Shown here: one piece after another, positions 1 through 64,000 of the stretch
Layout: the number at the start of each line of letters is the position of its first letter
How positions within the stretch are numbered: position 1 is the stretch's first letter
Origin: Opisthocomus hoazin
Taxonomy: Eukaryota > Chordata > Aves > Opisthocomiformes > Opisthocomidae
Assembly: GCF_030867145.1 (NCBI RefSeq)
Contig: NC_134440.1
Span: 3,348,001-3,412,000, forward strand
DNA: 64,000 nt
Direction of reading: 5' to 3'
The notes under the pieces: model-generated
What the model was told of the DNA's origin: nothing
Database searches by the model: none
What the model saw: only the letters and a program-made list of their open reading frames with translations
Position numbers and translations under genes: made by a program

Positions 1-3000
1 GACGTTTGCAATTTAGGAGCAGGGCTGTCGGGGGCGCCCAGTACAAATCCCGAAAGCTACGTTTGACGTTTGAGGTGGCAAGACAAGCAAGCAGCCCCAG
101 TCTCTGTGCCTCTGTGCGAGCAGTGCCATGGGTAGATGAGGCTGAGCAACAGCTTTCCAGGCTAGCTCTTTCTGGCTGTGAGCTATCTGCAGACCTTCGC
201 ATTTTGGGAGCAGGGCTGCCGGAGACGCCCGGCACGGACCCCCAAAGCTACGTTTGAAGTTTGAGGCGGCAAGACAAGGAAGCAGCCCCAGTCTCTGTGC
301 CTCTGTGCGAGCAGTGCCATGGGCAGATGAGGCTGAGCAACAGCTTTCCAGGCTAGCTCTTTCTGGCTGCGAGCTATCTGCAGACGTTCGCATTTTGGGA
401 GCAGGGCTGTCGGAGGTGCCTGGCACGGACCCCCAAAGTTACGTTTGAAGTTTGAGGTGGCAAGACAAGCAAGCAGCCCCAGTCTCTGTGCCTCTGTGCG
501 AGCAGTGCCATGGGCAGATGAGGCTGAGCAACAGCTTTCCAGGCTAGCTCTTTCTGGCTGTGAGCTATCTGCAGACGTTCCCATTTTGGGAGCAGGGCTG
601 CCGGAGGCGCCCGGCACGGACCCCCAGAGATACGTTTGAAGTGTGACGTGGCAAGACAAGCAACTAGCCCCAGTCTCTGTGCCTCTGTGCGAGCAGTGCC
701 ATGGGCAGATGAGGCTGAGCAACAGCTTTCCAGGCTAGCTCTTTCTGGCTGCGAGCTATCTGCAGACGTTCGCATTTTGGGAGCAGGGCTGCCGGAAACG
801 TCCGGCACGGATCCCCAAATCTACATTTGAAGTTTGAGGTGGGAAAACAAGCAAGCAGCTCCAGTCTCTGTGCCTCTGTGCGAGCAGTGCCATGGGCAGA
901 TGAGGCTGAGCAACAGCTTTCCAGGCTAGCTCTTTCTGGCTGCGAGCTATCTGCAGACGTTCGGATTTTGGGAGCAGGGCTGCCGGAGACGCCCGGCACG
1001 GACCCCCAGAGATACATTTGAAGTTTGAGGTGGCAAGAAAAGCAAGCAGCCCCAGTCTCTGTGCCTCTGTGCGAGCAGTGCCATGGGCAGATGAGGCTGA
1101 GCAACAGCTTTCCAGGCTAGCTCTTTCTGGCTGCGAGCTATCTGCAGACGTTCGCATTTTGGGAGCAAGGCTGCCGGAGGCGCCCGGCACGGACACCCAG
1201 AGATACGGTTCACGTTTGAGGTGGAAAGACAAGCAAGCAGCCCTAGTCTCTGTGCCTCTGTGCGAGCAGTGCCATGGGCAGATGAGGCTGAGCAACAGCT
1301 TTCCAGGCTAGCTCTTTCTGGCTGCGAGCTATCTGCGGACGTTCGCATTTTGGGAGCAGGGCTGCCGGAGGCGCCCGGCACGGACCCCCAAATGTACGTT
1401 GGAAGTTTGAGGTGGCAAGACAAGCAAGCAGCTCCAGTCTCTGTGCCTCTGTGTGAGCAGTGGCATGGGCAGATGAGGCTGAGCAACAGCTTTCCAGGCT
1501 AGCTTTCTCTGGCTGCGAGCTATCTGCAGACCTTCGCATTTTGGGAGCAGGGCTGCCGGAGATGCCCGGCACGGACCCCCAGAGATACATTTGAAGTTTG
1601 AGGCGGCAAGACAAGGAAGCAGCCCTAGTCTCTGTGCCTCTGTGCGAGCAGTGCCATGGGCAGATGAGGCTGAGCAACAGCTTTCCAGGCTAGCTCTTTC
1701 TGGCTGCGAGCTATCTGCAGACGTTCGCATTTTGGGAGCAGGGCTGCCGGAGGCGCCCGGCACGGACACACAAAGCTACGTTTGACGTTTGAGGTGGCAA
1801 GAGAAGCAACCAGCCCCAGTCTCTGTGCCTCTGTGTGAGCAGTGCCATGGGCAGATGAGGCTGAGCAACAGGTTTCCCGGCTAGCTCTTTCTGGCTGCGA
1901 GCTATCTGCAGACGTTTGCAATTTAGGATTAGGGCTGCCGGGGGCGCCCATTAGAAATCCCGAAAGCTGCGTTTGAAGTTTGAGGTGGCAAGACAAGGAA
2001 GCAGCCCTAGTCTCTGTGCCTCTGTGCGAGCAGTGCCATGGGCAGATGAGGCTGAGCAACAGCTTTCCAGGCTAGCTCTTTCTGGCTGCGAGCTATCTGC
2101 AGACGTTCGCATTTTGGGAGCAGGGCTGCCGGAGACGCCCGGCACGGACACCCAGAGATATGGATCACGTTTGAGGTGGCAAGACAAGCAAGCAGCCCCA
2201 GTCTCTGTGCCTCTGTGCGAGCAGTGCCATGGGCAGATGAGGCTGAGCAACAGCTTTCCAGGCTAGCTCTTTCTGGCTGCGAGCTATCTGCAGACGTTTG
2301 CATTTTGGGAGCAGGGCTGTCGGAGGCGCCCGGCACGGACCCTTAGAGACACATTTGAAGTTTGAGGTGGCAAGACAAGCAAGCAGCCCTAGTCTCTGTG
2401 CCTCTGTGCGAGCAGTGCCATGGGCAGATGAGGCTGAGCAACAGCTTTCCAGGCTAGCTCTTTGTGGCTGCGAGCTATCTGCGGACGTTCGCATTTTGGG
2501 AGCAGGGCTGCCGGAGGCGCCCGGCACGGACCCCCAAAAGTACTTTGGAAGTTTGAGGTGGCAAGACAAGCAAGCAGCCCCAGTCTCTGTGCCTCTGTGC
2601 GAGCAGTGCCATGGGCAGATGAGGCTGAGCAACAGCTTTCCAGGCTAGCTCTTTCTGGCTGCGAGCTATCTGCAGACGTTCGCGTTTTGGGAGCAGGGCT
2701 GCCGGAGGCGCCCGGCACGGACACCCAAAGCGACGTTTGACGTTTGAGGTGGCAAGAGAAGCAACCAGCCCCAGTCTCTGTGCCTCTGTGTGAGCAGTGC
2801 CATGGGCAGATGAGGCTGAGCAACAGGTTTCCCGGCTAGCTCTTTCTGGCTGCGAGCTATCTGCAGACGTTCGCAATTTAGGAGTAGGGCTGCCGGGGGC
2901 GCCCATTAGAAATCCCGAAAGCTGCGTTTGAAGTTTGAGGTGGCAAGACAAGGAAGCAGCCCTAGTCTCTGTGCCTCTGTGCGAGCAGTGCCATGGGCAG

Positions 3001-6000
3001 ATGAGGCTGAGCAACAGCTTTCCAGGCTAGCTCTTTCTGGCTGCGAGCTATCTGCAGACGTTCGCATTTTGGGAGCAGGGCTGCCGGAGACGCCCGGCAC
3101 GGACACCCAGAGATATGGATCACGTTTGAGGTGGCAAGACAAGCAAGCAGCCCCAGTCTCTGTGCCTCTGTGCGAGCAGTGCCATGGGCAGATGAGGCTG
3201 AGCAACAGCTTTCCAGGCTAGCTCTTTGTGGCTGCGAGCTATCTGCGGACGTTCGCATTTTGGGAGCAGGGCTGCCGGAGGCGCCCGGCACGGACCCCCA
3301 AAAGTACTTTGGAAGTTTGAGGTGGCAAGACAAGCAAGCAGCCCCAGTCTCTGTGCCTCTGTGCGAGCAGTGCCATGGGCAGATGAGGCTGAGCACCAGC
3401 TTTCGAGGCTAGCTCTTTCTGGCTGCGAGCTATCTGAAGACGTTTGCAATTTAGGAGCAGGGCTGTCGGGGGCGCCCAGTACAAATCCCGAAAGCTACGT
3501 TTGAAGTTTGAGGTGGCAAGACAAGCAAGCAGCCCCAGTCTCTGTGCCTCTGTGCGAGCAGTGCCATGGGCAGATGAGGCTGAGCAACAGCTTTCCAGGC
3601 TAGCTCTTTCTGGCTGCGAGCTATCTGCAGACGTTCGCATTTTGGGAGCAGGGCTGCCGGAGACGCCCGGCACGGACCCCCAGAGATACATTTGAAGTTT
3701 GAGGCGGCAAGACAAGGAAGCAGCCCTAGTCTCTGTGCCTCTGTGCGAGCAGTGCCATGGGCAGATGAGGCTGAGCAACAGCTTTCCAGGCTAGCTCTTT
3801 CTGGCTGCGAGCTATCTGCAGACGTTCGCATTTTGGGAGCAGGGCTGTCGGAGGTGCCTGGCACGGACCCCCAAAGTTACGTTTGAAGTTTGAGGTGGCA
3901 AGACAAGCAAGCAGCCCCAGTCTCTGTGCCTCTGTGCGAGCAGTGCCATGGGCAGATGAGGCTGAGCAACAGCTTTCCAGGCTAGCTCTTTCTGGCTGTG
4001 AGCTATCTGCAGACGTTCCCATTTTGGGAGCAGGGCTGCCGGAGGCGCCCGGCACGGACCCCCAGAGATACGTTTGAAGTGTGACGTGGCAAGACAAGCA
4101 ACTAGCCCCAGTCTCTGTGCCTCTGTGCGAGCAGTGCCATGGGCAGATGAGGCTGAGCAACAGCTTTCCAGGCTAGCTCTTTCTGGCTGCGAGCTATCTG
4201 CAGACGTTCGCATTTTGGGAGCAGGGCTGCCGGAAACGTCCGGCACGGATCCCCAAATTTACATTTGAAGTTTGAGGTGGCAAGACAAGCAAGCAGCTCC
4301 AGTCTCTGTGCCTCTGTGCGAGCAGTGCCATGGGCAGATGAGGCTGAGCAACAGCTTTCCAGGCTAGCTCTTTCTGGCTGCGAGCTATCTGCAGACGTTC
4401 GGATTTTGGGAGCAGGGCTGCCGGAGACGCCCGGCACGGATCACCAAAGATACATTTGAAGTTTTAAGTGGCAAGAGAAGCAACCAGCCCCAGTCTCTGT
4501 GCCTCTGTGCGAGCAGTGCCATGGGCAGATGAGGCTGAGCAACAGCTTTCCAGGCTAGCTCTTTCTGGCTGCGAGCTATCTGCAGACGTTCGCATTTTGG
4601 GAGCAGGGCTGCCGGAGGTGCCTGGCACGGACCACCAGAGCTACGTTTGACGTTTGAGGTGGCAAGACAAGCAAGCAGCCCCAGTCTCTGTGCCTCTGTG
4701 CGAGCAGCGCCGTGGGCAGATGAGGCTGAGCAACAGCTTTCCAGGCTAGCTCTTTCTGGCTGCGAGCTATCTGCAGATGTTCGCATTTTGGGAGCAGGGC
4801 TGCCGGGGACGCCCAGTACAAATCCCCAAAGCTACGTCTGAAGTTTGAGGTGGCAAGACAAGCAAGCAGCCCCAGTCTCTGTGCCTCTGTGCGAGCAGTG
4901 CCATGGGCAGATGAGGCTGAGCAACAGCTTTCCAGGCTAGCTCTTTCTGGCTGCGAGCTATCTGCAGACGTTCGCATTTTGGGAGCAGGGCTGCCGGATG
5001 CGCCCGGCACGGACCCCCAAAGCTACGTTTGAAGTTTGAGGTGGCAAGACAAGCAACCAGCCCCAGTCTCTGTGCCTCTGTGCGAGCAGTGCCATGGGCA
5101 GATGAGGCTGAGCAACAGCTTTCCAGGCTAGCTCTTTCTGGCTGCGAGCTATCTGCAGACGTTCGCAATTTAGGAGCAGGGCTGCCGGGGGCGCCCAGTA
5201 CAAATCCCGAAAGCTACGTTTGAAGTTTGAGGTGGCAAGACAAGCAAGCAGCCCTAGTCTCTGTGCCTCTGTGCGAGCAGTGCCATGGGCAGATGAGGCT
5301 GAGCAACAGCTTTCCAGGCTAGCTCTTTCTGGCTGCGAGCTATCTGCAGACGTTCGCATTTTGGGAGCAGGGCTGCCGGAGGCGCCCGGCACGGACACCC
5401 AAAGCGACGTTTGACGTTTGAGGTGGCAAGAGAAGCAACCAGCCCCAGTCTCTGTGCCTCTGTGTGAGCAGTGCCATGGGCAGATGAGGCTGAGCAACAG
5501 GTTTCCCGGCTAGCTCTTTCTGGCTGCGAGCTATCTGCAGACGTTCGCAATTTAGGAGTAGGGTTGCCGGGGGCGCCCATTAGAAATCCCGAAAGCTACG
5601 TTTGAAGTTTGAGGTGGCAAGACAAGCAAGCAGCCCCAGTCTCTGTATCTCTGTGCGAGCAGTGCCATGGGCAGATGAGGCTGAGCAACAGCTTTCCAGG
5701 CTAGCTCTTTCTGGCTGCGACCTATCATCAAACCTTCGCGTTTTGGGAGTAGGGCTGCCGGAGGCGCCCGGCACGGACCCCCAGATATACATTTGAAGTT
5801 TGAGGTGGCAAGACAAGCAAGCAGCCCCAGTCTCTGTGCCTCTGTGCGAGCAGTGCCATGGGCAGATGAGGCTGAGCAACAGCTTTCCAGGCTAGCTCTT
5901 TCTGGCTGCGAGCTATCTGCAGACGTTCGCATTTTGGGAGCAGGGCTGTCGGAGGTGCCCGGCACGGACCCCCAGAGACACATTTGAAGTTTGAGGTGGC

Positions 6001-9000
6001 AAGAGAAGCAAGCAGCCCCAGTCTCTGCCTCTGTGCGAGCAGTGCCATGGGCAGATGAGGCTGAGCAACAGCTTTCCAGGCTAGCTCTTTCTGGCTGCGA
6101 GCTATCTGAAGACGTTTGCAATTTAGGAGCAGGGCTGTCGGGGGCGCCCAGTACAAATCCCGAAAGCTACGTTTGAAGTTTGAGGTGGCAAGACAAGCAA
6201 GCAGCCCCAGTCTCTGTGCCTCTGTGCGAGGAGTGCCATAGGTAGATGAGGCTGAGCAACAGCTTTCCAGGCTAGCTCTTTCTGGCTGCGAGCTATCTGA
6301 AGACGTTTGCAATTTAGGAGCAGGGCTGTCGGGGGCGCCCAGTACAAATCCCGAAAGCTACGTTTGACGTTTGAGGTGGCAAGACAAGCAAGCAGCCCCA
6401 GTCTCTGTGCCTCTGTGCGAGCAGTGCCATGGGTAGATGAGGCTGAGCAACAGCTTTCCAGGCTAGCTCTTTCTGGCTGTGAGCTATCTGCAGACCTTCG
6501 CATTTTGGGAGCAGGGCTGCCGGAGACGCCCGGCACGGACCCCCAAAGCTACGTTTGAAGTTTGAGGCGGCAAGACAAGGAAGCAGCCCCAGTCTCTGTG
6601 CCTCTGTGCGAGCAGTGCCATGGGCAGATGAGGCTGAGCAACAGCTTTCCAGGCTAGCTCTTTCTGGCTGCGAGCTATCTGCAGACGTTCGCATTTTGGG
6701 AGCAGGGCTGTCGGAGGTGCCTGGCACGGACCCCCAAAGTTACGTTTGAAGTTTGAGGTGGCAAGACAAGCAAGCAGCCCCAGTCTCTGTGCCTCTGTGC
6801 GAGCAGTGCCATGGGCAGATGAGGCTGAGCAACAGCTTTCCAGGCTAGCTCTTTCTGGCTGTGAGCTATCTGCAGACGTTCCCATTTTGGGAGCAGGGCT
6901 GCCGGAGGCGCCCGGCACGGACCCCCAGATATACGTTTGAAGTGTGACGTGGCAAGACAAGCAACTAGCCCCAGTCTCTGTGCCTCTGTGCGAGCAGTGC
7001 CATGGGCAGATGAGGCTGAGCAACAGCTTTCCAGGCTAGCTCTTTCTGGCTGCGAGCTATCTGCAGACGTTCGCATTTTGGGAGCAGGGCTGCCGGAAAC
7101 GTCCGGCACGGATCCCCAAATCTACATTTGAAGTTTGAGGTGGGAAAACAAGCAAGCAGCTCCAGTCTCTGTGCCTCTGTGCGAGCAGTGCCATGGGCAG
7201 ATGAGGCTGAGCAACAGCTTTCCAGGCTAGCTCTTTCTGGCTGCGAGCTATCTGCAGACGTTCGGATTTTGGGAGCAGGGCTGCCGGAGACGCCCGGCAC
7301 GGACCCCCAGAGATACATTTGAAGTTTGAGGTGGCAAGAAAAGCAAGCAGCCCCAGTCTCTGTGCCTCTGTGCGAGCAGTGCCATGGGCAGATGAGGCTG
7401 AGCAACAGCTTTCCAGGCTAGCTCTTTCTGGCTGCGAGCTATCTGCAGACGTTCGCATTTTGGGAGCAAGGCTGCCGGAGGCGCCCGGCACGGACACCCA
7501 GAGATACGGTTCACGTTTGAGGTGGAAAGACAAGCAAGCAGCCCTAGTCTCTGTGCCTCTGTGCGAGCAGTGCCATGGGCAGATGAGGCTGAGCAACAGC
7601 TTTCCAGGCTAGCTCTTTCTGGCTGCGAGCTATCTGCGGACGTTCGCATTTTGGGAGCAGGGCTGCCGGAGGCGCCCGGCACGGACCCCCAAATGTACGT
7701 TGGAAGTTTGAGGTGGCAAGACAAGCAAGCAGCTCCAGTCTCTGTGCCTCTGTGTGAGCAGTGCCATGGGCAGATGAGGCTGAGCAACAGCTTTCCAGGC
7801 TAGCTTTCTCTGGCTGCGAGCTATCTGCAGACCTTCGCATTTTGGGAGCAGGGCTGCCGGAGACGCCCGGCACGGACCCCCAGAGATACATTTGAAGTTT
7901 GAGGCGGCAAGACAAGGAAGCAGCCCTAGTCTCTGTGCCTCTGTGCGAGCAGTGCCATGGGCAGATGAGGCTGAGCAACAGCTTTCCAGGCTAGCTCTTT
8001 CTGGCTGCGAGCTATCTGCAGACGTTCGCATTTTGGGAGCAGGGCTGCCGGAGGCGCCCGGCACGGACACACAAAGCTACGTTTGACGTTTGAGGTGGCA
8101 AGAGAAGCAACCAGCCCCAGTCTCTGTGCCTCTGTGTGAGCAGTGCCATGGGCAGATGAGGCTGAGCAACAGGTTTCCCGGCTAGCTCTTTCTGGCTGCG
8201 AGCTATCTGCAGACGTTTGCAATTTAGGATTAGGGCTGCCGGGGGCGCCCATTAGAAATCCCGAAAGCTGCGTTTGAAGTTTGAGGTGGCAAGACAAGGA
8301 AGCAGCCCTAGTCTCTGTGCCTCTGTGCGAGCAGTGCCATGGGCAGATGAGGCTGAGCAACAGCTTTCCAGGCTAGCTCTTTCTGGCTGCGAGCTATCTG
8401 CAGACGTTCGCATTTTGGGAGCAGGGCTGCCGGAGACGCCCGGCACGGACACCCAGAGATATGGATCACGTTTGAGGTGGCAAGACAAGCAAGCAGCCCC
8501 AGTCTCTGTGCCTCTGTGCGAGCAGTGCCATGGGCAGATGAGGCTGAGCAACAGCTTTCCAGGCTAGCTCTTTCTGGCTGCGAGCTATCTGCAGACGTTT
8601 GCATTTTGGGAGCAGGGCTGTCGGAGGCGCCCGGCACGGACCCTTAGAGACACATTTGAAGTTTGAGGTGGCAAGACAAGCAAGCAGCCCTAGTCTCTGT
8701 GCCTCTGTGCGAGCAGTGCCATGGGCAGATGAGGCTGAGCAACAGCTTTCCAGGCTAGCTCTTTGTGGCTGCGAGCTATCTGCGGACGTTCGCATTTTGG
8801 GAGCAGGGCTGCCGGAGGCGCCCGGCACGGACCCCCAAAAGTACTTTGGAAGTTTGAGGTGGCAAGACAAGCAAGCAGCCCCAGTCTCTGTGCCTCTGTG
8901 CGAGCAGTGCCATGGGCAGATGAGGCTGAGCAACAGCTTTCCAGGCTAGCTCTTTCTGGCTGCGAGCTATCTGCAGACGTTCGCGTTTTGGGAGCAGGGC

Positions 9001-12000
9001 TGCCGGAGGCGCCCGGCACGGACACCCAAAGCGACGTTTGACGTTTGAGGTGGCAAGAGAAGCAACCAGCCCCAGTCTCTGTGCCTCTGTGTGAGCAGTG
9101 CCATGGGCAGATGAGGCTGAGCAACAGGTTTCCCGGCTAGCTCTTTCTGGCTGCGAGCTATCTGCAGACGTTCGCAATTTAGGAGTAGGGCTGCCGGGGG
9201 CGCCCATTAGAAATCCCGAAAGCTGCGTTTGAAGTTTGAGGTGGCAAGACAAGGAAGCAGCCCTAGTCTCTGTGCCTCTGTGCGAGCAGTGCCATGGGCA
9301 GATGAGGCTGAGCAACAGCTTTCCAGGCTAGCTCTTTCTGGCTGCGAGCTATCTGCAGACGTTCGCATTTTGGGAGCAGGGCTGCCGGAGACGCCCGGCA
9401 CGGACACCCAGAGATATGGATCACGTTTGAGGTGGCAAGACAAGCAAGCAGCCCCAGTCTCTGTGCCTCTGTGCGAGCAGTGCCATGGGCAGATGAGGCT
9501 GAGCAACAGCTTTCCAGGCTAGCTCTTTGTGGCTGCGAGCTATCTGCGGACGTTCGCATTTTGGGAGCAGGGCTGCCGGAGGCGCCCGGCACGGACCCCC
9601 AAAAGTACTTTGGAAGTTTGAGGTGGCAAGACAAGCAAGCAGCCCCAGTCTCTGTGCCTCTGTGCGAGCAGTGCCATGGGCAGATGAGGCTGAGCAACAG
9701 CTTTCCAGGCTAGCTCTTTCTGGCTGCGAGCTATCTGCAGACGTTCGCGTTTTGGGAGCAGGGCTGCCGGAGGCGCCCGGCACGGACACCCAAAGCGACG
9801 TTTGACGTTTGAGGTGGCAAGAGAAGCAACCAGCCCCAGTCTCTGTGCCTCTGTGTGAGCAGTGCCATGGGCAGATGAGGCTGAGCAACAGCTTTCCAGG
9901 CTAGCTCTTTCTGGCTGCGACCTATCATCAAACCTTCGCATTTTGGGAGTAGGGCTGCCGGAGGCGCCCGGCACGGACCCCCAGATATACATTTGAAGTT
10001 TGAGGTGGCAAGACAAGCAACTAGCCCCAGTCTCTGTGCCTCTGTGCGAGCAGTGCCATGGGCAGATGAGGCTGAGCAACAGCTTTCCAGGCTAGCTCTT
10101 TCTGGCTGTGAGCTATCTGCAGACCTTCGCATTTTGGGAGCAGGGCTGTCGGAGGTGCCCGGCACGGACCCCCAGAGACACATTTGAAGTTTGAGGTGGC
10201 AAGAGAAGCAAGCAGCCCCAGTCTCTGTGCCTCTGTGCGAGCAGTGCCATGGGCAGATGAGGCTGAGCAACAGCTTTCCAGGCTAGCTCTTTCTGGCTGC
10301 GAGCTATCTGCAGACGTTAGCATTTTGGGAGCAGGGCTGCCGGAGGCGCCCGGCACGGACCCCCAAAAGTACGTTGGAAGTTTGAGGTGGCAAGACAAGC
10401 AAGCAGCCCCAGTCTCTGCCTCTGTGCGACCAGTGCCATGGGCAGATGAGGCTGAGCAACAGCTTTCCAGGCTAGCTCTTTCTGGCTGCGAGCTATCTGA
10501 AGACGTTTGCAATTTAGGAGCAGGGCTGTCGGGGGCGCCCAGTACAAATCCCGAAAGCTACGTTTGAAGTTTGAGGTGGCAAGACAAGCAAGCAGCCCCA
10601 GTCTCTGTGCCTCTGTGCGAGCAGTGCCATGGGTAGATGAGGCTGAGCAACAGCTTTCCAGGCTAGCTCTTTCTGGCTGCGAGCTATCTGCAGACATTCG
10701 CATTTTGGGAGCAGGGCTGCCGGAGACGCCCGGCACGGACCCCCAGAGATACATTTGAAGTTTGAGGCGGCAAGACAAGGAAGCAGCCCTAGTCTCTGTG
10801 CCTCTGTGCGAGCAGTGCCATGGGCAGATGAGGCTGAGCAACAGCTTTCCAGGCTAGCTCTTTCTGGCTGCGAGCTATCTGCAGACGTTCGCATTTTGGG
10901 AGCAGGGCTGTCGGAGGTGCCTGGCACGGACCCCCAAAGATACGTTTGAAGTTTGAGGTGGCAAGACAAGCAAGCATCTAAAGTCTCTGTGCCTCTGTGC
11001 GAGCAGTGCCATGGGCAGATGAGGCTGCGCAACAGCTTTCCAGGCTAGCTCTTTCTGGCTGCGAGCTATCTGCAGACGTTCCCATTTTGGGAGCAGGGCT
11101 GCCGGAGGCGCCCGGCACGGACCCCCAGAGATACATTTGAAGTTTGAGGTGGCAAGACAAGCAAGCAGCCCCAGTCTCTGTGCCTCTGTGCGAGCAGTGC
11201 CATGGGCAGATGAGGCTGAGCACCAGCTTTCGAGGCTAGCTCTTTCTGACTGCGAGCTATCTGAAGACGTTTGCAATTTAGGAGCAGGGCTGTCGGGGGC
11301 GCCCAGTACAAATCCCGAAAGCTACGTTTGAAGTTTGAGGTGGCAAGACAAGCAAGCAGCCCCAGTCTCTGTGCCTCTGTGCGAGCAGTGCCATGGGTAG
11401 ATGAGGCTGAGCAACAGCTTTCCAGGCTAGCTCTTTCTGGCTGCGAGCTATCTGCAGACGTTCGCATTTTTGGAGCAGGGCTGCCGGAGACGCCCGGCAC
11501 GGACCCCCAGAGATACATTTGAAGTTTGAGGCGGCAAGACAAGGAAGCAGCCCTAGTCTCTGTGCCTCTGTGCGAGCAGTGCCATGGGCAGATGAGGCTG
11601 AGCAACAGCTTTCCAGGCTAGCTCTTTCTGGCTGCGAGCTATCTGCAGACGTTCGCATTTTGGGAGCAGGGCTGTCGGAGGTGCCTGGCACGGACCCCCA
11701 AAGTTACGTTTGAAGTTTGAGGTGGCAAGACAAGCAAGCAGCCCCAGTCTCTGTGCCTCTGTGCGAGCAGTGCCATGGGCAGATGAGGCTGAGCAACAGC
11801 TTTCCAGGCTAGCTCTTTCTGGCTGCGAGCTATCTGCAGACGTTCCCATTTTGGGAGCAGGGCTGCCGGAGGCGCCCGGCACGGATCCCCAGAGATACGT
11901 TTGAAGTGTGACGTGGCAAGACAAGCAACTAGCCCCAGTCTCTGTGCCTCTGTGCGAGCAGTGCCATGGGCAGATGAGGCTGAGCAACAGCTTTCCAGGC

Positions 12001-15000
12001 TAGCTCTTTCTGGCTGCGAGCTATCTGCAGACGTTCGCATTTTGGGAGCAGGGCTGCCGGATGCGCCCGGCACGGACCCCCAAAGCTACGTTTGAAGTTT
12101 GAGGTGGCAAGACAAGCAACCAGCCCTAGTCTCTGTGCCTCTGTGCGAGCAGTGCCATGGGCAGATGAGGCTGAGCAACAGCTTTCCAGGCTAGCTCTTT
12201 CTGGCTGCGAGCTATCTGCAGACGTTCGCAATTTAGGAGCAGGGCTGCCGGGGGCGCCCAGTACAAATCCCGAAAGCTACGTTTGAAGTTTGAGGTGGCA
12301 AGACAAGCAAGCAGCCCCAGTCTCTGTGCCTCTGTGCGAGCAGTGCCATGGGCAGATGAGGCTGAGCAACAGCTTTCCAGGCTAGCTCTTTCTGGCTGCG
12401 AGCTATCTGAAGACGTTTGCAATTTAGGAGCAGGGCTGTCGGGGGCGCCCAGTACAAATCCCGAAAGCTACGTTTGAAGTTTGAGGTGGCAAGACAAGCA
12501 AGCAGCCCCAGTCTCTGTGCCTCTGTGCGAGCAGTGCCATGGGCAGATGAGGCTGAGCAACAGCTTTCCAGGCTAGCTCTTTCTGGCTGCGAGCTATCTG
12601 CAGACATTCGCATTTTGGGAGCAGGGCTGCCGGAGACGCCCGGCACGGACCCCCAGAGATACATTTGAAGTTTGAGGCGGCAAGACAAGGAAGCAGCCCT
12701 AGTCTCTGTGCCTCTGTGCGAGCAGTGCCATGGGCAGATGAGGCTGAGCAACAGCTTTCCAGGCTAGCTCTTTCTGGCTGCGAGCTATCTGCAGACGTTT
12801 GCATTTTGGGAGCAGGGCTGTCGGAGGTGCCTGGCACGGACCCCCAAAGTTACGTTTGAAGTTTGAGGTGGCAAGACAAGCAAGCAGCTCCAGTCTCTGT
12901 GCCTCTGTGCGAGCAGTGCCATGGGCAGATGAGGCTGAGCAACAGCTTTCCAGGCTAGCTCTTTCTGGCTGCGAGCTATCTGCAGACGTTCGCATTTTGG
13001 GAGCAGGGCTGCCGGAGGCGCCCGGCACGAACACCCAGAGATACATTTGAAGTTTGAGGTGGCAAGACAAGCAAGCAGCCCCAGTCTCTGTGCCTCTGTG
13101 CGAGCAGTGCCATGGGCAGATGAGGCTGAGCAACAGCTTTCCAGGCTAGCTCTTTCTGGCTGCGAGCTATCTGCAGACATTCGCATTTTGGGAGCAGGGC
13201 TGCCGGACACGCCCGGCACGGACCCCCAGAGATACATTTGAAGTTTGAGGTGGCAAGACAAGCAACCAGCCCCAGTCTCTGTGCCTCTGTGCGAGCAGTG
13301 CCATGGGCAGATGAGGCTGAGCAACAGCTTTCCAGGCTAGCTCTTTCTGGCTGCGAGCTATCTGCAGACGTTCGCATTTTGGGAGCAGGGCTGTCGGAGG
13401 TGCCTGGCACGGACCCCCAAAGTTATGTTTGAAGTTTGAGGTGGCAAGACAAGCAAGCAGCCCCAGTCTCTGTGCCTCTGTGCGAGCAGTGCCATGGGCA
13501 GATGAGGCTGAGCAACAGCTTTCCAGGCTAGCTCTTTCTGGCTGTGAGCTATCTGCAGACGTTCCCATTTTGGGAGCAGGGCTGCCGGAGGCGCCCGGCA
13601 CGGACCCCCAGAGATACGTTTGAAGTGTGACGTGGCAAGACAAGCAACTAGCCCCAGTCTCTGTGCCTCTGTGCGAGCAGTGCCATGGGCAGATGAGGCT
13701 GAGCAACAGCTTTCCAGGCTAGCTCTTTCTGGCTGCGAGCTATCTGCAGACGTTCGCATTTTGGGAGCAGGGCTGCCGGAAACGTCCGGCACGGATCCCC
13801 AAATCTACATTTGAAGTTTGAGGTGGGAAAACAAACAAGCAGCTCCAGTCTCTGTGCCTCTGTGCGAGCAGTGCCATGGGCAGATGAGGCTGAGCAACAG
13901 CTTTCCAGGCTAGCTCTTTCTGGCTGCGAGCTATCTGCAGACGTTCGCATTTTGGGAGCAGGGCTGCCGGAGACGCCCGGCACGGATCACCAAAGATACA
14001 TTTGAAGTTTTAAGTGGCAAGAGAAGCAACCAGCCCCAGTCTCTGTGCCTCTGTGCGAGCAGTGCCATGTGCAGATGAGGCTGAGCAACAGCTTTCCAGG
14101 CTAGCTCTTTCTGGCTGCGAGCTATCTGCAGACGTTCGCATTTTGGGAGCAGGGCTGCCGGAGGTGCCTGGCACGGACCACCAGAGCTACGTTTGACGTT
14201 TGAGGTGGCAAGACAAGCAAGCAGCCCCAGTCTCTGTGCCTCTGTGCGAGCAGCGCCATGGGCAGATGAGGCTGAGCAACAGCTTTCCAGGCTAGCTCTT
14301 TCTGGCTGCGAGCTATCTGCAGATGTTCGCATTTTGGGAGCAGGGCTGCCGGGGGCGCCCAGTACAAATCCCCAAAGCTACGTCTGAAGTTTGAGGTGGC
14401 AAGACAAGCAAGCAGCCCTAGTCTCTGTGCCTCTGTGCGAGCAGTGCCATGGGCAGATGAGGCTGAGCAACAGCTTTCCAGGCTAGCTCTTTCTGGCTGC
14501 GAGCTATCTGCAGACGTTCGCATTTTGGGAGCAGGGCTGCCGGATGCGCCCGGCACGGACCCCCAAAGCTACGTTTGAAGTTTGAGGTGGCAAGACAAGC
14601 AACCAGCCCCAGTCTCTGTGCCTCTGTGCGAGCAGTGCCATGGGCAGATGAGGCTGAGCAACAGCTTTCCAGGCTAGCTCTTTCTGGCTGCGAGCTATCT
14701 GCAGACGTTCGCAATTTAGGAGCAGGGCTGCCGGGGGCGCCCAGTACAAATCCCGAAAGCTACGTTTGAAGTTTGAGGTGGCAAGACAAGCAAGCAGCCC
14801 CAGTCTCTGTGCCTCTGTGCGAGCAGTGCCATGGGCAGATGAGGCTGAGCAACAGCTTTCCAGGCTAGCTCTTTCTGGCTGTGAGCTATCTGCAGACGTT
14901 CCCATTTTGGGAGTAGGGCTGCCGGAGGCGCCCGGCACGGACCCCCAGAGATACGTTTGAAGTGTGAGGTGGCAAGACAAGCAAGCAGCCCCAGTCTCTG

Positions 15001-15216
15001 TGCCTCTGTGCGAGCAGTGCCATGGGCAGATGAGGCTGAGCAACAGCTTTCCAGGCTAGCTCTTTCTGGCTGCGAGCTATCTGCAGACATTCGCATTTTG
15101 GGAGCAGGGCTGCAGGAGACGCCCGGCACGGACACCCAGAGATACATTTGAAGTTTGAGGTGGCAAGACAAGCAAGCAGCCCCAGTCTCTGTGCCTCTGT
15201 GCGAGCAGTGCCATGG
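1..15216. repeat. Left satellite zone with 5-, 18-, 33- and 50-monomer duplications
   Basis: This zone lacks the GCAAATTAGG landmark of the next zone but has its own long-range copies. About 1-3,380 recurs at about 6,302-9,681, an offset of 6,301 bp or 33 monomers minus 2 bp. About 1,973-2,640 recurs 955 bp (5 monomers) further on. About 6-830 recurs at 3,444-4,268 (3,438 bp, 18 monomers). About 3,883-5,270 recurs near 13,429-14,820 (about 50 monomers). The last 1.2 kb (about 14,014-15,216) matches the end of a later HOR unit at 27,378-28,580, so this zone and the HOR zone share ancestry. Matches were judged from shared diagnostic variants and spacing. Confidence 0.8.
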
Positions 15217-15226
15217 GCAAATTAGG
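15217..15226 (+). repeat. HOR landmark GCAAATTAGG, copy 1 of 8
   Basis: Here the nearly invariant GCAGATGAGG of the monomer core is changed to GCAAATTAGG. The same change occurs at 22,282, 28,581, 34,880, 40,988, 44,044, 47,099 and 50,536, and I find it nowhere else in the array. It therefore marks one monomer per HOR unit and defines unit lengths exactly. Confidence 0.9.
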
Positions 15227-18200
15227 CTGAGCAACAGCTTTCCAGGCTAGCTCTTTCTGGCTGCGAGCTATCTACAGACGTTCGCATTTTGGGAGCAGGG
15301 CTGCAGGAGGTTCCCGGCACGGACCCCCAGGGATACATTTGAAGTTTGAGGTGGCAAGAGAAGCAAGCAGCCCCAGTCTCTGTGCCTCTGTGCGAGCAGT
15401 GCCATGGGCAGATGAGGCTGAGCAACAGCTTTCCAGGCTAGCTCTTTCTGGCTGCGAGCTATCTGCAGACGTTCGCATTTTGGGAGCAGGGCTGCCGGAG
15501 ACGCCCGGCACGGACACCCAGAGATACATTTGAAGTTTGAGGTGGCAAGACAAGCAAGCAGCCCCAGTCTCTGTGCCTCTGTGCGAGCAGTGCCATGGGC
15601 AGATGAGGCTGAGCAACAGCTTTCCAGGCTAGCTCTTTCTGGCTGCGAGCTATCTGCAGATGTTCGCATTTTGGGAGCAGGGCTGCCGGAGGCGCCCGGC
15701 ACGGACCCCCAAAGCTACGTTTGACGTTTGAGGTGGCAAGACAAGCAAGCAGCCCTAGTCTCTGTGCCTCTGTGTGAGCAGTGCCATGGGCAGATGAGGC
15801 TGAGCAACAGCTTTCCAGGCTAGCTCTTTCTGGCTGCGAGCTATCTGCAGACGTTTGCAATTTAGGAGCAGGGCTGCCGGGGGCGCCCAGTACAAATCCC
15901 GAAAGCTACGTTTGAAGTTTGAGGTGGCAAGACAAGCAAGCAGCCCCAGTCTCTGTGCCTCTGTGCGAGCAGTGCCATGGGCAGATGAGGCTGAGCAACA
16001 GCTTTCCAGGCTAGCTCTTTCTGGCTGTGAGCTATCTGCAGATGTTCCCATTTTGGGAGCAGGGCTGCCGGAGGCGCCCGGCACGGACCCCCAGAGATGC
16101 GTTTGAAGTGTGACGTGGCAAGACAAGCAACTAGCCCCAGTCTCTGTGCCTCTGTGCGAGCAGTGCCATGGGCAGATGAGGCTGAGCAACAGCTTTCCAG
16201 GCTAGCTCTTTCTGGCTGCGAGCTATCTGCAGACGTTCGCATTTTGGGAGCAGGGCTGCCGGAAACGTCCGGCACGGATCCCCAAATTTACATTTGAAGT
16301 TTGAGGTGGCAAGACAAGCAAGCAGCCCCAGTCTCTGTGCCTCTGTGCGAGCAGTGCCATGGGCAGATGAGGCTGAGCAACAGCTTTCCAGGCTAGCTCT
16401 TTCTGGCTGTGAGCTATCTGCAGATGTTCCCATTTTGGGAGCAGGGCTGCCGGAGGCGCCCGGCACGGACCCCCAGAGATGCGTTTGAAGTGTGACGTGG
16501 CAAGACAAGCAACTAGCCCCAGTCTCTGTGCCTCTGTGCGAGCAGTGCCATGGGCAGATGAGGCTGAGCAACAGCTTTCCAGGCTAGCTCTTTCTGGCTG
16601 TGAGCTATCTGCAGATGTTCCCATTTTGGGAGCAGGGCTGCCGGAGGCGCCCGGCACGGACCCCCAGAGATGCGTTTGAAGTGTGACGTGGCAAGACAAG
16701 CAACTAGCCCCAGTCTCTGTGCCTCTGTGCGAGCAGTGCCATGGGCAGATGAGGCTGAGCAACAGCTTTCCAGGCTAGCTCTTTCTGGCTGCGAGCTATC
16801 TGCAGACGTTCGCATTTTGGGAGCAGGGCTGCCGGAAACGTCCGGCACGGATCCCCAAATTTACATTTGAAGTTTGAGGTGGCAAGACAAGCAAGCAGCC
16901 CCAGTCTCTGTGCCTCTGTGCGAGCAGTGCCATGGGCAGATGAGGCTGAGCAACAGCTTTCCAGGCTAGCTCTTTCTGGCTGTGAGCTATCTGCAGATGT
17001 TCCCATTTTGGGAGCAGGGCTGCCGGAGGCGCCCGGCACGGACCCCCAGAGATGCGTTTGAAGTGTGACGTGGCAAGACAAGCAACTAGCCCCAGTCTCT
17101 GTGCCTCTGTGCGAGCAGTGCCATGGGCAGATGAGGCTGAGCAACAGCTTTCCAGGCTAGCTCTTTCTGGCTGCGAGCTATCTGCAGACGTTCGCATTTT
17201 GGGAGCAGGGCTGCCGGAAACGTCCGGCACGGATCCCCAAATTTACATTTGAAGTTTGAGGTGGCAAGACAAGCAAGCAGCCCCAGTCTCTGTGCCTCTG
17301 TGCGAGCAGTGCCATGGGCAGATGAGGCTGAGCAACAGCTTTCCAGGCTAGCTCTTTCTGGCTGCGAGCTATCTGCAGACGTTCACATTTTGGGAGCAGG
17401 GCTGTCGGAGGTTCCCGGCACGGACCCCCAGGGATACATTTGAAGTTTGAGGTGGCAAGAGAAGCAACTAGCCCCAGTCTCTGTGCCTCTGTGCGAGCAG
17501 TGCCATGGGCAGATGAGGCTGAGCAACAGCTTTCCAGGCTAGCTCTTTCTGGCTGCGAGCTATCTGCAGACGTTCGCATTTTGGGAGCAGGGCTGCCGGA
17601 GGCGCCAGGCACGGACACCCAGAGATACTTTTGAAGTTTGAGGTGGGAAAACAAGCAAGCAGCTCCAGTCTCTGTGCCTCTGTGCGAGCAGTGCCATGGG
17701 CAGATGAGGCTGAGCAACAGCTTTCCAGGCTAGCTCTTTCTGGCTGCGAGCTATCTGCAGACGTTCGCATTTTGGGAGCAGGGCTGCCGGAAACGTCCGG
17801 CACGGATCCCCAAATTTACATTTGAAGTTTGAGGTGGCAAGACAAGCAAGCAGCCCCAGTCTCTGTGCCTCTGTGCGAGCAGTGCCATGGGCAGATGAGG
17901 CTGAGCAACAGCTTTCCAGGCTAGCTCTTTCTGGCTGCGAGCTATCTGCAGACGTTCACATTTTGGGAGCAGGGCTGTCGGAGGTTCCCGGCACGGACCC
18001 CCAGGGATACATTTGAAGTTTGAGGTGGCAAGAGAAGCAACTAGCCCCAGTCTCTGTGCCTCTGTGCGAGCAGTGCCATGGGCAGATGAGGCTGAGCAAC
18101 AGCTTTCCAGGCTAGCTCTTTCTGGCTGCGAGCTATCTGCAGACGTTCGCATTTTGGGAGCAGGGCTGCCGGAGGCGCCAGGCACGGACACCCAGAGATA

Positions 18201-21200
18201 CTTTTGAAGTTTGAGGTGGGAAAACAAGCAAGCAGCTCCAGTCTCTGTGCCTCTGTGCGAGCAGTGCCATGGGCAGATGAGGCTGAGCAACAGCTTTCCA
18301 GGCTAGCTCTTTCTGGCTGCGAGCTATCTGCAGACGTTCACATTTTGGGAGCAGGGCTGTCGGAGGTTCCCGGCACGGACCCCCAGGGATACATTTGAAG
18401 TTTGAGGTGGCAAGAGAAGCAACTAGCCCCAGTCTCTGTGCCTCTGTGCGAGCAGTGCCATGGGCAGATGAGGCTGAGCAACAGCTTTCCAGGCTAGCTC
18501 TTTCTGGCTGCGAGCTATCTGCAGACGTTCGCATTTTGGGAGCAGGGCTGCCGGAGGCGCCAGGCACGGACACCCAGAGATACTTTTGAAGTTTGAGGTG
18601 GGAAAACAAGCAAGCAGCTCCAGTCTCTGTGCCTCTGTGCGAGCAGTGCCATGGGCAGATGAGGCTGAGCAACAGCTTTCCAGGCTAGCTCTTTCTGGCT
18701 CCGAGCTATCTGCAGACATTCGCATTTTGGGAGCAGGGCTGCCGGAGACGCCCGGCACGGACCCCCAGAGATACATTTGAAGTTTGAGGCGGCAAGACAA
18801 GGAAGCAGCCCTAGTCTCTGTGCCTCTGTGCGAGCAGTGCCATGGGCAGATGAGGCTGAGCAACAGCTTTCCAGGCTAGCTCTTTCTGGCTCCGAGCTAT
18901 CTGCAGACATTCGCATTTTGGGAGCAGGGCTGCCGGAAACGTCCGGCACGGATCCCCAAATTTACATTTGAAGTTTGAGGTGGCAAGACAAGCAACCAGC
19001 CCCAGTCTCTGTGCCTCTGTGCGAGCAGTGCCATGGGCAGATGAGGCTGAGCAACAGCTTTCCAGGCTAGCTCTTTCTGGCTGCGAGCTATCTGCAGACG
19101 TTCGCATTTTGGGAGCAGGGCTGCCGGAAACGTCCGGCACGGATCCCCAAATTTACATTTGAAGTTTGAGGTGGCAAGACAAGCAACCAGCCCCAGTCTC
19201 TGTGCCTCTGTGCGAGCAGTGCCATGGGCAGATGAGGCTGAGCAACAGCTTTCCAGGCTAGCTCTTTCTGGCTGCGAGCTATCTGCAGACGTTCGCATTT
19301 TGGGAGCAGGGCTGCCGGAAACGTCCGGCACGGATCCCCAAATTTACATTTGAAGTTTGAGGTGGCAAGACAAGCAAGCAGCCCCAGTCTCTGTGCCTCT
19401 GTGCGAGCAGTGCCATGGGCAGATGAGGCTGAGCAACAGCTTTCCAGGCTAGCTCTTTCTGGCTGTGAGCTATCTGCAGATGTTCCCATTTTGGGAGCAG
19501 GGCTGCCGGAGGCGCCCGGCACGGACCCCCAGAGATGCGTTTGAAGTGTGACGTGGCAAGACAAGCAACTAGCCCCAGTCTCTGTGCCTCTGTGCGAGCA
19601 GTGCCATGGGCAGATGAGGCTGAGCAACAGCTTTCCAGGCTAGCTCTTTCTGGCTGCGAGCTATCTGCAGACGTTCGCATTTTGGGAGCAGGGCTGCCGG
19701 AAACGTCCGGCACGGATCCCCAAATTTACATTTGAAGTTTGAGGTGGCAAGACAAGCAAGCAGCCCCAGTCTCTGTGCCTCTGTGCGAGCAGTGCCATGG
19801 GCAGATGAGGCTGAGCAACAGCTTTCCAGGCTAGCTCTTTCTGGCTGCGAGCTATCTGCAGACGTTCACATTTTGGGAGCAGGGCTGTCGGAGGTTCCCG
19901 GCACGGACCCCCAGGGATACATTTGAAGTTTGAGGTGGCAAGAGAAGCAACTAGCCCCAGTCTCTGTGCCTCTGTGCGAGCAGTGCCATGGGCAGATGAG
20001 GCTGAGCAACAGCTTTCCAGGCTAGCTCTTTCTGGCTGCGAGCTATCTGCAGACGTTCGCATTTTGGGAGCAGGGCTGCCGGAGGCGCCAGGCACGGACA
20101 CCCAGAGATACTTTTGAAGTTTGAGGTGGGAAAACAAGCAAGCAGCTCCAGTCTCTGTGCCTCTGTGCGAGCAGTGCCATGGGCAGATGAGGCTGAGCAA
20201 CAGCTTTCCAGGCTAGCTCTTTCTGGCTCCGAGCTATCTGCAGACGTTCCCATTTTGGGAGCAGGGCTGCCGGAGACGCCCGGCACGGATCACCAGATAC
20301 ATTTGAAGTTTTAAGTGGCAAGAGAAGCAACCAGCCCCAGTCTCTGTGCCTCTGTGCGAGCAGTGCCATGTGCAGATGAGGCTGAGCAACAGCTTTCCAG
20401 GCTAGCTCTTTCTGGCTGCGAGCTATCTGCAGACGTTCGCATTTTGGGAGCAGGGCTGCCGGAGGTGCCTGGCACGGACCACCAGAGCTACGTTTGACGT
20501 TTGAGGTGGCAAGACAAGCAAGCAGCCCCAGTCTCTGTGCCTCTGTGCGAGCAGCGCCATGGGCAGATGAGGCTGAGCAACAGCTTTCCAGGCTAGCTCT
20601 TTCTGGCTGCAAGCTATCTGCAGATGTTCGCATTTTGGGAGCAGGGCTGCCGGGGGCGCCCAGTACAAATCCCCAAAGCTACGTCTGAAGTTTGAGGTGG
20701 CAAGACAAGCAAGCAGCCCTAGTCTCTGTGCCTCTGTGCGAGCAGTGCCATGGGCAGATGAGGCTGAGCAACAGCTTTCCAGGCTAGCTCTTTCTGGCTG
20801 CGAGCTATCTGCAGACGTTCCCATTTTGGGAGCAGGGCTGCCGGATGCGCCAGGCACGGACCCCCAAAGCTACATTTGAAGTCTGAGGTGGCAAGACAAG
20901 CAACCAGCCCCAGTCTCTGTGCCTCTGTGCGAGCAGTGCCATGGGCAGATGAGGCTGAGCAACAGCTTTCCAGGCTAGCTCTTTCTGGCTGCGAGCTATC
21001 TGCAGACGTTCGCAATTTAGGAGCAGGGCTGCCGGGGGCGCCCAGTACAAATCCCGAAAGCTACGTTTGAAGTTTGAGGTGGTAAGACAAGCAAGCAGCC
21101 CCAGTCTCTGTGCCTCTGTGCGAGCAGTGCCATGGGCAGATGAGGCTGAGCAACAGCTTTCCAGGCTAGCTCTTTCTGGCTGCGAGCTATCTGCAGACAT

Positions 21201-22281
21201 TCGCATTTTGGGAGCAGGGCTGCCGGAAACGTCCGGCACGGATCCCCAAATTTACATTTGAAGTTTGAGGTGGCAAGACAAGCAACCAGCCCCAGTCTCT
21301 GTGCCTCTGTGCGAGCAGTGCCATGGGCAGATGAGGCTGAGCAACAGCTTTCCAGGCTAGCTCTTTCTGGCTGCGAGCTATCTGCAGACGTTCGCATTTT
21401 GGGAGCAGGGCTGCCGGAAACGTCCGGCACGGATCCCCAAATTTACATTTGAAGTTTGAGGTGGCAAGACAAGCAACCAGCCCCAGTCTCTGTGCCTCTG
21501 TGCGAGCAGTGCCATGGGCAGATGAGGCTGAGCAACAGCTTTCCAGGCTAGCTCTTTCTGGCTGCGAGCTATCTGCAGACGTTCGCATTTTGGGAGCAGG
21601 GCTGCCGGAAACGTCCGGCACGGATCCCCAAATTTACATTTGAAGTTTGAGGTGGCAAGACAAGCAAGCAGCCCCAGTCTCTGTGCCTCTGTGCGAGCAG
21701 TGCCATGGGCAGATGAGGCTGAGCAACAGCTTTCCAGGCTAGCTCTTTCTGGCTGCGAGCTATCTGCAGACGTTCACATTTTGGGAGCAGGGCTGTCGGA
21801 GGTTCCCGGCACGGACCCCCAGGGATACATTTGAAGTTTGAGGTGGCAAGAGAAGCAACTAGCCCCAGTCTCTGTGCCTCTGTGCGAGCAGTGCCATGGG
21901 CAGATGAGGCTGAGCAACAGCTTTCCAGGCTAGCTCTTTCTGGCTGCGAGCTATCTGCAGACGTTCGCATTTTGGGAGCAGGGCTGCCGGAGGCGCCAGG
22001 CACGGACACCCAGAGATACTTTTGAAGTTTGAGGTGGGAAAACAAGCAAGCAGCTCCAGTCTCTGTGCCTCTGTGCGAGCAGTGCCATGGGCAGATGAGG
22101 CTGAGCAACAGCTTTCCAGGCTAGCTCTTTCTGGCTCCGAGCTATCTGCAGACGTTCCCATTTTGGGAGCAGGGCTGCCGGAGACGCCCGGCACGGACAC
22201 CCAGAGATACATTTGAAGTTTGAGGTGGCAAGACAAGCAAGCAGCCCCAGTCTCTGTGCCTCTGTGCGAGCAGTGCCATGG
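15217..22281. repeat. HOR unit 1 (37 monomers, 7,065 bp), internally expanded
   Basis: The unit is bounded by successive landmark sites (GCAAATTAGG at 15,217-15,226 and 22,282-22,291). Its first 1.2 kb matches the start of unit 2 at an offset of 7,065 bp. The middle (about 16,100-19,350) is filled with short-range duplications. A two- or three-monomer block with the GATGTTCCC and GAAACGTCCGG variants repeats at 16,294 and 16,867. Another three-monomer block repeats at 17,249 and 17,822. A two-monomer block repeats at 18,204 and 18,586. Single-monomer copies stand at 18,968 and 19,159, and at 21,258 and 21,449. About 19,535-22,190 is the counterpart of 24,690-27,345 in unit 2, offset 5,155 bp. 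Confidence 0.8.
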
Positions 22282-25200
22282 GCAAATTAGGCTGAGCAAC
22301 AGCTTTCCAGGCTAGCTCTTTCTGGCTGCGAGCTATCTACAGACGTTCGCATTTTGGGAGCAGGGCTGCAGGAGGTTCCCGGCACGGACCCCCAGGGATA
22401 CATTTGAAGTTTGAGGTGGCAAGAGAAGCAAGCAGCCCCAGTCTCTGTGCCTCTGTGCGAGCAGTGCCATGGGCAGATGAGGCTGAGCAACAGCTTTCCA
22501 GGCTAGCTCTTTCTGGCTGCGAGCTATCTGCAGACCTTCGCATTTTGGGAGCAGGGCTGCCGGAGACGCCCGGCACGGACACCCAGAGATACATTTGAAG
22601 TTTGAGGTGGCAAGACAAGCAAGCAGCCCCAGTCTCTGTGCCTCTGTGCGAGCAGTGCCATGGGCAGATGAGGCTGAGCAACAGCTTTCCAGGCTAGCTC
22701 TTTCTGGCTGCGAGCTATCTGCAGATGTTCGCATTTTGGGAGCAGGGCTGCCGGAGGCGCCCGGCACGGACCCCCAAAGCTACGTTTGACGTTTGAGGTG
22801 GCAAGACAAGCAAGCAGCCCTAGTCTCTGTGCCTCTGTGTGAGCAGTGCCATGGGCAGATGAGGCTGAGCAACAGCTTTCCAGGCTAGCTCTTTCTGGCT
22901 GCGAGCTATCTGCAGACGTTTGCAATTTAGGAGCAGGGCTGCCGGGGGCGCCCAGTACAAATCCCGAAAGCTACGTTTGAAGTTTGAGGTGGCAAGACAA
23001 GCAAGCAGCCCCAGTCTCTGTGCCTCTGTGCGAGCAGTGCCATGGGCAGATGAGGCTGAGCAACAGCTTTCCAGGCTAGCTCTTTCTGGCTGTGAGCTAT
23101 CTGCAGACGTTCCCATTTTGGGAGCAGGGCTGCCGGAGGCGCCCGGCACGGACCCCCAGAGATACGTTTGAAGTGTGACGTGGCAAGACAAGCAACTAGC
23201 CCCAGTCTCTGTGCCTCTGTGCGAGCAGTGCCATGGGCAGATGAGGCTGAGCAACAGCTTTCCAGGCTAGCTCTTTCTGGCTGCGAGCTATCTGCAGACG
23301 TTCGCATTTTGGGAGCAGGGCTGCCGGAAACTTCCGGCACGGATCCCCAAATTTACATTTGAAGTTTGAGGTGGCAAGACAAGCAAGCAGCCCCAGTCTC
23401 TGTGCCTCTGTGCGAGCAGTGCCATGGGCAGATGAGGCTGAGCAACAGCTTTCCAGGCTAGCTCTTTCTGGCTGCGAGCTATCTGCAGACGTTCACATTT
23501 TGGGAGCAGGGCTGTCGGAGGTTCCCGGCACGGACCCCCAGGGATACATTTGAAGTTTGAGGTGGCAAGAGAAGCAACTAGCCCCAGTCTCTGTGCCTCT
23601 GTGCGAGCAGTGCCATGGGCAGATGAGGCTGAGCAACAGCTTTCCAGGCTAGCTCTTTCTGGCTGCGAGCTATCTGCAGACGTTCGCATTTTGGGAGCAG
23701 GGCTGCCGGAGGCGCCAGGCACGGACACCCAGAGATACATTTGATGTTTGAGGTGGGAAAACAAGCAAGCAGCTCCAGTCTCTGTGCCTCTGTGCGAGCA
23801 GTGCCATGGGCAGATGAGGCTGAGCAACAGCTTTCCAGGCTAGCTCTTTCTGGCTGCGAGCTATCTACAGACGTTCGCATTTTGGGAGCAGGGCTGCAGG
23901 AGGTTCCCGGCACGGACCCCCAGGGATACATTTGAAGTTTGAGGTGGCAAGAGAAGCAAGCAGCCCCAGTCTCTGTGCCTCTGTGCGAGCAGTGCCATGG
24001 GCAGATGAGGCTGAGCAACAGCTTTCCAGGCTAGCTCTTTCTGGCTGCGAGCTATCGGCAGACGTTCGCATTTTGGGAGCAGGGCTGCCGGAGACGCCCG
24101 GCACGGACACCCAGAGATACATTTGAAGTTTGAGGTGGCAAGACAAGCAAGCAGCCCCAGTCTCTGTGCCTCTGTGCGAGCAGTGCCATGGGCAGATGAG
24201 GCTGAGCAACAGCTTTCCAGGCTAGCTCTTTCTGGCTGCGAGCTATCTGCAGATGTTCGCATTTTGGGAGCAGGGCTGCCGGAGGCGCCCGGCACGGACC
24301 CCCAAAGCTACGTTTGACGTTTGAGGTGGCAAGACAAGCAAGCAGCCCTAGTCTCTGTGCCTCTGTGTGAGCAGTGCCATGGGCAGATGAGGCTGAGCAA
24401 CAGCTTTCCAGGCTAGCTCTTTCTGGCTGCGAGCTATCTGCAGACGTTTGCAATTTAGGAGCAGGGCTGCCGGGGGCGCCCAGTACAAATCCCGAAAGCT
24501 ACGTTTGAAGTTTGAGGTGGCAAGACAAGCAAGCAGCCCCAGTCTCTGTGCCTCTGTGCGAGCAGTGCCATGGGCAGATGAGGCTGAGCAACAGCTTTCC
24601 AGGCTAGCTCTTTCTGGCTGTGAGCTATCTGCAGATGTTCCCATTTTGGGAGCAGGGCTGCCGGAGGCGCCCGGCACGGACCCCCAGAGATGCGTTTGAA
24701 GTGTGACGTGGCAAGACAAGCAACTAGCCCCAGTCTCTGTGCCTCTGTGCGAGCAGTGCCATGGGCAGATGAGGCTGAGCAACAGCTTTCCAGGCTAGCT
24801 CTTTCTGGCTGCGAGCTATCTGCAGACGTTCGCATTTTGGGAGCAGGGCTGCCGGAAACGTCCGGCACGGATCCCCAAATTTACATTTGAAGTTTGAGGT
24901 GGCAAGACAAGCAAGCAGCCCCAGTCTCTGTGCCTCTGTGCGAGCAGTGCCATGGGCAGATGAGGCTGAGCAACAGCTTTCCAGGCTAGCTCTTTCTGGC
25001 TGCGAGCTATCTGCAGACGTTCACATTTTGGGAGCAGGGCTGTCGGAGGTTCCCGGCACGGACCCCCAGGGATACATTTGAAGTTTGAGGTGGCAAGAGA
25101 AGCAACTAGCCCCAGTCTCTGTGCCTCTGTGCGAGCAGTGCCATGGGCAGATGAGGCTGAGCAACAGCTTTCCAGGCTAGCTCTTTCTGGCTGCGAGCTA

Positions 25201-28200
25201 TCTGCAGACGTTCGCATTTTGGGAGCAGGGCTGCCGGAGGCGCCAGGCACGGACACCCAGAGATACTTTTGAAGTTTGAGGTGGGAAAACAAGCAAGCAG
25301 CTCCAGTCTCTGTGCCTCTGTGCGAGCAGTGCCATGGGCAGATGAGGCTGAGCAACAGCTTTCCAGGCTAGCTCTTTCTGGCTCCGAGCTATCTGCAGAC
25401 GTTCCCATTTTGGGAGCAGGGCTGCCGGAGACGCCCGGCACGGATCACCAGATACATTTGAAGTTTTAAGTGGCAAGAGAAGCAACCAGCCCCAGTCTCT
25501 GTGCCTCTGTGCGAGCAGTGCCATGTGCAGATGAGGCTGAGCAACAGCTTTCCAGGCTAGCTCTTTCTGGCTGCGAGCTATCTGCAGACGTTCGCATTTT
25601 GGGAGCAGGGCTGCCGGAGGTGCCTGGCACGGACCACCAGAGCTACGTTTGACGTTTGAGGTGGCAAGACAAGCAAGCAGCCCCAGTCTCTGTGCCTCTG
25701 TGCGAGCAGCGCCATGGGCAGATGAGGCTGAGCAACAGCTTTCCAGGCTAGCTCTTTCTGGCTGCGAGCTATCTGCAGATGTTCGCATTTTGGGAGCAGG
25801 GCTGCCGGGGGCGCCCAGTACAAATCCCCAAAGCTACGTCTGAAGTTTGAGGTGGCAAGACAAGCAAGCAGCCCTAGTCTCTGTGCCTCTGTGCGAGCAG
25901 TGCCATGGGCAGATGAGGCTGAGCAACAGCTTTCCAGGCTAGCTCTTTCTGGCTGCGAGCTATCTGCAGACGTTCCCATTTTGGGAGCAGGGCTGCCGGA
26001 TGCGCCAGGCACGGACCCCCAAAGCTACATTTGAAGTCTGAGGTGGCAAGACAAGCAACCAGCCCCAGTCTCTGTGCCTCTGTGCGAGCAGTGCCATGGG
26101 CAGATGAGGCTGAGCAACAGCTTTCCAGGCTAGCTCTTTCTGGCTGCGAGCTATCTGCAGACGTTCGCAATTTAGGAGCAGGGCTGCCGGGGGCGCCCAG
26201 TACAAATCCCGAAAGCTACGTTTGAAGTTTGAGGTGGTAAGACAAGCAAGCAGCCCCAGTCTCTGTGCCTCTGTGCGAGCAGTGCCATGGGCAGATGAGG
26301 CTGAGCAACAGCTTTCCAGGCTAGCTCTTTCTGGCTGCGAGCTATCTGCAGACATTCGCATTTTGGGAGCAGGGCTGCCGGAAACGTCCGGCACGGATCC
26401 CCAAATTTACATTTGAAGTTTGAGGTGGCAAGACAAGCAACCAGCCCCAGTCTCTGTGCCTCTGTGCGAGCAGTGCCATGGGCAGATGAGGCTGAGCAAC
26501 AGCTTTCCAGGCTAGCTCTTTCTGGCTGCGAGCTATCTGCAGACGTTCGCATTTTGGGAGCAGGGCTGCCGGAAACGTCCGGCACGGATCCCCAAATTTA
26601 CATTTGAAGTTTGAGGTGGCAAGACAAGCAACCAGCCCCAGTCTCTGTGCCTCTGTGCGAGCAGTGCCATGGGCAGATGAGGCTGAGCAACAGCTTTCCA
26701 GGCTAGCTCTTTCTGGCTGCGAGCTATCTGCAGACGTTCGCATTTTGGGAGCAGGGCTGCCGGAAACGTCCGGCACGGATCCCCAAATTTACATTTGAAG
26801 TTTGAGGTGGCAAGACAAGCAAGCAGCCCCAGTCTCTGTGCCTCTGTGCGAGCAGTGCCATGGGCAGATGAGGCTGAGCAACAGCTTTCCAGGCTAGCTC
26901 TTTCTGGCTGCGAGCTATCTGCAGACGTTCACATTTTGGGAGCAGGGCTGTCGGAGGTTCCCGGCACGGACCCCCAGGGATACATTTGAAGTTTGAGGTG
27001 GCAAGAGAAGCAACTAGCCCCAGTCTCTGTGCCTCTGTGCGAGCAGTGCCATGGGCAGATGAGGCTGAGCAACAGCTTTCCAGGCTAGCTCTTTCTGGCT
27101 GCGAGCTATCTGCAGACGTTCGCATTTTGGGAGCAGGGCTGCCGGAGGCGCCAGGCACGGACACCCAGAGATACTTTTGAAGTTTGAGGTGGGAAAACAA
27201 GCAAGCAGCTCCAGTCTCTGTGCCTCTGTGCGAGCAGTGCCATGGGCAGATGAGGCTGAGCAACAGCTTTCCAGGCTAGCTCTTTCTGGCTCCGAGCTAT
27301 CTGCAGACGTTCCCATTTTGGGAGCAGGGCTGCCGGAGACGCCCGGCACGGATCACCAGATACATTTGAAGTTTTAAGTGGCAAGAGAAGCAACCAGCCC
27401 CAGTCTCTGTGCCTCTGTGCGAGCAGTGCCATGTGCAGATGAGGCTGAGCAACAGCTTTCCAGGCTAGCTCTTTCTGGCTGCGAGCTATCTGCAGACGTT
27501 CGCATTTTGGGAGCAGGGCTGCCGGAGGTGCCTGGCACGGACCACCAGAGCTACGTTTGACGTTTGAGGTGGCAAGACAAGCAAGCAGCCCCAGTCTCTG
27601 TGCCTCTGTGCGAGCAGCGCCATGGGCAGATGAGGCTGAGCAACAGCTTTCCAGGCTAGCTCTTTCTGGCTGCGAGCTATCTGCAGATGTTCGCATTTTG
27701 GGAGCAGGGCTGCCGGGGGCGCCCAGTACAAATCCCCAAAGCTACGTCTGAAGTTTGAGGTGGCAAGACAAGCAAGCAGCCCTAGTCTCTGTGCCTCTGT
27801 GCGAGCAGTGCCATGGGCAGATGAGGCTGAGCAACAGCTTTCCAGGCTAGCTCTTTCTGGCTGCGAGCTATCTGCAGACGTTCCCATTTTGGGAGCAGGG
27901 CTGCCGGATGCGCCAGGCACGGACCCCCAAAGCTACATTTGAAGTCTGAGGTGGCAAGACAAGCAACCAGCCCCAGTCTCTGTGCCTCTGTGCGAGCAGT
28001 GCCATGGGCAGATGAGGCTGAGCAACAGCTTTCCAGGCTAGCTCTTTCTGGCTGCGAGCTATCTGCAGACGTTCGCAATTTAGGAGCAGGGCTGCCGGGG
28101 GCGCCCAGTACAAATCCCGAAAGCTACGTTTGAAGTTTGAGGTGGTAAGACAAGCAAGCAGCCCCAGTCTCTGTGCCTCTGTGCGAGCAGTGCCATGGGC

Positions 28201-28580
28201 AGATGAGGCTGAGCAACAGCTTTCCAGGCTAGCTCTTTCTGGCTGTGAGCTATCTGCAGACGTTCGCATTTTGGGAGTAGGGCTGCCGGAGGCGCCCGGC
28301 ACGGACCCCCAGAGATACGTTTGAAGTGTGAGGTGGCAAGACAAGCAAGCAGCCCCAGTCTCTGTGCCTCTGTGCGAGCAGTGCCATGGGCAGATGAGGC
28401 TGAGCAACAGCTTTCCAGGCTAGCTCTTTCTGGCTGCGAGCTATCTGCAGACATTCGCATTTTGGGAGCAGGGCTGCAGGAGACGCCCGGCACGGACACC
28501 CAGAGATACATTTGAAGTTTGAGGTGGCAAGACAAGCAAGCAGCCCCAGTCTCTGTGCCTCTGTGCGAGCAGTGCCATGG
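22282..28580. repeat. HOR unit 2 (33 monomers, 6,299 bp)
   Basis: This unit runs from landmark 22,282 to landmark 28,581. The length is 33 x 191 minus 4, and the missing 4 bp are explained by two monomers with a 2-bp deletion (GATCACCAGATAC in place of GATCACCAAAGATAC, near 25,444 and 27,352). It contains a direct 10-monomer duplication (1,908 bp) in which about 25,078-26,240 recurs at about 26,986-28,150. Most of the unit appears near identical by eye to unit 3, apart from a central segment of about 1.1-1.2 kb near 25,750-26,900. Confidence 0.85.
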
Positions 28581-31500
28581 GCAAATTAGGCTGAGCAACA
28601 GCTTTCCAGGCTAGCTCTTTCTGGCTGCGAGCTATCTACAGACGTTCGCATTTTGGGAGCAGGGCTGCAGGAGGTTCCCGGCACGGACCCCCAGGGATAC
28701 ATTTGAAGTTTGAGGTGGCAAGAGAAGCAAGCAGCCCCAGTCTCTGTGCCTCTGTGCGAGCAGTGCCATGGGCAGATGAGGCTGAGCAACAGCTTTCCAG
28801 GCTAGCTCTTTCTGGCTGCGAGCTATCTGCAGACCTTCGCATTTTGGGAGCAGGGCTGCCGGAGACGCCCGGCACGGACACCCAGAGATACATTTGAAGT
28901 TTGAGGTGGCAAGACAAGCAAGCAGCCCCAGTCTCTGTGCCTCTGTGCGAGCAGTGCCATGGGCAGATGAGGCTGAGCAACAGCTTTCCAGGCTAGCTCT
29001 TTCTGGCTGCGAGCTATCTGCAGATGTTCGCATTTTGGGAGCAGGGCTGCCGGAGGCGCCCGGCACGGACCCCCAAAGCTACGTTTGACGTTTGAGGTGG
29101 CAAGACAAGCAAGCAGCCCTAGTCTCTGTGCCTCTGTGTGAGCAGTGCCATGGGCAGATGAGGCTGAGCAACAGCTTTCCAGGCTAGCTCTTTCTGGCTG
29201 CGAGCTATCTGCAGACGTTTGCAATTTAGGAGCAGGGCTGCCGGGGGCGCCCAGTACAAATCCCGAAAGCTACGTTTGAAGTTTGAGGTGGCAAGACAAG
29301 CAAGCAGCCCCAGTCTCTGTGCCTCTGTGCGAGCAGTGCCATGGGCAGATGAGGCTGAGCAACAGCTTTCCAGGCTAGCTCTTTCTGGCTGTGAGCTATC
29401 TGCAGACGTTCCCATTTTGGGAGCAGGGCTGCCGGAGGCGCCCGGCACGGACCCCCAGAGATACGTTTGAAGTGTGACGTGGCAAGACAAGCAACTAGCC
29501 CCAGTCTCTGTGCCTCTGTGCGAGCAGTGCCATGGGCAGATGAGGCTGAGCAACAGCTTTCCAGGCTAGCTCTTTCTGGCTGCGAGCTATCTGCAGACGT
29601 TCGCATTTTGGGAGCAGGGCTGCCGGAAACTTCCGGCACGGATCCCCAAATTTACATTTGAAGTTTGAGGTGGCAAGACAAGCAAGCAGCCCCAGTCTCT
29701 GTGCCTCTGTGCGAGCAGTGCCATGGGCAGATGAGGCTGAGCAACAGCTTTCCAGGCTAGCTCTTTCTGGCTGCGAGCTATCTGCAGACGTTCACATTTT
29801 GGGAGCAGGGCTGTCGGAGGTTCCCGGCACGGACCCCCAGGGATACATTTGAAGTTTGAGGTGGCAAGAGAAGCAACTAGCCCCAGTCTCTGTGCCTCTG
29901 TGCGAGCAGTGCCATGGGCAGATGAGGCTGAGCAACAGCTTTCCAGGCTAGCTCTTTCTGGCTGCGAGCTATCTGCAGACGTTCGCATTTTGGGAGCAGG
30001 GCTGCCGGAGGCGCCAGGCACGGACACCCAGAGATACATTTGATGTTTGAGGTGGGAAAACAAGCAAGCAGCTCCAGTCTCTGTGCCTCTGTGCGAGCAG
30101 TGCCATGGGCAGATGAGGCTGAGCAACAGCTTTCCAGGCTAGCTCTTTCTGGCTGCGAGCTATCTACAGACGTTCGCATTTTGGGAGCAGGGCTGCAGGA
30201 GGTTCCCGGCACGGACCCCCAGGGATACATTTGAAGTTTGAGGTGGCAAGAGAAGCAAGCAGCCCCAGTCTCTGTGCCTCTGTGCGAGCAGTGCCATGGG
30301 CAGATGAGGCTGAGCAACAGCTTTCCAGGCTAGCTCTTTCTGGCTGCGAGCTATCGGCAGACGTTCGCATTTTGGGAGCAGGGCTGCCGGAGACGCCCGG
30401 CACGGACACCCAGAGATACATTTGAAGTTTGAGGTGGCAAGACAAGCAAGCAGCCCCAGTCTCTGTGCCTCTGTGCGAGCAGTGCCATGGGCAGATGAGG
30501 CTGAGCAACAGCTTTCCAGGCTAGCTCTTTCTGGCTGCGAGCTATCTGCAGATGTTCGCATTTTGGGAGCAGGGCTGCCGGAGGCGCCCGGCACGGACCC
30601 CCAAAGCTACGTTTGACGTTTGAGGTGGCAAGACAAGCAAGCAGCCCTAGTCTCTGTGCCTCTGTGTGAGCAGTGCCATGGGCAGATGAGGCTGAGCAAC
30701 AGCTTTCCAGGCTAGCTCTTTCTGGCTGCGAGCTATCTGCAGACGTTTGCAATTTAGGAGCAGGGCTGCCGGGGGCGCCCAGTACAAATCCCGAAAGCTA
30801 CGTTTGAAGTTTGAGGTGGCAAGACAAGCAAGCAGCCCCAGTCTCTGTGCCTCTGTGCGAGCAGTGCCATGGGCAGATGAGGCTGAGCAACAGCTTTCCA
30901 GGCTAGCTCTTTCTGGCTGTGAGCTATCTGCAGATGTTCCCATTTTGGGAGCAGGGCTGCCGGAGGCGCCCGGCACGGACCCCCAGAGATGCGTTTGAAG
31001 TGTGACGTGGCAAGACAAGCAACTAGCCCCAGTCTCTGTGCCTCTGTGCGAGCAGTGCCATGGGCAGATGAGGCTGAGCAACAGCTTTCCAGGCTAGCTC
31101 TTTCTGGCTGCGAGCTATCTGCAGACGTTCGCATTTTGGGAGCAGGGCTGCCGGAAACGTCCGGCACGGATCCCCAAATTTACATTTGAAGTTTGAGGTG
31201 GCAAGACAAGCAAGCAGCCCCAGTCTCTGTGCCTCTGTGCGAGCAGTGCCATGGGCAGATGAGGCTGAGCAACAGCTTTCCAGGCTAGCTCTTTCTGGCT
31301 GCGAGCTATCTGCAGACGTTCACATTTTGGGAGCAGGGCTGTCGGAGGTTCCCGGCACGGACCCCCAGGGATACATTTGAAGTTTGAGGTGGCAAGAGAA
31401 GCAACTAGCCCCAGTCTCTGTGCCTCTGTGCGAGCAGTGCCATGGGCAGATGAGGCTGAGCAACAGCTTTCCAGGCTAGCTCTTTCTGGCTGCGAGCTAT

Positions 31501-34500
31501 CTGCAGACGTTCGCATTTTGGGAGCAGGGCTGCCGGAGGCGCCAGGCACGGACACCCAGAGATACTTTTGAAGTTTGAGGTGGGAAAACAAGCAAGCAGC
31601 TCCAGTCTCTGTGCCTCTGTGCGAGCAGTGCCATGGGCAGATGAGGCTGAGCAACAGCTTTCCAGGCTAGCTCTTTCTGGCTCCGAGCTATCTGCAGACG
31701 TTCCCATTTTGGGAGCAGGGCTGCCGGAGACGCCCGGCACGGATCACCAGATACATTTGAAGTTTTAAGTGGCAAGAGAAGCAACCAGCCCCAGTCTCTG
31801 TGCCTCTGTGCGAGCAGTGCCATGTGCAGATGAGGCTGAGCAACAGCTTTCCAGGCTAGCTCTTTCTGGCTGCGAGCTATCTGCAGACGTTCGCATTTTG
31901 GGAGCAGGGCTGCCGGAGGTGCCTGGCACGGACCACCAGAGCTACGTTTGACGTTTGAGGTGGCAAGACAAGCAAGCAGCCCCAGTCTCTGTGCCTCTGT
32001 GCGAGCAGCGCCATGGGCAGATGAGGCTGAGCAACAGCTTTCCAGGCTAGCTCTTTCTGGCTGCGAGCTATCTACAGACGTTCGCATTTTGGGAGCAGGG
32101 CTGCAGGAGGTTCCCGGCACGGACCCCCAGGGATACATTTGAAGTTTGAGGTGGCAAGAGAAGCAAGCAGCCCCAGTCTCTGTGCCTCTGTGCGAGCAGT
32201 GCCATGGGCAGATGAGGCTGAGCAACAGCTTTCCAGGCTAGCTCTTTCTGGCTGCGAGCTATCTGCAGACGTTCGCATTTTGGGAGCAGGGCTGCCGGAG
32301 ACGCCCGGCACGGACACCCAGAGATACATTTGAAGTTTGAGGTGGCAAGACAAGCAAGCAGCCCCAGTCTCTGTGCCTCTGTGCGAGCAGTGCCATGGGC
32401 AGATGAGGCTGAGCAACAGCTTTCCAGGCTAGCTCTTTCTGGCTGCGAGCTATCTGCAGATGTTCGCATTTTGGGAGCAGGGCTGCCGGAGGCGCCCGGC
32501 ACGGACCCCCAAAGCTACGTTTGACGTTTGAGGTGGCAAGACAAGCAAGCAGCCCTAGTCTCTGTGCCTCTGTGTGAGCAGTGCCATGGGCAGATGAGGC
32601 TGAGCAACAGCTTTCCAGGCTAGCTCTTTCTGGCTGCGAGCTATCTGCAGACGTTTGCAATTTAGGAGCAGGGCTGCCGGGGGCGCCCAGTACAAATCCC
32701 GAAAGCTACGTTTGAAGTTTGAGGTGGCAAGACAAGCAAGCAGCCCCAGTCTCTGTGCCTCTGTGCGAGCAGTGCCATGGGCAGATGAGGCTGAGCAACA
32801 GCTTTCCAGGCTAGCTCTTTCTGGCTGTGAGCTATCTGCAGATGTTCCCATTTTGGGAGCAGGGCTGCCGGAGGCGCCCGGCACGGACCCCCAGAGATGC
32901 GTTTGAAGTGTGACGTGGCAAGACAAGCAACTAGCCCCAGTCTCTGTGCCTCTGTGCGAGCAGTGCCATGGGCAGATGAGGCTGAGCAACAGCTTTCCAG
33001 GCTAGCTCTTTCTGGCTGCGAGCTATCTGCAGACGTTCGCATTTTGGGAGCAGGGCTGCCGGAAACGTCCGGCACGGATCCCCAAATTTACATTTGAAGT
33101 TTGAGGTGGCAAGACAAGCAAGCAGCCCCAGTCTCTGTGCCTCTGTGCGAGCAGTGCCATGGGCAGATGAGGCTGAGCAACAGCTTTCCAGGCTAGCTCT
33201 TTCTGGCTGCGAGCTATCTGCAGACGTTCACATTTTGGGAGCAGGGCTGTCGGAGGTTCCCGGCACGGACCCCCAGGGATACATTTGAAGTTTGAGGTGG
33301 CAAGAGAAGCAACTAGCCCCAGTCTCTGTGCCTCTGTGCGAGCAGTGCCATGGGCAGATGAGGCTGAGCAACAGCTTTCCAGGCTAGCTCTTTCTGGCTG
33401 CGAGCTATCTGCAGACGTTCGCATTTTGGGAGCAGGGCTGCCGGAGGCGCCAGGCACGGACACCCAGAGATACTTTTGAAGTTTGAGGTGGGAAAACAAG
33501 CAAGCAGCTCCAGTCTCTGTGCCTCTGTGCGAGCAGTGCCATGGGCAGATGAGGCTGAGCAACAGCTTTCCAGGCTAGCTCTTTCTGGCTCCGAGCTATC
33601 TGCAGACGTTCCCATTTTGGGAGCAGGGCTGCCGGAGACGCCCGGCACGGATCACCAGATACATTTGAAGTTTTAAGTGGCAAGAGAAGCAACCAGCCCC
33701 AGTCTCTGTGCCTCTGTGCGAGCAGTGCCATGTGCAGATGAGGCTGAGCAACAGCTTTCCAGGCTAGCTCTTTCTGGCTGCGAGCTATCTGCAGACGTTC
33801 GCATTTTGGGAGCAGGGCTGCCGGAGGTGCCTGGCACGGACCACCAGAGCTACGTTTGACGTTTGAGGTGGCAAGACAAGCAAGCAGCCCCAGTCTCTGT
33901 GCCTCTGTGCGAGCAGCGCCATGGGCAGATGAGGCTGAGCAACAGCTTTCCAGGCTAGCTCTTTCTGGCTGCGAGCTATCTGCAGATGTTCGCATTTTGG
34001 GAGCAGGGCTGCCGGGGGCGCCCAGTACAAATCCCCAAAGCTACGTCTGAAGTTTGAGGTGGCAAGACAAGCAAGCAGCCCTAGTCTCTGTGCCTCTGTG
34101 CGAGCAGTGCCATGGGCAGATGAGGCTGAGCAACAGCTTTCCAGGCTAGCTCTTTCTGGCTGCGAGCTATCTGCAGACGTTCCCATTTTGGGAGCAGGGC
34201 TGCCGGATGCGCCAGGCACGGACCCCCAAAGCTACATTTGAAGTCTGAGGTGGCAAGACAAGCAACCAGCCCCAGTCTCTGTGCCTCTGTGCGAGCAGTG
34301 CCATGGGCAGATGAGGCTGAGCAACAGCTTTCCAGGCTAGCTCTTTCTGGCTGCGAGCTATCTGCAGACGTTCGCAATTTAGGAGCAGGGCTGCCGGGGG
34401 CGCCCAGTACAAATCCCGAAAGCTACGTTTGAAGTTTGAGGTGGTAAGACAAGCAAGCAGCCCCAGTCTCTGTGCCTCTGTGCGAGCAGTGCCATGGGCA

Positions 34501-34879
34501 GATGAGGCTGAGCAACAGCTTTCCAGGCTAGCTCTTTCTGGCTGTGAGCTATCTGCAGACGTTCGCATTTTGGGAGTAGGGCTGCCGGAGGCGCCCGGCA
34601 CGGACCCCCAGAGATACGTTTGAAGTGTGAGGTGGCAAGACAAGCAAGCAGCCCCAGTCTCTGTGCCTCTGTGCGAGCAGTGCCATGGGCAGATGAGGCT
34701 GAGCAACAGCTTTCCAGGCTAGCTCTTTCTGGCTGCGAGCTATCTGCAGACATTCGCATTTTGGGAGCAGGGCTGCAGGAGACGCCCGGCACGGACACCC
34801 AGAGATACATTTGAAGTTTGAGGTGGCAAGACAAGCAAGCAGCCCCAGTCTCTGTGCCTCTGTGCGAGCAGTGCCATGG
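28581..34879. repeat. HOR unit 3 (33 monomers, 6,299 bp)
   Basis: This unit runs from landmark 28,581 to landmark 34,880 and has exactly the length of unit 2. It also carries two 2-bp-deleted monomers (near 31,743 and 33,651). Its internal 10-monomer duplication (1,908 bp) is placed differently from that of unit 2: about 30,231-32,040 recurs at about 32,139-33,948. Equal length with different central content suggests independent exchange events in sister units. The start and end are almost indistinguishable from those of units 2 and 4. Confidence 0.85.
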
Positions 34880-37800
34880 GCAAATTAGGCTGAGCAACAG
34901 CTTTCCAGGCTAGCTCTTTCTGGCTGCGAGCTATCTACAGACGTTCGCATTTTGGGAGCAGGGCTGCAGGAGGTTCCCGGCACGGACCCCCAGGGATACA
35001 TTTGAAGTTTGAGGTGGCAAGAGAAGCAAGCAGCCCCAGTCTCTGTGCCTCTGTGCGAGCAGTGCCATGGGCAGATGAGGCTGAGCAACAGCTTTCCAGG
35101 CTAGCTCTTTCTGGCTGCGAGCTATCTGCAGACCTTCGCATTTTGGGAGCAGGGCTGCCGGAGACGCCCGGCACGGACACCCAGAGATACATTTGAAGTT
35201 TGAGGTGGCAAGACAAGCAAGCAGCCCCAGTCTCTGTGCCTCTGTGCGAGCAGTGCCATGGGCAGATGAGGCTGAGCAACAGCTTTCCAGGCTAGCTCTT
35301 TCTGGCTGCGAGCTATCTGCAGATGTTCGCATTTTGGGAGCAGGGCTGCCGGAGGCGCCCGGCACGGACCCCCAAAGCTACGTTTGACGTTTGAGGTGGC
35401 AAGACAAGCAAGCAGCCCTAGTCTCTGTGCCTCTGTGTGAGCAGTGCCATGGGCAGATGAGGCTGAGCAACAGCTTTCCAGGCTAGCTCTTTCTGGCTGC
35501 GAGCTATCTGCAGACGTTTGCAATTTAGGAGCAGGGCTGCCGGGGGCGCCCAGTACAAATCCCGAAAGCTACGTTTGAAGTTTGAGGTGGCAAGACAAGC
35601 AAGCAGCCCCAGTCTCTGTGCCTCTGTGCGAGCAGTGCCATGGGCAGATGAGGCTGAGCAACAGCTTTCCAGGCTAGCTCTTTCTGGCTGTGAGCTATCT
35701 GCAGACGTTCCCATTTTGGGAGCAGGGCTGCCGGAGGCGCCCGGCACGGACCCCCAGAGATACGTTTGAAGTGTGACGTGGCAAGACAAGCAACTAGCCC
35801 CAGTCTCTGTGCCTCTGTGCGAGCAGTGCCATGGGCAGATGAGGCTGAGCAACAGCTTTCCAGGCTAGCTCTTTCTGGCTGCGAGCTATCTGCAGACGTT
35901 CGCATTTTGGGAGCAGGGCTGCCGGAAACTTCCGGCACGGATCCCCAAATTTACATTTGAAGTTTGAGGTGGCAAGACAAGCAAGCAGCCCCAGTCTCTG
36001 TGCCTCTGTGCGAGCAGTGCCATGGGCAGATGAGGCTGAGCAACAGCTTTCCAGGCTAGCTCTTTCTGGCTGCGAGCTATCTGCAGACGTTCACATTTTG
36101 GGAGCAGGGCTGTCGGAGGTTCCCGGCACGGACCCCCAGGGATACATTTGAAGTTTGAGGTGGCAAGAGAAGCAACTAGCCCCAGTCTCTGTGCCTCTGT
36201 GCGAGCAGTGCCATGGGCAGATGAGGCTGAGCAACAGCTTTCCAGGCTAGCTCTTTCTGGCTGCGAGCTATCTGCAGACGTTCGCATTTTGGGAGCAGGG
36301 CTGCCGGAGGCGCCAGGCACGGACACCCAGAGATACATTTGATGTTTGAGGTGGGAAAACAAGCAAGCAGCTCCAGTCTCTGTGCCTCTGTGCGAGCAGT
36401 GCCATGGGCAGATGAGGCTGAGCAACAGCTTTCCAGGCTAGCTCTTTCTGGCTGCGAGCTATCTACAGACGTTCGCATTTTGGGAGCAGGGCTGCAGGAG
36501 GTTCCCGGCACGGACCCCCAGGGATACATTTGAAGTTTGAGGTGGCAAGAGAAGCAAGCAGCCCCAGTCTCTGTGCCTCTGTGCGAGCAGTGCCATGGGC
36601 AGATGAGGCTGAGCAACAGCTTTCCAGGCTAGCTCTTTCTGGCTGCGAGCTATCGGCAGACGTTCGCATTTTGGGAGCAGGGCTGCCGGAGACGCCCGGC
36701 ACGGACACCCAGAGATACATTTGAAGTTTGAGGTGGCAAGACAAGCAAGCAGCCCCAGTCTCTGTGCCTCTGTGCGAGCAGTGCCATGGGCAGATGAGGC
36801 TGAGCAACAGCTTTCCAGGCTAGCTCTTTCTGGCTGCGAGCTATCTGCAGATGTTCGCATTTTGGGAGCAGGGCTGCCGGAGGCGCCCGGCACGGACCCC
36901 CAAAGCTACGTTTGACGTTTGAGGTGGCAAGACAAGCAAGCAGCCCTAGTCTCTGTGCCTCTGTGTGAGCAGTGCCATGGGCAGATGAGGCTGAGCAACA
37001 GCTTTCCAGGCTAGCTCTTTCTGGCTGCGAGCTATCTGCAGACGTTTGCAATTTAGGAGCAGGGCTGCCGGGGGCGCCCAGTACAAATCCCGAAAGCTAC
37101 GTTTGAAGTTTGAGGTGGCAAGACAAGCAAGCAGCCCCAGTCTCTGTGCCTCTGTGCGAGCAGTGCCATGGGCAGATGAGGCTGAGCAACAGCTTTCCAG
37201 GCTAGCTCTTTCTGGCTGTGAGCTATCTGCAGATGTTCCCATTTTGGGAGCAGGGCTGCCGGAGGCGCCCGGCACGGACCCCCAGAGATGCGTTTGAAGT
37301 GTGACGTGGCAAGACAAGCAACTAGCCCCAGTCTCTGTGCCTCTGTGCGAGCAGTGCCATGGGCAGATGAGGCTGAGCAACAGCTTTCCAGGCTAGCTCT
37401 TTCTGGCTGCGAGCTATCTGCAGACGTTCGCATTTTGGGAGCAGGGCTGCCGGAAACGTCCGGCACGGATCCCCAAATTTACATTTGAAGTTTGAGGTGG
37501 CAAGACAAGCAAGCAGCCCCAGTCTCTGTGCCTCTGTGCGAGCAGTGCCATGGGCAGATGAGGCTGAGCAACAGCTTTCCAGGCTAGCTCTTTCTGGCTG
37601 CGAGCTATCTGCAGACGTTCACATTTTGGGAGCAGGGCTGTCGGAGGTTCCCGGCACGGACCCCCAGGGATACATTTGAAGTTTGAGGTGGCAAGAGAAG
37701 CAACTAGCCCCAGTCTCTGTGCCTCTGTGCGAGCAGTGCCATGGGCAGATGAGGCTGAGCAACAGCTTTCCAGGCTAGCTCTTTCTGGCTGCGAGCTATC

Positions 37801-40800
37801 TGCAGACGTTCGCATTTTGGGAGCAGGGCTGCCGGAGGCGCCAGGCACGGACACCCAGAGATACTTTTGAAGTTTGAGGTGGGAAAACAAGCAAGCAGCT
37901 CCAGTCTCTGTGCCTCTGTGCGAGCAGTGCCATGGGCAGATGAGGCTGAGCAACAGCTTTCCAGGCTAGCTCTTTCTGGCTCCGAGCTATCTGCAGACGT
38001 TCCCATTTTGGGAGCAGGGCTGCCGGAGACGCCCGGCACGGATCACCAGATACATTTGAAGTTTTAAGTGGCAAGAGAAGCAACCAGCCCCAGTCTCTGT
38101 GCCTCTGTGCGAGCAGTGCCATGGGCAGATGAGGCTGAGCAACAGCTTTCCAGGCTAGCTCTTTCTGGCTGCGAGCTATCTGCAGATGTTCGCATTTTGG
38201 GAGCAGGGCTGCCGGAGGCGCCCGGCACGGACCCCCAAAGCTACGTTTGACGTTTGAGGTGGCAAGACAAGCAAGCAGCCCTAGTCTCTGTGCCTCTGTG
38301 TGAGCAGCGCCATGGGCAGATGAGGCTGAGCAACAGCTTTCCAGGCTAGCTCTTTCTGGCTGCGAGCTATCTGCAGACGTTTGCAATTTAGGAGCAGGGC
38401 TGCCGGGGGCGCCCAGTACAAATCCCGAAAGCTACGTTTGAAGTTTGAGGTGGCAAGACAAGCAAGCAGCCCCAGTCTCTGTGCCTCTGTGCGAGCAGTG
38501 CCATGGGCAGATGAGGCTGAGCAACAGCTTTCCAGGCTAGCTCTTTCTGGCTGTGAGCTATCTGCAGACGTTCCCATTTTGGGAGCAGGGCTGCCGGAGG
38601 CGCCCGGCACGGACCCCCAGAGATACGTTTGAAGTGTGACGTGGCAAGACAAGCAACTAGCCCCAGTCTCTGTGCCTCTGTGCGAGCAGTGCCATGGGCA
38701 GATGAGGCTGAGCAACAGCTTTCCAGGCTAGCTCTTTCTGGCTGCGAGCTATCTGCAGACGTTTGCAATTTAGGAGCAGGGCTGCCGGGGGCGCCCAGTA
38801 CAAATCCCGAAAGCTACGTTTGAAGTTTGAGGTGGCAAGACAAGCAAGCAGCCCCAGTCTCTGTGCCTCTGTGCGAGCAGTGCCATGGGCAGATGAGGCT
38901 GAGCAACAGCTTTCCAGGCTAGCTCTTTCTGGCTGTGAGCTATCTGCAGATGTTCCCATTTTGGGAGCAGGGCTGCCGGAGGCGCCCGGCACGGACCCCC
39001 AGAGATGCGTTTGAAGTGTGACGTGGCAAGACAAGCAACTAGCCCCAGTCTCTGTGCCTCTGTGCGAGCAGTGCCATGGGCAGATGAGGCTGAGCAACAG
39101 CTTTCCAGGCTAGCTCTTTCTGGCTGCGAGCTATCTGCAGACGTTCGCATTTTGGGAGCAGGGCTGCCGGAAACGTCCGGCACGGATCCCCAAATTTACA
39201 TTTGAAGTTTGAGGTGGCAAGACAAGCAAGCAGCCCCAGTCTCTGTGCCTCTGTGCGAGCAGTGCCATGGGCAGATGAGGCTGAGCAACAGCTTTCCAGG
39301 CTAGCTCTTTCTGGCTGCGAGCTATCTGCAGACGTTCACATTTTGGGAGCAGGGCTGTCGGAGGTTCCCGGCACGGACCCCCAGGGATACATTTGAAGTT
39401 TGAGGTGGCAAGAGAAGCAACTAGCCCCAGTCTCTGTGCCTCTGTGCGAGCAGTGCCATGGGCAGATGAGGCTGAGCAACAGCTTTCCAGGCTAGCTCTT
39501 TCTGGCTGCGAGCTATCTGCAGACGTTCGCATTTTGGGAGCAGGGCTGCCGGAGGCGCCAGGCACGGACACCCAGAGATACTTTTGAAGTTTGAGGTGGG
39601 AAAACAAGCAAGCAGCTCCAGTCTCTGTGCCTCTGTGCGAGCAGTGCCATGGGCAGATGAGGCTGAGCAACAGCTTTCCAGGCTAGCTCTTTCTGGCTCC
39701 GAGCTATCTGCAGACGTTCCCATTTTGGGAGCAGGGCTGCCGGAGACGCCCGGCACGGATCACCAGATACATTTGAAGTTTTAAGTGGCAAGAGAAGCAA
39801 CCAGCCCCAGTCTCTGTGCCTCTGTGCGAGCAGTGCCATGTGCAGATGAGGCTGAGCAACAGCTTTCCAGGCTAGCTCTTTCTGGCTGCGAGCTATCTGC
39901 AGACGTTCGCATTTTGGGAGCAGGGCTGCCGGAGGTGCCTGGCACGGACCACCAGAGCTACGTTTGACGTTTGAGGTGGCAAGACAAGCAAGCAGCCCCA
40001 GTCTCTGTGCCTCTGTGCGAGCAGCGCCATGGGCAGATGAGGCTGAGCAACAGCTTTCCAGGCTAGCTCTTTCTGGCTGCGAGCTATCTGCAGATGTTCG
40101 CATTTTGGGAGCAGGGCTGCCGGGGGCGCCCAGTACAAATCCCCAAAGCTACGTCTGAAGTTTGAGGTGGCAAGACAAGCAAGCAGCCCTAGTCTCTGTG
40201 CCTCTGTGCGAGCAGTGCCATGGGCAGATGAGGCTGAGCAACAGCTTTCCAGGCTAGCTCTTTCTGGCTGCGAGCTATCTGCAGACGTTCCCATTTTGGG
40301 AGCAGGGCTGCCGGATGCGCCAGGCACGGACCCCCAAAGCTACATTTGAAGTCTGAGGTGGCAAGACAAGCAACCAGCCCCAGTCTCTGTGCCTCTGTGC
40401 GAGCAGTGCCATGGGCAGATGAGGCTGAGCAACAGCTTTCCAGGCTAGCTCTTTCTGGCTGCGAGCTATCTGCAGACGTTCGCAATTTAGGAGCAGGGCT
40501 GCCGGGGGCGCCCAGTACAAATCCCGAAAGCTACGTTTGAAGTTTGAGGTGGCAAGACAAGCAAGCAGCCCCAGTCTCTGTGCCTCTGTGCGAGCAGTGC
40601 CATGGGCAGATGAGGCTGAGCAACAGCTTTCCAGGCTAGCTCTTTCTGGCTGTGAGCTATCTGCAGACGTTCGCATTTTGGGAGTAGGGCTGCCGGAGGC
40701 GCCCGGCACGGACCCCCAGAGATACGTTTGAAGTGTGAGGTGGCAAGACAAGCAAGCAGCCCCAGTCTCTGTGCCTCTGTGCGAGCAGTGCCATGGGCAG

Positions 40801-40987
40801 ATGAGGCTGAGCAACAGCTTTCCAGGCTAGCTCTTTCTGGCTGCGAGCTATCTGCAGACATTCGCATTTTGGGAGCAGGGCTGCAGGAGACGCCCGGCAC
40901 GGACACCCAGAGATACATTTGAAGTTTGAGGTGGCAAGACAAGCAAGCAGCCCCAGTCTCTGTGCCTCTGTGCGAGCAGTGCCATGG
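34880..40987. repeat. HOR unit 4 (32 monomers, 6,108 bp)
   Basis: This unit runs from landmark 34,880 to landmark 40,988. The length is 32 x 191 minus 4, again explained by two 2-bp-deleted monomers (near 38,042 and 39,759). It is one monomer shorter than units 2 and 3 because the internal duplication here is 9 monomers (1,717 bp). About 37,046-38,070 recurs at about 38,763-39,787, with an extra three-way junction near 38,381. The monomer around 38,300 combines GTGTGAGCAG with CAGCGCCATG, variants otherwise found in different monomers, so it looks like a recombinant. Confidence 0.85.
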
Positions 40988-43900
40988 GCAAATTAGGCTG
41001 AGCAACAGCTTTCCAGGCTAGCTCTTTCTGGCTGCGAGCTATCTACAGACGTTCGCATTTTGGGAGCAGGGCTGCAGGAGGTTCCCGGCACGGACCCCCA
41101 GGGATACATTTGAAGTTTGAGGTGGCAAGAGAAGCAAGCAGCCCCAGTCTCTGTGCCTCTGTGCGAGCAGTGCCATGGGCAGATGAGGCTGAGCAACAGC
41201 TTTCCAGGCTAGCTCTTTCTGGCTGCGAGCTATCTGCAGACCTTCGCATTTTGGGAGCAGGGCTGCCGGAGACGCCCGGCACGGACACCCAGAGATACAT
41301 TTGAAGTTTGAGGTGGCAAGACAAGCAAGCAGCCCCAGTCTCTGTGCCTCTGTGCGAGCAGTGCCATGGGCAGATGAGGCTGAGCAACAGCTTTCCAGGC
41401 TAGCTCTTTCTGGCTGCGAGCTATCTGCAGATGTTCGCATTTTGGGAGCAGGGCTGCCGGAGGCGCCCGGCACGGACCCCCAAAGCTACGTTTGACGTTT
41501 GAGGTGGCAAGACAAGCAAGCAGCCCTAGTCTCTGTGCCTCTGTGTGAGCAGTGCCATGGGCAGATGAGGCTGAGCAACAGCTTTCCAGGCTAGCTCTTT
41601 CTGGCTGCGAGCTATCTGCAGACGTTTGCAATTTAGGAGCAGGGCTGCCGGGGGCGCCCAGTACAAATCCCGAAAGCTACGTTTGAAGTTTGAGGTGGCA
41701 AGACAAGCAAGCAGCCCCAGTCTCTGTGCCTCTGTGCGAGCAGTGCCATGGGCAGATGAGGCTGAGCAACAGCTTTCCAGGCTAGCTCTTTCTGGCTGTG
41801 AGCTATCTGCAGACGTTCCCATTTTGGGAGCAGGGCTGCCGGAGGCGCCCGGCACGGACCCCCAGAGATACGTTTGAAGTGTGACGTGGCAAGACAAGCA
41901 ACTAGCCCCAGTCTCTGTGCCTCTGTGCGAGCAGTGCCATGGGCAGATGAGGCTGAGCAACAGCTTTCCAGGCTAGCTCTTTCTGGCTGCGAGCTATCTG
42001 CAGACGTTCGCATTTTGGGAGCAGGGCTGCCGGAAACTTCCGGCACGGATCCCCAAATTTACATTTGAAGTTTGAGGTGGCAAGACAAGCAAGCAGCCCC
42101 AGTCTCTGTGCCTCTGTGCGAGCAGTGCCATGGGCAGATGAGGCTGAGCAACAGCTTTCCAGGCTAGCTCTTTCTGGCTGCGAGCTATCTGCAGACGTTC
42201 ACATTTTGGGAGCAGGGCTGTCGGAGGTTCCCGGCACGGACCCCCAGGGATACATTTGAAGTTTGAGGTGGCAAGAGAAGCAACTAGCCCCAGTCTCTGT
42301 GCCTCTGTGCGAGCAGTGCCATGGGCAGATGAGGCTGAGCAACAGCTTTCCAGGCTAGCTCTTTCTGGCTGCGAGCTATCTGCAGACGTTCGCATTTTGG
42401 GAGCAGGGCTGCCGGAGGCGCCAGGCACGGACACCCAGAGATACATTTGATGTTTGAGGTGGGAAAACAAGCAAGCAGCTCCAGTCTCTGTGCCTCTGTG
42501 CGAGCAGTGCCATGGGCAGATGAGGCTGAGCAACAGCTTTCCAGGCTAGCTCTTTCTGGCTGTGAGCTATGTGCAGACGTTCGCATTTTGGGAGCAGGGC
42601 TGCCGGAGACGCCCGGCACGGATCACCAAAGATACATTTGAAGTTTTAAGTGGCAAGAGAAGCAACCAGCCCCAGTCTCTGTGCCTCTGTGCGAGCAGTG
42701 CCATGGGCAGATGAGGCTGAGCAACAGCTTTCCAGGCTAGCTCTTTCTGGCTGCGAGCTATCTGCAGACGTTCGCATTTTGGGAGCAGGGCTGCCGGAGG
42801 CGCCTGGCACGGACCACCAGAGATACATTTGAAGTTTGAGGTGGCAAGACAAGCAAGCAGCCCCAGTCTCTGTGCCTCTGTGCGAGCAGTGCCATGGGCA
42901 GATGAGGCTGAGCAACAGCTTTCCAGGCTAGCTCTTTCTGGCTGCGAGCTATCTGCAGATGTTCGCATTTTGGGAGCAGGGCTGCCGGATGCGCCCGGCA
43001 CGGACCCCCAAAGCTACGTTTGAAGTGTGAGGTGGCAAGACAAGCAAGCAGCCCTAGTCTCTGTGCCTCTGTGCGAGCAGTGCCATGGGCAGATGAGGCT
43101 GAGCAACAGCTTTCCAGGCTAGCTCTTTCTGGCTGCGAGCTATATGCAGACGGTCGCATTTTGGGAGCAGGGCTGCCGGAGGCGCCCGGCACGGACCCCC
43201 AAAAGTACGTTTGAAGTTTGAGGTGGCAAGACAAGCAAGCAGCCCCAGTCTCTGTGCCTCTGTGCGAGCAGTGCCATGGGCAGATGAGGCTGAGCAACAG
43301 CTTTCCAGGCTAGCTCTTTCTGGCTGCGAGCTATCTGCAGACGTTCGCATTTTGGGAGCAGGGCTGCCGGAGGCGCCCGACATGGACCCCCAAAAGTACG
43401 TTGGAAGTTTGAGGTGGCAAGACAAGCAAGCAGCCCCAGTCTCTGTGCCTCTGTGCGAGCAGTGCCATGGGCAGATGAGGCTGAGCAACAGCTTTCCAGG
43501 CTAGCTCTTTCTGGCTGCGAGCTATCTGCAGATGTTCGCATTTTGGGAGCAGGGCTGCCGGGGGCGCCCAGTACAAATCCCCAAAGCTACGTCTGAAGTT
43601 TGAGGTGGCAAGACAAGCAAGCAGCCACAGTCTCTGTGCCTCTGTGCGAGCAGTGCCATGGGCAGATGAGGCTGAGCAACAGCTTTCCAGGCTAGCTCTT
43701 TCTGGCTGTGAGCTATCTGCAGACGTTCCCATTTTGGGACTAGGGCTGCCGGAGGCGCCCGGCACGGACCCCCAGAGATACGTTTGAAGTGTGAGGTGGC
43801 AAGACAAGCAAGCAGCCCCAGTCTCTGTGCCTCTGTGCGAGCAGTGCCATGGGCAGATGAGGCTGAGCAACAGCTTTCCAGGCTAGCTCTTTCTGGCTGC

Positions 43901-44043
43901 GAGCTATCTGCAGACATTCGCATTTTGGGAGCAGGGCTGCAGGAGACGCCCGGCACGGACACCCAGATATACATTTGAAGTTTGAGGTGGCAAGACAAGC
44001 AAGCAGCCCCAGTCTCTGTGCCTCTGTGCGAGCAGTGCCATGG
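40988..44043. repeat. HOR unit 5 (16 monomers, 3,056 bp)
   Basis: This unit runs from landmark 40,988 to landmark 44,044 and is exactly 16 x 191 bp. The first 1.57 kb follows unit 4 at an offset of 6,108 bp. At about 42,555 it departs into monomers with a GAGCTATGTGCAGACG variant, then GATCACCAAAGATAC without the 2-bp deletion, then a CATATATGCAGACGG-like monomer group not found in units 1-4. This unit is the switch from about 32-monomer to 16-monomer periodicity. Confidence 0.8.
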
Positions 44044-47000
44044 GCAAATTAGGCTGAGCAACAGCTTTCCAGGCTAGCTCTTTCTGGCTGCGAGCTATCT
44101 ACAGACGTTCGCATTTTGGGAGCAGGGCTGCAGGAGGTTCCCGGCACGGACCCCCAGGGATACATTTGAAGTTTGAGGTGGCAAGAGAAGCAAGCAGCCC
44201 CAGTCTCTGTGCCTCTGTGCGAGCAGTGCCATGGGCAGATGAGGCTGAGCAACAGCTTTCCAGGCTAGCTCTTTCTGGCTGCGAGCTATCTGCAGACGTT
44301 CGCATTTTGGGAGCAGGGCTGCCGGAGACGCCCGGCACGGACACCCAGAGATACATTTGAAGTTTGAGGTGGCAAGACAAGCAAGCAGCCCCAGTCTCTG
44401 TGCCTCTGTGCGAGCAGTGCCATGGGCAGATGAGGCTGAGCAACAGCTTTCCAGGCTAGCTCTTTCTGGCTGCGAGCTATCTGCAGATGTTCGCATTTTG
44501 GGAGCAGGGCTGCCGGAGGCGCCCGGCACGGACCCCCAAAGCTACGTTTGACGTTTGAGGTGGCAAGACAAGCAAGCAGCCCTAGTCTCTGTGCCTCTGT
44601 GTGAGCAGTGCCATGGGCAGATGAGGCTGAGCAACAGCTTTCCAGGCTAGCTCTTTCTGGCTGCGAGCTATCTGCAGACGTTTGCAATTTAGGAGCAGGG
44701 CTGCCGGGGGCGCCCAGTACAAATCCCGAAAGCTACGTTTGAAGTTTGAGGTGGCAAGACAAGCAAGCAGCCCCAGTCTCTGTGCCTCTGTGCGAGCAGT
44801 GCCATGGGCAGATGAGGCTGAGCAACAGCTTTCCAGGCTAGCTCTTTCTGGCTGTGAGCTATCTGCAGACGTTCCCATTTTGGGAGCAGGGCTGCAGGAG
44901 GCGCCCGGCACGGACCCCCAGAGATACGTTTGAAGTGTGACGTGGCAAGACAAGCAACTAGCCCCAGTCTCTGTGCCTCTGTGCGAGCAGTGCCATGGGC
45001 AGATGAGGCTGAGCAACAGCTTTCCAGGCTAGCTCTTTCTGGCTGCGAGCTATCTGCAGACGTTCGCATTTTGGGAGCAGGGCTGCCGGAAACGTCCGGC
45101 ACGGATCCCCAAATTTACATTTGAAGTTTGAGGTGGCAAGACAAGCAAGCAGCCCCAGTCTCTGTGCCTCTGTGCGAGCAGTGCCATGGGCAGATGAGGC
45201 TGAGCAACAGCTTTCCAGGCTAGCTCTTTCTGGCTGCGAGCTATCTGCAGACGTTCACATTTTGGGAGCAGGGCTGTCGGAGGTTCCCGGCACGGACCCC
45301 CAGGGATACATTTGAAGTTTGAGGTGGCAAGAGAAGCAACTAGCCCCAGTCTCTGTGCCTCTGTGCGAGCAGTGCCATGGGCAGATGAGGCTGAGCAACA
45401 GCTTTCCAGGCTAGCTCTTTCTGGCTGCGAGCTATCTGCAGACGTTCGCATTTTGGGAGCAGGGCTGCCGGAGGCGCCAGGCACGGACACCCAGAGATAC
45501 ATTTGAAGTTTGAGGTGGGAAAACAAGCAAGCAGCTCCAGTCTCTGTGCCTCTGTGCGAGCAGTGCCATGGGCAGATGAGGCTGAGCAACAGCTTTCCAG
45601 GCTAGCTCTTTCTGGCTGAGAGCTATGTGCAGACGTTCGCATTTTGGGAGCAGGGCTGCCGGAGACGCCCGGCACGGATCACCAAAGATACATTTGAAGT
45701 TTTAAGTGGCAAGAGAAGCAACCAGCCCCAGTCTCTGTGCCTCTGTGCGAGCAGTGCCATGGGCAGATGAGGCTGAGCAACAGCTTTCCAGGCTAGCTCT
45801 TTCTGGCTGCGAGCTATCTGCAGACGTTCGCATTTTGGGAGCAGGGCTGCCGGAGGCGCCTGGCACGGACCACCAGAGATACATTTGAAGTTTGAGGTGG
45901 CAAGACAAGCAAGCAGCCCCAGTCTCTGTGCCTCTGTGCGAGCAGTGCCATGGGCAGATGAGGCTGAGCAACAGCTTTCCAGGCTAGCTCTTTCTGGCTG
46001 CGAGCTATCTGCAGATGTTCGCATTTTGGGAGCAGGGCTGCCGGATGCGCCAGGCACGGACCCCCAAAGCTACATTTGAAGTTTGAGGTGGCAAGACAAG
46101 CAACCAGCCCCAGTCTCTGTGCCTCTGTGCGAGCAGTGCCATGGGCAGATGAGGCTGAGCAACAGCTTTCCAGGCTAGCTCTTTCTGGCTGCGAGCTATC
46201 TGCAGACGTTCGCAATTTAGGAGCAGGGCTGCCAGGGGCGCCCAGTACAAATCCCGAAAGCTACGTTTGAAGTTTGAGGTGGCAAGACAAGCAAGCAGCC
46301 CCATCTCTGTGCCTCTGTGCGAGCAGTGCCATGGGCAGATGAGGCTGAGCAACAGCTTTCCAGGCTAGCTCTTTCTGGCTGCGAGCTATCTGCAGACGTT
46401 CGCATTTTGGGAGCAGGGCTGCCGGAGACGCCCGGCACGGACCCCCAGAGATACATTTGAAGTTTCAGGTGGCAAGACAAGCAAGCAGCCCCAGTCTCTG
46501 TGCCTCTGTGCGAGCAGTGCCATGGGCAGATGAGGCTGAGCAACAGCTTTCCAGGCTAGCTCTTTCTGGCTGCGAGCTATATGCAGACGGTCGCATTTTG
46601 GGAGCAGGGCTGCCGGAGGCGCCCGGCACGGACCCCCAAAAGTACGTTTGAAGTTTGAGGTGGCAAGACAAGCAAGCAGCCACAGTCTCTGTGCCTCTGT
46701 GCGAGCAGTGCCATGGGCAGATGAGGCTGAGCAACAGCTTTCCAGGCTAGCTCTTTCTGGCTGTGAGCTATCTGCAGACGTTCCCATTTTGGGAGTAGGG
46801 CTGCCGGAGGCGCCCGGCACGGACCCCCAGAGATACGTTTGAAGTGTGAGGTGGCAAGACAAGCAAGCAGCCCCAGTCTCTGTGCCTCTGTGCGAGCAGT
46901 GCCATGGGCAGATGAGGCTGAGCAACAGCTTTCCAGGCTAGCTCTTTCTGGCTGCGAGCTATCTGCAGACATTCGCATTTTGGGAGCAGGGCTGCAGGAG

Positions 47001-47098
47001 ACGCCCGGCACGGACACCCAGAGATACATTTGAAGTTTGAGGTGGCAAGACAAGCAAGCAGCCCCAGTCTCTGTGCCTCTGTGCGAGCAGTGCCATGG
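44044..47098. repeat. HOR unit 6 (16 monomers, 3,055 bp)
   Basis: This unit runs from landmark 44,044 to landmark 47,099. It is 16 x 191 minus 1 bp. The missing base is in a monomer reading CCCCATCTCTG instead of CCCCAGTCTCTG, near 46,300. It matches unit 5 over most of its length, with differences in the region corresponding to 43,020-43,780. Confidence 0.8.
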
Positions 47099-50000
47099 GC
47101 AAATTAGGCTGAGCAACAGCTTTCCAGGCTAGCTCTTTCTGGCTGCGAGCTATCTACAGACGTTCGCATTTTGGGAGCAGGGCTGCAGGAGGTTCCCGGC
47201 ACGGACCCCCAGGGATACATTTGAAGTTTGAGGTGGCAAGAGAAGCAAGCAGCCCCAGTCTCTGTGCCTCTGTGCGAGCAGTGCCATGGGCAGATGAGGC
47301 TGAGCAACAGCTTTCCAGGCTAGCTCTTTCTGGCTGCGAGCTATCTGCAGACGTTCGCATTTTGGGAGCAGGGCTGCCGGAGACGCCCGGCACGGACACC
47401 CAGAGATACATTTGAAGTTTGAGGTGGCAAGACAAGCAAGCAGCCCCAGTCTCTGTGCCTCTGTGCGAGCAGTGCCATGGGCAGATGAGGCTGAGCAACA
47501 GCTTTCCAGGCTAGCTCTTTCTGGCTGCGAGCTATCTGCAGATGTTCGCATTTTGGGAGCAGGGCTGCCGGACGCGCCCGGCACGGACCCCCAAAGCTAC
47601 GTTTGACGTTTGAGGTGGCAAGACAAGCAAGCAGCCCTAGTCTCTGTGCCTCTGTGTGAGCAGTGCCATGGGCAGATGAGGCTGAGCAACAGCTTTCCAG
47701 GCTAGCTCTTTCTGGCTGCGAGCTATCTGCAGACGTTTGCAATTTAGGAGCAGGGCTGCCGGGGGCGCCCAGTACAAATCCCGAAAGCTACGTTTGAAGT
47801 TTGAGGTGGCAAGACAAGCAAGCAGTCCCAGTCTCTGTGCCTCTGTGCGAGCAGTGCCATGGGCAGATGAGGCTGAGCAACAGCTTTCCAGGCTAGCTCT
47901 TTCTGGCTGTGAGCTATCTGCAGACGTTCCCATTTTGGGAGCAGGGCTGCCGGAGGCGCCCGGCACGGACCCCCAGAGATACGTTTGAAGTGTGACGTGG
48001 CAAGACAAGCAACTAGCCCCAGTCTCTGTGCCTCTGTGCGAGCAGTGCCATGGGCAGATGAGGCTGAGCAACAGCTTTCCAGGCTAGCTCTTTCTGGCTG
48101 CGAGCTATCTGCAGACGTTCGCATTTTGGGAGCAGGGCTGCCGGAAACGTCCGGCACGGATCCCCAAATTTACATTTGAAGTTTGAGGTGGCAAGACAAG
48201 CAAGCAGCCCCAGTCTCTGTGCCTCAGTGCGAGCAGTGCCATGGGCAGATGAGGCTGAGCAACAGCTTTCCAGGCTAGCTCTTTCTGGCTGCGAGCTATC
48301 TGCAGACGTTCACATTTTGGGAGCAGGGCTGTCGGAGGTTCCCGGCACGGACCCCCAGGGATACATTTGAAGTTTGAGGTGGCAAGAGAAGCAACTAGCC
48401 CCAGTCTCTGTGCCTCTGTGCGAGCAGTGCCATGGGCAGATGAGGCTGAGCAACAGCTTTCCAGGCTAGCTCTTTCTGGCTGCGAGCTATCTGCAGACGT
48501 TCGCATTTTGGGAGCAGGGCTGCCGGAGGCGCCAGGCACGGACACCCAGAGATACATTTGAAGTTTGAGGTGGGAAAACAAGCAAGCAGCTCCAGTCTCT
48601 GTGCCTCTGTGCGAGCAGTGCCATGGGCAGATGAGGCTGAGCAACAGCTTTCCAGGCTAGCTCTTTCTGGCTGTGAGCTATGTGCAGACGTTCGCATTTT
48701 GGGAGCAGGGCTGCCGGAGACGCCCGGCACGGATCACCAAAGATACATTTGAAGTTTTAAGTGGCAAGAGAAGCAACCAGCCCCAGTCTCTGTGCCTCTG
48801 TGCGAGCAGTGCCATGGGCAGATGAGGCTGAGCAACAGCTTTCCAGGCTAGCTCTTTCTGGCTGCGAGCTATCTGCAGACGTTCGCATTTTGGGAGCAGG
48901 GCTGCCGGAGGCGCCTGGCACGGACCACCAGAGATACTTTTGAAGTTTGAGGTGGCAAGACAAGACACTAGCCCCAGTCTCTGTGCCTCTGTGCGAGCAG
49001 TGCCATGGGCAGATGAGGCTGAGCAACAGCTTTCCAGGCTAGCTCTTTCTGGCTGCGAGCTATCTGCAGATGTTCGCATTTTGGGAGCAGGGCTGCCGGA
49101 TGCGCCCGGCACGGACCCCCAAAGCTACGTTTGAAGTTTGAGGTGGCAAGACAAGCAAGCAGCCCTAGTCTCTGTGCCTCTGTGCGAGCAGTGCCATGGG
49201 CAGATGAGGCTGAGCAACAGCTTTCCAGGCTAGCTCTTTCTGGCTGCGAGCTATCTGCAGACGTTTGCAATTTAGGAGCAGGGCTGCCAGGGGCGCCCAG
49301 TACAAATCCCGAAAGCTACGTTTGAAGTTTGAGGTGGCAAGACAAGCAAGCAGCCCCATCTCTGTGCCTCTGTGCGAGCAGTGCCATGGGCAGATGAGGC
49401 TGAGCAACAGCTTTCCAGGCTAGCTCTTTCTGGCTGCGAGCTATCTGCAGATGTTCGCATTTTGGGAGCAGGGCTGCCGGAGACGCCCGGCACGGACCCC
49501 CAGAGATACATTTGAAGTTTCAGGTGGCAAGACAAGCAAGCAGCCCCAGTCTCTGTGCCTCTGTGCGAGCAGTGCCATGGGCAGATGAGGCTGAGCAACA
49601 GCTTTCCAGGCTAGCTCTTTCTGGCTGCGAGCTATATGCAGACGGTCGCATTTTGGGAGCAGGGCTGCCGGAGGCGCCCGGCACGGACCCCCAAAAGTAC
49701 GTTTGAAGTTTGAGGTGGCAAGACAAGCAAGCAGCCCTAGTCTCTGTGCCTCTGTGCGAGCAGTGCCATGGGCAGATGAGGCTGAGCAACAGCTTTCCAG
49801 GCTAGCTCTTTCTGGCTGCGAGCTATCTGCAGACGTTCGCATTTTGGGAGCAGGGCTGCCGGAGGCGCCCGACATGGACCCCCAAAAGTACGTTGGAAGT
49901 TTGAGGTGGCAAGACAAGCAAGCAGCCCCAGTCTCTGTGCCTCTGTGCGAGCAGTGCCATGGGCAGATGAGGCTGAGCAACAGCTTTCCAGGCTAGCTCT

Positions 50001-50535
50001 TTCTGGCTGCGAGCTATCTGCAGATGTTCGCATTTTGGGAGCAGGGCTGCCGGGGGCGCCCAGTACAAATCCCCAAAGCTACGTCTGAAGTTTGAGGTGG
50101 CAAGACAAGCAAGCAGCCACAGTCTCTGTGCCTCTGTGCGAGCAGTGCCATGGGCAGATGAGGCTGACCAACAGCTTTCCAGGCTAGCTCTTTCTGGCTG
50201 CGAGCTATCTGCAGACGTTCGCATTTTGGGAGCAGGGCTGCCGGATGCGCCCGGCACGGACCCCCAAAGCTACGTTTGAAGTTTGAGGTGGCAAGACAAG
50301 CAACCAGCCCCAGTCTCTGTGCCTCTGTGCGAGCAGTGCCATGGGCAGATGAGGCTGAGCAACAGCTTTCCAGGCTAGCTCTTTCTGGCTGCGAGCTATC
50401 TGCAGACATTCGCATTTTGGGAGCAGGGCTGCAGGAGACGCCCGGCACGGACACCCAGAGATACATTTGAAGTTTGAGGTGGCAAGACAAGCAAGCAGCC
50501 CCAGTCTCTGTGCCTCTGTGCGAGCAGTGCCATGG
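47099..50535. repeat. HOR unit 7 (18 monomers, 3,437 bp)
   Basis: This unit runs from landmark 47,099 to landmark 50,536. It is 18 x 191 minus 1 bp, with the same 1-bp-deleted CCCCATCTCTG monomer (near 49,355). Relative to unit 6 it has gained two monomers in its second half, where a CGACATGGACC monomer and a GCCCAGTACAAATCCCC monomer follow the AGACGG monomer. A GACACTAGCCCC variant near 48,961 is shared with unit 8 only. Confidence 0.8.
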
Positions 50536-53500
50536 GCAAATTAGGCTGAGCAACAGCTTTCCAGGCTAGCTCTTTCTGGCTGCGAGCTATCTACAGACGT
50601 TCGCATTTTGGGAGCAGGGCTGCAGGAGGTTCCCGGCACGGACCCCCAGGGATACATTTGAAGTTTGAGGTGGCAAGACAAGCAAGCAGCCCCAGTCTCT
50701 GTGCCTCTGTGCGAGCAGTGCCATGGGCAGATGAGGCTGAGCAACAGCTTTCCAGGCTAGCTCTTTCTGGCTGCGAGCTATCTGCAGACGTTCGCATTTT
50801 GGGAGCAGGGCTGCCGGAGACGCCCGGCACGGACACCCAGAGATACATTTGAAGTTTGAGGTGGCAAGACAAGCAAGCAGCCCCAGTCTCTGTGCCTCTG
50901 TGCGAGCAGTGCCATGGGCAGATGAGGCTGAGCAACAGCTTTCCAGGCTAGCTCTTTCTGGCTGCGAGCTATCTGCAGATGTTCGCATTTTGGGAGCAGG
51001 GCTGCCGGACGCGCCCGGCACGGACCCCCAAAGCTACGTTTGACGTTTGAGGTGGCAAGACAAGCAAGCAGCCCTAGTCTCTGTGCCTCTGTGTGAGCAG
51101 TGCCATGGGCAGATGAGGCTGAGCAACAGCTTTCCAGGCTAGCTCTTTCTGGCTGCGAGCTATCTGCAGACGTTTGCAATTTAGGAGCAGGGCTGCCGGG
51201 GGCGCCCAGTACAAATCCCGAAAGCTACGTTTGAAGTTTGAGGTGGCAAGACAAGCAAGCAGTCCCAGTCTCTGTGCCTCTGTGCGAGCAGTGCCATGGG
51301 CAGATGAGGCTGAGCAACAGCTTTCCAGGCTAGCTCTTTCTGGCTGTGAGCTATCTGCAGACGTTCCCATTTTGGGAGCAGGGCTGCCGGAGGCGCCCGG
51401 CACGGACCCCCAGAGATACGTTTGAAGTGTGACGTGGCAAGACAAGCAACTAGCCCCAGTCTCTGTGCCTCTGTGCGAGCAGTGCCATGGGCAGATGAGG
51501 CTGAGCAACAGCTTTCCAGGCTAGCTCTTTCTGGCTGCGAGCTATCTGCAGACGTTCGCATTTTGGGAGCAGGGCTGCCGGAAACGTCCGGCACGGATCC
51601 CCAAATTTACATTTGAAGTTTGAGGTGGCAAGACAAGCAAGCAGCCCCAGTCTCTGTGCCTCTGTGCGAGCAGTGCCATGGGCAGATGAGGCTGAGCAAC
51701 AGCTTTCCAGGCTAGCTCTTTCTGGCTGCGAGCTATCTGCAGACGTTCACATTTTGGGAGCAGGGCTGTCGGAGGTTCCCGGCACGGACCCCCAGGGATA
51801 CATTTGAAGTTTGAGGTGGCAAGAGAAGCAACTAGCCCCAGTCTCTGTGCCTCTGTGCGAGCAGTGCCATGGGCAGATGAGGCTGAGCAACAGCTTTCCA
51901 GGCTAGCTCTTTCTGGCTGCGAGCTATCTGCAGACGTTCGCATTTTGGGAGCAGGGCTGCCGGAGGCGCCAGGCACGGACACCCAGAGATACATTTGAAG
52001 TTTGAGGTGGGAAAACAAGCAAGCAGCTCCAGTCTCTGTGCCTCTGTGCGAGCAGTGCCATGGGCAGATGAGGCTGAGCAACAGCTTTCCAGGCTAGCTC
52101 TTTCTGGCTGTGAGCTATGTGCAGACGTTCGCATTTTGGGAGAAGGGCTGCCGGAGACGCCCGGCACGGATCACCAAAGATACATTTGAAGTTTTAAGTG
52201 GCAAGAGAAGCAACCAGCCCCAGTCTCTGTGCCTCTGTGCGAGCAGTGCCATGGGCAGATGAGGCTGAGCAACAGCTTTCCAGGCTAGCTCTTTCTGGCT
52301 GCGAGCTATCTGCAGACGTTCGCATTTTGGGAGCAGGGCTGCCGGAGGCGCCTGGCACGGACCACCAGAGATACATTTGAAGTTTGAGGTGGCAAGACAA
52401 GACACTAGCCCCAGTCTCTGTGCCTCTGTGCGAGCAGTGCCATGGGCAGATGAGGCTGAGCAACAGCTTTCCAGGCTAGCTCTTTCTGGCTGCGAGCTAT
52501 CTGCAGATGTTCGCATTTTGGGAGCAGGGCTGCCGGATGCGCCCGGCACGGACCCCCAAAGCTACGTTTGAAGTTTGAGGTGGCAAGACAAGCAAGCAGC
52601 CCTAGTCTCTGTGCCTCTGTGCGAGCAGTGCCATGGGCAGATGAGGCTGAGCAACAGCTTTCCAGGCTAGCTCTTTCTGGCTGCGAGCTATCTGCAGACG
52701 TTTGCAATTTAGGAGCAGGGCTGCCAGGGGCGCCCAGTACAAATCCCGAAAGCTACGTTTGAAGTTTGAGGTGGCAAGACAAGCAAGCAGCCCCATCTCT
52801 GTGCCTCTGTGCGAGCAGTGCCATGGGCAGATGAGGCTGAGCAACAGCTTTCCAGGCTAGCTCTTTCTGGCTGCGAGCTATCTGCAGATGTTCGCATTTT
52901 GGGAGCAGGGCTGCCGGAGACGCCCGGCACGGACCCCCAGAGATACATTTGAAGTTTCAGGTGGCAAGACAAGCAAGCAGCCCCAGTCTCTGTGCCTCTG
53001 TGCGAGCAGTGCCATGGGCAGATGAGGCTGAGCAACAGCTTTCCAGGCTAGCTCTTTCTGGCTGCGAGCTATATGCAGACGGTCGCATTTTGGGAGCAGG
53101 GCTGCCGGAGGCGCCCGGCACGGACCCCCAAAAGTACGTTTGAAGTTTGAGGTGGCAAGACAAGCAAGCAGCCCCAGTCTCTGTGCCTCTGTGCGAGCAG
53201 TGCCATGGGCAGATGAGGCTGAGCAACAGCTTTCCAGGCTAGCTCTTTCTGGCTGCGAGCTATCTGCAGACGTTCGCATTTTGGGAGCAGGGCTGCCGGA
53301 GGCGCCCGACATGGACCCCCAAAAGTACGTTGGAAGTTTGAGGTGGCAAGACAAGCAAGCAGCCCCAGTCTCTGTGCCTCTGTGCGAGCAGTGCCATGGG
53401 CAGATGAGGCTGAGCAACAGCTTTCCAGGCTAGCTCTTTCTGGCTGCGAGCTATCTGCAGATGTTCGCATTTTGGGAGCAGGGCTGCCGGGGGCGCCCAG

Positions 53501-53850
53501 TACAAATCCCCAAAGCTACGTCTGAAGTTTGAGGTGGCAAGACAAGCAAGCAGCCACAGTCTCTGTGCCTCTGTGCGAGCAGTGCCATGGGCAGATGAGG
53601 CTGACCAACAGCTTTCCAGGCTAGCTCTTTCTGGCTGCGAGCTATCTGCAGACGTTCGCATTTTGGGAGCAGGGCTGCCGGATGCGCCCGGCACGGACCC
53701 CCAAAGCTACGTTTGAAGTTTGAGGTGGCAAGACAAGCAACCAGCCCCAGTCTCTGTGCCTCTGTGCGAGCAGTGCCATGGGCAGATGAGGCTGAGCAAC
53801 AGCTTTCCAGGCTAGCTCTTTCTGGCTGCGAGCTATCTGCAGACATTCGC
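50536..53850. repeat. HOR unit 8, last and incomplete
   Basis: This unit starts at landmark 50,536 and follows unit 7 at an offset of 3,437 bp, including the 1-bp-deleted monomer near 52,792, the GACACTAGCCCC variant near 52,398 and the GCTGACCAACAG variant near 53,602. The match is lost at about 53,845: where unit 7 continues with CATTCGCATTTTGGG, this copy reads CATTCGCAATTTAGG. No ninth landmark follows. Confidence 0.8.
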
Positions 53851-56380
53851 AATTTAGGAGCAGGGCTGCCGGGTGCGCCCAGTACAAATCCCGAAAGCTA
53901 AGTTTGAAGTTTGAGGTGCCAAGACAAGCAAGCAGCCCCAGTCTCTGTGCCTCTGTGCGAGCAGTGCCATGGGCAGATGAGGCTGAGCAACAGCTTTCCA
54001 GGCTAGCTCTTTCTGGCTGCGAGCTATCTGCAGACATTCTCATTTTGGGAGCAGGGCTGCCGGAGACGCCCGGCACGGATCCCCAAAGCTACGTTTGAAG
54101 TTTGAGGTGGCAAGACAAGCAAGCAGCCCCAGTCTCTGTGCCTCTGTGCGAGCAGTGCCATGGGCAGATGAGGCTGAGCAACAGCTTTCCAGGCTAGCTC
54201 TTTCTGGCTGCGAGCTATCTGCAGATGTTCGCATTTTGGGAGCAGGGCTGCCGGAGGCGCCCGGCATGGACCCCCAAAGGTACGTTTGACGTTTGAGGTG
54301 GCAAGACAAGCAAGCACCCCTAGTCTCTGTGCCTCTGTGCGAGCAGTGCCATGGGCAGATGAGGCTGAGCAACAGCTTTCCAGGCTAGCTCTTTCTGGCT
54401 GCGAGCTATCTGCAGACGTTTGCAATTTAGGAGCAGGGCTGCCGGGGGCGCCCAGTACAAATCCCCAAGGCTACGTCTGAAGTTTGAGGTGGCAAGACAA
54501 GCAAGCAGCCCCAGTCTCTGTGCCTCTGTGCGAGCAGTGCCATGGGCAGATGAGGCTGAGCAACAGCTTTCCTGGTTTGCTCTTTCTCTCTTTGAGCTAT
54601 CTGCAGACGTTCGCATTTTGGGAGCAGGGCTGCCGGAGGCGCCCGGCACGGACCCCAAAAAATACTTTTCATGTTTCAGGTGGCAAGACAAGCAAGCAGC
54701 CCCAGTCTCTGTGCCTCTGTGCGAGCAGTGCCATGGGCAGATGAGGCTGAGCAACAGCTTTCCAGGCTAGCTCTTTCTGGCTGCGAGCTATATGCAGACG
54801 GTCGCATTTTGGGAGCAGGGCTGCCGGAGGCACCCGGCATGGACCCCCAGAGCTACGTTGGAAGTTTGAGGTGGCAAGACAAGCAAGCAGCTCCAGTCTC
54901 TGTGCCTCTGTGCGAGCAGTGCCATGGGCAGATGAGGCTGAGCAACAGCTTTCCAGGCTAGCTCTTTCTGCCTGTGAGCTATCTGCAGACGTTCGCATTT
55001 TGGGAGCAGGGCTGCCGGAGGCGTCCGGCATGGACCCTCAAAGCTACGTTTGACGTTTGAGGTGGCAAGACAAGCAAGCAGCCCCAGTCTCTGTGCCTCT
55101 GTGCGAGCAGTGCCATGGGCAGATGAGGCTGAGCACCAGTTTTCCAGGCTAGCTCTTTCTGGCTGCGTGCTATCTGCAGACGTTCGCATTTTGGGAGCAG
55201 GGCTGCCGGAGACTCCCAGCACAGACCCCAAGAGATACGTTTGACTTTTAAGGTGGCAAGACAAGCAAGCAGCCCCAGTCTCTGTGCCTCTGTGCGAGCA
55301 GTGCCATGGGCAGATGAGGCTGAGCAACAGCTTTCCAGGCTAGCTCTTTCTGGCTGCGAGCTATCTGCAGACGTTCGCATTTTAGGAGCAGGGCTGCCGG
55401 AGACGCCCGGCACGGATCCCCAACGATACTTTTAAAGTTTTAAGTGGCAAGAGAAGCAACCAGCCCCAGTCTCTGTGCCTCTGTGCGAGCAGTGCCATGG
55501 GCAGATGAGGCTGAGCAACAGCTTTCCAGGCTAGCTCTTTCTGGCTGCGAGCTATCTGCAGACGTTCGCATTTTGGGAGCAGGGCTGCTGGAGACCCCCG
55601 GCACGGACCACAAATCTACGTTTGATATTTGAGGTGGCAAGACAAGCAAGCAGCCCCAGTCTCTGTGCCTCTGTGCGAGCAGTGCCATGGGCAGATGAGG
55701 CTGACCAACAGCTTTCCAGGCTAGCTCTTTCTGGCTGCGAGCTATCTGCAGACGTTCGCATTTTGGGAGCAGGGCTGCCGGATGCGCCCGGCACGGACCC
55801 CGAAAAATACTTTTCATGTTTCAGGTGGCAAGACAAGCAAGCAGCCCCAGTCTCTGTACCTCTGTGCGAGCAGTGCCATGGGCAGATGAGGCTGAGCAAC
55901 AGCTTTCCAGGCTAGCTCTTTCTGGCTGCGAGCTATCTGCAGACGTTCGCATTTTGGGAGCAGGGCTGTCGGAGGTGCCCGGCACGGACCCCCAGGGATA
56001 CATTTGAAGTTTGAGGTGGCAAGAGAAGCAACCAGCCCCAGTCTCTGTGCCTCTGTGCGAGCAGTGCCATGGGCAGATGAGGCTGAGCAACAGCTTTCCA
56101 GGCTAGCTCTTTCTGGCTGCGAGCTATCTGCAGACATTCGCATTTTGGGAGCAGGGCTGCCTAAGACGCCCGACACGGACCCCCAGATATACAGTTGACG
56201 TTTGAGGTGGCAAGACAAGCAAGCAGCCCCAGTCTCTGTGCCTCTGTGCGAGCAGTGCCATGGGCAGATGAGGCTGAGCAACAGCTTTCCAGGCTAGCTC
56301 TTTCTGGCTGCGAGCTATCTGCAGACGTTCGCATTTTGGGAGCAGGGCTGCAAAAGGAGCCTGGCAGGGACCCCCAAATT
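53851..56380. repeat. Diverged satellite monomers at the array edge (about 13 copies)
   Basis: These monomers keep the 191-bp register but carry many private changes, including in the core that is nearly invariant elsewhere. Around 54,570-54,600 the core reads CCTGGTTTGCTCTTTCTCTC. Around 55,204 the CCGG-rich segment is ACTCCCAGCACAGACCCC. An AATACTTTTCATGTTTCAGG variant occurs at about 54,660 and again at about 55,805, six monomers apart. No long exact duplicates are seen. The last recognisable satellite bases are the CAGGGACCCCCAAA near 56,366-56,379, after which the sequence is unrelated. Confidence 0.85.
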
Positions 56381-59300
56381 CCCCCACAATTTCCGTGTGC
56401 ACCAGAGAAGGTGATTAAATGTGTATTTTGGAAAATGTCCATGAGCACATAATAAAGCCCAAAAAATCCAGTGAGGTTCACAGTCCCCTTTCCCAGAGTA
56501 ACTTATAATTATTATCATCATTAGATTGTGGTATGTAAAAGCAGTTTCTGCTCCAAGGGAAAAGAACATGAGCTACAGCACGAATCATCTCTGCACAAGG
56601 TCCTACCTCCTCTGCCTGCTTCCCTCCGGCCTTCCAAAACAGCAGCAGCTGGAATAATGCTGGGCATGAGACACTTGTGCTGAGGGCAAGGAACACTCCA
56701 GGCACAAGGGACATGGCTGCTCCAGCAACAGGTAATCCAAAGGAGCAGCCCTTGGCCGCTCCGACGCACCGTTTGCACCCGCTCAGCTCCCCAGGCTCTG
56801 CCGAGCGCAACCCTGGGAATCAAAGGTCCCAAACCCCATTTCCTCGACTGCCGCTGTCAGCTGCAGCTGTAGGAAGCTGCCAGGTGGAAAGCGGCAGGAG
56901 GTTGGCATCACCTCTGTCCCCACAGCGTGCAGGGAAGGGCTCTGCAGCACCAGCTGTTCCAGGGCCTCTGTCCCCTCTGTAGTTCCCTGGGACGTGCATA
57001 GGCTGCCACAAACATGAGTTGTCACCCCGTCCTGCTGCCTGCACGCGTGTGACAGCGTGTGCTCCGGGGAGAGCAGGGCAACCGCTCTGCCTCAGCCCTA
57101 CCTCCTCACCCTGTTGCCACCTTATTTGTCCCAAGGGCTGGTAGAACAACAAGTGAGAGAGGATGCCGTATGTAGTCTCTGCCTTCTGTTTCCACCAATG
57201 CTGGGCTAACAGGGTTTCAAATCCCAGCGGGCAAGACAGAAAACATTTCACTCTAGCCGTACTGGCTGAGATACTAATGTCCAGAGCTTGTTATGGGCAG
57301 ATGAAAACAGTGTCTGAGCCTAGAGGCTGGTGGCAGGAGTGCCACCTCTGCTGTGGTCTCCCCGGGGGAGCAGCACAGCTTGTGGCGTTTGGGCTTGGGA
57401 ATTCAGGAATGATACTGGGGAGTAGTAAGCAGAGATGAAGGGATGAGGACGAGCCACCGCAACAGGCTAGTGCTGTGCTCACGGCTTCTATTTGCAAGGC
57501 TGGAGCAGAGTCTTCTGCTCCTTGACAACTGCTTTCCCTCCCTGACAGGAATCCAAAGCCAGTCATGCAGGGATGCGTTCCCAGGAGACCGAGCTGCTGC
57601 AGGGAGTGAGAGATGGGTATGAATTAAACAGAGCCAGCAAGGAGGTTTTCTGAGCATAGAAGAAAGAAAATTCCAGGTATTCCTTCCCTCTGTCCTGTTT
57701 CTGGAGTCCTGATGCTGGCAGAGAGGAACTGGGGGCGTTGCAGTGTGAAGCACGTCATACCCAGAGCACAGACACGTGTCCGGGCAGCTGCAGTCAGGCC
57801 CTGAATGAGGGCGTGCCACGGGCAGGGAGTTTAATCAGCAAAAACTGGCAGGGAAGAGCTTTAAGGTGCAGCGGGGAAGGTGCAGGTTCAACAAAGAAAC
57901 TGCAAGGAGCTGGGAGGAGAACCCTGGAATGGAGAAGGCAGCAAAGCTGCGATGGAGCATTGCAGCGATTCGGGATCAGTCCTGCCCTGCAAGTGAAGGG
58001 AAAATGCCGAGGCTTGAAACGCTGGCCCAGGAGGATCCTGCCAGGAGCAGCACCCAGCTGGGGCCTGACTGCTGCACGGGCAAGGCTCAGGGACAGGCAG
58101 CCCTGTGCCCCGCTGCCTCCCTGCTTTCTCAAGCCAAATTTTTAATACCCAGCTGCCCAGCCAGGAAGCCCTGTGCTGTATTTCCCTCTGGACAAGGACC
58201 AGAGCCAGCAGCGAGGGTGCCTGGAGCTCACCATCTCCCAGCTGACTGGGCGGCAGGGCCCCAGGGCTGCACGCACGCTGCCCCACCAGAAGGGTTTGGC
58301 GGGGAGAAGGCCATTCCTGGTAGAAAAGCTTGTTAAGCAGCTTTGTAAGGCTCTCAGAACAGCTGAGTTTGTGTTTGCAAAGAGCATCCAAAGGTAAAGC
58401 AGCAGCTGACACAGTGCAGGCTGGAGCAGGGAGATCTCGGACAGCGCGAGGAGCCCACAGGGAGGTAGAGCCGTGCACCACAGGCAGCCCCTGTGAGGGA
58501 GGGCTGGAAACGGCAGCAGAGCTCCAGTGCAGCACTGTCTCAGCAGAGAAATCAAAAGCCTGGCCCAAAGATTACCCCTTTCCTGCACTGTAGAGATCCA
58601 GAGCTTTCTTGCCCCGTACAGAGTCCCTTCATGAAGGGGGTGGCAGCTCCTGAAGGTGACAGCCATGTCACCAAACCTGTCCCCACTTCCACATTTCCTT
58701 GCTCAGCAGAAGTGCCCGTGTGGAGGATTTACCAAATCCTGTATATCTCACCCCGCCTTCCCCTTCTCCCTGCAAACTGGGAAGCACTCCGCAGAGATGT
58801 TTGTTCCCTCCATAAGAGGGGCAGAGATGGGGGGGAAATGCTCCAGAAGCAGACAAATATTTCCTTGAACACGCACAGAGCAGCCAGTCTTGACACGTGC
58901 CTACAGAGATGGCAGCGTAAAGGCCCCGCAAGGCGGGAGGCGGAGGAGCCTGTGCTTGCCGAGCCCCTCGGAGCAGTGAGCCTGGGGGGTGGTTTCACAC
59001 CCAGAGGAGCCAGGAGGATGAGGAGGGCTGGCACAGGTGCAGGACTGTCCCCTCACACACCCCGGCACAGCCCCAAGTGTTCAGCAGCCGCACACGGTCC
59101 GGGTGAGAGAAGAGGCAGCAATGCGAGATGCAGAATTGAGACGTTTCCATGGCAACCCAGCCAGGGAACGCCCCCCCCGAGCTGGGGAGCTTGGCCTGAA
59201 GGAAGGGGGAGCGCAGGGGGTGCGGAAGGCACACGGCAAGAGGCAACGGGCGTGCTGGGCACAGCGGGGCATGGAACGGCAGCCGTGCTCGGGCCAGGTC

Positions 59301-61349
59301 TTGCAGAGCCCGGACAGGGCAGCGTGCGAGCGCCTGCGTGGGGGACTGGCAGGCAGAGCCGCAGGCAGAGAGGGTGGGTTTACAGCCAAAACGCAATCCA
59401 GGCTGTGACAAGAAAGAAGTCCTCATGTCCCTAGGGGATCCCAAGGGTTTATGACAACGCTTAGAAAGCCCAGAAAGGAATATCCTCTGTGGGGGGCAGT
59501 ACTGACAGCACAGACAGAAACATCACCCAATGTCTTTTTGCCCTGGGCAAGATGTAAATTCCTAATGTGGGAATTTAAGGCATCTTTCTACATCCCAACT
59601 AGCACAGCAATCTCTTTTTCTACTCGGCCACTCTCAAGACATTATCTGAAGCAAGAACTGCTAGTCAGCACTACAGAGAGCTCTTATTTCCAGCACGTGT
59701 CCTACCCTCACAGAGAAGGCTGCTCAAGAAAGACAAGGGATGTATTAAAAGGAATTTTGAATAAAGCTTCAAGACAAAGAGCCTTGATCAAACGCCACAT
59801 CACATGTGGAAGGAGACGAGCAGAGAAACCCCCACCAGGCTGAAACAAAGAGACTTCAGACCGCAGGTTAAGAAGTGTCTGCGAGAGGGAGGGGATCAGC
59901 TGGCACTCAAAGGCAGTACCAGCATGCTCCCCGGGAAGGCACGAGCAGCCTGTCCCAGAGAGGGTGGCTTTTTAATCTACAGCTAACAGGCTCGCTCCAC
60001 AAATTAGCATGCACGTGGCTGTAAAAGCATTTGGTATTCAGAAAGCATCAGTCTGATACAAACCTATTTGCTGCCGCTGCAGCAGCTGCCACCGGTGACA
60101 GGGAGCTCTGCTACAAGGCAGGCTGTGGAGTGCTTTTCCCCTTCCTGGAGGGCACCCAAGAGGACAAAGCGAGGAGGAACGCGTGCAGGCATCTCCGAGA
60201 TGGTACCACACCCATCTCTCCACGGATGGACCTGCACCTCCTGCACGGTCTGAAGGCACCAGGAGGCCCTGCTGTGTGCGGCTGGAGGAGCTTCCCCCAG
60301 GGAAACACCAGCTTTCCTCCGCATGACCTCGCTGTGCACAGACCACACTCGAGTCAGGGAAAGGCACCGCAGGGACTGCACGCTCCCAGGAGAGGAGCTG
60401 GGCTCGGGCTGCACGAAGGGACTGACGGACAGAACACCCACAAGGAGCTCAATCCTTATCCAGCTCACCTCTTGAAATAAAACTGATTTTATCTCCAAGC
60501 TGTTTGCCCACACAAGTACTGCTCCCCGCCCGTAAGATCTCACAACTCCCCCATGTGTTGGAGAAGGTCAGAGATCCAGTCGCTTGTTGCAATAAATACT
60601 TATTTGGGCACTGGCCATAGAAACTATTTTGGTGAGCCAGAGGACAGAAATAACAGATCTTCAGTCTCCAGTCACAGAGAGCGCTGGCCGTTAGAGAAGG
60701 CACTGAGGATCAACCCTGACATCAGAACAGAGCTGGCCAAACTCTGGCCTGAGCTGCTCTGGGATTTTAAGCTCTGTAAGGAAACACAACTGTTTCTGAG
60801 GAGAGCTCAGCCCCCCCCAGCCTAACCAGCCTCCTGTGCCAAACATCCGTGATGCCAATCCACACAGGGCGGCCCAGAAACCTACAGAGCAGACCCCAGT
60901 ACAAACCACTCTGGTTAGACTTGGCTGGCAGAGGAAACAAGGCAATCCTGCCCCTGGGGTTCTTCTTCTGTGCCAGAAACGGTCTTTGAACCAACCCATC
61001 ATCTGGGACAACAGAGTCCCCAGCAGCCCTGGTCCCAGACCACGGCTCTGCTATCCCTGCAGACAGCAGCCCAGGGCTGGAGCCTGAGCCGAGGCAGACA
61101 ACCGCAGGCAAGAGCATCACTTCAATGGATAAAGCAGAATTACCCCAAGAAGACCCCAGGACCAGCCACACAATACCACCTCCCCACATTCCAGGAATTT
61201 TCCTCTCAGAGAACTCTGGGCTATGGCACAGATAAGGGCTGAGCTCATTTCGTCAACGGTATTTTTAGACTCTGGCTCAGGGGAGAATCTGTTGATATAA
61301 ACAAGTGTGAGTGGCAAGCACCAGCCCTTGAAAAAGAAAGAGCAATGAC
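56381..61349. other. Single-copy flank between satellite and DDX49, no supported gene
   Basis: The sequence is non-repetitive at the scale I can see. Open frames occur on both strands, the longest being 58,493-59,434 (+) and 57,888-58,568 (-). Their translations show no recognisable domain, biased composition rather than conserved blocks, and no supporting splice pattern, so I do not call them. AATAAA occurs on the plus strand at 56,451, 59,760, 60,476 and 60,591; any of these could serve a transcript entering from elsewhere, but no coding exon supports one. The stretch about 58,900-59,360 is GC-rich with many CpGs. In mammals HOMER3 lies tail to tail with DDX49, but no Homer coiled-coil coding sequence is visible here. 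Confidence 0.6.
58900..59360. other. GC- and CpG-rich segment, possible small CpG island
   Basis: The bases between about 58,900 and 59,360 are visibly richer in G+C and in CpG than the flanking AT-richer sequence (compare 59,560-59,800). No exon or start codon context is recognisable. It could be a regulatory CpG island or just GC-rich microchromosomal DNA. Confidence 0.3.
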
Positions 61350-61697
61350 TGAATGAATGGGGAAGAGAAGAGAGGATCTTTATTTCCCTTCACGTCACCA
61401 AGAATTCAGGCCTGGCCTCTCCTTTGCTGGAGGAAGGAAACATGTTCTTGAAAGACATTCCTCCAGGAGACTGATCCAGCCTGCCAGGAATGGCCCAAGC
61501 CAGCAGCATTGTGCAGGAAGGAAAAATAGTGGAGGCACTTTATCAAAGCATCCCTTCTCCTCTCACCCACCTCCCCCCTACTCTCCAACCCTGATTCAGG
61601 TCCAAAGTGTCCACCTTAAACCATGTCAGGTCCCAGTATTCCCAAAGCAGCAGCAAGGTCAGGGCAGTCTGAGCCAAGCAAGCCAGGCCAGAGGATG
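61350..61697 (-). other. DDX49: DDX49 3' untranslated region
   Basis: This is the sequence after the DDX49 stop codon (61,698-61,700 on the minus strand). It ends about 10-30 nt past a canonical poly(A) signal, giving a short 3' UTR of roughly 330-350 nt. The exact cleavage site is estimated, not observed. A U-rich stretch on the minus strand follows at about 61,325-61,350, as expected downstream of a cleavage site. Confidence 0.7.
61379..61384 (-). terminator. DDX49: Poly(A) signal AATAAA for DDX49
   Basis: The plus strand reads TTTATT here, which is AATAAA on the minus strand. It lies about 315 nt after the DDX49 stop codon, on the correct strand, and is the first canonical signal I see after it. 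Confidence 0.75.
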
Positions 61698-61874
61698 TTA
61701 TTTCTCTTCCTTAGCACGCAGTTTGTTCTGCCGCTCCATCTTCTTCTGCAGTCTCCTCTTCAGTTGCAGTTCCTTTTGCTTCTGCAGTGCCTGCTGGACC
61801 TTCTCACGGCACTGCTTGTTTTTCTTCCTGATCTTCGCCAGCTCTGCCTTCCTTTTTGCCTCCAAGTCTGGATC
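61698..61874 (-). CDS. DDX49: DDX49 terminal coding exon (basic C-terminal tail)
   Basis: On the minus strand the exon follows a TTTGCTATTGCAG acceptor, opens with DPDLEAKRKAELAKIRKKNK and runs 58 codons to TAA at 61,698-61,700. DDX49 is a nucleolar DEAD-box RNA helicase, related to yeast Dbp8, which acts in small-subunit ribosome biogenesis; a role in mRNA export and pre-rRNA levels has been described for the human protein. This exon encodes the lysine- and glutamine-rich tail beyond the helicase core, predicted to be largely helical and basic, ending in KLRAKEEK. The DPDLEAKRKAELAKI block is, as I recall it, highly conserved in vertebrate DDX49. The extreme end looks different from the glycine- and proline-containing mammalian tail, which is variable. 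The reading frame joins the upstream exon in phase 0. Confidence 0.93.
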   Translation of the reverse strand, partial: DPDLEAKRKAELAKIRKKNKQCREKVQQALQKQKELQLKRRLQKKMERQNKLRAKEEK

Positions 61875-62168
61875 CTGCAATAGCAAATGCCAGGACACTA
61901 GTGACACGCCGAGGGACAGCGCCAGCCCCGTTGCCTTTCCTAGATGCCCACGCTGCTTTCCAGCCCGTGACCGAGTAGGCTGCAAAAGCCAGACACTACT
62001 CCAATGCACTTTTTAATATCAGTCACCCTTTAAGAAAAAACTTCGCCACCCTGAAGGGGAGTGAGGCGACACACCCCAGCAGCGATGGAGGAACTGTGAT
62101 TTCTGTTTCATGTCGATGGCATCATACCAGCTACTGATCAAAGCAGTTTACAGAGCAGCAGCTCTCAC
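61875..62168 (-). other. DDX49: DDX49 last intron
   Basis: This is a 294-bp GT-AG intron between the penultimate and terminal coding exons. I see no element or RNA gene in it. Confidence 0.85.
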
Positions 62169-62240
62169 CTTCCCTTCAAGGATCATTTGTTTCCGCTTAT
62201 TGATTTCTTTCTTCTCATCAAAATCCATTGCCTCCAGTTT
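62169..62240 (-). CDS. DDX49: DDX49 internal coding exon, penultimate
   Basis: This is a 72-bp exon of 24 codons on the minus strand, flanked by a TTTTGCTTTGACAG acceptor and a GTGAGA donor, phase 0 at both ends. It encodes KLEAMDFDEKKEINKRKQMI and then LEGK, a charged helical linker between the second RecA-like domain and the basic tail. The block is characteristic of DDX49. The intron after it (61,875-62,168) is only 294 bp, in keeping with compact introns of avian microchromosomes. Confidence 0.94.
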
Positions 62241-62505
62241 CTGTCAAAGCAAAAATACAGCAGGGCAGTCAGTCACCAAGCGCGGAGTCTGACACGGAGA
62301 AAAGCAGCACGGCTCAGAAGAGTCAGCGGAGCCTCCGCAGCGCGCACACGTTTGGTAGCCCGCAGACCTTCCCCCCAAGGCACCAGCCTCCAGCCTCAAC
62401 ACCCCGCAGCACTAAAATGCTGCAAAAATGTGCAGTAATAGAGCAAGCCTAGGGAAGAGAACTAAAACGGCCCTCCCCGCACACAGGTCTATGTGCTTCC
62501 ACTAG

Positions 62506-62754
62506 GAAGGGCACAAACCGAAGCAGAGGAAGTTCCGTCTGAATATGAGGAAGAATTTCTTCCCTCTGAGGGTGACAGAGCCCTGGCCCAGGCTGCCCAG
62601 GGAGGCTGTGGAGTCTCCTTCTCTGGAGATATTCCAGACCTGCCTGGACAAGGTCCTCTACAGCCTGCTCTGGGTGACCCTGCTTCGGCAGGAGGGTTGG
62701 ACTGGGTGACCCACAGAGGTCCCTTCCAACCCCTACCATTCTGTGATTCTGTGA
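62506..62754 (+). mobile_element. CR1 LINE fragment, 3' end, 5'-truncated
   Basis: The segment begins near AGGAAGGGCACAAACCGAAG and shows the conserved 3' end of chicken-repeat-1 elements, including GGTGACAGAGCCCTGG, GGAGTCTCCTTCTCTGGAGA and AGGTCCCTTCCAACCCCTA. It closes with two tandem ATTCTGTG octamers (62,738-62,753) instead of a poly(A) tail, which is diagnostic of CR1. It is about 250 bp, severely 5'-truncated as most CR1 copies are, and has no coding capacity. It lies in the 662-bp DDX49 intron, antisense to the gene. It supports an avian or other sauropsid origin. Confidence 0.93.
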
Positions 62755-62902
62755 GAAGGAACAAAGATCCTTACTGACACGCTCAAGAGCAAAGCTGCGT
62801 ATCCAGAGCCGCGCGTTAGACTGCAGCGCATCTCCCAGTTACGCCCAGCCGCGCAGGACCTCCAGCCCCCGGAACAAAGGGGCTTCACGTTCGCACGCTT
62901 AC

Positions 62903-62991
62903 GATTTCACATTCCCTCCTGGTGATGTTCACGTGGGTGAGGATGTCGAGCACAAACCGCTCCTCCGCAGAGAACTCCTGCAGCTTCAGTT
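62903..62991 (-). CDS. DDX49: DDX49 internal coding exon, end of helicase domain 2
   Basis: This is an 89-bp exon on the minus strand, bounded by CCTGATTTAG at the acceptor and GTAAGC at the donor. Its first two bases complete a lysine codon begun in the upstream exon, and it ends in phase 0. It encodes LKLQEFSAEERFVLDILTHV followed by NITRRECEI, the C-terminal helices of the second RecA-like lobe, where DDX49 orthologues have the similar block ending in RRECEIKLE. The polypyrimidine tract at the acceptor is weak, but frame and similarity both support it. The intron downstream (62,241-62,902) contains a CR1 fragment. Confidence 0.93.
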
Positions 62992-63602
62992 CTAAATCAG
63001 GGCGAGACATTTACAGACCATGGTTGGTTACAAAATCCAGGGGCAGATTCTCAACTAGTAAAAAACCCAGTATAGCTCCTCTGGTTATCAGTAGAAATGT
63101 TGTCATATGCTGCGATCACTCTGACTTCTTCAGCCTACAGCAAAGGATTAAATCCCCCCCTCTGCCTACCACTCCCCCCATCACAAGATGTTGCATTCAT
63201 TAGGTCACTTCCTAAAAAAATAGGAAGTCTGAACCTACGCAAAGCAACCTGTTCTTTTCGTCCACCTCAGCACACACAGGAGCAAGGCGGTAAGGAAGAA
63301 GCTGGCTGCTTTAATAAAAAGGTTGCGGAGGAAGTTTAGCACACTGTTCCTCCTCCACTAGAAGCAGCAGGAAACCAAACACATGCATGCCTGGCACACT
63401 CCAGAGCAGAATCCAAGCTGACAGAGACCCAAGTGCTCCTGCTCCTCCCCACACCTTAGCCACACACGGAAGAGAAACCACTTTTATGCTGCTGCTCTGG
63501 ATCACGCATTCTGCGCTGATGGAATCCGTGCTGCAGGTACCACCAGCGCAGAGGAACATGCATGATCCCAGGTTTTAGTAGCGCTAATGGTGCTCTACTT
63601 AC
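62992..63602 (-). other. DDX49: DDX49 intron, 611 bp
   Basis: This is a GT-AG intron. The only structure noted is a perfect 8-bp inverted repeat (ACTTCCTA at 63,207-63,214 and TAGGAAGT at 63,221-63,228) around an A6 loop. No snoRNA C/D boxes or other RNA gene features were recognised. Confidence 0.8.
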
Positions 63603-63677
63603 TGATTTCCTCCTCAATGGCGTGTACGAGATGGATGTCGTACTGCGTCACCAGTGTAATCGCTATTCCTTTCCGAC
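63603..63677 (-). CDS. DDX49: DDX49 internal coding exon, helicase domain 2 after motif VI
   Basis: This is a 75-bp exon on the minus strand with acceptor TCTCATCATCCAG and donor GTAAGT. It begins with two bases of a split codon, then encodes RKGIAITLVTQYDIHLVHAI and EEEI, and leaves one base for the next exon. The AITLVTQYDIHLVHAIEE block is a strong DDX49 signature. It lies directly after helicase motif VI (HRxGRxxR), which must be in the exon upstream, beyond the right end of the window. The window therefore holds about the last 136 residues of a protein that is about 480 residues in mammals. No frameshift or stop is present, so the gene looks intact here. Confidence 0.94.
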
Positions 63678-64000
63678 CTGGATGATGAGAACACAGTGAC
63701 AGATCAATCTTGACAAGCAGAGGGAGATGAAGCCTAACCCGTGCCAAATTCCATCCATCCCCGAGAGTCAGCCCAGCACATTACAGTGACAGGGTGCTCA
63801 GAGGGGTCTTTAATTGCTCTGAAAAATCAGCTAACTATTGGTGCAGAGCAGACCCGAGTCAGGCTGAGCCACCACTGCAATCTGAAGGCAGGGTGCTGAG
63901 CTGGTGCTCTGAGGAGACCTGGTGCTGACCAAAAAGGCTGCACCGCAGCTGCTGTGAAGCCTCCTCGCCCCCATCCAGGGCTCAGCCCCAGCACTGGGAT
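63678..64000 (-). other. DDX49: DDX49 intron, partial, running off the right end
   Basis: This is sequence upstream of the first DDX49 exon in the window. I searched the minus strand for the expected preceding exon, with its HRxGRxxR motif, and found nothing, so this is intron for at least 323 bp. Confidence 0.7.

What the first reader, a model, noticed from the sequence alone, without database searches (positions are those of the whole stretch)
15217..53850. Landmark-defined HOR series whose unit size steps down toward the array edge
A single diagnostic monomer (GCAAATTAGG in place of GCAGATGAGG) occurs eight times at exactly measurable distances: 7,065, 6,299, 6,299, 6,108, 3,056, 3,055 and 3,437 bp. 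These equal 37, 33, 33, 32, 16, 16 and 18 monomers. So the array has genuine higher-order repeats of 3-7 kb, and unit size halves between 40,988 and 44,044. HORs this long are well known from primate alpha satellite; in birds such structure has been little described, as far as I know. The ordered reduction suggests either deletion of half a unit, or growth of a 16-mer into a 33-mer by internal duplication, followed by separate amplification.
Basis: seen in the sequence. Interest (0 to 1): 0.8.

Follow-up and report, generated by a model that had tools for sequence, protein, structure and literature searches.

The report
Bird satellite with layered repeat units
A long stretch of bird-type repetitive DNA is built from 191-letter units grouped into larger repeating blocks, much like those known at human and chicken centromeres, so it is a real and tidy example of a known kind of structure rather than a new one.

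Summary
In detail: the landmark occurs 8 times at the stated positions, spaced 37, 33, 33, 32, 16, 16 and 18 monomers. Matching runs reach 27 monomers; 100 shuffles of monomer order never exceeded 5. True higher-order repeats (HORs) are present.

The "ordered step-down" is not one unit shrinking. Left of the first landmark lies a 33-monomer repeat without the landmark. 15,239-41,009 holds young, nested 32-37-mers (14 monomer types fill 33 positions in units 2 and 3). 41,010-53,803 holds a simple 18-mer; its two 16-mers fit as 18-mers that each lost two neighbouring monomers. Thirteen unique monomers form the edge. The switch lies inside one hybrid unit, near 42,538-42,562. Other monomers show no ordered decline.

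Best mechanism (inferred): in-phase unequal exchange between monomers plus layered expansion; one fused monomer is visible. HORs in a bird are already published for chicken CNM repeats (PMC9974502). Extra: 41 of 191 columns hold 60% of monomer divergence.

Species, chromosome, centromere activity and assembly accuracy could not be tested; the own-genome search did not complete.

The parts
1..56378 (+). 191-bp satellite array, head to tail, cut by the window's left end
   Evidence: TRF; 294 whole monomers
154..15238 (+). Layer A: 79 monomers; 17 of them (154-3400) recur at lag 33 monomers (6455-9701) with 4 differences in 3,247 columns; landmark only in the last monomer
15239..22303 (+). Unit 1, 37 monomers, irregular; ends in a fused d/X landmark monomer (22113-22303)
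22304..28602 (+). Unit 2, 33-mer: YZaVCQbc YZaVCQbc dSTeVQQQbc dSTeVWX
28603..34901 (+). Unit 3, 33-mer: first 18 and last 10 monomers identical to unit 2, five in between replaced
34902..41009 (+). Unit 4, 32-mer
41010..44065 (+). Unit 5, 16-mer and hybrid: head identical to the first heads of units 2-4 (0 of 1,528), rest of the 18-mer type; exact match to the 33-mers ends at 42,562
44066..47120 (+). Unit 6, 16-mer of the 18-mer type, monomers j and k missing
47121..50557 (+). Unit 7, 18-mer, 18 of 18 monomers of different type
50558..53803 (+). Unit 8, 17 monomers, 5 differences in 3,246 bp to unit 7
53804..56378 (+). Edge: 13 monomers without a near twin, then a partial monomer
61695..63685 (-). 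Pieces of a host gene read as four exons (stretches tested: 61695-61880, 62165-62250, 62900-63015, 63598-63685); DEAD-box helicase-like, recalled as DDX49
   Evidence: weak PDB hits for one exon; no Pfam or PDB hit at 0.001 for the joined peptide

Best explanation
This is one edge of a (peri)centromeric-type 191-bp satellite array in a bird-like genome. It grew by unequal exchange between monomers aligned in phase, in layers. A simple HOR of about 18 monomers lies near the unique flank. A younger, nested 32-37-monomer HOR made of 8- and 10-monomer sub-blocks lies further in and shares the 8-monomer head and the closing W-X. Another 33-monomer HOR lies beyond it. The 16-mers are 18-mers that lost two neighbouring monomers; the apparent halving is a seam between two layers inside unit 5. 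Shown: the layers, the identities, the hybrid unit and a fused monomer. Inferred: the exchange process, the age order and the centromeric setting.
For: Ordered strings of monomer types and runs up to 27 against at most 5 in 100 shuffles. Unit 5's head is identical to the first heads of units 2-4 and differs by 4, 6 and 6 from units 6-8. Units 5 and 6 align to unit 7 with l,m and j,k missing. The landmark monomer of unit 1 fits d (left) plus X (right) with 0 mismatches against 4 for the best single type, breakpoint columns 67-85, and its neighbours fit (bc before d, X before Y). Monomers with an identical twin: A 42 of 79, B 129 of 135, C 51 of 67, edge 0 of 13.
Against: Gene conversion would leave much the same marks. 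Layer A, further from this edge than B, looks older than B, so age does not simply fall away from the edge. The fused-monomer fit chooses among many pairs of types and breakpoints, so it has more freedom than a single-type fit. The centromeric setting rests on likeness to other satellites. Nothing beyond the window and no reads were seen.
Confidence: 0.75

Rival explanations
1. One reading: one HOR lineage whose unit was cut in half toward the edge.
For: Both families share the head YZaVCQbc and the end WX, and some middle types are related.
Against: The middle monomers of the 16- and 18-mers are not among those of the 33-mers at the clustering used, the last spacing rises, and unit 5 is a hybrid.
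Confidence: 0.08
2. One reading: a 16-18-mer-like ancestor grew into the 33-mer by internal duplication, and each form then spread separately. This overlaps the best explanation and differs in the direct descent.
For: Repeated head and dSTeV blocks inside units 2-4; 14 types in 33 positions against 18 types in 18; related middle types.
Against: The first and second heads inside the 33-mers differ by 7 in 1,528 bp, no closer than to the 18-mer heads (4-7), so the duplication is not visibly younger than the split. Layer A types could be the source as well.
Confidence: 0.12
3. Assembly artefact: copies duplicated or misplaced by the assembler.
For: Exact repeats of 5,191 and 3,595 bp lie in layer B; no reads could be checked.
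Against: Units 2, 3 and 4 each carry their own structural change, and layers A and C carry scattered single-base differences between copies, which plain duplicated contig ends would not be expected to show.
Confidence: 0.05

Closest known systems
Chicken CNM (41-bp) centromeric HORs, PMC9974502 (passages seen)
   Same: Tandem satellite of a bird forming long HORs; units of 26-98 monomers; layered expansion discussed.
   Different: Monomer is 41 bp, not 191 bp; no sequence comparison was made here; CENP-A mapped there, not here.
Cascading alpha-satellite HORs of human chromosome 15, PMC11050224 (abstract and passages seen)
   Same: Monomer types repeated inside a canonical unit (15 monomers of 9 types there; 33 of 14 types here), with a simple HOR (18-mer there, 18-mer here) elsewhere in the array.
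   Different: Other satellite (171 bp) and hundreds of copies there; three nested units of 32-33 monomers here, and monomers differ by about 7% between neighbours.
Duck APL-HaeIII (190 bp) and goose AFA-HinfI-L (192 bp), PMC6435179 (passages and section 14 seen)
   Same: Length and bird centromeric setting.
   Different: Those were cut out as monomers with HaeIII or HinfI; this array has 0 HaeIII and 1 HinfI site. GC 51.6% there against about 57-58% here. Their letters were not compared.
Zebra finch 191-bp centromeric satellite (recalled as Tgut191A; no paper found)
   Same: Monomer length and bird origin, from recall only.
   Different: Sequence not available here; identity untested.

Membership tests
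Higher-order repeat (HOR) satellite array | Ordered sets of diverged monomers that recur as a block | tested here: met
   Runs up to 27 monomers, shuffles at most 5 of 100 trials
Higher-order repeat (HOR) satellite array | Copies of the block far more alike than monomers within it | tested here: met
   Units 2 and 3: 0 differences in the first 3,436 bp; units 7 and 8: 5 in 3,246; neighbouring monomers differ by 6.6-7.9% in layers A-C
Cascading HOR | Monomer types repeated inside the canonical unit | tested here: met
   14 types in 33, 33 and 32 positions in units 2-4; the canonical form rests on only three units, which differ from each other
Simple (Willard-type) HOR, units 5-8 | All monomers of a unit of different type | tested here: met
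   16 of 16 in unit 5, 18 of 18 in unit 7; units 6 and 8 read so, not counted by script
Active centromere | CENP-A enrichment and CpG methylation dip | not testable with these tools
   No chromatin data
Duck APL-HaeIII satellite | HaeIII site once per monomer | tested here: not met
   0 GGCC in 1-56,378
Goose AFA-HinfI-L satellite | HinfI site once per monomer | tested here: not met
   1 GANTC in 1-56,378
Zebra finch 191-bp satellite | Sequence identity to its consensus | not testable with these tools
   No bird genome or consensus at hand; own-genome search unanswered

The most novel reading that the evidence does not exclude
Each 191-bp monomer divides into a nucleosome-sized part of about 150 bp held nearly constant by selection on centromeric chromatin and a linker-sized part of about 41 bp free to drift, so that HOR identity is written mostly in the linker. 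New mutations then fall evenly while old ones survive mainly in the linker, which would make selection on centromeric satellite sequence directly testable in a bird.
Probability: 0.18. Interest if true: 0.6.

Novelty: new member of a known kind. Interest (0 to 1): 0.35.

Why it matters
It shows long HORs on a 191-bp satellite in what looks like a bird, besides the published 41-bp chicken ones: a nested 33-mer and a simple 18-mer lie side by side within about 31 kb, with the seam and a fused monomer in view. That is a compact test case for how HORs form outside primates. The split of the monomer into a constant and a variable part gives a further hypothesis about nucleosome-level constraint.

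Tried and rejected
Halving of one unit by deletion: not favoured, since the middle monomers are of other, though related, types. Duck and goose satellites: rejected on restriction sites. CpG decay as the only cause of the variable segment: rejected; non-CpG columns diverge 0.122 inside against 0.019 outside. Relaxed constraint at the edge: no support; outside the segment the 13 edge monomers diverge 0.0205, the HOR monomers 0.0199, the left block 0.0244. A stable single-strand fold: not seen for the one 191-bp stretch folded (z +1.47; 188 of 200 shuffles fold at least as well). Exact 32-base match in viral contigs and genome contigs: 0 each; a 2,201-base stretch against phages: no match; these collections hold no bird genomes, so this says little. 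Pfam: 0 of 10 flank ORFs at E 0.1 (10 of the 61 listed) and 0 of 2 typed proteins at 0.001.

New against old variants: 14 of 61 new and 48 of 103 old ones lie in the 41 bp (p 0.003; the 26 singleton monomers dropped). Over 12 settings p ran from 0.007 to 0.21, 7 of 12 below 0.05 (singletons kept). 45 of the 61 new variants also occur in other monomer types, so many may be conversion. The segment was chosen on the same data.

Papers that gave nothing: PMC2966331 (passages; its '191 bp' is a microsatellite allele), PMC8687609 (one passage). PMC5023761 (passages) maps a zebra finch chromosome 28 centromere marker near one end; not tied to this window.

Full report
Observation. The landmark GCAAATTAGG occurs 8 times at the stated positions, all on the + strand; 0.10 expected, 0 of 100 shuffles reach 8. 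The array is one 191-bp tandem repeat from 1 to 56,378. I cut it into 294 whole monomers (281 of 191 bp, 9 of 189, 4 of 190). The landmark lies in monomers 78, 115, 148, 181, 213, 229, 245 and 263, spaced 37, 33, 33, 32, 16, 16, 18.

HOR structure. Average-linkage clustering (cut at 2.5 differences) gave 66 clusters, 26 of them single monomers. Between landmarks the strings read: unit 1 YZaVCQCCQCQbcQbcbcPQQQCQbcdSTeVQQQbc and a fused landmark monomer; unit 2 YZaVCQbcYZaVCQbcdSTeVQQQbcdSTeVWX; unit 3 YZaVCQbcYZaVCQbcdSYZaVCQbcdSTeVWX; unit 4 YZaVCQbcYZaVCQbcdaVCVCQbcdSTeVWX; unit 5 YZaVCQbcfghijkWX; unit 6 YZaVCQbcfg.lmiWX; unit 7 YZaVCQbcfnhlmijkUX; unit 8 YZaVCQbcfnhlmijkU, then 13 unique monomers. 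The longest run of matching monomers (at most 2 differences each) is 27; in 100 shuffles of monomer order the longest was 5, seen once.

What the step-down is. Units 2-4 are nested: 14 types fill 33, 33 and 32 positions. Units 5 and 7 have no repeated type (16 of 16, 18 of 18). Unit 5 aligns to unit 7 with l,m missing, unit 6 with j,k missing, so the 16-mers fit as deletion forms of an 18-mer (inference). The head of unit 5 is identical to the first heads of units 2-4 (0 of 1,528), while the heads of units 6, 7 and 8 differ from it by 4, 6 and 6. The exact match to the 33-mers ends at 42,562. So unit 5 is a hybrid and the halving is a seam. Other monomers give other spacing series, such as Y: 37, 8, 25, 8, 10, 15, 8, 24, 16, 16, 18. 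Left of the first landmark 17 monomers recur at lag 33 with 4 differences in 3,247 columns, and the landmark is absent there. In layer A lag 33 is the best of the lags scanned, 37% of 46 pairs.

Relation of the layers. Middle types of the 18-mer resemble types elsewhere: f-R 3.2, k-T 2.8, l-V 2.8, h-U 3.1, g-S 5.1 mean differences. A shared ancestor is likely, and growth by internal duplication is part of the story. Direct descent of the 33-mer from this 18-mer is not shown: the first and second heads inside the 33-mers differ by 7 in 1,528 bp, as much as they differ from the 18-mer heads.

Age layers. Monomers with an identical twin: A 42 of 79, B 129 of 135, C 51 of 67, edge 0 of 13. Exact repeats reach 5,191 bp in B. 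B is the youngest or most recently homogenised layer; the edge is the most diverged. Layer A, further from this edge, also looks older than B, so there is no simple gradient.

Mechanism. The landmark monomer of unit 1 fits as d on the left and X on the right with 0 mismatches, against 4 for the best single type, with the breakpoint in columns 67-85. This equals a loss of about six monomers with the 191-bp phase kept. That is what unequal crossing-over between aligned monomers leaves; conversion can leave the same. The process is inferred.

Constant and variable parts. 41 of 191 columns (65-105 counted from TTTCCAGG) hold 60% of divergence from consensus over 121 distinct monomers; 2,000 shuffles of columns gave a mean of 33% and a maximum of 48% for the best 41. 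CpG alone does not explain it. Variants inside clusters are spread evenly (14 of 61 in the segment, 13 expected), older ones are not (48 of 103), but the contrast depends on settings (p 0.007 to 0.21). The diverged edge shows no relaxation outside the segment, which speaks against a simple loss-of-function picture. I treat constraint as a hypothesis; the likeness of 150 and 41 bp to nucleosome core and linker is recalled and untested.

Surroundings. The array ends at 56,378. Four minus-strand stretches between 61,695 and 63,685 translate as exons of what I recall as DDX49. The tools support this weakly: one exon finds 6 PDB chains at E 0.51-1.4, 5 of them DEAD-box proteins; the joined peptide has no PDB or Pfam hit at 0.001. 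A CR1-like 3' end near 62,520-62,757 is recalled from the sequence, with no repeat library to test it. Bird origin rests on these and on the satellite; species and chromosome stay open.

Known kinds. HORs in a bird are published for chicken CNM repeats (PMC9974502, passages), and cascading HORs for human chromosome 15 (PMC11050224, abstract and passages). The Mallard and Silkie assembly paper names a tool for higher-order structure; the passages that I saw gave no HOR result (PMC11745021). My ten paper searches showed no description of this array in their listings; most subscription papers are not held. I rate it a new member of a known kind.

Noticed in passing
all monomers, columns 65-105 counted from TTTCCAGG: 41 of 191 columns hold 60% of divergence from consensus; the remaining 150 or so are nearly constant.
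   Followed up: partly
46167, 49222, 52659, 55523: 190-bp monomers at spacings 3,055, 3,437 and 2,864 bp; the last lies in the diverged edge and may be a trace of an older unit there.
   Followed up: no
56378-61695: Only about 5.3 kb separate the array edge from the 3' end of what looks like a housekeeping helicase gene (recalled as DDX49).
   Followed up: partly
62520-62757: Looks like the 3' end of a CR1 retrotransposon (recalled, not tested).
   Followed up: no
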